Assembly: GCA_034620365.1 (NCBI GenBank)
Contig: JAQGEQ010000107.1
Coordinates: 62,001-126,000, forward strand
Origin: Pegea sp. RAD2-039
Lineage: Eukaryota > Chordata > Thaliacea > Salpida > Salpidae
DNA length: 64,000 nt
Direction of reading: 5' to 3'
The notes below the pieces were generated by a model. It worked only from the letters and a program-made list of their open reading frames with translations. It was not told the origin of the DNA and ran no database searches. A program made the position numbers and the translations under genes. Of this stretch, positions 1-64,000 are shown piece by piece. Each line of letters starts with the position of its first letter. Position 1 is the stretch's first letter.

Positions 1-848
1 GTAATAAATAAATAATGATATAGTTTTGTGTTTAGAGTAGTTTTAAAATATTGATAATATTTAACTCGTACAAGAGAACTTTTGAAAAATTGACTTGAAA
101 CTTAAAAATAGATAAATGTACAAATTAAAAATTTAAATTTAATTTATCTTTTGTAACAATTTTTATTTCCATAGTAAAATGTAAGATAGAAAATAGAAAA
201 CTAAATATTTACTTTAAATTAAAATATTTAATTCAGTAAGATTATCATAAAATGTAAGAAATTTGTTTAAAGTTTTAAGATAGAATTTATTTTAGTTGTT
301 TGAAAAAACTTTATTGTTAAGAAATAAAATGTGATGAAGATATTAGCAACAGTTTTAAAAACTTTTTAAGTTTTTATTATTCATATAAAATAAGTCATAC
401 TATCTTTTATTTCGTTAAAATTGAAAAAAAAATTTATATGAAGTCATTTTTTTATTTATTTGCTTTTAAATTTAGAAGTTTTTTTTTGTGTTTTCATCTT
501 TCAAATCTTCATTATTCTATTTTTTTTCCCTAGAAAGAACCATGTATCTAAAAACCCATTATTTCAATTAATTATTATTATTTTTGATTTAAGGTAATAT
601 TTTAAAGATACTAAATTTTTTAGATTTATTTTTATTTAAAATTAGAAATAGTATTACAAAAGTAATTTTATAAGATTAATAATTGGTTTTTGGTAGAAAC
701 ATTTAATCAAATATTATTATATTAAATGATAAACACTTTTAGATATTTCTAAATTTATTTAGAAACACTAGATTAAATAACTGATATTTTAAAAATAAAT
801 TCTTTTTAAATATTCAAAAAAGTATTTAAAAATATTTTAATTTTTTAT
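1..848. other. AT-rich noncoding DNA at left edge
   Basis: No convincing coding exon is visible. The segment is runs of A and T with short homopolymers. It presumably holds the promoter and any 5' untranslated exon of the receptor gene starting at 942; an acceptor-like TTTATTTCAG lies just downstream, ending near 882. Confidence 0.5.
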
Positions 849-941
849 ATGATTATAGTATTAACTTTTAAACTTTATTTCAGTATTTTTATTTTGGTTT
901 TCAAGATAAAAAAGTTTCTTAAATTAGAACAAGTTACTCAA

Positions 942-1820
942 ATGGAGATAAATTATGGTTGTCGGAACCACACCTGTAAGTCGTTCTTTAAATCCATCAT
1001 AGGTGTGATCGAGGTAGTTGACTCAGAAAGAAATAAAAAGAAAGCAATAAAGTATTGTGAGGAGAATGAGGGGATGCTGATCCCTCTAAATAATCAAACT
1101 GTAGTTGATGAAATATCAAATAATTTAGTGAATTGTTGTAAGAACGGTAAATGGCAGTTAAGACACGAAAAATTATGGCATGTTGGTATTGAATGCAGAA
1201 ATAAGGTATTCACGTGGTTCAATGGTGTTCAATTTGATAGAAAAAAATATTCTAACTACAGTAACTTATATTTTCAAAGATGTGAAGAATTATTTTTGAG
1301 TCCTTCTAAAAAATGCTTGCATAAAGACCCTGGTTGGAGATCTATTAAACGCGCGAATATTTTGTGCTTGAAAGATCATAAAAGAAAACTTTGGAAACTA
1401 ACTGAAAATGTGATGCCGACAACAACAACTTCTTCTTTTCCTACATCAACTACAAACGAAGTCACTGACAGCAACACAACACAAACAGTATTCGGTTTGT
1501 CTCTAGCTTTAGCTCTATCAGTTGTGGTTGTTATGATTTTGTCACTGATACTTTTTGTAACAATTAAAAAAAAGAAACAAGCTTCAAATAGGCAAATATC
1601 AAACTTGGATGTTGTTGAGACTCATGAATTAAGAAACTTTGAACAATCAACTTATGTAAATGATGTAGTTCAAGATTTTTCTACTCAAGTAGTTGAAAAT
1701 CATGATTATGAAAATATCGTGGAACCACTTGCTATACCAGACGCCAATGATATCCAGCTACGATCATCTAATGAATATGTCGCTGAGGAGTATGTGTTTA
1801 TGAGGCCAATCAAAAGATAA
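942..1820 (+). CDS. C-type-lectin-like single-pass receptor with YxxM tail (cluster member 1)
   Basis: A predicted cell-surface receptor of 292 residues. Residues 7-142 align with the paralogues: C12, the AIKYC helix, a conserved VDEIS segment, HVGIEC where typical lectin domains have WIGL, and the closing LCL. This is a C-type-lectin-like fold without recognisable calcium-site motifs. A Thr/Ser-rich stalk (157-182) precedes a transmembrane helix (183-208) and a KKKKQ stop-transfer. The tail has YVND and YENI (YxN, Grb2-type) and ends with overlapping YVAE and YVFM (YxxM, PI3K-SH2 or YxxPhi endocytic type). The frame opens at 849 with a hydrophobic stretch, but two acceptor-like AGs (882 and 903) and the paralogues' starts favour the ATG at 942. 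A poly(A) signal AATAAA lies near 2004. The ligand is unknown; the receptor role is inferred from architecture. Confidence 0.8.
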   Translation: MEINYGCRNHTCKSFFKSIIGVIEVVDSERNKKKAIKYCEENEGMLIPLNNQTVVDEISNNLVNCCKNGKWQLRHEKLWHVGIECRNKVFTWFNGVQFDRKKYSNYSNLYFQRCEELFLSPSKKCLHKDPGWRSIKRANILCLKDHKRKLWKLTENVMPTTTTSSFPTSTTNEVTDSNTTQTVFGLSLALALSVVVVMILSLILFVTIKKKKQASNRQISNLDVVETHELRNFEQSTYVNDVVQDFSTQVVENHDYENIVEPLAIPDANDIQLRSSNEYVAEEYVFMRPIKR

Positions 1821-2460
1821 CCAGCTGATTTGTATTTGAAGATTTGCATATTCGGAACATTATGATAATTTTGAATATTTTCAGACGACCACAAGTTTGT
1901 TTAAAGTTCTGTTTTAACTTACTTTAGTTTTTCATTTATTCTCTACTCTTTTATTATATTTTTATAAAGATTATTTGGTGATAAGATCAACATTTTATAA
2001 CTAAATAAAGATGTTGATCCTTGGTTTCATGAGAACCTCAATAACTTTTCAAATATCAAATTTCATTCACTTGAAGTCACATATTTTCATGACATCAAAT
2101 TTTAATGATAATCTCAAGAAATTATTCTTTTTATTCGTGTCTAACTTAAACACTTTTACATTGGATGGTCAGTTTCGGAGTAATGAAATGATATGAAGAA
2201 CGTGAAATAAAAATGTTAATTTGTATAACAGACTGAAAAGTCAAAAAGCTAGAAAACGCTGATAAAAATGGACTTAAAAGCTAGATTCTTGAAACGCTTT
2301 CCACCAATATATTTTCTTTGAGTACTAAGACAACAACCAACATATAGGACAACATCTGGAAATGCAGGGATACTCCACAAAAAAAAAAGCCGTCTAAACG
2401 TAGTGATAAAATCCTTACTATAAATTGGGTTCTTTTTCAAGAATATTTATTTCAAAAATC
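1821..2460. other. 3' flank and intergenic DNA
   Basis: This holds the 3' UTR of the receptor gene with an AATAAA near 2004. Short open frames at 2011-2196 and 2249-2440 show no family resemblance or coding-like composition and are treated as chance. Confidence 0.4.
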
Positions 2461-2565
2461 TTGCTAACACAAATAATATCCATTAAGTTAGAAATCTAGA
2501 AAGCAAAAGATGTAACACATGGAATTTCAGTAGTCCTCAAAGCATATAAGAATGAACAATTATTT
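2461..2565 (-). mobile_element. Fragment of dispersed hairpin-tailed element
   Basis: It matches the internal part of the element repeated across the window, with the landmarks gctaacac, gatgtaacacatgg and cagtagtcctcaaagcatat. The copy is on the minus strand and diverged, and it lacks the hairpin and AATA tail. Confidence 0.65.
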
Positions 2566-3286
2566 TTACAATTTTTTATTTGTATTTTTATCATGGCCAT
2601 CAACTTTAACACTTAGTGCAGTAACAGCTTTTTAAAAGGACAATTAAGGTTCGTTCCCGATTCCATCACTACATCAAGATCAATCACATTTTAAAAGATT
2701 CATTAGAAAATAAAATTCAAGTAGTTCCTTTATCAAGTGATATGTGTTGAGTTTTCTATATTTCTTTGTCTATTTTCTGATATTGTATTTTTCTATGTTT
2801 CTATTCTTTTTGTATTAATCTTATATTGTGATACTTAAGACTTTCCAATTATATCTCATAATACTTGGTTTTGTCAGCTGTAAGAGCTGTTGAATTTGTA
2901 ACTCGCAGCCACGCGTTGAATAAATCAATAAAAATAATTTGGTTTTTAAATGTGTAATTATCAACTAAATTGAAAGAATGTGTTTTGAGCAAAACTTAAA
3001 ATCACAAAACTGTTTCAAATCTTAGAAGGAATTTATAGAAAACTTAATTAGAAGAAGATTTCTGTTTATATTAAAAAGATCTTTTTTGAATCAGTTAATA
3101 ATTAGATGTAAATAAACACACACTTTTCACTATTACTCTACAAAACATAAAATTTAGGTCAAGTAAAGAAATTGATATTAAATTATTCAACAAATTGTTA
3201 GAAGAATCGATTATTTGGATCAGTAATTATGTTGAGGAAGATTTTGTTAACAATGAAAGAACTAATTACAAAACACAGATGAAACC
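2566..3286. other. Intergenic, nothing recognised
   Basis: AT-rich DNA without a supported gene. A slightly less AT-rich stretch near 2640-2700 shows no long frame. Confidence 0.35.
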
Positions 3287-3526
3287 AGCACCTCTAACTA
3301 ACACATATTCTCACAAATAACATCTACTAAGTTAGAAATATAGAAAGATGTAACACATGGCATTTCAGTAGTCCTCAAAGCATATAACAGTGAACAATTA
3401 CATAGAATATTAATAATCGTAGTTTAGAAATGACAATGTTGGCAATATTATAACTTCTGCTTGAACAATGCGAGTGATTCTGACATGATAATGTCTTATA
3501 GCAGCTGGTTCCAGGTACTAATTTCT
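3287..3526 (-). mobile_element. Near full-length dispersed hairpin-tailed element
   Basis: A minus-strand copy running from the hairpin remnant (cacctctaactaacac) through the conserved middle to the 5' border gcagctggttccaggtacta. The copies at 13.9 and 52.1 kb share that 5' border, so the element has a defined length of about 300 bp. Confidence 0.75.
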
Positions 3527-3945
3527 AAAAGTTTAAAGTTTTTAGAATTAAAAGATCAAATAAAATTCAAACTTATAAATAATTTATAAACTAAAATCAA
3601 AAAATAGTTTTAAAAAATTTGTTTATTCAACAATCATCTGATTTATCAAATTGTGAGAAATATAAGTTTATAAAAAGTTATAAATATATGTTAATGAAGG
3701 TACAAACTTAAGAGACAGGAGTATTATTTGATTTTTGTAATCTGTAGTTAAAACCCATAAATGAAACCAAGATAAAAAATGTGAGGACATTTGTTTCTAG
3801 ATTGAAAATTGTTGTACAAAAGCATCAATTGATTTTAGAACAAGTTTGCTGCTTTAATTTCTAGGTCATCTGTTGAATAATTTATTATATAAAGTGACAT
3901 AAAATTAACATTAAATAATTCAAATATAAATTTTACAATTCAATC

Positions 3946-4075
3946 ATTTTTTAGGGAAAATTATAATTTAATTTTATAAACAGACCAATTGATAAAACTA
4001 TTTCATTAAACAATTAAGAGAATTGTCCAATAATATAACAAGAAGTGTCAATTAAGTTTTAGATATTATTTAAAT
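3946..4075. repeat. 125-bp interspersed repeat, copy 1
   Basis: The segment starting gggaaaattataatttaa recurs almost unchanged at 8079-8206. Both copies contain aaacagaccaattga and ataatataacaagaagt. No coding potential is seen. The two copies flank the satellite region, so they may be a dispersed element or traces of a segmental duplication. Confidence 0.75.
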
Positions 4076-4725
4076 CTAATAAAACAGATGAAAATTATAT
4101 AATTATGTTCACAAGTTAAAAAATAGTTTAGATATCCACAAAAAGTAAACATACTTCAACCTGTTCATTGAAGTTATATCACTTTTGATTATCAGATGAA
4201 AAGTTTGAAAGATTAAATCTTTATAAAAATTGTTCTCTGATAGAAAGTTCATCATCAGATTTCTTCTCAGAGATCCTCAGATGTCAGATCATCTTCTGAT
4301 CCATTTTAGAAATATAAATGAGAAGCTTTGAAACATATTTGAATCCTACAAAAAAAAGTTGTATAAAAATGAGCCAAGAAATAAATGTGATTTATTTTAA
4401 AGTTAATTAAAACAAGAACATTATCACTAAATTACATAAAATGTCTCATTCTGGTAAATGTATGATGAAAGGATATATTCCTAAAAAGTTCTGCCATTTA
4501 ATAATACATTATTCATAAATAATTCAAAAGTTAGAGTTTTTAGAAATAATAATATCAATCAATCAATAAATAGTTAATTATTAAAAGAACTGATGATATT
4601 CAAAAGTGATATAAAAATCTAAATAAATAGAATAAAGATATGTAACTTTTAAATATATACAAAAAAAGAATGAAGATAAAATTAGAAAACAACTCATACT
4701 TAGATTATAAAACTGATAAAAATAT
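4076..4725. other. Intergenic, nothing recognised
   Basis: AT-rich with a few GATC/CAGAT-rich bits near 4190-4310 that resemble degenerate satellite sequence. No gene is supported. Confidence 0.3.
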
Positions 4726-5950
4726 ATCAAGATAAACAGATGTAACTCTGAGACAAATTGTTAGAAAGTTTGAAGATCAGAATAATTAGATGATGAAGTC
4801 ATGATTGAATCTTCATAAGAAGAGATGGAAGATATCAGAATGAACTGATGTAACTCTGTGACAAGTTGTTAGAAAGTTTGAAGATCAGAAAAATTAGAAG
4901 ATGAAATCATGTTTGCATCTTCATAAGAAGAGATGGAAGATATCAGAATGAACTGATGTAACTGAGGCAAGTTGTTAGAAAGTTTGAAGATCAGAATAAT
5001 TAGATGATGAAGTCATGTTTGAATCTTCAGAAGAAGAGATGGAAGATATCAGAATGAACTGATGTAACTCTGAGACAAGTTGTTAGAAAGTTTGTAGATC
5101 AGAATAATTAGAAGATGAAGTCATGTTTCGATTTTTATAAGAAGAGATGGAAGATATCAGATTGAACTGATGTAACTCTGAGACAAGTTGTTAGAAAGTT
5201 TGAAGATCAGAATGATTTGAAGATGAAGTCATGTTTGAATCTTCATAAGAAGAGATGGAAAATACCAGAATGAACTGATGTAACATGAGACAAGTTGCTA
5301 GAAAGTTTGTAGATCAGAATAATTAGAAGATGAAGTCATGTTTGGATTTTTATAAGAAGAGATGGAAGATATCAGATTGAACTGATGTAACTCTGAGACA
5401 AGTTGTTAGAAAGTTTGAAGATCAGAATGATTTGAAGATGAAGTCATGTTTGAATCTTCATAAGAAGAGATGGAAAATATCAGAATGAACTGATGTAACT
5501 CTGAGACAAGTTGCTAGAAAGTTTGAAGATCAGAATAATTAGAAGATGAAGTCATGTTTGAATCTTCATAAGAAGAGATGGAAGATATCAGAATGAACTG
5601 ATGTAACTCTGAGACAAGTTGTTAGAAAGTTTGAAGATCATAATGATTAGAAGATGACGTCATGTTTGAATCTTCATAAGAAGAGATGGAAAATACCAGA
5701 ATGAACTGATGTAACATGAGACAAGTTGCTAGAAAGTTTGAAGATCAGAATAATTAGAAGATGAATTCATGGTTGAATCTTCATAAGAAGAGATGGAAGA
5801 TATCAGAATGAACTGATGTAACTCTGAGACAAGTTGTTAGAAAGTTTGAAGATCAGAATAATTAGATGATGAAGTCATGTTTGAATCTTCATAAGAAGAG
5901 ATGGGAGATATCAGAATGAACTGATGTAACTCTGAGACAAGTTGTTAGAA
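4726..5950. repeat. 108-bp tandem satellite, array 1 (about 11 units)
   Basis: Successive units begin with gttgttagaaagtttgaaga and recur about every 108 bp (some units are 3-5 bp shorter). Landmarks in each unit are gatcagaataatta, gaagtcatgtttgaatc and aagaagagatggaagatatc. The same unit forms a larger array in an intron at 21.9-23.7 kb. One unit near 5653 carries TGACGTCA where others have TGAAGTCA. Confidence 0.95.
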
Positions 5951-7152
5951 ATTATCCAAAATTATCAAAAAAAATATAATTTTTATCAATTTAGAAACAA
6001 GAATGATGAAAAGCTAACTATAATCAAACCTCAAAATTACCAAGTATAAAATCTTCCTTTCCAACAGCTTAGAGTTTATAATCAGATGTTAGAATTAGAA
6101 GAAGTCTGGATAATCTTTAAAAATCTTCAAAAATGAAAGGTGTTTGGTCTTCTACCTTCTTATTCTATACTGCTATAAAAAAGTTGTCAAAATTAAATAT
6201 TATGTTGAAAAATTTATCAATTTTATTACATTTTATAAAAAAATTAAATTAAATTTTTGCTAAAAAATATTTATAATATAAAGATTTGGACTGAATGAAA
6301 TTATATTATTAAAAATAAATTAATAAAATAAATAAATAAAAATAATTTGTAATATATTAAAAAATAATAAAGATTAAGACAAACATAAAAAAATTAATAT
6401 ATATCATTTATATTTTATAATAAGTTTATTAATAATTTCAATAAATTACTAAAAATTAAGTAAAAAAATTATAAAATTTCTACAAAACTATTTATTAAAA
6501 GCAGATTTACTTTAAATAAAAATAAATAATCTATAAATAAAATCTCCAATAAAATTTAACTTTATAAATATCAAATTGAAAACAATATTTTCGTAATAAA
6601 TAGAAAACAAAAAGTTATATATACCATAAATACATACAAAAATAAAGTTTTATTGAAAGCTGACAATTTGCTAGTTTAAACACGAAAGGGAGATTTTGTT
6701 TTTTTTTTATTTTTTACCCATTTCCATTAAAACAAGTTTACTAAAAATAAAGTTTTTCGAAAATTCGATAAAGAAAAATTGATGATATACTTTTTATATT
6801 TAAATATAAAAATAATTATTTTCAGTTTTTCAAAACCTTATGAACAAATTGTTATTTACAAAAGTTCGTTTATAGCAAAAGCTGAAATATTTCGAATACC
6901 AAGATACTTAAAACTTTCTTTAACGTTCGAATTATACAAATAATGAATGTATAAAAGTTAAAAGAAATAAAAAATGAAGCTCATTGGTTAGAGGAGCATC
7001 TAAAAACAAACAGAATAACTTTTGTTCGCTTTTAAAACTCTGTTAAGATTTATCAAGAAAAAACTATAAGATGATTTTTTTTTTCAATTTTATCATGTGT
7101 TTTTTCAGTAAATGTATTTACTTATTGTAGATTTAAATTTTGTAATTATATT
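5951..7152. other. Very AT-rich intergenic DNA
   Basis: Long A/T runs dominate between about 6200 and 6700. No frame or RNA gene is supported. Confidence 0.35.
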
Positions 7153-7210
7153 ATGATACACAAAATGTTAATTAATTTTAAATTTGTATTAGTAACACTC
7201 TATGTCCTTT
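7153..7210 (+). other. Orphan signal-peptide-like first exon
   Basis: An ATG opens a 19-codon frame reading MIHKMLINFKFVLVTLYVL, a short basic region followed by a hydrophobic core, and runs into a strong donor (T|GTAAGTT) in phase 1. This is what a signal-peptide exon looks like. The next plus-strand gene is the receptor at 9640, which lacks its own leader, but no phase-matched acceptor is obvious there. It could belong to another gene or be chance. Confidence 0.35.
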
Positions 7211-7689
7211 GTAAGTTAAAAATTATTACCTATTTATTTATTAAAATATAGTTATAATTACATTAACTTAGTTAATCTATTTATTTTTTGTACATTTTCT
7301 ATCACCTTTACATTTTGATAAAAAGACTAAGTTTTATAACAGATGAAATTACTCGTAAATAACCAAAAATTTTAATTAAACACATCTGTAAAATAAAAGA
7401 TCATTCATGATCTAGAAGAAGATATCGTTTGCGCAATTACTGATAATGAAAATTTAAGATGTAAATATAAATGAAGCGTCATGTGACTTTTGATAGTCTT
7501 GTATCACGTGATCAAGGTTTGTTAAAATATTTTTAGGTTTTTTTTTCTAAACTTTAATTTGTTTTAATTTTGGATTGAAATTTGTAGGTAACAAAACTGT
7601 TACTTTTAGTGTCACCACAAATTTGTTTCTTTTTAACTTTTTATAATTTTAATTTAAAACTTTTTAACTATTACTTGATTTAATCACGA

Positions 7690-8060
7690 TCTTAAAAAAC
7701 CTCTCTCATAGTCCTACTTCTAGTCAACAACAATTTCTTATCTTTCCAAATTCATTTTATAAAAAAGATCCACTCCAATCAAAAACTGAACCCTTTAAAA
7801 CGGGAAACACAATCTTCATCTCTTCCTCATCAACATCCAGACTTATTCTGATTCTCATCCAATCCGGCTCATCAGTCCCAAATAAGTTCTCGGATCACAA
7901 AGTCTCGGAGCATCTTCAAATGTGTCCTCCTCATCTTTATCTTATATACAAATTCATTTTCTCCATTCTCAAGCTATCAACTAATGTACAAAGAGTAATC
8001 AGATCAGATCTTCAATAAATATATCTGAATGTCCCTTGTTCTTCATCTCTCATCTACAAT
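7690..8060 (-). other. GC-raised segment with coding-like minus-strand frame
   Basis: Base composition shifts visibly from the flanks. On the minus strand one frame reads ENLFGTDEPDWMRIRIS and then LDVDEEEMKIVFPVLKG before a stop near 7760. Just upstream a second frame reads DKDEEDTFEDAPRLCDPR. The frames do not join without a shift and no clear splice sites are present, so this may be a decayed exon or pseudogene. The family is not recognised. Confidence 0.3.
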
Positions 8061-8078
8061 TTGTACTATTCAATTATT

Positions 8079-8206
8079 TTTAAGGGAAAATTATAATTTA
8101 ATTTTATAAACAGACCAATTGACAAAACTATTTCATTAAACAATTAAGAGAATTGTTCAATAATATAACAAGAAGTACCAATTAAGTTTTAAATATCATT
8201 TAAAGG
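8079..8206. repeat. 125-bp interspersed repeat, copy 2
   Basis: Near-identical to 3946-4075, with a handful of substitutions, in the same orientation. Confidence 0.75.
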
Positions 8207-8810
8207 TAATTAAATTAATTAAAAACAGTTAAAGATTATATAATAATGTTCATAGATATACTCAAAAACTTTTGGTAACCAGATGTAAAGGTGCTCTAAA
8301 GTATTTAGTAGCTCTTGATAAGACTCGACTATTTATAGGTGAAGATTAATCATCTGATTCTAAAAGAGTTTATTTTTTCTTGGAGTGTTTTGCAGCAAAT
8401 AAAAATTTCAATATTTTACTTTAACAAAAAAGTTTATTGGATATAAAAATTTAGTCTCTTATTTTTGTTGTTGTGAACTTTAGGTTTATATCTATATAAA
8501 AAGAATTTGTAATATTATTTATTGATTTATCAATATTTAATATTGATAGTTTTATTATTTATAATTTATTAAATTGTTTGTAATATTTGAATTTAAGCTT
8601 TTAAGCTTACAGTATCTTTTATTATTAGTATTTTATCATTAACAACTTTGTATTGTCTTTTATTTGATTTTTTAAGTATAAAACAGAAATTAACATTTTT
8701 TTCTACATTCTAAAGAAAAATTATAAATAAAATTTTTCTAATGAGTTAAATTTCATTTATTTTCTGAAATTTCTTTCATTCTATAAATAAACTCTATTCT
8801 TCTGCAGTCC
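8207..8810. other. Intergenic, nothing recognised
   Basis: AT-rich DNA with no supported feature. Confidence 0.35.
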
Positions 8811-9175
8811 TTGTTGTGTGGTGGTCACCACATCTGCCTCCCAGGCCAGAGGTTTCGGGTCCCAGTTGGACACATATTTGCGACAGGGAAAAGTTCATAC
8901 AAACCAGGGTAGAAGGGACCTTGTGGGTCTGTTTTATGGCAAAACTTCTAGAAGACGCCGAATTTAAAAGCGGAGTTGGAGCCTCGTAGGCAGCTTGTCA
9001 CTGTACTCAGTGTCGTTCTGACAACTCCTGAGACGTTAGCTGGATGTAGCTGCATCAGTCCTTCTGTTCCGCTGCATACTTTGTTGGCGTGGAGAGTTGA
9101 GTCCTGCTGCATGGTCAACAATTGGATAACTTCTGCCCTGGCCGTTCTGGGCCAAACAAGTCAAACAAATTTGAA
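8811..9175 (+). mobile_element. tRNA-derived SINE, long type
   Basis: A sharply GC-richer block. The head (8811-8880) has a tRNA-like layout: gtggtggtcaccacat, then an anticodon-arm-like region around tctgcctcccaggc, then a degenerate B box ggtttcgggtccc. The body contains gaagacgccgaatttaaaag and gagacgttagctggatgtag. The body recurs reverse-complemented at 34.1 kb and as a fragment at 45.0 kb. The short frames on both strands here are element sequence, not genes. Confidence 0.8.
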
Positions 9176-9639
9176 AAAAAGATTTTGGAAAAGTAGTAAT
9201 TTTAGTGATTGTCGTTTTAAAAATTCGATAAAAGCAAAAAAAAAACATTTGTATTTTTCTTCAATATAAAAAAGTATGAAGTAATAAAAAGGTTGCTTAT
9301 CTAGGTAAAAAATACTAAAATAACAAATTAAAAAAAAAATTACATGAAAATTATTAAAACAAAAGTTCTTTCAAGTTATATATAAGCTTAAGTTATTAAA
9401 GAAGTATTTGTTTAAAAAATAAAACTAATTTCAATAAATAAATTCAACTGGCATTAAAGTAAATATTTAGAATTATTTCAAAACATTTTAAATAAGTGGT
9501 GACCACAAAAAAGTTTTTGTTACAATGAAAAAAAAATTATTTATCTCTAAAAATAAGCCACTATTGGAAAGGTTGTGTTGACTTAACAGTTTAAACTATT
9601 GAATAAATTAAGTTTAGTTGAATTATTACTTAGATTCAA
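9176..9639. other. 5' flank of receptor gene 9640
   Basis: AT-rich upstream DNA. An acceptor-like tattacttag ends about six bases before the ATG, consistent with a 5' UTR intron or spliced-leader addition. Confidence 0.35.
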
Positions 9640-11067
9640 ATGTCTAAAACTAGTTGTAGACTACTTTTTAATTCCAGTATTGGTCAGGTTGAAGTTATAG
9701 TTGAAAGAAAATCTAAAAAAGAAGCTATTAAATATTGTGAAGAGAATAATGGATCTTTAATTTTATTACAAAATCAGTCAATAGTTGATGAAGTATCTGA
9801 TAAAATTAAGAAATATACTTTTACAAATAATGAGTTATGTGGTGTAGTTAGTTTTTATTTAGTTGTTGGACTTGAATGTAAAAATGGAGTTTATATGTGG
9901 TTAGATGGAACTGAGTTTAATGGGAATGAATATCAATCTAATCTGTCATTAGAAAGAAATAAGAAATGTAGAAATGTTTATCTTGCTCCTCGTTCAAATG
10001 AGTTAGTTTCATTTCAACATTCAGTTGCAAAATCATTTCTATGTTTAAAAAATAGTGGAACTCAAACAAGATTTCAAAAAAAACAAACAACCAGTCAACA
10101 AACTAAGTTTCGACAAGCAACAAAGCCAACAGTAACAACCAGTCAACAAACTAAGTTTCGACAAACAACAAAGCCGACAGTAACAACCAATCAACAAACT
10201 AAGTTTCGACAATCAACAAAGCCGACAGTAACAACCAGTCAACAACCTAAGTTTCGACAAACAACAAAGCCGACAGTAACAACCAGTCAACAAACTAAGT
10301 TTCGACAATCAACAAAGCCGACAATAACAACCAATCAACAAACTAAGTTTCGACAATCAACAAAGCCGACAGTAACAACCAGTCAACAAACTAAGTTTCG
10401 ACAAACAATAAAGCCGACAGTAACAACCAGTCAACAAACTAAGTTTCGACAATCAACAAAGCCGACAGTAACAACCAGTCAACAAACTAAGTTTCGACAA
10501 ACAACAAAGCCGACAGTAACAACCAGTCAACAAACTAAGTTTCGACAAACAATAAAGCCGACAGTAACAACCAATCAACAATCTGGCTTTCGACAAACAA
10601 CAAAGCCGACAGTAACAAGCAGTCAACAAACTAAGTTTCGACAAACAACAAAGCCAACAATAACAACCAATCAACAATCTGGCTTTCGACAAACTGTGCA
10701 GCTTACAGAAGCAACTAAATTACAAACTGGTCTTGATCTAACATTCAAAGTAGAAACAACAAACAACTTTTTCATCATTGGATCTTGTATTGTCTCATTC
10801 TTATTAGTTGCAGTCATTTTTTGTTTGATCTTGGGAGCATTCTACGCAAAAAAGAAGCAAGAATCAGATGAAAATGATCAGATTGAACTTGAAAATTTCG
10901 ATGATGCATCAATCGATGTGAATGATAATCTAATTTATGCTGATGTTAATCACGCTTTAGATGATTATGTGATTTATGATGAAGTACCATATGAAGATGA
11001 TTATGAGGAGATAGATGATACGGATGTTACTAATCTTTATACAGGGAATCATTATGATTATCATTGA
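9640..11067 (+). CDS. C-type-lectin-like receptor with expanded mucin-like stalk (cluster member 2)
   Basis: A 475-residue predicted surface receptor. Residues 6-137 form the family lectin-like domain (SCRLLFNSSIG, KYCEENNGSL, VVGLEC, MWLDG, FLCLK). Residues about 150-354 are some 13 tandem copies of a 16-residue Thr/Gln/Lys unit (PTVTTSQQTKFRQTTK type), a likely O-glycosylated stalk. The membrane helix is about 375-402, followed by AKKKQ. The tail has eight tyrosines, including LIYADV and VIYDEV, which fit the ITIM consensus (I/V/L/S-x-Y-x-x-L/V/I), plus DYEEI. The terminal YxxM seen in most paralogues is absent. The closest relative is 37278, which has nearly the same transmembrane region but no stalk repeats. 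AATAAA lies near 11195. Confidence 0.85.
   Translation: MSKTSCRLLFNSSIGQVEVIVERKSKKEAIKYCEENNGSLILLQNQSIVDEVSDKIKKYTFTNNELCGVVSFYLVVGLECKNGVYMWLDGTEFNGNEYQSNLSLERNKKCRNVYLAPRSNELVSFQHSVAKSFLCLKNSGTQTRFQKKQTTSQQTKFRQATKPTVTTSQQTKFRQTTKPTVTTNQQTKFRQSTKPTVTTSQQPKFRQTTKPTVTTSQQTKFRQSTKPTITTNQQTKFRQSTKPTVTTSQQTKFRQTIKPTVTTSQQTKFRQSTKPTVTTSQQTKFRQTTKPTVTTSQQTKFRQTIKPTVTTNQQSGFRQTTKPTVTSSQQTKFRQTTKPTITTNQQSGFRQTVQLTEATKLQTGLDLTFKVETTNNFFIIGSCIVSFLLVAVIFCLILGAFYAKKKQESDENDQIELENFDDASIDVNDNLIYADVNHALDDYVIYDEVPYEDDYEEIDDTDVTNLYTGNHYDYH
10086..10700 (+). repeat. Coding 48-bp minisatellite (stalk)
   Basis: About 13 in-frame 48-bp units of the form acaaccagtcaacaaactaa followed by gtttcgacaa and an ACA/AAG-rich end. 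Since 48 is divisible by three, copy-number change keeps the frame. Units differ at a few positions (caatctggcttt against caaactaagttt near the 3' end), suggesting unequal exchange. Confidence 0.95.
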
Positions 11068-12037
11068 AGAAAGTAATAGATAAAAATAATTCAAAAAATC
11101 TTTGCCCATGATGACGTCATGTTTTTTTTAAAGATGTTGAAAATGTAATTGGAGTCTTTTTATCATTAAAATATATTATTCAGTTTCATCTTTTAATAAA
11201 TGTGTAAAATAAACTTTAAATTTTTTGTCTAATAAACTCAAATCTTCATATTTCATAATAATTTGGTTAAATGTTTATTTTTCTTCCATTTAATCTGATT
11301 TCTTATCTTTATTTATTTCTTATTTATAAATATTTGTAAATTTAAAATTATGTATTTTTTTCACCCTAAATAAAATTGAATATTTATTCAAGACGTTTTA
11401 TCAGCTTCAAAAATGTGATTAAGATTCATAAAATTAAATAAGATTGCTTCATATTTTGTCTAAATAATTTAAAACTTTTATATTTTAGACTTAAAAAAAC
11501 GAAACTCACAAAAATTTAGTTTGTTTTTAGTATTTAATACTTTCAAATATTATTAGATTTTGTTACTGTTTATTTTCTTTTTGTTCTTTTCTGTTTAAAA
11601 CAATCCGTAGACCTAAAAACAATAGAAAGTAATAATAGACCACATAACATCAGCCTTAAATATAAGCTTGGCAAGGGCTAACTGAAATTTAAACTTTGAA
11701 ATACAAGTTTTGTAAAAGCTAAAAACAACTTTAATTCTCAAAAATAGTTATAAAAATATACTAAACATCAGTTGTATGAGTTTATACTTTCAAAATTAAT
11801 TGAAGTGACAAACTAAATAAATGATTTGTTGTCAAACTAATTTATTAAGGTTATAAAAACAGTCATTTGCTGTTCAAAATTTTGTGTTTATAAACTTTCA
11901 GTTAACAAAATTATGTTTAGAATTTCTTATTTATAACCAACTAATTAATTTGAAATTTATTTCAAGTTTTAATTAAATAGAAATTTATCACAAAATTTTT
12001 CATATGAAAAATACTAAAATGTTGTATGTTTTGATCT
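11068..12037. other. 3' flank and intergenic DNA
   Basis: It contains the poly(A) signal of gene 9640 and one TGACGTCA at about 11112. Otherwise nothing is recognised. Confidence 0.4.
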
Positions 12038-12126
12038 AATTTGTGAGAATGTGTGTTAGCAAGAGGTGCTCTCTTTAGGCACCCTCCTTTGCATTTATTG
12101 TAATAAATAAATAAATAAATAAATAA
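12038..12126 (+). mobile_element. 3' end of dispersed hairpin-tailed element
   Basis: A short copy: aatttgtgagaatgtgtgtt, hairpin gaggtgctc/ggcacc, cattta, then an (AATA)n tail of about five repeats. Only the 3' part is present, as expected for 5'-truncated retroposition. Confidence 0.85.
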
Positions 12127-12793
12127 TGTATCTTTAGGATTACTAATGTTCTAAATATTGCAGTTACTGATGAAACAAACCTTTAAAGTTATTTGTAATC
12201 TATAGTTAGTTGACAAATTGAAATATAAGGAGGGTTTATAGAAAGTATTTATAATATTTACTAATTCATATTTATAATACTAAATTATTTTTCAGTTATC
12301 AAAATTATGTTTATTTTAGGAGCATATTTCTTGGTTCTCACTTAAACATATAAATATCAAACTAATCTATACTAAACTAGAATTTCTCTTAGAATTTTCC
12401 TGTATATTACATCTGATTCTACAAAACCATTATATGAAAATACTAAAATGCCACAGAGAGTAATCTTTATGTTAGACTGAAAGATTTTGATAAAAAAGAT
12501 CTTTAAAATTGTCTGTAATCTTTCAATTTCAATTTCAGATCTATAAAGTTAGTTGATAAATTAGAAAGTAATTATTTTCCAGCATCAACAGAATCTCTTA
12601 ATAAAATCACCTCAAGTAAGACTCTAAAAAGTTAACGTTTATTTGAGTTTCAAATTAAAATCAAAATAAAATTCAATAATTTTAAATAATTACATAATAA
12701 CTGCATAATAATAATAATAATTCAATTTAAAACAAGTATTCAAAAAAATAGTCGACAGAAAAAGGTGTCCTGGCATCTTGAAGAGTCTTTCAG
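12127..12793. other. Intergenic, nothing recognised
   Basis: AT-rich; presumably includes the 3' UTR of the minus-strand gene at 12794. Confidence 0.35.
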
Positions 12794-13444
12794 TTAAACT
12801 ACTGCAACTGCTGGAGTTTCTCGTCTCCGAGATTCAGGAGGATTTCTTCGGATTAGTTCCTGCATAGGGATCATTTCTGGATTCGCGGAGTTTTGGGGTT
12901 CCGGAGTTCTCTGTGAAAGAAACTTTTTTCGACTCCAGAACAAAAATGCGAGTACTAATAAGATGATTGGGATTGAAATAGAGAGCGCTATCTCAGACTC
13001 CCCAAACCCATTTACAGACACATCTCGATGTTCAGAACATAAAAAAGGTTCTTTAAATCTTCCCTTGACAGAGATTAATCTTTTGGAGGCAGAATCAAGA
13101 TAAATATTCTCACATTCTTCTTTATTCAAATTAACCATGAGATTACTTCCATCAAAACTTGAACCATCAATCCATTTATAGATTGCATCTTTGCAATCAA
13201 CTCCAATATTCCACAGGGAGTTAGTCCTGCATCCACAATCTTCAGTATTAAATTGACAATTTTCAAGTTTCTTAGAAACTTCATCTATGATCTGTTGATT
13301 AGGAAGCGAGATCAACTTCCCATTTAGTAGACGACTTGATTCTTTGCAGTATTTAACTGCTTCATCATATATTGTAGGATCATCTAAAACTTCAATTCTT
13401 CCGATGCTAGAATCAATAAATTTTTCACAATTTGGCATCTTCAT
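12794..13444 (-). CDS. Lectin-like receptor with tyrosine-free tail (cluster member 3)
   Basis: 216 residues from MKMPNCEKF. The frame extends 19 codons upstream to a GTG, but the first ATG gives the family N-terminus. The lectin-like domain spans 6-137 (KFIDSSIGRIEVL, KYC, WNIGVDC, KWIDG, FLC) with extra cysteines at 70 and 72. The membrane helix is about 151-170 (ALSISIPIILLVLAFLFW), followed by SRKK. Unlike its relatives the tail contains no tyrosine. It is proline- and arginine-rich (PEPQNSANPEM, ESRRRETP) and ends in AVAVV, which could be a class II PDZ ligand. It is one of the most diverged members, and its signalling must differ from the YxxM members. Confidence 0.8.
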   Translation of the reverse strand: MKMPNCEKFIDSSIGRIEVLDDPTIYDEAVKYCKESSRLLNGKLISLPNQQIIDEVSKKLENCQFNTEDCGCRTNSLWNIGVDCKDAIYKWIDGSSFDGSNLMVNLNKEECENIYLDSASKRLISVKGRFKEPFLCSEHRDVSVNGFGESEIALSISIPIILLVLAFLFWSRKKFLSQRTPEPQNSANPEMIPMQELIRRNPPESRRRETPAVAVV

Positions 13445-13887
13445 TGATAGCAATATAGTCTTGTTGAATTTGAACAAATGATCTTGTTCAAAAGTGTTCA
13501 CTGTAGATTTGAAACTTCACGAATGAAAGTATAGGAGTCAAGCGACTTTTTATATGTTTAAAATGTGTTAAAAAATAATCTAAAGTAATATAAATCATCA
13601 CAAGTTTTGTGGTTTGTAATAATTGAAAGCAGTTACAAAATTACTCTGTCAGCAGATTTGTAATCTTAAAGTTAAAATTGTAGAATGGAAATATTCAATT
13701 TAAGTTTGTTGAAAATGTTTTCAGCAAAATAAGTTTTGTTGACCTTCAAATACTTTTTAAACTTTGATTTCGTTGTGGAAGATTAATTATTAGATTATTA
13801 TTAATGATTAATTATTAGATGCTGGAAACACTTTTTTGTTATTAATAAAAGTTTTAAGACTATCAATTCTAGAAATATAATCATTCT
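13445..13887. other. 5' flank of gene 12794
   Basis: AT-rich with no supported feature; probable promoter region. Confidence 0.3.
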
Positions 13888-14186
13888 AACTTATTTATTA
13901 CAATAAATGCGAAGGAGGGTGCCTGAAGAGAGCACCTCTCCCTGACACACATTCTCACAAATAACATCTATTAAGTTAGATATATAGAAAGCTAAAGATG
14001 TAATACATGACAATTCAGTAGTCCTCAAAGCATATAACAGTGACCAATTACATAAAATGTTAATAATATAAAAAATCACAGTTTAGAAATGACAATGTTG
14101 GCAATATTATAACTTCTGCTTGAACAGCGCGAGTGATCCTGACATGATAATGTCTTATAGCAGCTGGTTCCATGTACTAATTGTGT
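13888..14186 (-). mobile_element. Full-length dispersed hairpin-tailed element
   Basis: A complete minus-strand copy of about 300 bp. Read on plus, it starts with ttattacaataaatgcgaag and the hairpin, passes gatgtaatacatg and cagtagtcctcaaagcatat, and ends at gcagctggttccatgtacta. The borders match the copies at 3.3 and 52.1 kb. Confidence 0.85.
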
Positions 14187-14963
14187 AGTCTGAGAAAAAA
14201 TTCAATTGGATTAACGTACCAGGTGATATGGGCTTATTAAGATGTAATGTGTGTCGTCTGAGCTGATATAACTTGAGGGAAGGACTAATGTTTAACAAAC
14301 TAGTTACAAAATCCTTTTAATGTTTAAATAAAGGTATCAATTTTACTAACAAATAATTCAAGAAAGTTCTAAAAGAATATTTAGAAAATTGAATTTATTT
14401 TAATAAATTAGAAATTAATTGATGTTTTTTCAAAGTAAGTTTACTTCAAGTTAAAATATTGATGTGATCTTATAAATATTGTTAGATGAAACTATTCTGA
14501 AAAAATATCTACATCTTATAATCATTTTGTTCTTTAAGATTTTCTTGAAGCTACAAACTTGATCAATCTTACAGATGAAGATACATTTGAATTCAGGAAG
14601 ACATACTTTTTATTATTACTACTAATCAACCAATGATTAATATTTAAAAGAAACTAATAGATTCATATCAAGCATCTTTAAAAAGTCTTTAAGTAAAAAG
14701 TTTTTATCTTACTATTTGTTTATCTAGATTTTATAAAACTGTTGTTCTGTGTTAAGAAATTAGATTAAATATCTGCTTAACTGAAAGCATTTTTAAAAAC
14801 TTTATTTTTTCAAGTATATGATGTTTATGATTAAAAAGTTTATACTTCTGTCAAAAATATTTAAAAAGCATCAAGCTATATATATAGATATATATCAAGA
14901 TATATAAATGAAGATCTTTCAACGAAACTTATTCAAGAACCTCAAAGACCACAAGAGCTGAAG
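14187..14963. other. 5' flank of gene 14964
   Basis: AT-rich upstream DNA with no other supported feature apart from the TATA-rich patch listed separately. Confidence 0.3.
14875..14906 (+). promoter_or_regulatory. TATA-rich patch upstream of gene 14964
   Basis: A run of ctatatatatagatatatat lies 60-90 bp before the ATG at 14964, a plausible TATA element. In such AT-rich DNA this is weak evidence. Confidence 0.3.
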
Positions 14964-15449
14964 ATGGATATGGGAATTTTGTTTAGATGTGGCTTGACAT
15001 TTTTACTTACTTCCATATTTTGGTGGATTATTTTTCTTCTTTGGAAATATGTTTGCAAAAAAGAGTCCCAAGACTCCGCAGAGAATGAAGATATGTTAGA
15101 AATGATGGAAATTGGTAATGTAACTCCATCTGAAACCCAGGAATTTGGTGGATCCGATAACTACAGTTTTGAAGGTGAAAGTGATGAAGCTGGACCTTCT
15201 AATGAGAGTCCTTATGTAAGAATGAAAGAAACTCCAACAGATGATGAAGAAAATGATTCTGGTGGTGATTCAAATGTTCCTGAATCTTCGCATGATTATG
15301 AAGAGATTGATTCGATTGGAAATGAAAGCGAAGATGAATATGTAGCCATGAGAGAAGGAGTTTTAGCACCAGAACTAGAAACCAATCAGAATGAAGTCTT
15401 AAATAACTGTCCTAGTGAAGCAAGTATTTATGATAATGTACCAAGATAA
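14964..15449 (+). CDS. Tail-only membrane protein with multiple YxxM/ITIM-like motifs
   Basis: 161 residues. Only four residues precede a hydrophobic helix (5-28, ILFRCGLTFLLTSIFWW onward), followed by KYVCKK. The remaining ~130 residues form an acidic cytosolic tail with PYVRM, DYEEI, EYVAM and SIYDNV. These are the same motif types (YxxM, DYEEI, ITIM-like) as in the lectin receptors around it, but no ectodomain is present. The layout recalls transmembrane adaptors such as DAP10 or LAT in general design, with a membrane-proximal Cys that might be palmitoylated; no homology to them is claimed. It could instead be the 3' exon of a split receptor gene, but no upstream lectin exon was found. AATAAA lies near 15696. 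Confidence 0.7.
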   Translation: MDMGILFRCGLTFLLTSIFWWIIFLLWKYVCKKESQDSAENEDMLEMMEIGNVTPSETQEFGGSDNYSFEGESDEAGPSNESPYVRMKETPTDDEENDSGGDSNVPESSHDYEEIDSIGNESEDEYVAMREGVLAPELETNQNEVLNNCPSEASIYDNVPR

Positions 15450-17109
15450 TCGACCATTTTTGTCCAAATTCTGAAAATCTAAATGTTTGACTTTGACTAT
15501 AAATTTAATTTTGTATTTAATTTTATGCATCAAAAATAGACTAATGATTTTGTGTCATTGGAATATTTTAAATGATTTTTTAAACTGTAGTTTTTCTATA
15601 ACTTTTTCTTCAACTAAATATTAATTTTTGGAACCATATTTTACAATATTAACTTTGTAATTTTTATTCGTGTTTTTTTTTAATTGTGAAATTTGAATAA
15701 AAAATGAGCTTTTTAATGGATTTTATTTTGCAGTAAAAAATCCATTTTTGAACAGCAGATTTGCTAGAAGGATTTTTTACAATTATTATATTTAGAATTT
15801 ATGTAAAGATAAAAAACTGCTTGTATAAAATATTTGCCCTAAAATATTAATTTTTTTATTAAAAATATCAACAAGTCTTGCAAAGTAGATTAAAATTAAG
15901 TTCTTACTATAAGCAAAACCTGGATTTATTGAAAAAGAGTTATTTTATGAACATTAATTTGTATCAATAAATTTAGTTACGTTTTCAAATGTAACAATTT
16001 ATAGAAAGTATAAAAAGGAATAAATAAGACTTTATCATCTTTTAGTTGTTAAAGCCTTAAATAAAAAAGAAATACATTTTTTATCTCCAATACTTGAAAC
16101 ATTAAAAAGAAAAATATTATTTTGAAAATTTTTAATAAAATCTTATAACTAAATATAATTTATTAAAAAATGGTTCATACAAAAGATATATTTATTTAAT
16201 ACTTTTGCTGAAACATTAAAACTTACATTTAGTTTAAAAAACTTCTAGCAACATTTTTTAATACTTTGTTTAAAAGTGAATATATTAGAAGATAACAGAT
16301 TTTCTTTTTCACTAGTGCTAGATTAAAAAAATTATCTTATTATTTTAATGCTTAAAAGTAATGATTGTAACAATTTTAAAACAAAGATTCTATTTTTCTT
16401 GAAATAACAAAACAGACAGTTATTTTGTATAATATAGAGTTTTTTTTTGGTTTTTATTTACAATGTATTTTTGGCAAGTGTTGATTTATAACTTTCTTTT
16501 TTTAATTTAAAACTTGTTTATAATAAACATAATTCAATGATTTTATTTAAAGTTTTATTTTTCAATTTATGACTACTAATATCTTCAAAAATTTTGTTTT
16601 ATTCTTTGGTACATTCTATTAATCTAAGCTTATTTTAATTTCTTTTAACCAAATGCTTTATAGTTACCAGAAAGTTTTCCAGATATCTAAATATTATCTA
16701 AATTGTTATATTGCTTATCTTAGCTCCTTAATTTGTTTCTTTTTTGGTTATTTTTGAGCATTACTTTTTAAAAATAATATCGAAAAGTTAGAACTATTTG
16801 TGTTGAGCTTCTATTAGAATATATTTTTCTTCCAATTAAACTTTAAAATTTGTATCTTAAATGTAACTTTTAGTTTAGATTTCTTTAAAACATTTTGGAC
16901 ATCTTTATAATCTTTATAACATTTAAATGATTATCTTGATGATAATCAGTTGAAATATCAATTTTATTGTTTTCAATGCAAACTACAGAAGTTTCTTTTT
17001 AATTTAATTTTCTACTTTCTTTCGAATTTACACTTTTAGTATTATGATGACAAAAATAAATTTTTATATTTTTAAATAATCTTTATAAAAATATTCATTT
17101 TATTTCAGT
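15450..17109. other. 3' flank and intergenic DNA
   Basis: AT-rich. It ends with a good acceptor (tttatttcag at about 17109) leading into the 5' UTR of gene 17192. No other gene is supported. Confidence 0.35.
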
Positions 17110-17191
17110 TTCTGTAGCAGCAACATTAAAAATCAGAATCTTTAGAAACAAAAATCGATCATTTTGATTCAAAAGTTGTTGGAACAAGAAA

Positions 17192-17446
17192 ATGTTGGAA
17201 GTTTTGTATTATGTAATCCCTGCAATAAGCTTATCTCTTATAGGGATTGGCTGGTATCTGTTAAGATCTATTATCAAAAATGCTGATGATGAAGAACCAC
17301 TATTCGATGATACTGAAGATCAAACACTTTTTAATGAATCAGATGAAGTTGGGAAGCTTGCTAGTGACTATAAAAGTCCTCCACGTTCAACAGTTCATTT
17401 TGAATCTGATGATAAACAGAAGATTATTTGTTCAAACCTTCTTTGA
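17192..17446 (+). CDS. Small single-pass membrane protein
   Basis: 84 residues: a hydrophobic helix at about 5-24 (LYYVIPAISLSLIGIGWYLL) followed by RSIIKN and an acidic tail with one tyrosine (DYKSPP). It sits beside the tail-only gene 14964 on the same strand and has the same no-ectodomain design, though the tail is shorter and lacks YxxM. An acceptor-like site at 17109 and the plain ATG context suggest a spliced 5' UTR. It may be a decayed tail-only paralogue, a real small adaptor or one exon of a larger gene. Moderate to low certainty. Confidence 0.45.
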   Translation: MLEVLYYVIPAISLSLIGIGWYLLRSIIKNADDEEPLFDDTEDQTLFNESDEVGKLASDYKSPPRSTVHFESDDKQKIICSNLL

Positions 17447-18330
17447 CTTTTAATTGAGTTTGTAAATACAGCATTTGTCGTCTGATGACTGCATTGAGAT
17501 GCTTGGAATACTTTTTAATCATTTTATTTACTCTCGTATCTTAGATCTTTTTGTTTTTACTAATTTTTTAAACTATTCAAAATTTCGATTATTTAAATTG
17601 TATCTATGGCTAGATGCTTTAATAAAAGTTACTTTAAACAGAAATCTTCAGTTTATTCAAGTTGTTTTCAAACGTTTGATTTTCACTTCTAAAAAATAAT
17701 GTGCTTCGCTCTTATCTTCATGAAAACTAACATTTTTAGAATTAAATTTCAGCTAGCATTATTTGTGTAACTACAGACAGAAGCAGAAATTTTGTTAAAG
17801 ATAAATTTAAACATAAAATTATTATTATTCTGTCATTTTATTCAGGGTCTGCAAATATTTTTCTTAGTAATCAGTCGCTGTTATAACGTTTTATTAGTTG
17901 GTAATTTGTCTTTAAAAACATCTAAGCAATACTGTCTATATTTTGATGTAAACAAGACTTTGAACCTCCAAGATCTAGATAAATAAAAAATCTTTTACTT
18001 TTCATCTAACAAGTAATTTCTGATTAGTTTGTAAGATCTTTGTAATGAAGTTGTTTGTGAACTAATATTGAAATGTTTAATTCATTTTAACTTAGAGAGA
18101 TTTTCTATTTAATCTTTAAAGTGAAGATATCATTAAAAGTCTTTTTAAATGAATTTTTTGTTAGATCTTTATAATTAGAGATTTAAACAATCTTTAAATA
18201 GATTTTTCTAATAAAGTTATCATGATAAGATGCAGAATTTGAATCAATATTTTAAGAAATATTCCAATTAGATTTCAATTAATAAGCAAATAAAAAAGAA
18301 TCTTTACAAAAATTATCAAAAAAAATTCAT
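17447..18330. other. Intergenic between gene 17192 and the LRRIQ1-like gene
   Basis: Short frames at 17475-17699 and 17792-17986 have AT-driven composition and no recognised motif; they are not called as genes. Confidence 0.4.
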
Positions 18331-21300
18331 CTATTTCTTCTTATGTCTTCTTAGTATCTCATGAAGTAGATAATCTTTGGGAAGAGAAGGGTCTTCAATC
18401 TGCTGGTTATTGATCTAGATTTAAAAAAAGTCAAAATTAAGATTGAAAAATCAGTTAAAGTAAAATTGCTACAAAAATTTTCATTAAAATTGAAATGCTG
18501 GAAAATTGATAAAAACCAACTTGTAAACGAGATTTAGAATGATTTGAATGTATTGGAGGTAACATAGATCTCTTTTTATCTTCAATATCATCCTGATATT
18601 TTACAGATGAATGAATCCATCTGTAATAAAACTCATCAACTTTGGATGGAACTCGAAGCAGACACTCACTGATATGTATAATTCTTCTTCTGCTGCGTTT
18701 CCTCTTCTAATTGTTTCTCTTTTAACTGTTGCCGACCTAAATAGAAAATTTGATGAAATTAAAGTTATTATTTATGTCTTCAGAAGAAGCTTTAAAGATC
18801 TCTCATATGTCCTCAGAGGCTCATCATTCAAAATTAACCAATCAGCAACTTTAATAACATCTTTTATATTATTTATGTCTTCAGAGGAAGCTTTAAAGAT
18901 CTCTCATATGTCCTCAGAGGCTCATCATTCAAAATTAACCAATCAGCAACTTTAATAACATCTTTTATATTATTTATGTCTTCAGAAGAAGCTTTAAAGA
19001 TCTCTCATATGTCCTCAGAGGCTCACTATTCAAAATTAACCAATTAGCAACTTGAATCTGTAACTCACCTTTAAAATATTCAATTCTAGGTGTTGTTTGT
19101 TTTTGTAGTTTGTTTTGTTGTTGTTGTCGATTTTGCAATTTCTCTTGTAGCTTCTGAAATCTTCTTAACTTTTCATCAGCATCTTTACACTTCTTTTTTG
19201 ATCCTCTCATCTTTCTAGCTCTTTTAAGAATCAAGGAAGAAGATAGATTTGTGTCCTTCCACTCATTAGTGATCCTCTCCTAGAAGATCAGTTAAAGATC
19301 AGTAAATGATAAATCAACAAATCTTAAAATCACTTCATAAGCTGATAAGCAAGAACGCGAACTGCTTTTGTTGTCATAGCAACACCTGGTGACGTCATCA
19401 TCAGCTGTTGAAGATATGACGTCATAATCAAACTATTAAATATTGAGAGTTTACTTCTAGAAGTGATAGGAGGAAGAAGTTTAAAAGTTGATCCAGCTGA
19501 TCCTAATCTTCTGTCATCTGATCTGATCTTAGGAAGTTCTGATTCCTGTAAAACGAACACTAGATGTCAATAGAGAGAAAGTAAAAAATATTTTAATAAA
19601 AATGAATTTAAAATGATTTTAAATGAGATGAAGACATAAGATTGAAATCCAAATGATTTTTACAAGTTAACAGCGACATCTAGTGGTGAAAAATCGATTT
19701 ATCAAACTTCTAAGATATACAGATATTTTTAGGAAACTTCTAAATATTATCAGAATTTTTTTCTTCTTCAACTAAATCGAGTTTAATTTAAGGAAGTTCT
19801 TAAATTCAAAAGTTGTAAATATTTTACTTCAAAAATGATAATTTTGATCTAAAAGCAGAAAAGATCTTCAAAAAAATCTTTTGATTAAAAACTCAAATAT
19901 TTCAAAAATGAAAATTTAAAAATATTTGACCTTATATGGTGATACATCAAAAGAATTCATCCGACTCCCAAAAGAGGTCTTCAGAGCCCACTGATCTTCA
20001 AACAACTTTTCATTAAAGTCAAGATCCGAAAGATCAACTTCCACAAAGTCCTCATCATCCTGTAAAAGATTTAAAAAAATTGAATTGGCAACATTAAAGT
20101 GTTTCCAAATTTGTAATTACAATAAAAGATGAGCCGCTGATGACGTCATCGCCATCATGGGAAGGTGATTGATTGATGACGTCATCGCTATCATGAGAAT
20201 GTGATTGGTTGATGAAGTCATCGCCACCATGAGAAGGTGATTGGTTGATGACGTCATCGTTTTCATGGGAAGGTGATTGGTTGATGACGTTATCGCCATC
20301 ATGAGAAGGTGATTGGTTGATGACGTCATTGCCATCATGAGAAGGTGATTGGATGATGACGTCATTAGTATCTACAGATGGTTGCTTGGTGATGACGTCA
20401 TCTTCAAAAGTGACGTTTGTTGTTTGAGTTTTGAAACCTCCTTCTTGTGAAAAGTTGAATTCTGGTTGAAGACTAATTTGGTCGTTTTCTATTTTGGCTT
20501 CTTTTACACCATTTAAATAGAATCTGTCAACAAAATAGAAATTTGATAAATCAAATTATTTATATTATAAGTTTAAAAAATATTTTAAAATCAAAAAACT
20601 AAATAATTAAAATATTTAAGATTGAGAAACTAGCGAAGAATTATTGAGCTGCAAATTGAACTGTTTAGATGGAGCTAGTCATTCAACTGAAACAAGGTTT
20701 ATCAGAAGACCCCAAAAAAAGGTCTTTGAAGTCAGAAAAAAAATTATCAAAAATTTCGTGAAAATTTCAAATAATTTGAATTATTCGGAAATATTTAAAT
20801 AAATTGAATTTATTTTATAAAAATTAAGTTTCTAGGGGCGTTTCTAACCAGGGGTCCCAGGGTCCCTTCTTTTGATATTTTAAAAGAAAAACAATAAACT
20901 TTGTATTTGCCCAGAAAATTTACGACCCAAGTGCCCCAAAAAGTATCATTTCTTAAAGATTGAGTCTTATAGATCGATCTTTACCTGATCTTCTGATTCA
21001 GATCTTCCTCTATCTTCAAATATTTACAATGAACCTCCAAGGAATCAGGAGGAAGCTCATTTTGTGTCCTCCAACCAGGAAGAGCAGAAATCTCTTTAAT
21101 CTTCTTCTGATCCACAGAAGATTTTGAGATGAGAAGATGAAGAAATTCATGATCTTTATCACCAGGACTCTCTGTGAGTGATCCTAATCTTTGCTGGATC
21201 AAATGATCTCTAGATGAAGATTCAATCAAGATCTCATCATCCAGAAGAGTAAAGTAGCATGATTGGAAAGATTTGAAGAGATTATCAGATGCAGAAAGTT

Positions 21301-24300
21301 GCTTGAAACAGGGACACAGATTGAGATCTTGGATCAAGGGATCAACATCTTGGATCAGATTGTGATCGATTGTCAGTGACGTCAGCGCTGGAAGCTTACA
21401 AGGTTCATCACATGACTGAAATGCTGTTAGGTGATTGGACGATAAGTTAAGATGAGTTAATGACGGAAGCCACGTGGTTCGCGACAGTGTGACGTCATCA
21501 ATCATGTTTCCTGATAAGTCGAGAGTTGATAAGACCAACTGGAAATAGAAATTGTTGGACTGTGGACAGGTAGTGACCAGGGACTTACCATTTGGTTGAA
21601 ATGGTCCCAATCTACTGAAGTAAGGTTGTTGTTGGAAGCATTCAAGCGTGATAAGTTCGGGAAGATTTGATTGAGATGTTGAAGTGATTGGAGATTGTTG
21701 GAAGAGATGTCGAGAGAGATGATGGATGTTGGGATTTGATTTGAAGAAAGATTGATTAATTGGTTGTTGTTGATCCTGTAAGAAGATGTTGATGATTAGA
21801 GAAGTTTGGATTTTGTTGAAAGATCTGAAGAGAAAGCAGGAATGTTGATGAGTTAGAAGAGATTATATGAGAAAGATTCGTATTTAATTAGTCTTAAGAT
21901 GAAGTCATGTTTGAATCTTCATAAGAAGAGATGGAAGATATCAGAATGAACTGATGTAACTCTGAGACAAGTTGTTAGAAAGTTTGAAGATCAGAATAAT
22001 TAGAAGATGACGTCATGTTTGCATCTTCAAAAGAAGAGATGGAAGATATCAGAATGAACTGATGTAACTCTGAGACAAGTTGTTAAAGAGTTTGAAGATC
22101 AGAATAATCAGAAGATGACGTCATGTTTGAATCTTCATAAGAAGAGATGGAAGATATCAGAATGAACTGATGTAACTCTGAGACAAGTTGTTAGAAAGTT
22201 TGAAGATCAGAATAATGAGAAGATGACGTCATGTTTGAATCTTCATAAGAAGAGATGGTAAGATATCAGAATGAACTGATGTAACTCTGAGACAAGTTGT
22301 TAGAAAGTTTGAAGATCAGAATAATTAGAAGATGAAGTCATGTTTGAATCTTCATAAGAAGAGATAGAAGATATCAGAATGAACTGATGTAACTCTGAGA
22401 CAAATTGTTAGAGAGATTGAAGATCAGAATAATTAGAAGATGAAGTCATGTTTGAATCTTTATAAGAAGAGATTGAAGATATCAGAATGAACTGATGTAA
22501 CTCTGAGACAAATTGTTAGAGAGATTGAAGATCAGAATAATTAGAAGATGAAGTCATGTTTGAATCTTCATAAGAAGAGATGGAAGATATCAGAATGAAG
22601 AGATGTAGCTCTGAGACCAGTTGTTAGAGAGATTGAAGATCAGAATAATTAGAAGATGAAGTCATGTTTGAATCTTCATAAGAAGAGATTGAAGATATCA
22701 GAATGAACTGATGTAACTCTGAGACAAATTGTTAGAGAGATTGAAGATCAGAATAATTAGAAGATGAAGTCATGTTTGAATCTTCATAAGAAGAGATGGA
22801 AGATATCAGAATGAAGAGATGTAGCTCTGAGACCAGTTGTTAGAGAGATTGAAGATCAGAATAATTAGAAGATGAAGTCATGTTTGAATCTTCATAAGAA
22901 GAGATAGAAGATATCAGAATGAACTGATGTAACTCTGAGACAAATTGTTAGAGAGATTGAAGATCAGAATAATTAGAAGATGAAGTCATGTTTGAATCTT
23001 CATAAGAAGAGATTGAAGATATCAGAATGAACTGATGTAACTCTGAGACAAATTGTTAGAGAGATTGAAGATCAGAATAATTAGAAGATGAAGTCATGTT
23101 TGAATCTTCATAAGAAGAGATGGAAGATATCAGAATGAAGAGATGTAGCTCTGAGACCAGTTGTTAGAGAGATTGAAGATCAGAATAATTAGAAGATGAA
23201 GTCATGTTTGAATCTTCATAAGAAGAGATGGAAGATATCAGAATGAACTGATGTAACTCTGAGACAAGTTGTTAGAAAGTTTGAAGATCAGAATAATTAG
23301 AAGATGAAGTCATGTTTGAATCTTCATAAGAAGAGATAGAAGATATCAGAATGAACTGATGTAACTCTGAGACAAATTGTTAGAGAGATTGAAGATCAGA
23401 ATAATTAGAAGATGTAGTCATGTTTGAATCTTCATAAGAAGAGATGGAAGATATCAGAATGAAGAGATGTAGCTCTGAGACCAGTTGTTAGAGAGATTGA
23501 AGATCAGAATAATTAGAAGATGAAGTCATGTTTGCATCTTCATAAGAAGAGATGGGAAATATCAGAATGAACTGATGTAACTCTGAGACAAATTGTTAGA
23601 GAGATTGAAGATCAGAATAATTAGAAGATGAAGTCATGCTTGAATCTTCATAAGAAGAGATGGGGAGATATCAGAATGAACTAATGTAACTCTGAGACAA
23701 GTTGTTAGAAAGTTTGAAGATCAGAATAATTTACAAATCGATAAATACCTGAGATGAAGAAGATTTTCTAAAGATTCAATCTCTTTTATCACAGTGATGT
23801 CATTATAAGATACATCCAAATATATGAGGGATGTACAATTACTAAATCCATGCAGAGAAGTCAGTTGATTATGAGAAAGATTAAAAGATACTAAAGAAGT
23901 CATCTGCTCACAACAGATCACTTTGATGTTGTTGTAAGATAAATCGATATACTGAAAAAATATCGATTTCAAAATTGTTGTTTGGAAACACTAGACGAAA
24001 TTGATGACGTCATCAATGACGTAATTACTTTTAAGTGAAGCAGATTTTGAAGACCTTCCACAGCAACTAATCCACATTGATTCAGATGAAGATGAGTAAG
24101 TGATAAACAGCGTTCTAGCATCGATAAATTGCGACCTCTAGTGTCAACACGACAGATGTAAACGCGTTCCAGTGTTTCCAAATCTCTTTTTCTTGAATTT
24201 TTTTCTTGATAATATGGCCAAGTAGCTACAGAAATTCATTTCATCACACTTGGTTGAGTTTACGGATTATTGAAAGAATCTTACCGTTGACAAGATCTTC

Positions 24301-27300
24301 TTCTGTGATTGGAGGAAGATGACTTGCTGATGAAGATCTTCGGATGTTTCTTCGGAGTTGTTTTTTGGATGAAATTTTATTTTGAGATGAAATTTGGTGA
24401 TCAGATGGTTGATGTTGTAAAAGTTGTGAGGTAAATGTTTGTGAAAATGTTTGTTGTTTGTTTGAATGTTTGTTTGGTTCTTTCTGTTGTTGTTGTTTCG
24501 GTTGTTGTTCTTTAATTTGTTGTTCTTTAATTTGTTGTTCCTTCAGTTGTTGTTCTTTCAGTTGTTGTTCTTTCATTTGTTGTTCTTTCATTTGTTGTTC
24601 CTTCATTTGTTGTTCCTTCATTTGTTGTTCTTTGATTTTTTGTTTCTTCATTTGTTGTTCTTTAATTTTTTGTTCTTTCAGTTGTTGTTCTTTCAGTTGT
24701 TGTTCCTTCAGTTGTTGTTCCTTCAGTTGTTGTTCCTTCATTTGTTGTTCTTTCAGTTGTTGTTCCTTCAGTTGTTGTTCTTTAATTTGTTTTTCTTTAA
24801 TTTTCTGTTCTTTAATTTGTTGTTCCTTCAGTTGTTGTTCTTTAATTTTTTGTTCTTTGATTTGTTGTTCTTTAATTTGTTGTTCCTTCATTTGTTGTTC
24901 TTTAATTTGTTGTTCCTTCAGTTGTTGTTCTTTAATTTGTTGTTCTTTCATTTGTTGTTCCTTCAGTTGTTGTTCTTTCAGTTGTTGTTCTTTAATTTGT
25001 TGTTCTTTCATTTGTTGTTCCTTCAGTTGTTGTTCTTTAATTTGTTGTTCTTTCATTTGTTGTTCCTTCAGTTGTTGTTCTTTCAGTTGTTGTTCCTTCA
25101 GTTGTTGTTCCTTCAGTTGTTGTTCCTTCAGTTGTTGTTCTTTAATTTTTTGTTCCTTCATTTGTTGTTCTTTAATTTGTTGTTCCTTCAGTTGTTGTTC
25201 TTTCAGTTGTTGTTCTTTAATTTGTTGTTCTTTCATTTGTTGTTCCTTCAGTTGTTGTTCTTTAATTTTTTGTTCCTTCATTTGTTGTTCTTTAATTTGT
25301 TGTTCTTTCAGTTGTTGTTCTTTCAGTTGTTGTTCTTTCAGTTGTTGTTCTTTAATTTGTTGTTCTTTCAGTTGTTGTTCTTTAATTTGTTGTTCCTTCA
25401 GTTGTTGTTCTTTAATTTGTTGTTCCTTCAGTTGTTGTTCTTTAATTTGTTGTTCTTTCAATCTCTCTTTTTCTTTTTTTATTTCTTCTTTTTCACGAAT
25501 TTTCATATCTTCTAATTCCTTCATTTTTTCAACTTTTTTTCTTTCAATTTCAACTTTCTTGATTCGCTCTTCGAAACGTTGTTGATGAACAGCTTCAATT
25601 TTCTTCTGAAGAACTTCCGAATATTCTCTCCTTACTAAATAACCACGAAAAAAACTCTATAAACGAAAAACCTCAATAAATAACACATTTCAGCTACAAA
25701 AAAAATTAATGGCAGCGGTGGGATTCGAACCCACGCCATCGAAATGACTGGTGCCTTAAACCAGCGCCTTAGACCGCTCGGCCACGCTACCCACAACAAC
25801 GATTAATATATGAGAGTTTTAACCTTAAATTGTGAACAATTAGTAAATATTTTTTATAAGTTGTATATAATTTAATAGCTACAAATACTCAACTGTTTAT
25901 ACCTGTATTTTAACAGCATTTTTTTCTTCTTTTTTTGATTTAAAGTTTATTTTTTCTGCTTGTAATTGATTAAGTTTATCTTGTTCGATTTTAGCAGATT
26001 CAATTAATTTGATTTCTTCTTTTTTTCTATCATTTTCAATCTCTTCAAGAGTTGCTCTTATTTCTAAATTCATTTCATCAATTGAAGTCTGAAATACAAA
26101 TAAATTAATTAGATTTAATCTTAAGAGATAACTATTGCTTAAAATTTCAAATTTGTAACTTTATTTTATAAAACTTTGAAACACAAAATTAAAAATATTA
26201 AATTAGAAGAATATTTATAAATTCAAACTCAGATATAAACTACTCAGGAATCTGGTTGACTTTGAACAAGTTTCACAACACACCAACTATCATATAAACT
26301 CATTTAAAGTTTAATTATTTGATGTATAATTAGATTAAATCAAAATTTGCCATAAAATTGAAGAAATTATTTAATAAAATTGATTAAAAACAAATTAAAA
26401 CTTAAAAGATTGAAAATAAATCACTTTTTTAACAATAAACAGATAAAGAAATTATTATTATTTTACACATGATCATAAAATATAATTTATAATTCTCTAT
26501 TATATCTATTTACAAAATGATATTATTGTTTCTGTAAACAAACTGAAATTATAAATTTTAATTTTTAAGAATAAGGATTGATTAATTGTAAATATGTGAA
26601 AATGTTTATTAATAAAGAAACCAAAGATAACAGAGTGAAGAAAACTATATTTTGCTCAACTTTAAATCAGATAATACAAGATAAGCTAAATCATAAATTG
26701 CTAAAATAAATGATTAAAAGTAAAAAGATTTTTTTCTGTAAGAAGTTATTTGATATAAAATAAATCTAAATCTTTAAAATTATGATGAAAATTATAACTA
26801 ACCTCTTCATTCTGTGAATGAAGTATTATTTGATTAATTCTTGATTGTCTGTCTTGTATTCTTTCTTCAATTTGCTTCATATCATCTAACAAGTTATCAT
26901 CATAAACACAATGAGACTTGTAAACACCAAGTCCATTTATATACATCTCATATTCAGTGTTTTCATATGTCTAGATTAACAAAAATTGATAAACATAGTG
27001 AATTATAATCAATTATTAATTATATCTCTTAAAATTAACAACTAATTATAAAAATATTTTGATAGTAGAGCTAATTAGTTAAAGGTATATAAAATAATTT
27101 AAAAATTATAAATTTTTATGATTAAAAATTATAATATAATAAAAAACTTTATAATTTGATAAATAACTGAAAAAGAATGTTTATAAATGCTACTGAATTA
27201 AAACCAAAGTTTTTGCTAGATATTTGCTATTTGAATTATCAAAATTAGTTATTTATTAAAAGTATAAATTAGAAAATAATTCCATCAAATTGAAGTTGAA

Positions 27301-28666
27301 CCTCTAATAAATGTTCATCATCTTCAAATAGATCATCAACAGAATCATTTGAATCTGTAATTTCGATTTTTCAGCTAGATAATTAAAAAACTATTTCTAC
27401 TTATACAAATTTTACTTACTTTTTAGGATTTGGTTTTTATTTTTTTGAGTATTGGATAAATTTTTGTTGATCTGCAAATAAAAAAATACTTTTTAGTGTG
27501 GTGGTAAGTCAACTTTATCATTTAAATCATTATTACTAATTAGCTTTTTAGTGTACTCGTTAAAGAATAAGTTATAAAAATAGATATAATTATATATATA
27601 TTATACAATATATAATATATATAAATAAGATTTATAAATCAGTTAAATGACTAAATTATAAAAGTATATTTAAAAGTATTTCATTTAATTTTAAAATATA
27701 TTTAAAAGTGTTTAAAGACAAATTTATATATTTAAAAAAATTAAAACCTAAAGGTGGTTTTTTAACATATCAAAAAGTTTAAATGGTTTTAAATTTCAAT
27801 TCTCACAATTTGAAATGTGTCATCAACATCTTTTAGAATTTGTTCAGTTTTCAGCTGCTGATTAGAAGAATTTTGGAGGAATAGTTCTAACCATTTAGAT
27901 TCTATAAAAAAGATGAATTCATATAAAGTAATTAATTTAAACAAGAGCTAGATACTGAAAACAAAATAGAATTGATAAAATAAATAATTTATAGTTTAAA
28001 AATAACTTTAAAATATATTTTATAAATCTTAATATAATAAAAGAAACATAAAAAATATACAGATGTAAGATTAAGATAAAAAAAGGAAATAATTGTGACT
28101 TATATTTGTATCATAATTAGAAAATAAGTTTAGTTTAAAAGAAAATATCTGAGTAATAAACAAGATTATAAAAAATATGAAAAATTATGAAAAGTATTTC
28201 AAAAATATCAATAAAAATAAAATTCAAAAAAGTTCTAGAATAAAATTATAATTAAAAATTAATTAACAAATAAAGATATGAACAAATTTTTTATTTTCAG
28301 ATATTTATTACAAATCAAAATCAATTATAAATATTTACAATTTTATAACAATTTTAAAAATTTTAAAAGTAATGTAGATGATTAAAATATGAAAATAATT
28401 TAATTGAAAACTTGAAATGATAATTTATAATTAAAATAATTAATTTATTTATTAAAACTTACTTAGTAAACATCAAATCTAAAATAAGAAAGAAAAACTA
28501 ATCTAAACATTTATAAAATGTAAATAAATTTGTTTACTAAAACGATAAACAAATAAAAGTAAATTCAAAAACCTTTATTGTCTTCAAATACTTCTTCTAC
28601 GGAACCAAACTTATTTTCTTCATAAATATAAGATTCTTCTGAAAAATCAGATGATTTAGTATTCAT
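18331..28666 (-). CDS. LRRIQ1: LRRIQ1-like: IQ motif, KEQQ-repeat region and leucine-rich repeats (18 exons)
   Basis: Exons by GT/AG and frame, 5' to 3' on minus: 28573-28666, 27807-27901, 27420-27471, 27302-27354, 26803-26970, 25903-26088, 24285-25656, 24029-24183, 23749-23951, 21589-21775, 20985-21538, 20121-20523, 19931-20059, about 19334-19545, 19069 to 19274/19279, 18670-18736, 18521-18592, 18331-18414 (stop). Phases agree through exon 13; the borders of exons 14/15 and 16/17 are uncertain. The protein is about 1,430 residues. An acidic N-terminus is followed by an IQ motif across the exon 6/7 junction (AVKIQ|SFFRGYLVRREY, about 212-228), a KEQQ-repeat helix (about 282-600), leucine-rich repeats (about 675-950), a DDVINQSPSHDG repeat region, and a C-terminal ERITNEW...LKRARKM segment. 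Domain order and the last motif match LRRIQ1, a calmodulin-binding-type protein of ciliated animals. It is unrelated to the surrounding receptor cluster. Confidence 0.85.
18767..19058. repeat. 102-bp tandem repeat in an LRRIQ1 intron (2.8 copies)
   Basis: Units starting attatttatgtcttcag occur at 18767, 18869 and 18971; the third is partial. It lies entirely in the intron between exons 15 and 16. Confidence 0.9.
20121..20400 (-). repeat. Coding 36-bp minisatellite with embedded TGACGTCA
   Basis: About seven in-frame units encode DDVINQSPSHDG within exon 12 of the LRRIQ1-like gene. Most units carry GATGACGTCATC, the palindromic CRE octamer, as the codons for Asp-Asp-Val-Ile. The track of MTSSTNHLLM peptides on the same strand is the wrong frame: the splice phase from exon 11 (NQKI|R FYLNGVKEA) selects the DDVI frame. 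Confidence 0.9.
21893..23731. repeat. 108-bp tandem satellite, array 2 (about 17 units), intronic
   Basis: Units begin gttgttagaa and recur at exactly 108 bp (21971, 22079, 22187 onward to about 23701). They fill nearly the whole intron between exons 9 and 10 of the LRRIQ1-like gene. At least two subtypes (gatgtaactctgagacaaat and gatgtagctctgagaccagt) occur in a partly periodic order, suggesting higher-order units. The array is homologous to 4726-5950. Confidence 0.95.
24505..25460 (-). repeat. Coding 15-bp minisatellite (KEQQ repeats)
   Basis: About 63 in-frame 15-bp units encode KEQQL, KEQQI or KEQQM (occasionally KEQK) inside exon 7. The predicted product is a very long uninterrupted charged helix. 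The antisense Cys/Phe/Leu-rich frames here are shadows. Confidence 0.95.
25699..25708 (-). terminator. Pol III terminator of tRNA-Leu
   Basis: The minus strand reads about nine consecutive T's a few bases after the tRNA 3' end. Confidence 0.75.
25710..25791 (-). tRNA. tRNA-Leu (anticodon AAG)
   Basis: 82 nt, starting GGTAGCGTGGCCGAGCGG, with anticodon stem CTGGT/ACCAG around loop TTAAGGC, a long variable arm, the B box GGGTTCGAATCCC and acceptor end GCTGCCA. It closely matches the standard animal tRNA-Leu(AAG). A run of T's on the minus strand just after it (about 25700-25708) is a Pol III terminator. It appears functional. Confidence 0.95.
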
Positions 28667-29261
28667 TTTTAATAATTTAATTTAACTTTAGAGTATTTTC
28701 ACTGAACTTGTATCAGTCGCTATGACCATGTTAATTAAATTGAAATTGAAGACATGACATGACTATTATGGCGTTTTGGTTGCTATACGGTTAACGGTTT
28801 GTTTAAAAAACTATTTTTGTGTCTAAATTTTTTAAAAAGATTTTTATATTTTTAATTAAGCATTTTCTTTAGAAATTACTAGCTCTTTAATGCAACGAAT
28901 ACTATGTTACCGATAGTTTAATGATTTTACGAAAAATCAATGTTTTTATTCGACTAACTAGATGTTTTCATCAGATTTTGAACTCTATATTTTGAAATTA
29001 TAAAAGATTTATTTTTTATTAGTTTTCTTGAATTAACATAAACATATTTACTTTTTTGTCATGTTTAATAATTTTGTAGAAATTTTGTTTCTTTAAAACT
29101 CCTGCTTAGATTATCGTAGATTTTTTTAATTACGAAATAACGTAATACAACAAATGCAGCGAACACAATATCACTCCACAGAAATAAAATTAAAAACGTC
29201 TCAGATAAATGTGATTGATATTAGTAATGTTTAATTTTTATTTTGATATTTCTAACTTAAC
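28667..29261. other. 5' flank of the LRRIQ1-like gene
   Basis: No gene seen. Slightly richer in CG dinucleotides near 28720-28800, consistent with a promoter region. Confidence 0.35.
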
Positions 29262-29330
29262 AGATATTATTTGTGAGATTGTGTGTTAGCGAGAGATGCT
29301 CTCTTCAAGCATTTATTGTAATAAATAGAT
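29262..29330 (+). mobile_element. 3' end of dispersed hairpin-tailed element (short copy)
   Basis: It begins atttgtgagattgtgtgtta, then has a degenerate hairpin, catttattg and taataaata. Confidence 0.8.
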
Positions 29331-30039
29331 GTCTTTCGGCTAAAAATGTTAAATTAAAACAGTATGTATAAAATGACTTTTACTTTCATTCGAACGAATT
29401 GTTAAAGATTTTACATAATAAGTCCTTTAAAACTGTTCGTTTTGATTAGATCATCATAGCGACAGCAAAAACTGCGTCATAAACTCAAAAATCTTTACTT
29501 CCATCCATAAATCAACAGAAAAATCTTTTCAAAAATCTGTTGGAATTCTACCTTATTATCATTTGTAACTTCAAATATTCAATTTTTTCTTTGCTTCTGT
29601 TTACTTTCTTCCAATATTTCATCATGAATAGAACATTTTTCCGTTAATAACAAATTCATTTAAATAATATTTTTGAATGAAACATTTTGAAAAACAAAAA
29701 AAATATCTTCAGTTTAAAAATTAGTTTTAAGGCTGTAAGATTTTAATGATTTGTTAAATATCTGATCTATCTGAACTTTTCTAGATACTGGTTACTGGTA
29801 AACAATAAAAACAGATCATTTAAAAAAGCTATTTTTATTTATTCATGAAAATTTATAAATTAAATATGATATAAATACTTTTATAAATATTTCATGATCT
29901 CTCTTGTAAATAACTGTTATAAAATTTATAAATTTAAAACTCTTATTTAATAGAACCTGACTAAAACTAAATCAAAAAACAGTTTTTGAAATTTTGAAAA
30001 GAAATTTTATTCATTTTTTCATAAATCTCACAAATAGAA
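29331..30039. other. Intergenic, nothing recognised
   Basis: AT-rich DNA; includes the 3' flank of the minus-strand gene 30040. Confidence 0.35.
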
Positions 30040-30750
30040 TTATGATAAAGAAAAAAATGGTTTCATAGCAAGATATTGTTCCTCCACCACATCATCATTA
30101 TTCAGATCAACTTGATTAAGAGAGAGTCTTTGATTGTGATGATTAGGGACATCGTAAATAGGTTCATCATTAGTTTTCTTACTTTCGTTAGCCTCATAAG
30201 AAATTTCTTGATAAATACTCTCATCTCCATTAAGAAGATCAACATCCAGTTCCACATAGATTTTATTATTGATCTTAGTAACTACATTTCGATGAGAATT
30301 TATTGGTTGCATTTCAATATCCTCAGAAGACAATTTTCGCTTCTGTAATTTTGAATATATTTTCATAATTGCTAGAAAAGATACAGCTGTGATCACAAGA
30401 CACAAACAAATTAGAAGAATAATGTTTGCACCGAACAGGAATCCATTATCATTATTAAATGAAAATTTGTTTAACAAATCATATTCTGTTCTCAAATTGT
30501 AGTTTTTGATTTCATGATTACCATTGAAAAAACTGTGAACTCTCAAAACTTGTTTCTTATTCTCATCATAACAGCAATCAACCAATTTTTCTGACATTTT
30601 ATTCACTTCATCATATAAAGGTTCCAGATCTCCATTTTGTTGTTCACATTCCTTAATTGGTTTATTTCTATCATCTATTTCAGATCCTTCATTAATCTGA
30701 CAAATACTTGAAACAAATAATTCTTGATCTTGTATTTGAATTTGAAACAT
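30040..30750 (-). CDS. Receptor with truncated lectin-like domain but intact tyrosine tail (cluster member 4)
   Basis: 236 residues. Residues 13-60 match the first third of the family domain (VSSICQINEGSEIDD, KECEQQNGDLEPL, EVNKMSEKLVDCC). The N-terminal cysteine and everything from the WIGL strand to the closing cysteine are gone, replaced by about 45 unrelated residues. The membrane helix (105-129) and the tail are intact, with KIYVEL, SIYQEI (fits ITIM), IYDVP and a C-terminal YLAM (YxxM). The frame is uninterrupted over 711 bp, so selection on the tail is plausible; it could also be a young pseudogene. The tail resembles 48848 and 53018. Confidence 0.75.
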   Translation of the reverse strand: MFQIQIQDQELFVSSICQINEGSEIDDRNKPIKECEQQNGDLEPLYDEVNKMSEKLVDCCYDENKKQVLRVHSFFNGNHEIKNYNLRTEYDLLNKFSFNNDNGFLFGANIILLICLCLVITAVSFLAIMKIYSKLQKRKLSSEDIEMQPINSHRNVVTKINNKIYVELDVDLLNGDESIYQEISYEANESKKTNDEPIYDVPNHHNQRLSLNQVDLNNDDVVEEQYLAMKPFFSLS

Positions 30751-33700
30751 TAAAAAAACTTTTTAATTATCTAATAATGTAATTACCAATTCTTTAATTT
30801 CTGTAAAACATTAAAAGTTTAAACTTTTCTACATTAAACTCTATAAAATTCTTTTTAATATATCCTAAGTAGAAAAAAGATATAAAAAGCAGTTTTATTA
30901 ATAAACTATCAAACATTTTGAATAAGCAAGAAAGAAAACTAGACCTTTAGTCGGATTGGTTATGCAAAATAAACACTTTCTAAAAAATAAAAGTTTGTTT
31001 TTTTACAAAAAAAGCATTTTGAAGTAAAAAACAAAAATGAATTTCTTAGGAATGATAATATATAATTCAAATTTTAGTTGATGTATTAATTTCAGAAACT
31101 TGCAAACAACCTAGTATGCTTGAAGATGTAGAGACATGCTTTTTCACAATTTTTAGTTATTTTCTAGTTAAATTTCTTCCTATTCTAACATCCAATCATC
31201 TTAAGAAAACTGGTTTTGTTTTTGAAATATTTTTTTACAAATCATCTAAAAGTGAATTCACCCAAATAATTACTTTGGTAATTTCTGTTAAGTTATAAAA
31301 AATCAAATTATTCTTTTCTAAAACTTTGTATAAAGTTCAAATTGAAATTAACTTTGTTTTCTAAACATTGTACACTTTAGCTTTAAACATCATAAGTTAA
31401 ACTGTTTTTGTTATGATAAAAATGTTTTAAGGTTTTGATATTTTTTATCTCTTATTAGTTAAATCTTTAATAAAAAGAATAATAATTAAATAAATCTTTA
31501 AAAAATTTTTAAACGCTTTAATAAAAAGATCTTTAACTTAGAACCAATTTTTATTTTAGAACATCGTTTATAGTGTACAACTGGTTCTATGGGACCTTAT
31601 AGCAAAAGTTGAACTGTAATTCCTAGAAAGTAGTTTCCAATTTTCCTAGTATTGGTAACTACTTATCTCAACTTTGTTTTAAAAGGTTTATTTGGTGAAA
31701 AGTTCAAAAATTTCTGAAACGGCTTAAATTTAATTTTAATTCAATTACGAGTTTAGTTTTAATGTTGTTTAGAGTACAAATAGAAAAAGAAAACAAGAAA
31801 ACTATGTAATTGGAAAAACAAGTTGACTGTGAACTATATTATTTGTTTGAAGTTTCTTGATTTTATTAAAACTTAAACTAGTTTTTAAATTGTAAATTAG
31901 AAAATTAAAGATCTAATACAATTGAAACTACAAGACTGGAAAACAAAGTTTCATTTTAAAGCTTATCAATATTTGTTTAAACATTAGAAAATATCGTAGT
32001 ATTTGAAAATTGATATTATTTAAAATTCATAAATGATAAAAGAAAATTGAAGATTAGTCTAATATTACAAATATAGAAATTTTAGCCGAACATATTTAAA
32101 ATACCAATTATTTCTTTATAAGACAAACGGTTGTCATTCAGATAAACTTACAATAGAAAGCTGATGTTGTAAATGAAATATATGTTTGACTAAATGTTGT
32201 TTTCAACGTCTTACTCTTTAAAGTTTAGCGTATAGATAATCTAAAAATGTAACCATTAAAGTTCAACGTCTTCTAAAAGAACTTTAAGTGGTTATTTTAA
32301 ATAATTATATGATTTTTTTAATGACAGTATTTATAAATTATTTATTAAATTATAACTCATTTATTAAATGATATATATAATAGTATTAATATTTTTCTAT
32401 GTTTTAATTCTTTTAAAATTTCGTTTTAGGTACTTTTTTTTATAGAATTAAGTTTTACGTTCAAAACACATGGCCAACTTAAAGTTTTTTATTTTTGTTT
32501 TACAATTTATGTTGTTATAAATTTATAGTTTCATCTTTCAAACTTACTTTATAAAAACTTATTCTATGAATTTAAATTTTAGATAATTAGTATAATTAAT
32601 TAATCACTAAATTATCAGAATAGTTATAAAAGTATAACTTTAAAATATTTAAAATAAATATATTTTTTAATAATTTAATTTTTGTGGTTGAGTATTTTGT
32701 AGTTTTTCTAATTAATTTTATAACTAAAAATAAAAAAGATTTATATATTTAATACTTTTTGTTATGCTTCTATAATTTTGTTGATTTTAAAAAAAATATA
32801 TTTAGTTTTATATATTTTAAAAAGTTTTTTATTAATTCAATCAATATAAACATTACTTTTAGAAGAGATTAAAAGAGATCCTTTTGATATTTTAATGAAG
32901 AAGAAAGAGGTATTTGCTTTTTATAATTTTTTATAAAAAATATATGCCTGTCTTAGCCATGTTTTTTTCTTCCTGAATTTTAGAGCTTTATTCAAAATTG
33001 ATATATTTAAAATGTTCTGATTATAATTTAATTTTATGTAAATCTAGAATTTAAATGTCTTTAAGGTCTTCTTATATTTTTAAATCTGAAAAACTTCTTT
33101 TTAGACTAAAGTGAATATAATAATAAAAATAATTAATTATTGCAAATTATTCTTATATATAAATAAATTTTTTTTATTCTTCTTTCTGTTCTTGGTTTAA
33201 AGCTTGATTTGAAATCTGTTCATTTTGATAAATACTATTATTGAAAGAAGCAAGATATTATAAACTATATTTTCTTATTGATTGTAAAAATTATCTGAAA
33301 TGTTAGATCATCGTTTTATGCATTTTATATTTACATATTTATACATTATCTAGATTAAAATAAAATATGTTATTGTTCTTTATCAGATACTTTAATAATT
33401 TCAATTTCTGCTTAAGAAAATTAAGATTTTATTTTATTTAAGATTTGTTTAATGGAACTTAAGAATTGATTTAATAAAGTTTTTTGTAAGATTCTATTGT
33501 TAGCTGTTTATAACAGTTTCAAAATCAATTTTACTTCAAGTCCTCGAGGCAAATTATGGGTTTTTATTTTAGTTTTGTGGTTAATTATTTTACCAACTCT
33601 TTCAATTTATACATTGATGTTGTTAATTAATCACTTTTATAGTTTTTTTTACTGAATTTTAAAATTTTAGACATTTTATAAACTTTTTGTTGCTTGATTA

Positions 33701-34084
33701 ATGAGTTTTAATTCTTTAAACTTTTTTACAGGTTTTGAAGTAATTTTTATATTTTATAAATTCATTTGATGACTTTCTAATCTTCTTTTAGGTTAATTTG
33801 ATGAGAAACAAAAGTTGATTCCATTGACATTAACATTTTTCATAATTCTATAGAATTATAAATTTATAAATATACATAATATTTATAAATATACTCTGTT
33901 ATTGTCATTAGCTTGCATTGTCATTAGAATTTGATGACAAATTATAATTATCAATTACTAATTGGAAACATTTTGTTAGATTGTAGAGCTAATTTTGATT
34001 ATAAGTTCAAGACAAATAATTATAAAATATATTATAAATAATTATCGAACTTTTGTAGTTTCTCACAAGACATATACTGGTGTC
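30751..34084. other. 3.3 kb intergenic gap
   Basis: Very AT-rich. The 60-codon frame at 31116 follows an acceptor-like TTAATTTCAG but shows no recognised motif. No RNA gene or dispersed element was identified. Confidence 0.35.
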
Positions 34085-34410
34085 AGAGTTATTAAAATAA
34101 TGAACTTTCTTTTACACAGGTGAATGAAATGGACTACTTCAGCCATGAACAACCATGCTGTATGCCAGGGTAGAAATTATGGAGATCCAGTTGTTGCCCA
34201 TGCAGCAGGATTCCACTCTCCACTCCAACAAAGCAGCGGAACAGAAGGACTAATGCAGCTACATCCAGCTAACGTCTCAGGAGTTGTCAGAACGACACTG
34301 AGTACAGTGACAATCTGTCTACGAGGCTCCAACTCCGCTTTTAAATTCGGCGTCTTTTATTAATTTAGCTGATAAATCTACCCAGGTTTTTATGAACTTT
34401 TTTTCCTAAT
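34085..34410 (-). mobile_element. tRNA-SINE (long type), headless copy
   Basis: Reverse complement of the body at 8.9-9.17 kb: the aagacgccgaatttaaaagc, gagacgttagctggatgtag and ccgctg landmarks are all present. The tRNA-like head is missing or decayed beyond about 34380. The frame at 34124-34363 is element sequence. Confidence 0.85.
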
Positions 34411-36007
34411 AATGATTTATTAAAACAATTAATAAAATAAGAATTCTTGATTGTTAGCTTCTTAACAAGAAGATTAAGTTCTTTGTATAAAACTGTCTCT
34501 ATATTTTCATATACTTTTTTATTATATTGTTGACAGATAATTTTATACTTATTTTAAAAAGTGAATAAAAAATAGTTTAGTTTAATCTTCAAATGAAATA
34601 TTTTACGTTTAGTCTTCGTAACTAATTGTTTTTAATTTTTAAATAGTATTTAATTTAGATATTATCAAACCAAATTAAACAATCAAGTTAAATTTTGTCA
34701 AATACTTTTGATGGTTTTTAAAAACAAATTGAAAAAGATCAAATTTAACCATTTTTTTGAAATATTTTTAAGTCAGCTACAAGTATTTAAATATCCATTA
34801 TTTGAAAACTTCTAAGGATTCTTTCAAATGAATCTTTTTGTTTCTTTCAAACTGTTTAATCTTTTTAAGGTTTTAGTTTTCATATCAGTTTAATATTTAC
34901 TTATTTTGTTCAGTTACAGAATTTATGAAGATTGTTTCTTTAAGATCTTTTAGACATCTTTTATCCACCTAAAAGTTTTCCAAATAAATCAATTTTATTC
35001 TAACTTTTACTTCATATCATATAAATACTAAAAAGTGTTTTTTTTTAAACAACTTTTCCAGATCAAGTTTTTCCATTCACTTTTTCTATCATCAACATGA
35101 CATGAGTCTTTCAAAACGCTGAAGATACGAGAAGTATGCACTCGTAAGATGATGTAGATATTTTGATAAGATATGTAATCAATCTCAAATTTATTATTTG
35201 ATGATTCTGAATATCTGGATGTTACTGAACAAAAGTTGAAGTTTCATTCTTACTCTTCAGTTGCTAAAAATCATAATTTCTCAGCGTTTGAACTTTTCAA
35301 AGAAATCAACCAATACTTTTTAACTAACTTATATTTAAATAATTGAACTTTTTACCTTTATTTCTATATATTTTTTGATTAGTAATTTTTTTTTATTAGT
35401 CTTAGTCTTTCAAGATGATTTGATTCTATGGTTTTAAGATTTAAAACTGTTTTTTCAAAGATTATGGCTCAATATTGACTTTTTTATTGTTGCTGTTTTT
35501 GAATAAAATTAATAAAAGAACTAAACTTAAATCTCCTAAAAAGTTCTCTACTAATTCATAGTATTTTCTAAATTAAAGAAAATTTGTAGATCAACAAAAC
35601 AGTAAGTATTTCTAAGTTATTTTTAAAGTAACTTTTATCTTCTGGTTATTTTTGATATTTAGTTTATCACATTCAAATTTAATTCACTTTTAAACACTTT
35701 CAACAAACTATCAAATAAAATGTTTTAATATTCTGTAATCCACATTATAGGTTTTTAAATATTCCTTTTTCTAAATTATCATTTTATTCATAAAATTTAT
35801 CAACATCAATTTTGTGTTTCAATTTTATAAGGATTTTCGTCAATTTTTTCATATGTTTAATGTTAATTACTATAATTATCTTTATTTAATATTAATAAGA
35901 AATCTTTGGTGACTAGAGACAAATATCTACAAATTCTATGAATAAAATATAGTACAAAATATAGAATAAATAGATAAATAAAGTAACTGACATAATAGTT
36001 ATTAATA
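34411..36007. other. Intergenic, nothing recognised
   Basis: AT-rich DNA with no supported feature. Confidence 0.35.
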
Positions 36008-36147
36008 TAGTAATACACTAACTATTCTGCTAACACATATTCTCGCCAATAACATCTATTAAGTTAAAAATATAAAAAGTAAAAGATGTAACACATGGTA
36101 TTTCAGTAGTCCTCAAAGTATCTAACAGTGAACAATTACATAATTAT
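36008..36147 (-). mobile_element. Partial dispersed hairpin-tailed element
   Basis: The middle part of the element (gctaacacatattctc, gatgtaacacatgg, cagtagtcctcaaagtat) without the hairpin and tail. Confidence 0.75.
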
Positions 36148-37277
36148 GTTTTTATGAACAATTACTTTGTTTTGTTTTAAAGATTAAGTCTTAGAGTAAG
36201 TTAATTAAGTTGTTTATAAAAATATTCTCAAATTTCATGAACAATTCTCTATTAACCAATTTATTTATAAAAAACTGAATAACTCTCATTTACGTTTGCT
36301 GTTTTGTAAATGTATTCAATTATTGAACATCAACATAAAATATAGTTTAAATTTTTTTGTACTTTTACACTCACCATATAATGACTCTCAGAATAGAGAC
36401 TATTATGTTTGTAAGATTCACTATTATTCTATTTGGAAACATTAATCAGCTGATATTGAAACTATACCATATCAAAACTGCTCAAGAAAATTTTGTAAAT
36501 TATCTGTTATTATAGATTCAAGAATGACATTGCAAGGAATATTTTTATTTAAATGACACCCTAAAGCAAACAAATGATTATTTTTATCATTAAAACTCTT
36601 TTAATCATACATCAGTAATTGTTTTAAATAAAAGTTTGAAAGCATCAAAAAAATACTTCTTTTTCTAAATTTTTAATTTTTTCAATCAGTAGTCTTATAA
36701 AATTAATAATTTATCATTTGATAAAGATTATAATCATTTTATTATTTAGTATGGAAGAAATAATGAAACATTTATAAATAACTATATATTTTTTAAATTG
36801 ATTTTAAAGTTGGGAAATTTTTGTATTTTATTTATTAATATTTGCAAATAAAATATATAAAAAGTCATCTTAAAACAAATCAATTAAAGCAAAGTAAAGT
36901 AAACATTTTAAAAAACTAAGAAAATAAAAAGTAAATGAAAAGTAGTTCTTAGATACAAAGACTTTTATTTCTTATATATAATTACAAAGATCAAATAACA
37001 TGTTTAAGAGATTAAAATATAATTTAAAATATTAGTAAACTTAAAAAACTAGAGCAAGTACAAGTGTTATTTGAAAACGTATATACATCAGATGATGACT
37101 TCTAAATCTTTTTTAATACATTTTCAACTACCATAAGGGGCTGATGGAGAATTAAAGATAAAACCTAAGAAATAGTTATCAAGCTCAAGGAAGACACTCA
37201 AATCACAGAGATAATAACAATTTTAATGAACACTTAAGTTACAGATAAGTGTTCAGCATAAGATATCATCAGATGTA
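36148..37277. other. Intergenic and 3' flank of gene 37278
   Basis: AT-rich with no supported feature. Confidence 0.35.
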
Positions 37278-38090
37278 TTAATGGATTGGTTTCATCGTTA
37301 GATAATAACGATTTTCATCGGTAGTATCGTGATGAGTTGCCATTTGTAAATCATTAACATTTAAATCATCAATTTCTTCATAATTGTTTTCCTCTAAATC
37401 TTCATCATTAGCTAGATCAACTTCGTTGGTATGAACATTAGTAGCTACATCATCAACATTTCCAGTTTCAGGATGATTGTCTTCATCTGATTCTTGCTTC
37501 TTTTTTACAAAATATGCTCCCAAGATCAAACAAAGAATGACTGCAACTAAAAAAAATGAGATAATACAAGATCCAATGACGAAGAAGTTGTTTGTTGTTT
37601 CTAAAGTTGGTTTTGTTCTTAGTGCTTCATCCAATTTATTATTCTTTAAGCACAAAAAAGAATATGGAGCTTTATAAGAAGAAGAGAATAATTGATGTTC
37701 AAAAGGTCGAAAAAGAATAAGACTTCTACATCTGTTTTCTGTAAGATTTTGTGATAAGCTAAGATTATCTGATGGTAATATGAAACTTGGTTGATAATTA
37801 GACCCATTAAATTCAGTTCCATCTTGCCAACTGTAGAATCCATCCTTACAATTAAGCCCAATAATCATGACATTCAATCTTTCAATAATGAAACCACTAT
37901 TAGCTTCACGTTTACAATTTGTGAGTTTATTAGAAATCTCATCAACTATTGATTGATTAGGTAATGAAATTAATGATCCATTATTTTCATCACAATATTT
38001 AATAGCTTCATTTTTAGACTTTTTTTTAAGCACAACTTCAACCTGACCAACAGTCGAATTAAAGAATTTCTGACACTTTTTATGAAACAT
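37278..38090 (-). CDS. C-type-lectin-like receptor, YxxM tail (cluster member 5)
   Basis: 270 residues. The lectin-like domain is 6-148 (CQKFFNSTVGQVEVV, KYCDENNGSL, IIGLNC, SWQDG, FLCLKN). A very short stalk (RTKPTLETT) precedes the helix at about 169-194 and VKKKQ. The tail is acidic, with NYEEIDD and a C-terminal YYLTM (YxxM). The transmembrane segment is nearly identical to that of 9640, making this the repeat-free sister of the stalk-expanded gene. Upstream, acceptor-like cttag and attcag lie just before attcaaATG, as in 9640. Confidence 0.85.
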   Translation of the reverse strand: MFHKKCQKFFNSTVGQVEVVLKKKSKNEAIKYCDENNGSLISLPNQSIVDEISNKLTNCKREANSGFIIERLNVMIIGLNCKDGFYSWQDGTEFNGSNYQPSFILPSDNLSLSQNLTENRCRSLILFRPFEHQLFSSSYKAPYSFLCLKNNKLDEALRTKPTLETTNNFFVIGSCIISFFLVAVILCLILGAYFVKKKQESDEDNHPETGNVDDVATNVHTNEVDLANDEDLEENNYEEIDDLNVNDLQMATHHDTTDENRYYLTMKPIH

Positions 38091-38595
38091 TTGAATACTG
38101 AATACTAAGCAACTAAATTTTAATATTTTTAAATCTATTTCTTAGTTAGCTTTACTTTTTATTTAAAGAGCTTTTATTTGAAATTTTGATAAATATTATT
38201 TTTAATAGCTTTAGTAAAGAATATTTTTTTTAAACACATTTTCGTTGTAGATTGTTTTAAAGATTAAAAAATATTTGCACTGTTGTAAAATAAATAAACA
38301 TTTATTTAATTTAGTTTTCTTTTCAAACAGATTCATAATAATAACTTGGAAGCTTTGTTAACCAAATAGTAAATCCTAAATTTTAAGAAAATGTTTTTAA
38401 ATAATATTTTATAACTGCATTAGTACTTTGCTTATGATTCATGGTTACTGTTAGTTTCTTGAAAAATATTTTGAAACACTCTTAACTAACAAATCATCTA
38501 TGCTTTTACTAAGAGTTCAATTTTTAAAGATTGCTATAAAATATAAACTAGTAAAATACTTACTAATTTATTTCTAAAGTATTTCTAAGGTGTAA
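38091..38595. other. 5' flank of gene 37278
   Basis: AT-rich, no supported feature. Confidence 0.3.
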
Positions 38596-38750
38596 ATTAT
38601 TGATTTATTTCAATAAATACGAAAGAGGGTGCCTGAAAAGAGCACCTCCCGCTAACACACATTCTCACAAATAACATCTATTTAGTCAAAAATATAGAAG
38701 GAAAAAGATGTAACACATGGCATTTCAGTAGTCCTCAAAGCATATAGCAG
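38596..38750 (-). mobile_element. Dispersed hairpin-tailed element, 3' half
   Basis: Read on plus: tttcaataaatacg, the hairpin gggtgcctgaaaagagcacc, gctaacacacattctc, then gatgtaacacatgg and cagtagtcctcaaagcatat, ending near agcag. A 5'-truncated minus-strand copy. Confidence 0.85.
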
Positions 38751-40493
38751 AATCTACAAGAAAAATACTTTCTTAAGGTATTAAATATCATTTATTAGAT
38801 CTATTTTATGATTTTTTAATCTATTTAAAGTCATTAGAATTATATTTACTTTGGAAACTGTAAACAGAATGGTAGTCTTATTGAAAATTAAGTAAAAGTT
38901 CAACAAATTCATTTCAAGAAAAAAGATATCTTTAAAGCTGTTTTAGAGTTCATAATTTCTAAAGTAAAACGAGTTGTTGTCTTACAGGAAGTTAAATCAC
39001 TTAATGATTAATCAAACATTTATCAGATGTTCTTATATTGTTATATCTTTTTTATTTTTCTTTAAAAATTACATTTGTTTGATATACAAACTTTTTAAAA
39101 CTAGTTCTTGTGTTTACAGTTTAAATCTTCTGTTGTCTCAAATGTTACAAATAGGTGAAAATAAATACTTTTTAAGTAAGGGTTTTATTTCACAAAATTC
39201 TTATTGATTCATTTTACTGATCAGAAAATATATTTCCAATTTTATAATTCTTTTAAAGATTAATTTTTTAAAATAAAACTATCAATTATATCTCAATTTT
39301 AAATCATTAAATATCAAAAGGTAATTCATAAATTCTACAAAAATATCTTTTCATCAAATAATATTTACGTTTAAAAACGTATTTCTTATTTAGCTTTGGT
39401 GAATTTTATTACCCCAGATAATAAACTGCTTATAAAGATTTTATAAACAAGTTTATAAACATGAGAAGTTTTTAGAATTGTAGATATAAGAATCTTATAA
39501 ATCTATCTAAGATTACTTTAATACATTTATAGGATTCTTGTTCCATCTCTAAGATCCGTGGTCTTTAATATTGCTCTTGAAAACCTCTTATCTTTAGTGA
39601 GACCCTGTCTGCCGTCTGTTTGTTTCTTTTCAAGTCAATTAGTTGATGGAGCAAAATTTAATTTCTAAAACATAAATAATTGTTTTGTTTAAGTCATCGA
39701 TACATTAGAAAAACTAAAATAAATTTTCTTGGTTTAGTCACAGAATGTTCAAGAAGAGATGATAATATTTCTTATCTAGGTTTATGTACTGAATTAAATG
39801 AATCACCGAATTCCACAGATAATAACCTTTTAACATAATTGTAATTCACATAGAGGTCATCTAGGTTTAACTCTTTTGAAATATTTGTTATAACTCTTCA
39901 TAAAAATCCTTTTTTAGTAAATGTAAAACATTTGAAATAACTTTCTTAGCAAATAATGGTGATTTAAATCTTAACCTTTCCCTAATTAATCATAAAAACT
40001 AGAAAGTTTCTTCATTTGATTTATTTTAAAGAGCTTAAAGGTCTTTTCTGCTTTTAGCTAAAGTTAATCACAAGTTAAAGATTATAGGTCTAAAACTAAA
40101 AAAAACATTTTTCTTACTGAGAAAATGTAAAAAATAATGTATTAAAGAACTAGATGTTTAATTCTTCTATAAAAACAAAATCATTCCACAAATCATTTAT
40201 TTTGTTTCTTTCAATCAAAAACAATTTGATTTCGGTGACAGAAATAAGATGTTTAGAACCAATTACAAAATTATTATTTATTTTCAACACAATTAATATC
40301 TTAAAATGATTCAACTTTCAAACTAAAAGTGAAAAAATTGATTTTTATAAAGATTTACTTTAAATCTAAAAAAAATGGTAATAAATCTGGGTTTTAAATT
40401 CTTAAATATTTTCACTCAGATAGTACAGATAGAAAAATAAAAAAAAAAGTTTATAGTTAGATAAAAACATTAAACAATTTATATTTTTATATA
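38751..40493. other. Intergenic, nothing recognised
   Basis: AT-rich. A patch at 39540-39640 is less AT-rich (includes gaccctgtctgccgtctg) but has no identifiable feature. The frame at 38974-39207 is not supported. Confidence 0.35.
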
Positions 40494-41249
40494 TTATTTA
40501 TTTTTGCTAGTATCAGTAGTTTTAATAGACGTATAATCTTTATCAAGGTTCATATTATAAACAATATTTATTCTTTCTTCATGTTCATTTGTTGGATTAT
40601 CGATTTCACAATAAATATTTTCATCATCTACATTTCTTTCATTGCAATCTTCATCAGCAGTTGATCTTTCCTTCTTCTTCTTCAAGATAACACTCTTTAA
40701 AATGATCCCACAAATAATAGCAAATAGTAAAAACAAACTAACAAGCAAACCAACAACAATAGAATTATTTGCTTCTGTTTGTTTAGGTGTTATTGGGGTA
40801 AAGCTTGTTGTTGTTACTAATGTTTGATTGAAACTTTGGTTCTTTAAACACAAAAATGGAAGTTTACAATTTTCGCATTTCTTTGAGATATAAAGTTGTT
40901 TATATGTTGGAAGCAGAAAAATCTTTTCACAATCCTTTGATAAACTCGAACTTGGTTCATAATTTGTCTCGACAAATTTTTCACCATCTATCCAGTTCCT
41001 ATTTTGACAATCTAACCCAATATTCCAAAATCTATTTTTCCTTTTTATTTCAGATTTTCTATCTTTACCTTCATCATAGCAGTCTTCAAGTTTATCAGAT
41101 ACTTCATCAACTATCTCCTGATTATGTAATGGAATCAACATCCCATCATTTTCTTCACAATATTCGATGGCTTTAGATTTACTTTTATCTTCATCTACAA
41201 TTTCTATCTCGCCAATACTAGACTCCATAAATTTGTTGCATTTCAACAT
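40494..41249 (-). CDS. C-type-lectin-like receptor (cluster member 6)
   Basis: 251 residues. The lectin-like domain is 4-135 (CNKFMESSIGEIEIV, YCEENDGMLIPLHNQ, FWNIGLDC, WIDGEKF, FLCLKN). The stalk is Thr-rich (QTLVTTTSFTPITPKQTE), the helix about 163-186, followed by KKKKER. Tail tyrosines are IYCEI, VYNMN and DYTSI; the terminal YxxM of most members is missing. An in-frame TAA lies six bases before the ATG (ttataaattATG) with no AG between them, so the protein starts here and has no signal peptide. About 130 bp upstream are shared with 43632 and 45250. Confidence 0.85.
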   Translation of the reverse strand: MLKCNKFMESSIGEIEIVDEDKSKSKAIEYCEENDGMLIPLHNQEIVDEVSDKLEDCYDEGKDRKSEIKRKNRFWNIGLDCQNRNWIDGEKFVETNYEPSSSLSKDCEKIFLLPTYKQLYISKKCENCKLPFLCLKNQSFNQTLVTTTSFTPITPKQTEANNSIVVGLLVSLFLLFAIICGIILKSVILKKKKERSTADEDCNERNVDDENIYCEIDNPTNEHEERINIVYNMNLDKDYTSIKTTDTSKNK

Positions 41250-41395
41250 AATTTATAAAATTAAATTTACTCTTTCGGAAAATAAAAATATCTAATATTT
41301 GAAGCCTTTGAAAATATCTAAATCGATGCTAATGAAACTAATATTTATTTACTAGAAGACATAAAAAATATTTTCAAATACTTCAAAATCTGTCT
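41250..41395 (-). promoter_or_regulatory. Conserved upstream block of receptor genes (copy 1)
   Basis: The sequence just 5' of gene 40494 (aaatatctaatatttgaagc and flanks) is largely the same as that 5' of genes 43632 and 45250. Noncoding conservation to about 130 bp beyond the ATG suggests a shared promoter/5' UTR or simply recent duplication. Confidence 0.5.
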
Positions 41396-41554
41396 AAACA
41401 TTTCTAAGTTATTATAAACTTTACAGACAGCTAAAGAGATAGAAAGGAAGTTTGATTAATCACATTATTGTTATTGAAACATTTACTAGATTTAGTTCAA
41501 GTCATTTTACACATTTCTTTCTTTATAATTTTTCCATGTAGTATGAAATAGTTT

Positions 41555-41709
41555 ACTGTTATTTGCTTTGAGGACTACTGAAATGCCATGTGTTACATCT
41601 TTTGCTTTCTATATTTCTAACTAAATAGATGTTATTTGTGAGAATGTGTGTTAGTGAGAGGTGCTCTTTTCAGGCACCCTCCTTCGCATTTATTGTAATA
41701 AATAAATAA
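41555..41709 (+). mobile_element. Dispersed hairpin-tailed element, 3' half
   Basis: A plus-strand copy from gctttgaggactactgaaat through the conserved middle to the hairpin aggtgctc/caggcacc and taataaataaataac tail. Confidence 0.85.
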
Positions 41710-42488
41710 CTTAAGTTTATCAATTGAAAAAAAAAATTGTTAAAAATTTTGATACAATTAAATGCTTATATAAATATGAAGTTAATACCATCACAAAAAA
41801 CTAGTTTTCTAATTAGTGTTCTCATTATTTAATATTTACATTTTTTATTTCATACAATATCTACAACTCATTAAGATAAAATCTTGAAAAGTTTATAAAA
41901 TTCATTTTTTGTTTATGACCTGTCGTAATTTCAGTAAAAAACGGTTTCATATATTGACTAAGTTCAATTCTTTTTGAATCATTTAAAATAAAACTGTTTA
42001 AATTATTAGTCTTAAAACACATGATTGTATGTTAAAAATAGATCACTATAGCAAAGATGGTTTAGGATCTTCTTTTAATTCTTAGAAATTTATTTCAAAA
42101 CTCATTTTACACATGTTTAAAAATTGACAAGAAGCTAGAAATTAATTCTCTGGAAATATCTGAGACCGCTTATCTAGAAAAATGAATTCATAGCTGCATC
42201 TATTAACAAAAGAGCGACAATCCCTAAAGTCAACTTCTTAAAGATACTTAAAGAATGAAAAGAGCAAGGTCTTTACTACGGATTATTTTCAGAGTATTTG
42301 GAGATTTTTGTATCTTTTAATGAAACGAAAAGACAATTTGAAATTTTATTCAGAATCCGTCAAAATGTCTTTATTTGTAATTCTAACTTCTGTATTTACG
42401 TTTAACTTTAATTATTTTATAACTGATTATTCTAATTTATTTAGAGCTTTCACTTTGGATAAAGTAATTGTCAATTTTGATTCAGAAA
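41710..42488. other. Intergenic, nothing recognised
   Basis: AT-rich. The 87-codon frame at 42308 runs into the mobile element and is not supported. Confidence 0.35.
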
Positions 42489-42760
42489 TTGTCATATCAG
42501 AATCACTTGTGTTGTTCAAGCAGAAGTTGAATCGTTATAATATTGCCAACATTGTCATTTCTAAACTGTGATTTTTTATGTGAATATTCTATGTAATTGT
42601 TCACTGGTATATGCTTTGAAGGGTATCGAAATGTCATGTGTTACATCTTTTGCTTTCTATATTTCTAACTTAATAGATGTAATTTGTGAGAATGTGTGTT
42701 AGCGAGAGGTGCTCTCTTCAGGCACCCTCCTTCACATTTTTTGTAATAAATAAATAACTT
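42489..42760 (+). mobile_element. Nearly full-length dispersed hairpin-tailed element
   Basis: A plus-strand copy with tcagaatcacttgtgttgtt, attgccaacattgtcatttc, the conserved middle, the hairpin gaggtgctctcttcaggcac and taataaataaa. About 20-30 bp of the 5' end present at 52.1 kb are missing. Confidence 0.85.
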
Positions 42761-43533
42761 TTCATTTTTATTTTACAAACTTTCTTTAGATTATAATCTT
42801 AAATTATTAAATTTAAAATTAGAAATAAATAATAAATTTTTAGATTATATAATAATGATAATAAAATGAAAAAGATTTAAAAAAATATATTTATATTTTA
42901 ATTTATTCTTTTTTACAACTTTGTTCCAAAGAAATAGTTTTTTTTTCAAGTTCAGGAAATTAGTAAAATTGATACTCAGCTATTTTGGAAAAATAAATTT
43001 AAAGTTTAATTATTTTCTAATTGTTCTAGTTGTAGCTTTTTAATTTGTTAAAAGCTAAAGCTGAATTTAATCAACTAATACCTAATCTAATAAATAAATT
43101 ATATATAAAATATTACAGCTGTAAATATTCCATACTTTTAGATTCAAGTCTTTTATTCTCGAATTTAACCTGAAAAAGTTTCATTTTTATCATAATATGC
43201 TGATTATAAACTGATCTGTTGGCTCCATATACTTAATAATAAAGACAGAAATTTGATTCACTTCATTTTATTGGCTAGTGTTTTTATTAAAATATAAACT
43301 TTAATACAAAATTTGAGCTTGAAACTAATAGAAGAGAAAAACTGTTCTAACATTTTTACATTTTATTTTTTTTATAGAAATTGATTTCATTACATGTGTT
43401 ATGACTGTTTATAAAAATTTGTATTTTTGATATTTTTTTATTCCTTATTTAATAAAAAGGTACAAATATCATATTTGAAAAATCTAATCTGAAATAATTA
43501 TGCCTAATTTTGGCGAGATGGTCTCGTCCAATA
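42761..43533. other. Intergenic, nothing recognised
   Basis: AT-rich DNA with no supported feature. Confidence 0.3.
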
Positions 43534-43631
43534 TCGTACAATTTTAAAATGAGTTAGTAACAAGTGAGTTAGCAATTTTGATTTTATTTAAAAGTTACTA
43601 AATATTACAAATCAAAAATAAATTCTAAAAG

Positions 43632-44468
43632 TTACAATTTTCCACGAATTGGTTGAAGATAATGATGATTAACATCAATATCTTCCATATCGATATAATC
43701 AGCTTCATGATGTACATTTGGAAGAGTATATCTTCTTTCTTGATGCTCACTTTCTATACCATCTACTTCCTGATAAAAATGTTGATCATTTCTGTTACTA
43801 GAGTCTTCGTTTTCATATTGAACCTCATCAGGAACTAGTCTTTGCTTCTTTTTTTGATAAAAAATATTTATAATAAAACCACAAATAATTACAAGTAACA
43901 AAAATATACTAACAGAAAAACCGATAACAACAGAATTATTTGTTTCTGTTATTCCATTATCAGCATCCAAATTTGGAGTTGGTTTTAAAATTGGTTCATC
44001 AAATAACATTTGTGATTTTATTGTTGATATCTTGGTCTCAAATTTTTTATTCTTTAAACACATAAATGGGTTTTTATCTTTATATAAGAGAAATGGATTC
44101 GAAAAACAAGAAAAGAGTTTATGGTTGGCAGGGTTAAGAAAAATATTTTTACATGCATATCTTGACAAGCGTAAACCTCCATACTTGCCCTCATAAAAAT
44201 GTTCTCCATCTTGCCAGTTATATCTTTCATCTTTATGATCAAGTCCAATCATCCACAATACTCGTTTCCTACCAACCACATGTCCACTTTCATTAAAACA
44301 ATCAACCAATTTATCTGATACTTCATCAACTACTGACTGATTATGGAATGGAATCAACATTCCATCATTCTCTTCACAATACTTAACTGCTTCAGATTTA
44401 GTTTTAAGGTCATCAACAATCTCTATGACTCCAATACTAGACTCTATAAATTTTTTGCATTTCAACAT
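43632..44468 (-). CDS. C-type-lectin-like receptor, duplicate a (cluster member 7)
   Basis: 278 residues. The lectin-like domain is 4-137 (CKKFIESSIGVIEIV, YCEENDGMLIPFHNQ, LWMIGLDH, NWQDG, FMCLKN). The cysteine conserved in GLDC is His here, so one disulfide may be lost; duplicate b keeps it. The helix is about 178-203, followed by QKKKQR. The tail has FYQEV, YTLP, DYIDM (YxxM) and HYLQP. An in-frame TAA six bases upstream of the ATG fixes the start and excludes an upstream in-frame leader on this exon. It differs from 45250 at some two dozen residues, mostly in the ectodomain. Confidence 0.85.
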   Translation of the reverse strand: MLKCKKFIESSIGVIEIVDDLKTKSEAVKYCEENDGMLIPFHNQSVVDEVSDKLVDCFNESGHVVGRKRVLWMIGLDHKDERYNWQDGEHFYEGKYGGLRLSRYACKNIFLNPANHKLFSCFSNPFLLYKDKNPFMCLKNKKFETKISTIKSQMLFDEPILKPTPNLDADNGITETNNSVVIGFSVSIFLLLVIICGFIINIFYQKKKQRLVPDEVQYENEDSSNRNDQHFYQEVDGIESEHQERRYTLPNVHHEADYIDMEDIDVNHHYLQPIRGKL

Positions 44469-44600
44469 AATTTATAAAATTAAATTTAATGTTTGAGGAA
44501 ATAAAAATATCTAATATTTGAAGCCTTTCAAAATATATAAATTGATGTTAATAAAACTAATATTTATTATAAGACATAAAAAACATTTTCAAGTAACTCA
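44469..44600 (-). promoter_or_regulatory. Conserved upstream block of receptor genes (copy 2)
   Basis: Same block as at 41250-41395, with small substitutions. Confidence 0.5.
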
Positions 44601-44828
44601 ATAAAAATTGAAACGTTTTAGCTACTTCAGTGCCTAAAAAACCTTCTAAAAAATTTGAAAGTAAGTTATCTATTTAAACATTTTTGTAACAGAAAATAAG
44701 AAACATTAATGAGTCATAGTTCTCACTAATCACTAGTATCACGTTTTTATTATTCGTATTTTGTGTAATTTTGGGTTCTTTTGACAACCTTATATTAACT
44801 AAGTTGCTATAATGATAATAGTGCATGG

Positions 44829-44958
44829 ATGCCATATCAAATTACATAGAATTTTAATGATATAAAAAATCACAGTTTAGAAATGGCAATATTGGCATTA
44901 TTATAACGATTCAACTTATACTTGAACAACACGAGTGATTCTGACATGACATTGTCAT
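44829..44958 (-). mobile_element. 5' part of dispersed hairpin-tailed element
   Basis: Matches the 5' half of the element (aaaaaatcacagtttagaaa, gaacaacacgagtgattctg), lacks the hairpin end, and was duplicated along with the gene. Confidence 0.75.
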
Positions 44959-44995
44959 AACAATGTTATAACAAGAGCTTGTTGCAGCATTTATG

Positions 44996-45102
44996 TCCAA
45001 CTGGACTCATATTTGTTACAGGGACACATAAAACCCGGGTAGAAGGGACCTTGTGGATCAGTTTTATGACAAAACTTCTAGAAGACGCCGAATTTAACAG
45101 CG
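44996..45102 (+). mobile_element. tRNA-SINE (long type) fragment at duplication junction
   Basis: Matches 8868-8970 (ggtagaagggaccttgtgg, gaagacgccgaattta) without the tRNA-like head. It sits exactly between the two copies of the receptor duplication. Confidence 0.85.
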
Positions 45103-45249
45103 TTTCTGCATTTTGAAAAACTAAGATCATATGCATCTTCAAACTAAAAGATCGTACAATTTTTAAATGAGTTAGTAACAAGTGAGTTAGCAATTTTGAT
45201 TTTATTTAAAAGTTACTAAATATTACAAATCAAAAATAAATTCTAAAAG

Positions 45250-46077
45250 TTACAATTTTCCACGAATTGGTTGAAGATAATGATGATTAACATCAATATC
45301 TTCCATATCGATATAATCAGCTTCATGATGTACATTTGGAAGAGTATATCTTCTTTCTTGATACTCACTTACTATACCATCTACTTCCTGATAAAAATGT
45401 TGATCATTTCTGTTACTAGAGCCCTCGTTTTCATATTGAACCTCATCAGGAACTAGTCTTTGCTTTTTTTTTTGATAAAAAATATTTATAATAAAACCAC
45501 AAATAATTACAAGTAACAAAAATATACTAACAGAAAAACCGATAACAACAGAATTATTTGTTTCTGTTATTCCATTATCAGCATCCAAATTTGGAGTTGG
45601 TTTTAAAATTGGTTCATCAAATAACATTTTTGATTTTATTGATGATGTCTTGGTCTCAAATTTTTTATACTTTAAACACATAAATGGATTATTTTCTTTA
45701 TATAGATTCGGAAAACGAGAAATGAGTTTATGGTTGGCAGGGTCAAGAAAAATATTTCTACATGCATATCTTGACAAGCATAAACCTACATAATTGCCCT
45801 CATAAAAATGTTCCCCATCTTGCCAGTTATATCTTCCATCTTTACAATCAAGTCCAATCATCCACAATACTCGTTTCCTACCAACCACATGTCCAGTTTC
45901 ATCAAGACAATCAACCAATTTATCTGATACTTCATCAACTACTGACTGATTATGGAATGGAATCAACATTCCATCATTCTCTTCACAATACTCAACTGCT
46001 TCAGATTTAGTTTTAAGGTCATCAACAATCTCTATGACTCCAATACTAGACTCCATAAATTTTTTGCAGTTCAACAT
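45250..46077 (-). CDS. C-type-lectin-like receptor, duplicate b (cluster member 8)
   Basis: 275 residues, with the same organisation as 43632: lectin-like domain 4-134 with the full cysteine set (LWMIGLDC, NWQDG, FMCLKY), helix about 175-200, QKKKQR, and a tail with FYQEV, YTLP, DYIDM and HYLQP. The tail is nearly unchanged between duplicates while the ectodomain has substitutions and a three-residue length difference. An in-frame TAA lies six bases before the ATG. Functional role as for the family: a putative signalling surface receptor. Confidence 0.85.
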   Translation of the reverse strand: MLNCKKFMESSIGVIEIVDDLKTKSEAVEYCEENDGMLIPFHNQSVVDEVSDKLVDCLDETGHVVGRKRVLWMIGLDCKDGRYNWQDGEHFYEGNYVGLCLSRYACRNIFLDPANHKLISRFPNLYKENNPFMCLKYKKFETKTSSIKSKMLFDEPILKPTPNLDADNGITETNNSVVIGFSVSIFLLLVIICGFIINIFYQKKKQRLVPDEVQYENEGSSNRNDQHFYQEVDGIVSEYQERRYTLPNVHHEADYIDMEDIDVNHHYLQPIRGKL

Positions 46078-46210
46078 AATTTATAAAATTGAATTTAATG
46101 TTTGAGGAAATAAAAATATCTAATATTTGAAGCCTTTCAAAATATATAAATTGATGTTAATAAAACTAATATTTATTATAAGACATAAAAACATTTTCAA
46201 GTAAATCAAT
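46078..46210 (-). promoter_or_regulatory. Conserved upstream block of receptor genes (copy 3)
   Basis: Third copy of the block seen at 41250 and 44469. Confidence 0.5.
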
Positions 46211-46436
46211 AAAAATTGAAACGTTTTAGCTACTTCAGTGCCTAAAAAACCTTCTAAAAAATTTGAAAGTAAGTTATCTATTTAAACATTTTTGTAACAG
46301 AAAATAAGAAACATTAATGAGTCATAGTTCTCACTAATCACTAGTATCACGTTTTTATCATTCGTATTTTGTGTAATTTTGGGTTCTTTTGACAACCTTA
46401 TATTAACTAAGTTGCTATAATGATAATAGTGCATGG

Positions 46437-46565
46437 ATGCCATATCAAATTACATAGAATTTTAATGATATAAAAAATCACAGTTTAGAAATGGCAATAT
46501 TGGCATTATTATAACGATTCAACTTATACTTGAACAACACGAGTGATTCTGACATGACATTGTCA
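46437..46565 (-). mobile_element. 5' part of dispersed hairpin-tailed element (duplicated copy)
   Basis: Near-identical to 44829-44958 as part of the segmental duplication. Confidence 0.75.
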
Positions 46566-46603
46566 TAACAATGTTATAACAAGAGCTTGTTGCAGCATTT
46601 ATG

Positions 46604-47686
46604 AGTTCTTATTTAATTTCTTTGCCTGTAATGTTTTAATAAATCAAACTTTAATCTTAAATGGAATATTTCAAACTAACTAAAGTGATTCATCTTACTG
46701 AGCAAGACAGTTTTATGTGGTAGAAATAAAAAAATATAAATAGAAACATGTTTTAGCTGATGTAATTTATAAAATCTTTTTTAAGGAAGTTAAAAACGTG
46801 ATGCTTATCTCAGTTTTGGACATATCATGCTTTGAAAAAATCTTGAAAAATATATTCAGTAAAAACATAAATTTTGAAATAAATTTTCACGATTTTTGTT
46901 TCAAAGTTAAGATCAATAAAGTCCCATGTTTTAAGATTCTTTTTTATCAAAAGATTTGTTCAACACAGAAATCATGAAATTAGCTGCTTAAATAATATTG
47001 ATAATATTTTGAACTATTTAGTCTCAGAATTGAAAAATATCAGAACAAAACTTTTATAGTAGACTTCAGTTATTAAACAGAAATTTGTTGATTTTATAAA
47101 CTTACATATTATGTCATAGGAATTTGCATCATTTAGCTAAACATTTAAAGAAAAATCTCCAAAATTACGAGTTTATGGGTTGATGTACTTTATAGGCCTG
47201 GTAGGCAGCTTATATAGGACAAAGAAAGGTTAGTTGATCTCAAAGTTTGAATATTATGGACCAGGTCACCAAACATCTGGTCTAAAGATTGTAAAAGGCC
47301 TGTCCACTATATTTGTAGCTAAATGCACAAACATTGTGTCCCTTAAGATTAGAGGATATCACTGATTGCTTCATTTACATCAAGTAATCTGAGATTGAAG
47401 ACGTTTTTACGCTCATCTGAAAGCTTTATAAACCAACAAATAAATCAGCTGAATCAAATAAATCGATTTTTAATTATTCAAAAAAGTTCATATTTTGAAA
47501 ATTGTTTCTGTAACTGTTTTTAATAATTGTATAATTCGAGAACTTTATCATTTATGAATGGTTTTTATTTAATCTAAAAATTTTCAAGAATTTTACAAAA
47601 TCTTCTTAATTGTATCAGTTATTTTGTAATTTGGTTTTTGTGAATTTTAATATAACTTTTGATAAATATTTTTTTAAATATATAAA
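46604..47686. other. Intergenic; less AT-rich patch at 47170-47420
   Basis: Mostly AT-rich. The patch around 47180-47410 (includes aggcctggtaggcagc and caggtcaccaaacatctgg) is distinctly less AT-rich and may be an old mobile element, but no match to other parts of the window was found. Confidence 0.35.
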
Positions 47687-47849
47687 TGCGAAGGAGGGTG
47701 TCTAAAGAGAGCACATCTCGCTAACACACATTCTCACGAGTTTTTTATGGTTTTTCTCAGGAGTTTTATATGTCTCCACCTGGGGTCGAACCCGGTACTT
47801 CCTAGCTAGAAGGTAGGTGTAGTAACCACTTCGCCACCAAGCAGGAAAA
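47687..47849 (-). mobile_element. Compact tRNA-headed SINE with hairpin tail
   Basis: On the minus strand a tRNA-like head (47849 down to about 47775) is followed by about 35 bp of body and then the 3' tail module of the dispersed element: gagaatgtgtgttagcgaga, a hairpin, and cctccttcgcattta. The head has an A box (TGGCGAAGTGG), a TTCTAGC anticodon-like loop (TCT) and a B box GGGTTCGACCC, but the acceptor stem has mismatches. The head is also similar to the one at 8811-8880, including the following GACACATAT-like sequence. It is therefore best read as a complete small SINE rather than a working tRNA-Arg gene. Confidence 0.7.
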
Positions 47850-47855
47850 AAAAGA
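47845..47855 (-). terminator. Pol III terminator of tRNA-Phe
   Basis: The minus strand reads TTCTTTTTTTT directly after the tRNA-Phe 3' end; it also separates it from the SINE head. Confidence 0.75.
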
Positions 47856-47856
47856 A

Positions 47857-47873
47857 TGCCTCGACCCGGGATT

Positions 47874-47912
<39 letters not shown>

Positions 47913-47929
47913 GACTGAGCTATCAAGGC
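47857..47929 (-). tRNA. tRNA-Phe (anticodon GAA)
   Basis: 73 nt, starting GCCTTGATAGCTCAG, with anticodon loop CTGAAGA, the B box GGTTCAATCCC and ending TCGAGGCA. It fits the standard eukaryotic tRNA-Phe, all stems are complete, and a T-run terminator follows immediately. Confidence 0.95.
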
Positions 47930-48847
47930 TTATTTTACAATTAAATCTAATTAAACTAGTACTAAGAGTTTTAAGATTATTAATTTTATGTTTGTTGATA
48001 ATAGAATAACTAAATAAGAAACACTACAGCTACTAGAATTCAAAAAAAGTTTATTTATTCCGTTAGTTGGCAGCACTTGCCTGAGTAAAAGAGTTTATTT
48101 TCCGTTTAACTATAAACTTTACAGCAAGCTTATTTTTTTTACAAAGTCTCTTCTTCTATTGGCTGCTCTCAAGTATTTGAAAATTTTCTGAAAACTTTTC
48201 GGTTTTTAGCAGATATTTGTAATCATAAAAAGATTCTTTATAAACTAAAAGTAACTTTATTCAAGATCTCACATTAGGGTATTTTTTACTCCAAAAATGT
48301 TTTTTTTTGCTACAAGCAATTAAATTTAAAATCATTATAAATAAGGTAACGAATTTTACTGAAAGTATAAATGATGATAATATTTTGTAAAATTTACATA
48401 AAAGATCTTGAAAATATTTATTTAAGAAAGGTTCTGTAATGTTATCACCTAACGCATGGACGCTTCTTTTTTGCACCACAAAATCTTTTATTAGTAAAAT
48501 AATGAAAACTAAGAAAGTAGTAAATAATAAATAAAAAGTAGGCGGGCAAATATTTGTTTGTAAACAAAAATAAATAAAAAATAAGCTTTAAAAGGAAAAT
48601 AAAAACTTAAATTTAAGAAAATAACATTTTCACAAAGTTAGTTGATAAAGAAGTTATACGATCCTATCTTATGTCCTATGAGCTGATTGTAAACAGTAAA
48701 CAATTATTAATAAATATTTTAAAGATATAAAAAACGATAATAATCGATTTATTATCATTTTTATTTAATTAAACAAACGATTAAAATAGAATTTTATTTT
48801 TAACAGAAACATTATTCGTTAGATAAAGTATTCTACAAACTTTATTT
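47930..48847. other. Intergenic and 3' flank of gene 48848
   Basis: AT-rich. The 72-codon minus frame at 48261-48479 has no recognised motif and is not supported. Confidence 0.35.
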
Positions 48848-49669
48848 TCATCTCATGTTACCAGCAATTGATTGCATAGCTAGGTATTGTGGGTCATTAT
48901 TATCAATAAAATTAGAATATTCATTTTCTGATGTCAATTGATTGTTTAGATTGATGTTAGCCTCCTCATAAAGATGACCAAGAGATATTCTATTATAAAC
49001 TGCAGAAAATTCATCACTAACTGAAGAATCATCAAATGAACAATCATCATTTACATCTTCAGTTACTGATCTTTTACTTTTCTTTGAAAGAAATATCTTT
49101 AAGATTAAAATACAAATAATTACAAATAAAACGACTAAACCAGCAGACAAACCAATAATTAAAAACTTGTTTATTTCTGATGAACAGTTTGGGATATTTT
49201 CTGATGTAAATGTCTCATTATAATCCGAATAGTTTGGATACTCCCAAGTTTTCTTCTTCAGACACAAAAATGGAGTCACATGTGGTGTTGATGCCTTTAT
49301 TACTCTTTTTAAACCAGGCAGAAAGTTCACAGAGTCACAGCTATTAGATGACAATAACAGACTTGGCATATAATTATCCCCAACAAACTTCTTTCCATCT
49401 GACCAACTATAATCTCCTTTATTACAATCAAGTCCTATATTCCAAAAGATTAAATTACGAAATACTGAAATATTTCGCTCACCAACTTTATAAAAACAAA
49501 CATCTAACTTATCAGATACTTCATCAACTATCTTCTGATTATGTAATGGAATCAACATTCCATCATTTTCTTCACAATACTTTATTGCTTTGTTATTAGA
49601 TGTAAGTTCATCAATAACTTCAATCCAACCAATACTGGAGTTAAAAAACCTTTCACATTTATAATACAT
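48848..49669 (-). CDS. C-type-lectin-like receptor, YxxM tail (cluster member 9)
   Basis: 273 residues. The lectin-like domain is 5-137 (CERFFNSSIGWIEVI, YCEENDGMLIPLHNQ, FWNIGLDC, SWSDG, FLCLKK). The stalk has NYSDYNETFTSENIPN with possible N-glycosylation (NYS, NET). The helix is about 168-193, followed by SKKSKR. The tail carries VYNRI, LYEEA, EYSNF and PQYLAM (YxxM) near the C-terminus, like 30040 and 53018. The start is the first ATG before the conserved Cys; no signal peptide is visible. Positions 10-13 (AACTCCAG|T) also look like a splice acceptor, a feature shared by several paralogues. Confidence 0.85.
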   Translation of the reverse strand: MYYKCERFFNSSIGWIEVIDELTSNNKAIKYCEENDGMLIPLHNQKIVDEVSDKLDVCFYKVGERNISVFRNLIFWNIGLDCNKGDYSWSDGKKFVGDNYMPSLLLSSNSCDSVNFLPGLKRVIKASTPHVTPFLCLKKKTWEYPNYSDYNETFTSENIPNCSSEINKFLIIGLSAGLVVLFVIICILILKIFLSKKSKRSVTEDVNDDCSFDDSSVSDEFSAVYNRISLGHLYEEANINLNNQLTSENEYSNFIDNNDPQYLAMQSIAGNMR

Positions 49670-51159
49670 TTTAGCAAATGAAGTGAAACCTCTTAAAATA
49701 TTGTCGAATATTAAATTATGAAAATTGATTTCAGTTTTAAAGCTTCTTTTTTAAGAATTATTATTTTTAGTTGCATCTTCTTAACCAAGTAAATATTTAC
49801 TTTTTTGTAAACATAAAAATTTCCTAAAAATATAAAAAAAGTTTTTATCTCATTTATTTAGATAAATATCAAAACATTTTATTATCTTTATATTTTAAAA
49901 ATAAACTCTTTTGTTTTTGGGTCACTCAAACACCATAATAATTTGCCCTTGAAAATAGTTTAACTCAAAACCTACAAAAATATAAATAAAAACTTAAATG
50001 TCTATTAAATCAGATACAACAAACATATGACTCATATTTAATCATTCAAAAAATTGCATTTATTTGAGTAATGACTTTACTAAGTACAATAGCGCTATTT
50101 GATATTAAGAATAAACCATGTTATGAGTTTTTATCTAATCTTAAAAAAAATCAATTTAAACACTAAATAAGTGTCTCCTTTTATAGAAAGAAATTATCTA
50201 AAGTTTATTTTTTTGAATATTTTATATTTTTAATTATCAAAAGCTTAATATTAATATTAGAAGCAATCAATAAGAAGTTTATTTAAGAAATTATTAACAT
50301 TTCACAGTGAAAGACTGAAAGTTGTTTAAGGTAAAAACTTTTCATTACATAATCTTTTTATTTAAATAAATATACTTTTATTCACTTAGATTTAACTATA
50401 AGTGATTTTGGAAAAATTATTTAAATTTAAATTAGATTTAAAATAAAATATAGAAAATTTTTGATAAATAAGTTTTAATAATCATAAAGCAAAAAATATT
50501 AAATGAACTTTTAAAAATAAAATTAAAAGTTGAAATATAGAAACAAGTTAAAGCAAAGAAACCTAAAAATTAATTTTAAGAAGAAATCAAAAGTTGTTAA
50601 AAGAATATTTACAAAATTTTTAAAGGTTTACTAGATAATTACAAACATGAAAAATGAAATTTATTTTCCTTTAAACTTCTATTATTTTAAAAAGTTATTT
50701 TTTAATTGAAACTTAATTAGAAAATAGGTTTTACTTGGGATTTTTATTTACAATTCAATTTTATTTTCAACTCTACAAATCAGTTTTAAGATTAATTTCT
50801 TCGGTTAGTTGATTATTACTTAATCATTATGAAGTTTTCCATAATATATATAATAATAAAATAAATAATATAATATTTATTTATTTTATCTCTAAGCTTA
50901 TCATCAACTAATCTTTGGTTTTTAGTAAAAAAAAACATTTTCATGATCGTATAAGAAATAAGAAAATTAAACCAACAAACCATCTAATATCTAACTGCTT
51001 TTTCTGCTGAGCACAATTCTAACCAGGATGAATAATAACCATTTCTGTAAACACAGAAAAGAAATCTTTTATTCATTTATTTATTATAACATTATGATAA
51101 CACAATCATATACAAGCCTATAGATTTTTGTAAGGTTTAAATGTTTTAATTAATAATTA
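49670..51159. other. Intergenic, nothing recognised
   Basis: AT-rich DNA; the proximal part is the probable promoter of gene 48848. Confidence 0.35.
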
Positions 51160-51296
51160 AAATAACTTTATCAGCTATCTCATCAATAAAAATGATAGAT
51201 TATTACCAACATACTATCTAATTACTTCAAATTTAGTTTTATCTACAACTTCAATTTGACAAGATCTAAAAATTCTTTAGCTGATAAAATACATTT
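51160..51296 (-). pseudogene. Relic of a C-type-lectin-like receptor
   Basis: The minus-strand translation reads RSCQIEVVDKTKFEVIR, a stop, then YVGNN, and in a shifted frame FIDEIADKV. These correspond to the family's SSIGQIEVVDKTKSEAIKYC and IVDEISDKL. Stops and a frameshift show decay, and nothing of the transmembrane part or tail was found downstream. Confidence 0.7.
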
Positions 51297-51400
51297 TAAA
51301 TGATTTAGTAAAACAAATATAACATGAGTTAGTTATTATTTAGTTATCTAGTGTTTTAATTTTATAAATATTATTTAAGATTTGCTTAATATGCTTTTTA

Positions 51401-51462
51401 AGATGTTATTTGTGAGAATGTTCAGGCACCCTCCTTCGCATTTATTGAAATAAATAAAGTGA
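51401..51462 (+). mobile_element. Very short 3' end of dispersed element
   Basis: It has gttatttgtgagaatg, then jumps to ttcaggcaccctccttcgca and ttattgaaataaataa; the 5' arm of the hairpin is deleted. Confidence 0.75.
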
Positions 51463-52084
51463 AACATAAATCTTTCTTTATAAAATTAGTTCTTTTATTT
51501 GTGTGCATTAAAAAAAAAAGATTATTTTATAAAACCCACTAAGCAAACAGAAAATTAAAAGTTATCTAATCTGACTTTTCTAGTTTTTTTCTTATTATTG
51601 TTTATCTAAAATCAAATGTCACATGAGATTAGTAATTTTCAGAAAGTTTTTTTTATGAACAATTTCTTTAAAACTTCTCAAAATTATTTATTTACTAGCA
51701 ACAGAACAAATAATCTTGGTATTATTTAGTACTTCTATTTGTTTATTACTTTTACTATTTATTTTATTTTCCGAAACTTAATTCAGCGTTTGTTTATTAA
51801 AGAATTTGTTATTCAGTGATGTTAATAAGTTTCAAAAGTTCCTTGAGAAGCTTTTAAAGTATCTGATCAAAACCCAAAAATTAAACCAAAAAAAAAGAAT
51901 TTGTTAATTACTTTATTTATTATAAAGCTTATGATTTGGTTATTAGGTGCATCAACCAATATTTATGTTTACATTAAATGCAGTCACAAAAGTTATTCAA
52001 TAAATAAATTAATAACAATGTTTTGATTTTTCCTTACATTAGTTAGGAATATTATTAAAAGAAATTCAAAACTTTAAATTAATT
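51463..52084. other. Intergenic, nothing recognised
   Basis: AT-rich with no supported feature. Confidence 0.3.
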
Positions 52085-52390
52085 TGCTGATAGTACTTTG
52101 AACCAGCTGCCATCATACATTGTCATGTCAGAATCACTCGTGTTGTTCAGGCAGAAGTTGAACCGTTATGATATTGCCAACATTGTCATTTCTAAACTGT
52201 GATTTTTTATATTATCAACATTCTATGTAATTGTTCACTGTTATATGTTTTGAGGGCTACTGAAATGCCATGTGTTACATCTTTTGCTTTCTATATTTTT
52301 AACCTAATAGATGTTATTTGTGAAAATGTGTGTTAGCGAGAGGTGCTCTCTTCAGGCACCCTATTTCACATTTATTGTAATAAATAAATT
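52085..52390 (+). mobile_element. Full-length dispersed hairpin-tailed element
   Basis: A plus-strand copy from the 5' border tagtactttgaaccagctgc through tcagaatcactcgtgttgtt, the conserved middle, the hairpin gaggtgctctcttcaggcac and taataaataaa. It defines the element length of about 300 bp together with 3.3 and 13.9 kb. Confidence 0.85.
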
Positions 52391-53017
52391 TGTTCATTAC
52401 ATTAGAGACCTAAAGACTATTTTTTTTAATGAAACAACTTTTACTTTTTTTAGGTTTCTAAAAATCATCAGTTTTCTTTTTAATAATTAAAACATTTTTA
52501 TTTTTAAAATAAAAGTTATTTTTAGTTTTCTTTTATAGATTTATTTGGAAAGTTATTCATAACCCTATTAGTTATTTGGTTATTTTAAAACATAAATATT
52601 ATTTCTAAAAATAATAACAAATCTATCTTTTTATTTATTTATAATAAAACTGTTTTATCTTCAAGTATTTTGATTTCAATTTTCACTGTAATCATCTATA
52701 ACATAGTTTTTGTAAATATATTTCAATTTAGAAGTCTTTACAAAAACCAGTTTTAATATTTAAAACTACTACTGGAAAGTACGTGTAAACAAACTATAAA
52801 TAACACCAAAACATATTAATTTTTAATAAATTTACAAAATAAGTTTACAGTTGAAAGTAAAAAGCTGTAGCTCAAGAAAGAAAATAATAAAAATATAAGT
52901 TATTTCTGAGTAAATAAAAGTAATTACTTGGATATAAGATAACATTTTTCTATATAAGTGGAAACTTTTTTACATTCAAACCACCTCAGGTGCATCAGAC
53001 TTCATTTTAAACTTATT
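52391..53017. other. Intergenic, nothing recognised
   Basis: AT-rich DNA, including the 3' flank of gene 53018. Confidence 0.3.
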
Positions 53018-53803
53018 TTAAAGAGGCTGCATAGTTAAATATTGCTCTTTGTTACTGTTAACTGAAGAATGAGGATTTTCTGAAGGAAGATGGTTGCGTT
53101 TAATCATTATAGGTTCTTGATAAGTATCTTCTTCTTCATTTCCATGAATCTCTTGATAAATATGTTCTTCATCATTACCATCATCATGACTGTCATCTTC
53201 ATATCTATTTTTACTATCTGTGTCATCAACATCAACTCTATTTGTAAATATAACACTAGAATCCAACAGTTGCTTCTTTGAGAAAAACTTTTTCAAAATC
53301 AAACCACAAATGACTGCAATTAATAAAAATAAGACAACAGGCAACCCAATAACCAGAAACTTGTTCAAGTGTCCGGCTTGTTGAGTTTGCTCGTTCAATT
53401 TATTCTGTAGGCATAAAGAAGGCTGGCTAAAGTCTTGATCAATAAAAACCAGACGTTTTTCTGAAGATTTTAGATAAGCATTTTTACATTTGTTTGATGC
53501 AAGTTTATATTTACTTTTATCAAATTCAGTACCATCTAACCACTCGTAATTTCCATTTTTGCAGCTAAGTCCTACCCTCCAATGATAAGTTTCAATGAAG
53601 TTATACAAGCTGTCAGCTTCATCAACTCTATATTTACAACCTTCGATTGTATCTGACACTTCATCAACTATCTTCTGATTATGTAATGGAATTAACATCG
53701 CATCATTTTCTTCACAATACTCAACTGCTTCATTATAGTAACTGCGTTTGTTTACAACTTCAATTAGTCCAATACTAGAATTAAAAAACTTCTCACAGCC
53801 CAT
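53018..53803 (-). CDS. C-type-lectin-like receptor, YxxM tail (cluster member 10)
   Basis: 261 residues. The lectin-like domain is 3-131 (CEKFFNSSIGLIEVV, YCEENDAMLIPLHNQ, WRVGLSC, EWLDG, SLCLQN). The helix is about 148-172, followed by KKFFSKK. The acidic tail has HIYQEI, TYQEP and a C-terminal QYLTM (YxxM). The first ATG encodes MGCEKFF; an N-terminal MGC could be a lipidation signal by rule, but the family comparison makes an exposed ectodomain more likely. A frame stop TAA lies nine bases upstream, with an acceptor-like ttaag between it and the ATG. Confidence 0.85.
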   Translation of the reverse strand: MGCEKFFNSSIGLIEVVNKRSYYNEAVEYCEENDAMLIPLHNQKIVDEVSDTIEGCKYRVDEADSLYNFIETYHWRVGLSCKNGNYEWLDGTEFDKSKYKLASNKCKNAYLKSSEKRLVFIDQDFSQPSLCLQNKLNEQTQQAGHLNKFLVIGLPVVLFLLIAVICGLILKKFFSKKQLLDSSVIFTNRVDVDDTDSKNRYEDDSHDDGNDEEHIYQEIHGNEEEDTYQEPIMIKRNHLPSENPHSSVNSNKEQYLTMQPL

Positions 53804-54928
53804 TTTATCTTAAATCTAACAGATAAATGAACTGAAATCTCTTCTGCTTTGAACTGCCTATTTAGCTTAAAATATTATTGTATTCACAACCTTTATATTA
53901 TTATTATATAAGAAAATATAAATTTTATTTCTTGAGCTATTTTATCTAAAAATAAATAAATGATATCAAAAAAAGTTTAAGTTTAAAGTTTTTATTCTAA
54001 AAATAAAGAAGTAGTGTAAGAATAACAAATTAAATGTTTAAACTCATGCAAATGTTCAAACTAGTAAACTTTGTATCTAACAATTAAAGATCTCATTGAT
54101 CAAACAAACAAAGAAATCTTTCAAAGAAAAACGTTTTACTTTTATGCTAATTACCTTAAAACAAAAATATCTTTAACAGTTTCTCACACAAAAAGTTGTA
54201 GATGAAATCAGTTATAAAATTATTATCTAAAATAATAATTCTGATATAAATTTTCTATTTCTTATAAATATCAGTAACTTAATTATTATAGAACTTGTTT
54301 ATAAATATTTTTGTTATAATTTAATTCTTTGTGTATTGAAGTTAATTTAATTCTTTTTATCTTAATAAATCTCCAAGATAAAAATGAAAATACTTTGAAA
54401 TTTGCAAACTGATTTTTATCAATTAATAAATTTATTTCTAAGATTACTAAAAAATATTTGTTTTTATTTATTTTTTGTTAATTATGTGTTCATTGTACTT
54501 TTCAAAATTTGATTTTGTTTTGTTCAATAAGTTTAACAATTTTTAAATTTATATTTTAAACAATTTATAATTATTATAAGCGTATTATAAACATTCAAGA
54601 TATAATATTATATATATAAAATATAAACATTTACTATAATATTATTTCCTTGTTATATTCTATTGTAATTATTTTAAAACTAAAAATAAACAAATAGTAA
54701 TTATATCTATCTAATGTCAGAATGAAGAATAATTTCCTATTTTTAATTAATTCTAACTTTTCAATTTTTTAGCGAACAAACAAAAACGTTTATTAAAATG
54801 CTAATAATTGTATTATACTAGTCAAAATATGAACTTAAATTGAATAATATTTATAAGTTAAATATCATCATTGTATTTTCTATGTTTTTAAAATATATTT
54901 TTTAAATGATTTTGTTTGTTTGTTTGTT
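53804..54928. other. 5' flank of gene 53018 and intergenic DNA
   Basis: AT-rich; no supported feature. Confidence 0.3.
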
Positions 54929-55016
54929 TATTACTTATTACAATAAATGCGAGGGAGGGTGCCTGAAGAGAACACCTCTCGCTAACACACATTCTCACAA
55001 ATAACATCTATTAAGT
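54929..55016 (-). mobile_element. 3' end of dispersed hairpin-tailed element
   Basis: On plus: ttattacaataaatgcgagg, the hairpin gggtgcctgaagagaacacc, gctaacacacattctcacaa and aacatctattaagttag. Confidence 0.85.
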
Positions 55017-58000
55017 TAGCTAATAGTTAAATGGATTACAATTATAAAGCATTGAGATAAAATTATTCAAACAAGGATAAATGAAAATATAAACTTAATA
55101 ATATTATTGTTTTTTCTGTTTAAAATATGGTTTGTGATAACATTTTAATTTCTTAAGTTTAATAAATTTTCAATTAGTTTGTTATCTTAATTTCAGTTCT
55201 AAAACTTTAATTAGTTTTACAAACTTTAAGTTTTAAACAGGAAAAAATATAAATCACCTTCCAGCTTTACTTAAAAATATTTTTAGCAGTTTTACATTGG
55301 CAATAAGCTTTTAAATTTCAAATAATAGCTATTAACTCTTAAAGAAACAAAATTAATTATATATCCGCATGGTGGCAACAAAGAGCTATTAGAATCAAAA
55401 AAATGTTTAGATAACAATAATTATTGGATTCAAGTTTAATAGCTAATTTAGATTCAGATTTTGACTGAAATGTTTTAAAGAACTAAACTTGCTTGTAAAA
55501 AACTTGAAATTTTTTGTTTATTTGTTTCAACAGTTGTTTTGTTTATTGTTTTGGATAATAATTTAAACAGGTTTCTAGTCTTGAAATTAAAAAATGATTT
55601 TATTTTTTTAATCTATTTTATAAGTTTTAAAATATTTATATTTTGTTTAGTTTTTCTGTACATTTTAAAAAGTTTGCAAATTCATATTTATCCTTATTTA
55701 TCTCAAAACTATTAATGAACTGCAGATTATATAGATATAATAAAAACTGTTATAAGCTAATAATCGCAAAATGATAAGTAAATAAACTATATAATATAAT
55801 AAGTTTCAAATAACTTTATTTAAAACATAGAAAATATCTTTAAACTATTTGTTGTAACCTTCTTAAGTAATTAACATTCAGTAAAAAAACTTTTCTCAAG
55901 TTAAATTTTTTTTATGAATAATAATAAAAGTTTTTAGAGTTGTAATTAAGTCACGACTACAATTGTGTTATCAACAATTTTTTTTAAATTCATTGAGTCA
56001 CGTTTAATAAAATCAAATTTTTATGTTTGAAACGTTTCAAAGGTTTTTTTAGAATTTATTAAAATTTTTTTAAAGTTTTCTATTTGTAATTTTAGTTGAA
56101 ATATAAAGTGAATAAAAATAATTATTTAAAAATTACTTTAAAATAAAAATATTTTTATTCAAATGAATAAAATTTTAACTAACTTTTAATTCATGTAATA
56201 ACAATTTTATTAAATTAAAATACATAATATTAAATACTAAAATTTCAAAGTCTGATTTTGCTGAAATATTTCTAAGTATAAACTAATGTCATCTTGCATT
56301 TGACTTTTGAAAAAGTCATATCATGACTACAAAAGTCATCTTTGAAAAACTCCAAATTGATTTATATATATCAATTATACTAAGAAAGTTGATTCATTTA
56401 ACGATTTTTAATGCTATTTTCTAAAGTTTCTATTTTGTTTTAGTTTTATAATCGCTTGAGATAAAGTAGTTACTGATAATGATTTCTTTTATGAGGTCTT
56501 TTCTGGTTTTAGAGACTGTTTAAAGTTTATATTAATTTATATCCAACTCAACACTATAATATAACATATGATTCTAAAATAGATTTTATTAAATAAAATA
56601 ATGATTATTTTAGTTATCTAAGAAAATATTCAATTTTGGTTTTAGAAAAATCTTTTTAAACTAATTTCAAATCAAATATTTTGTTACCAAAGTTCTTAAG
56701 TTAAATTCTAAACTATTATACTCGATAATAGATATTAAATATTTGGATATCTATTATTTTAAAACTATTAAAACTTTTTCTTAATTCTAAGTTTTACAAT
56801 TATAAACAAAATAAAAATATTAAAACTAATTTTAAATTTTCTTAAATTAAAAAAGTTTGCAAATTTGACATTTAGAGAAATTTCAGATTAAGTAGATAAT
56901 AATAGATAAAGATTATTTAGATATAATAATATAATGAAAATAATATATATGTATATACATTACAGGTCGATCAAAATCTTATATTTTTTTAGATAAATTA
57001 AACTATTGATTTCAATCTTCCAACATATATCAAAATAGTCAAATGCAATTTTATTATTTTATGTTTTTAAACTTATTTACAAAATTTGAAGATAAAAAAC
57101 GTTTTTTTCTAGTTTTAAATAGAAGAATTTTCAATTTTATTTTTAGAATTTTGGTGATAAGTTATGTTCAAGTTTTCCAGATTTAAAATTAATAATGTTT
57201 GATAGAATATCTTAAAAAAGAAATTTGGAATCTATTGTAGATTTCGAAAAATATGTAAATATTAGATTTTTTTAAATTTAAAATACAGATATATCGTTAC
57301 ACAGTTGTACTTTTGTAATTAAAGTTTTATATATTTTAGAAATATTGAAATTTGAAATTATTGTTGATTCAAGAAAGATTATGGAAAATTTATATAAGGA
57401 TTTATTTAATGTAACTTAAAATTAAAGTTTGTGTTTAAAGGTATTTTCAGTTTAATTTGAGTTCAAAAACCATTTTATTTAAAGAGAGTTTCATTAGTTG
57501 ATAAAAAAAGTTTTGAACAAGTTCATTTACAAAAAGTAATTTTGAAGAAATTGGCTTGAACCATAATATATTTTTGAAATATATAAAAGGTTCGTTATTC
57601 GCTGACTAAATTAAAATAAATTTTGAAGTTCATTTTTTAAGTTACACTGAGTTTATAAGGCCATGTAAGTTTTATTTTTGAGATTAATTTTAATATCCTG
57701 TAATGCTTTGATATAAAGTTTGTATCTTGAATTAAAAAAAGAATAAATATTTTTTATTATATTATTGATATTTATACTATAAATTTAAAATAAATAAACT
57801 AATAAAGATCAAGATAATCGTTTAATATCATTAAATAAAATAGTAAATTTCAAAACTGTTTGTTTTAGTAAAAAACAAATTTTTCTTTAATTTTTAAAAA
57901 GCAAATTACAAAATTGAAACATTTTGTTGGCTTTTGTTTAACTACTTCTTAAACTCGTGTAAAAACTTTCCGCAAACTAATTATTTTTAGTAAACTTTTT

Positions 58001-58898
58001 ACTTTTTTAGTAATTTTTTCTTAACCTTTCATGGCTTTAAACTGTTTCCGATGAAAATTGAGTTTTGTTTCAAAGTTTTATAAATTTTTTAAGTTAAATT
58101 TATGTTTTTTTTTGAACTTAACTTTTAACTAATTAAAAACTAAATTAGATTTTTAGTATCTATGATTTAACGATTATAACTTATTCAAAATGAGTAATAA
58201 ATTTGCTTCGTTTTAAATGTTAACAAAAATAAATAATTTTTATTCAATTTAATAATAATCATAATTTAAAAAAGTTTTTATTGACATAAATTAAATTATT
58301 TTAAAATTATTGGAAAAAGTGAATGTTTATTATCCAAAAATATAAATTTAAATGATTATTAAACTAAAAAAACATTTGATAACTAAAAGTTCTATATATT
58401 TTGCTGAATATAAACTATTTTTTAAATATTTTTTTTATTTTTTTAACTTTGCAACATTAGTAAAAATTATTTTTTTATCTTTTTATACTTATTTTTTAAT
58501 TTATTTGAAAATTCTTTTTACAAAAAAATAATGTAATATGTATTAACGTTGTATTACAAACTTTTTATAGTATATTTAATTTTTTTAAATTTAAATTTCT
58601 TCGTTTTTAACTATAAACTATTTTTGACTGTATAATTTCATTAAATTTTTTTGAAAAGAACAACGTTTTTTATAATTAGATAAAATAATTAAAATTTAAT
58701 TTGAAATTGAAAATTTCTAATATTAGTTGAGAAAACATATTTTAAACTACATTAATCATTTCGTTTTACTGTTACAAGTTATAATAAAAAACATTTTAAA
58801 CAAATTTTAAACGATGTTTTTTTATGTTTATGTATTACAGATATTTAATGCTTCTAATTTCAATTTTTCAGAGTGTTTCAAAATTAATTTTTTTAAAT
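55017..58898. other. 3.9 kb AT-rich intergenic gap
   Basis: Long A/T runs with no supported frame, RNA or dispersed element. The last part holds an acceptor-like tttcaatttttcag at about 58871, probably in the 5' UTR of the following gene. Confidence 0.35.

Positions 58899-64000
<5,102 letters not shown>

Follow-up and report, generated by a model that had tools for sequence, protein, structure and literature searches.

A large family of single-exon, apparently leaderless C-type-lectin-like receptor genes with exchanged tyrosine-motif tails in the salp Pegea

Described receptor systems and the salp cluster

The mammalian NK-complex receptors (Ly49, NKR-P1, CD94/NKG2 and the Dectin-1 cluster) are type II proteins with an N-terminal helix and a C-terminal CTLD. 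Vertebrate paired receptors (KIR, LILR, SIRP, PILR and FcR-like) mostly carry immunoglobulin heads with leaders, their activating members combine a charged helix with an ITAM adaptor, and paired-receptor logic is known mainly from vertebrate immune clusters. According to the part of PMC6269167 that deals with GPCRs without a leader, leaderless N-out signal-anchors translocate domains that are almost all shorter than ~40 residues and translocation is blocked by folded N-terminal domains; the figure for the EMC in the corresponding part of PMC10803268 is ~50 residues. CTLD genes of small aquatic invertebrates, which the genes described here resemble in this respect, have been surveyed in rotifers, where the portion of PMC8878817 on secreted C-type lectins admitted proteins only if they had a signal peptide and left transmembrane ones out; surveys of this type could therefore not detect a leaderless membrane family. 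In the literature on signal-peptide-less lectin receptors, invertebrate ITIM or paired lectin receptors and rotifer lectins, the family was not recognised among the matches listed, and a literature search found no paper that combined 'C-type lectin' with 'reverse signal-anchor'.

The window (the whole stretch of 64,000 nucleotides that was analysed) contains nine intact single-exon receptor genes and one relic, with open reading frames (ORFs) uninterrupted at the places below, as well as an orphan ORF.

849..1820 (family start ATG at 942), plus strand: g1, receptor; tail with YENI and a final YVFM
9640..11067, plus strand: g2, receptor; tail with YADV, YDEV and YEEI, without YxxM
12794..13444, minus strand: g3, receptor; short, tyrosine-free tail
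14964..15449, plus strand: orphan, possible transmembrane adaptor; few residues, one helix and a tail with YVRM, YEEI, YVAM and YDNV
30040..30750, minus strand: g4, relic; lectin-like head shortened and degraded, helix and tail retained (YQEI, YLAM)
37278..38090, minus strand: g5, receptor; tail with YEEI and a final YLTM
40494..41249, minus strand: g6, receptor; top Lectin_C score in the window
43632..44468, minus strand: g7, receptor; near duplicate of g8 (91% identical), internal YIDM
45250..46077, minus strand: g8, receptor; internal YIDM, query for the genome-wide family search
48848..49669, minus strand: g9, receptor; tail with YNRI and a final YLAM
53018..53803, minus strand: g10, receptor; tail with YQEI and a final YLTM

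In the proteins, a diverged C-type-lectin-like head is followed by a Ser/Thr/Pro-rich stalk, a single membrane helix, a basic anchor and a tail. In agreement with the sequence-only reading, the helix and basic anchor follow the head in all intact window genes, and six shared cysteines align across the family, except that g7 has lost the fourth (GLDH), which its twin g8 retains, and that one of the six is displaced in g2. The g2 stalk is made up of ~12 T/Q/P-rich repeats of 16 residues (a 48-bp tandem array, 10086-10694).

These genes resemble the NK-complex receptors in their tandem clustering, tails with SH2-docking-like motifs, fast birth-and-death turnover, and a CTLD apparently without calcium/sugar motifs, and NKR-P1 and CD94 chains were among the PDB matches of the family profile; unlike NK-complex receptors, they have the reversed order (head, then helix), are apparently leaderless and occupy one exon. 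We see no evidence of common descent with that complex beyond the CTLD itself. With the vertebrate paired receptors they share closely similar heads on unrelated tails, but not the immunoglobulin heads or the leaders. Targeting by a first helix that leaves the N terminus outside and is followed by basic residues would recall the leaderless N-out GPCRs, whose translocated domains (almost all under ~40 residues in the relevant part of PMC6269167) contrast with at least 150 residues in the family. The orphan lacks a lectin-like head, has a single match in the whole genome and no Pfam match; its tiny pre-helix part and four spaced tyrosine motifs are reminiscent of LAT-like transmembrane adaptors, a likeness of layout alone, and it may be linked to the receptors.

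Our preferred reading, to which we assign a probability of roughly 0.6, is that these genes belong to a lineage-specific family of single-pass, one-exon, leaderless CTLD surface receptors, with the head brought outside by a reverse signal-anchor, SH2-docking tails and recombination between heads and tails. The N-terminal head would be stabilised by up to three disulfides and held away from the membrane by the Thr/Ser/Pro-rich stalk, and the sole strongly hydrophobic segment, past the stalk, would serve as the reverse signal-anchor (N outside, C inside). Upon ligand binding and phosphorylation, tail tyrosines (YxE[IV], Yxx[ILV] and some YxxM) would recruit SH2 proteins, whether Src-family, SHP2-like or PI3K p85, and duplication with recombination at the helix/tail would have placed closely similar heads on unrelated tails.

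Family size and the C-type-lectin-like head

The g8 query gave 134 genome matches, the best of those outside the window at E 6.1e-55, and the level of matching is beyond chance. The family count was based on 205 different rows out of the 251 listed from two genome searches, leaving out 15 rows of the first search with E > 0.001 and those of the second that the first already covered (by eye), and same-strand places separated by under 600 bases were counted as one locus. This yielded ~137 merged loci on 20 contigs of the 106-Mb genome, 117 of them at least 400 bases long, a count in which g2 appears twice because of its long stalk and the relic g4 is missed. The AT content and size of the genome would suit a monogonont rotifer, and PMC6555955 gives a similar G+C for Brachionus genes, but no test supported this affiliation: a bdelloid spliced leader had no exact match, the Brachionus MMR-B primer printed in PMC2746195 was absent at up to 3 mismatches, and a search of the assembly for COX1 gave no match. 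The cluster had been described from 53 kb and is far larger, with 41 merged loci over ~326 kb of the window's own contig and 43 over ~306 kb of contig C107. Truncated or stop-bearing copies and many close duplicates were present among the genome matches; these, the locus counts and the head/tail comparisons bear out the proposal, made from the window, that the family has expanded, decayed in part, lost domains and exchanged tails.

A family-profile search returned 67 ORFs, one of which was a canonical lectin (L001). We kept 51 of these, dropping L001, nine that were short, two open at the locus end and four that lacked an ATG (one truncated by the locus end and three that were either second halves or copies with a broken frame); the starts of L024 and L028 were placed by hand. 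Omitting L027, which had no clear helix, and the relic g4 left a set of 49 members, from which g7 was missing; g7 was added for the cysteine-pair, dN/dS and tree analyses.

Pfam Lectin_C matched 18 of 23 heads at E <=0.1 (best 3.1e-6), while the untrimmed window proteins fell below the Pfam cut-off and 4/10 had any Lectin_C match at E <=1. A profile search of PDB sequences gave a best value of 6.1e-10 (LY75), with CTLD proteins by name making up 59 of the best 60 of 93 matched, and hhalign with eight canonical CTLDs encoded in this genome gave 96.3% (E 1.6e-9). These comparisons support homology of the heads to C-type lectins and agree with the lectin-type ectodomain proposed earlier; the family, which the sequence-only reading could not match to any named one, can be assigned to the CTLD superfamily. 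Five positions were invariant in the 23 diverse heads (C31, G78, W86, G89 and C134) and two near-invariant (D88 and F132). Among 50 members, the C2-C6 pair was always present, the C1-C3 pair was complete in 41, missing in 8 and reduced to one Cys in 1, and the C4-C5 pair was complete in 32, missing in 16 and reduced to one Cys in 2; on the tree, the pair losses amounted to only a few events, which counts against the preferred reading. By eye, the canonical penultimate Cys has no general counterpart in the family, which has the C1-C3 and C4-C5 pairs instead, and neither the EPN/QPD nor the WND motif of calcium-dependent sugar-binding C-type lectins was seen in the alignment of 23 heads. Canonical CTLD genes coexist with the family in this genome, and the majority of eight heads that they encode show EP-N-like and W-x-D-like residues.

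Translation starts and membrane topology

An ATG at or before the domain start was found in 62 of the 67 ORFs, the remaining five being the four broken or cut copies and the canonical lectin; this is the fair count, because ATG presence in the 51 retained members follows by construction from a selection that required it. These starts bear on a rather unlikely alternative, in which the proteins are ordinary type I receptors whose leader derives from a missed upstream exon, through trans-splicing or cis-splicing at a weak acceptor, and the family is a normal expansion of signal-peptide-bearing lectin receptors. Leader-like starts do lie upstream of the lectin exon in 5/8 canonical CTLD genes, and the frequency of a leader-like ATG in the 1.2 kb preceding family members (6/26 with enough flank) was not significantly lower (p 0.08). 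Acceptor-like sites were present in 4/51 members (L011, L044, L054 and L056) compared with 5/8 canonical lectin genes in this genome (Fisher p 0.001), L005 and L007 being near-copies among the five controls that had a site. Because the stretches were not equally long (family median 54 bases, controls 75-174), the comparison is given as rates, namely 1.3 sites per kb in the family, 5.1 in canonical genes and 2.3 in background; the family rate, in the sole stretch where an acceptor could lie, argues against a leader exon. For the stretch up to the first Cys, examined next, the end was set six codons in for the five members that had no Cys among their first 20 residues.

No AG of any kind separates the first Cys from the last in-frame stop before it in g6, g8, L039 and L053, and the AG positions of the other members are not conserved (by eye). 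The ATG lies shortly before the first cysteine even in very divergent members, with A at -3 in 38/51, which further disfavours type I receptors with an unseen leader. Maximum hydropathy over 10 residues within the first 35 was 1.79 in the 51 members, compared with 2.3-3.5 in four leader-like stretches that lie upstream of canonical genes and were chosen by a hydrophobicity scan. A hidden leader exon was thus mostly rejected, with acceptor-like sites under background and four members free of any AG in the stretch concerned, and a leaderless start, as originally proposed, is supported in most members examined. The cleavable N-terminal leader of classical type I receptors may be present in g1, L011, L044, L054 and L056; in g1, the in-frame ATG at 849, upstream of the family start, adds a hydrophobic stretch (hydropathy 2.71) that may be a private signal sequence and that fits the type I alternative.

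The helix followed the head in all 49 members with a clear helix, the opposite of the NK-complex type II arrangement, and its C side was the more basic in 46/49. Stalks were rich in Ser, Thr and Pro (40% in 46 stalks vs 17% in tails), and N-glycosylation sequons were only marginally more frequent than expected (72 vs 60.6, p 0.07). The loss of cysteines in pairs, the mucin-like stalks and the positive charge on the tail side point to an extracellular head, and we infer surface location, membrane insertion by the helix and disulfide bonding from these features. The 150-382 residues ahead of the helix, set against the published limit of ~40-50, count against a leaderless extracellular head and lend weight to the type I alternative (parts of PMC6269167 and PMC10803268 on N-terminal translocation). 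Together with the absence of a leader, the difficulty of translocating long heads (same part of PMC6269167) would also suit a cytosolic head, with the protein acting as a membrane-tethered intracellular sensor or adaptor and the tail outside or the helix forming a hairpin. We consider this improbable, as the charge asymmetry places the tail inside, cysteines are retained or lost pairwise, stalks are mucin-like and the tail holds SH2-docking-like motifs.

Tail motifs, head/tail mosaics and selection

Tyrosine motifs, as had been suggested for the tails, were enriched over shuffles in 33 non-redundant tails: YxxM occurred 7 times vs 1.3 expected (in 7/33 tails), YxE[IV] 12 vs 1.9 and Yxx[ILV] 45 vs 25.6. 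The ITIM-like motif [SILV]xYxx[LVI] was found in 9/33 of these tails (12 vs 6.7 expected, p 0.04), and 2/49 sampled tails were tyrosine-free. A final YxxM, thought at first to be present in most members, occurs in half of the window set (g1, g4, g5, g9 and g10), with an internal YIDM in g7 and g8 and no such motif in three; across the 49 sampled tails it was terminal in 5, four of those within the window, and YxxM is not a family hallmark. The expectation that tail tyrosines are specially conserved was not borne out, as 41/45 tyrosines and 727/847 other tail residues were conserved (Fisher p 0.38) in ten disjoint close pairs picked by hand from the pairwise set, which also served for dN/dS. 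The genome contained 33 SH2 matches, including one p85-like and one SHP2-like exon, and a genome search for the p85 iSH2 family gave no match, perhaps because exons split iSH2. Tail phosphorylation and SH2 docking are thus predicted from motifs and candidate partners.

Among 20 close head pairs (>=80% head identity), three had swapped tails, with heads 85-93% and tails 27-39% identical; synonymous distances were 0.05-0.19 for heads and 0.67-1.08 for tails, the latter being rough because the tails hardly align. Close heads on unrelated tails, a feature of paired receptors, are present, and a single ligand could lead to different outputs, as it does with the paired receptors of vertebrates. Head dN/dS ranged from 0.53 to 1.87 and was below 1 in 8/10 pairs; of the claim of a rapidly evolving family, duplication and swapping stand, whereas general positive selection on heads was not seen. 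The fairly high dN/dS, the truncated or stop-bearing copies (with nine members set aside as short) and the numerous close duplicates would also be expected of a decaying or neutral array with little function, in which recent tandem duplication would have produced the starts, motifs and mosaics as side effects. This is very improbable given 51 members with long open frames, many very divergent, CTLD positions invariant across 23 diverse heads, cysteines kept in pairs and dN/dS below 1 in most pairs.

Returning to leaderless surface receptors, we advance a broader proposal tentatively, at somewhat less than even odds: that more than 100 paired-type receptors exist in one animal, that a downstream reverse signal-anchor pulls their leaderless heads through the ER membrane, that head and stalk (150 to ~400 residues) thereby break the ~40-50-residue N-out limit and that swapped tails are alternative SH2 outputs. 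A role in immune, allorecognition or microbe/non-self recognition, with a corresponding ligand, may be envisaged. If confirmed, the family would constitute a large receptor repertoire that changes quickly and follows a logic like that of paired receptors, with one head on different tails, and would offer a natural test of the length of disulfide-bonded domain that a signal-anchor can carry across the ER when there is no leader.

Layout of the cluster and extent of the family

The sequence-only reading had described nine open single-exon receptor genes and one relic in the window (contig C100, 62001–126000), and reading of the ORFs bore this out. Every intact gene encoded a short N terminus, a cysteine-rich head of ~140 residues, a stalk, one helix, a basic anchor and a tail. 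The stalk of the gene at 9640 was built of approximately twelve 16-residue repeats, and the relic at 30040 retained helix and tail, with much of the head gone. G+C content was 21–34% across the window (4-kb steps) and 22–33% across the first 38 loci fetched from the genome (105.7 Mb, 387 contigs). Other features of the window were:

4724–5951 and 21896–23731: near-identical 108-bp tandem repeat in two arrays, ~16 kb apart
20981–21505 (−) and 23721–23903 (−): leucine-rich-repeat ORFs, with the second array between them
24244–25524 (−): ORF of KEQQ[ILM] pentapeptide repeats, derived from a 15-bp tandem array of ~66 copies
25710–25791 (−): predicted tRNA-Leu (anticodon aag), amid receptor genes
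47857–47929 (−): predicted tRNA-Phe (anticodon gaa), amid receptor genes
59943–60722 (+): ORF whose GPS motif falls slightly short of the Pfam cut-off, probably belonging to a gene of the adhesion-GPCR or polycystin type

Genome searches with one family member and with a distant member gave 134 and 117 matches, respectively, which merged into 137 loci on 20 contigs (117 loci of at least 400 bases). The contig holding the window carried 41 merged loci across ~326 kb, and contig C107 carried 43 across ~306 kb. Detailed analysis covered a subset of the family, 51 full-length members. Further clusters of Lectin_C matches lay on contigs C249 (~898–970 kb and 1.39–1.44 Mb) and C30 (~204–437 kb). At locus L027 (contig C22, 51837–52253) the frame stayed open beyond the family head through ~450 residues of TKPTTTEATTEETEATTTK-type repeats and showed no clear helix; the product is possibly a mucin-like or secreted form.

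A lectin-like head and the apparent absence of a leader

Untrimmed window members fell below the Pfam cut-off for Lectin_C, with any match at E ≤ 1 in 4 of 10; once heads were trimmed, 18 of 23 matched, in agreement with the earlier C-type-lectin-like assignment. A profile of 23 heads matched C-type-lectin proteins among PDB sequences (best E = 6.1e-10), and of the best 60 of 93 sequences at E ≤ 1, 59 bore the names of CTLD proteins and one was an influenza hemagglutinin (E = 0.022). When hhalign compared the family heads with eight canonical lectin domains from this genome, the result was 96.3%, and the CTLD landmarks were the invariant positions of the head alignment. The calcium/sugar motifs EPN and WND were not found by eye in that alignment, so that classic sugar binding by these heads is unlikely.

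Of 67 family-profile ORFs, 62 had an ATG no later than the beginning of the domain; four of the other five were copies that are broken or cut, and the fifth was a canonical lectin. Among the 51 full members this ATG lay 1 to 17 codons ahead of the first cysteine and had A at −3 in 38 (for five members lacking an early cysteine, a point six codons in was used instead). In four members (g6, 40494–41249 (−); g8, 45250–46077 (−); L039; L053), the stretch from the last in-frame stop to the first cysteine was free of AG dinucleotides, and therefore a canonical upstream exon cannot be spliced in. A YAG with a suitably placed pyrimidine tract occurred in 4 of 51 family members vs 5 of 8 canonical lectin genes (Fisher P = 0.001). 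Acceptor-like sites per kb, a fairer measure than counts because the stretches compared differ in length, numbered 1.3 in the family, 5.1 in the canonical controls and 2.3 in all sequence examined. Leader-like upstream starts were found in 5 of 8 canonical genes vs 6 of the 26 family members with 1.2 kb of flank (P = 0.08). A leader may be present in the four exceptions with an acceptor-like site (L011, L044, L054 and L056) and in the first window member, g1, where starting at 849 lengthens the protein by a hydrophobic stretch.

Conserved head cysteines (C1–C6) were kept or lost in pairs across 50 heads: C1–C3 were both kept in 41, both absent in 8 and singly kept in 1; C4–C5 gave 32, 16 and 2; and C2–C6 were kept in all 50. 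On the tree, with clades tabulated for labelled rows only, these losses were few events: the 16 rows without C4–C5 formed one clade, as did seven of the eight without C1–C3, with L047 apart on weak support. S, T and P together made up 40% of residues in 46 stalks vs 17% in tails, the tail-side flank of the helix was the more basic in 46 of 49 members, and sequons were only marginally enriched (72 observed vs 60.6 expected, P = 0.07). Together, cysteine pairing, stalk composition and charge asymmetry favour extracellular heads in a leaderless N-out, C-in topology. Such a topology is surprising because of published limits: leaderless N-out signal-anchors almost all translocate domains of less than ~40 residues and folded N-terminal domains block translocation (PMC6269167), while EMC is associated with ~50 residues and longer domains pass via Sec61 (PMC10803268).

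Head–tail mosaics, tail motifs and candidate partners

Heads were at least 80% identical in 20 pairs, and in three of these the tails were less than 40% identical, the shared-head, differing-tail pattern of paired receptors. No converse pair (tails at least 60% alike, heads below 60%) was found.

Mosaic pairs of family loci (tail synonymous distances are rough, the tails being barely alignable)
L024/L028: head 93%, tail 27%; synonymous distance 0.05 in head, 1.08 in tail
L061/L043: head 85%, tail 39%; synonymous distance 0.10 in head, 0.67 in tail
L041/L057: head 85%, tail 28%; synonymous distance 0.19 in head, 0.92 in tail

Over ten disjoint close pairs, head dN/dS ranged from 0.53 to 1.87 and was below 1 in eight, the value of 1.87 (g7/g8) resting on few changes. 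Head selection is constraint with some relaxation, and general positive selection is not indicated.

In 33 non-redundant tails, motif counts exceeded those in shuffles for YxxM (7 vs 1.3), YxE[IV] (12 vs 1.9) and Yxx[ILV] (45 vs 25.6), slightly for ITIM-like motifs (12 vs 6.7, P = 0.04) and at the borderline for YxxP (9 vs 5.0, P = 0.06); YxN, YxxQ and acidic tyrosine neighbours showed no enrichment. At least one Yxx[ILVM] was present in 37 of 49 tails. A terminal YxxM ended 5 of 49, four of them in the window, and the relic has one too. Conservation of tail tyrosines (41 of 45 sites) was not significantly different from that of other residues (727 of 847) over ten disjoint pairs. The genome gave 33 SH2 matches, including a p85-like piece at L079 (4.7e-18 to p85alpha) and an SHP2-like piece at L071 (1.6e-33); others appeared by eye to be Grb2-like or Src-like. 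Inside the receptor cluster, one gene with a single genome match resembled LAT-type transmembrane adaptors in layout, and a second short ORF lay nearby:

14964–15449 (+): few residues, a helix, then a tail with YVRM, YEEI, YVAM and YDNV
17192–17446 (+): N-terminal hydrophobic stretch, short acidic tail

Proposed working of the family

Beyond topology, we infer the steps of a mechanism. The head would most likely bind a protein or surface ligand independently of calcium, clustering would bring about Src-type phosphorylation of tyrosines in the tail, and output would be set by SH2 proteins (SHP2-like, p85 and Src). No comparable family was recognised among the papers listed in a largely open-access literature on lectin receptors and paired receptors. 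Judged from sequence, this is a separate CTLD family, leaderless in most members examined; its domain order is reversed relative to that of NK-complex lectins, and its proposed working would resemble that of vertebrate paired NK-type receptors.
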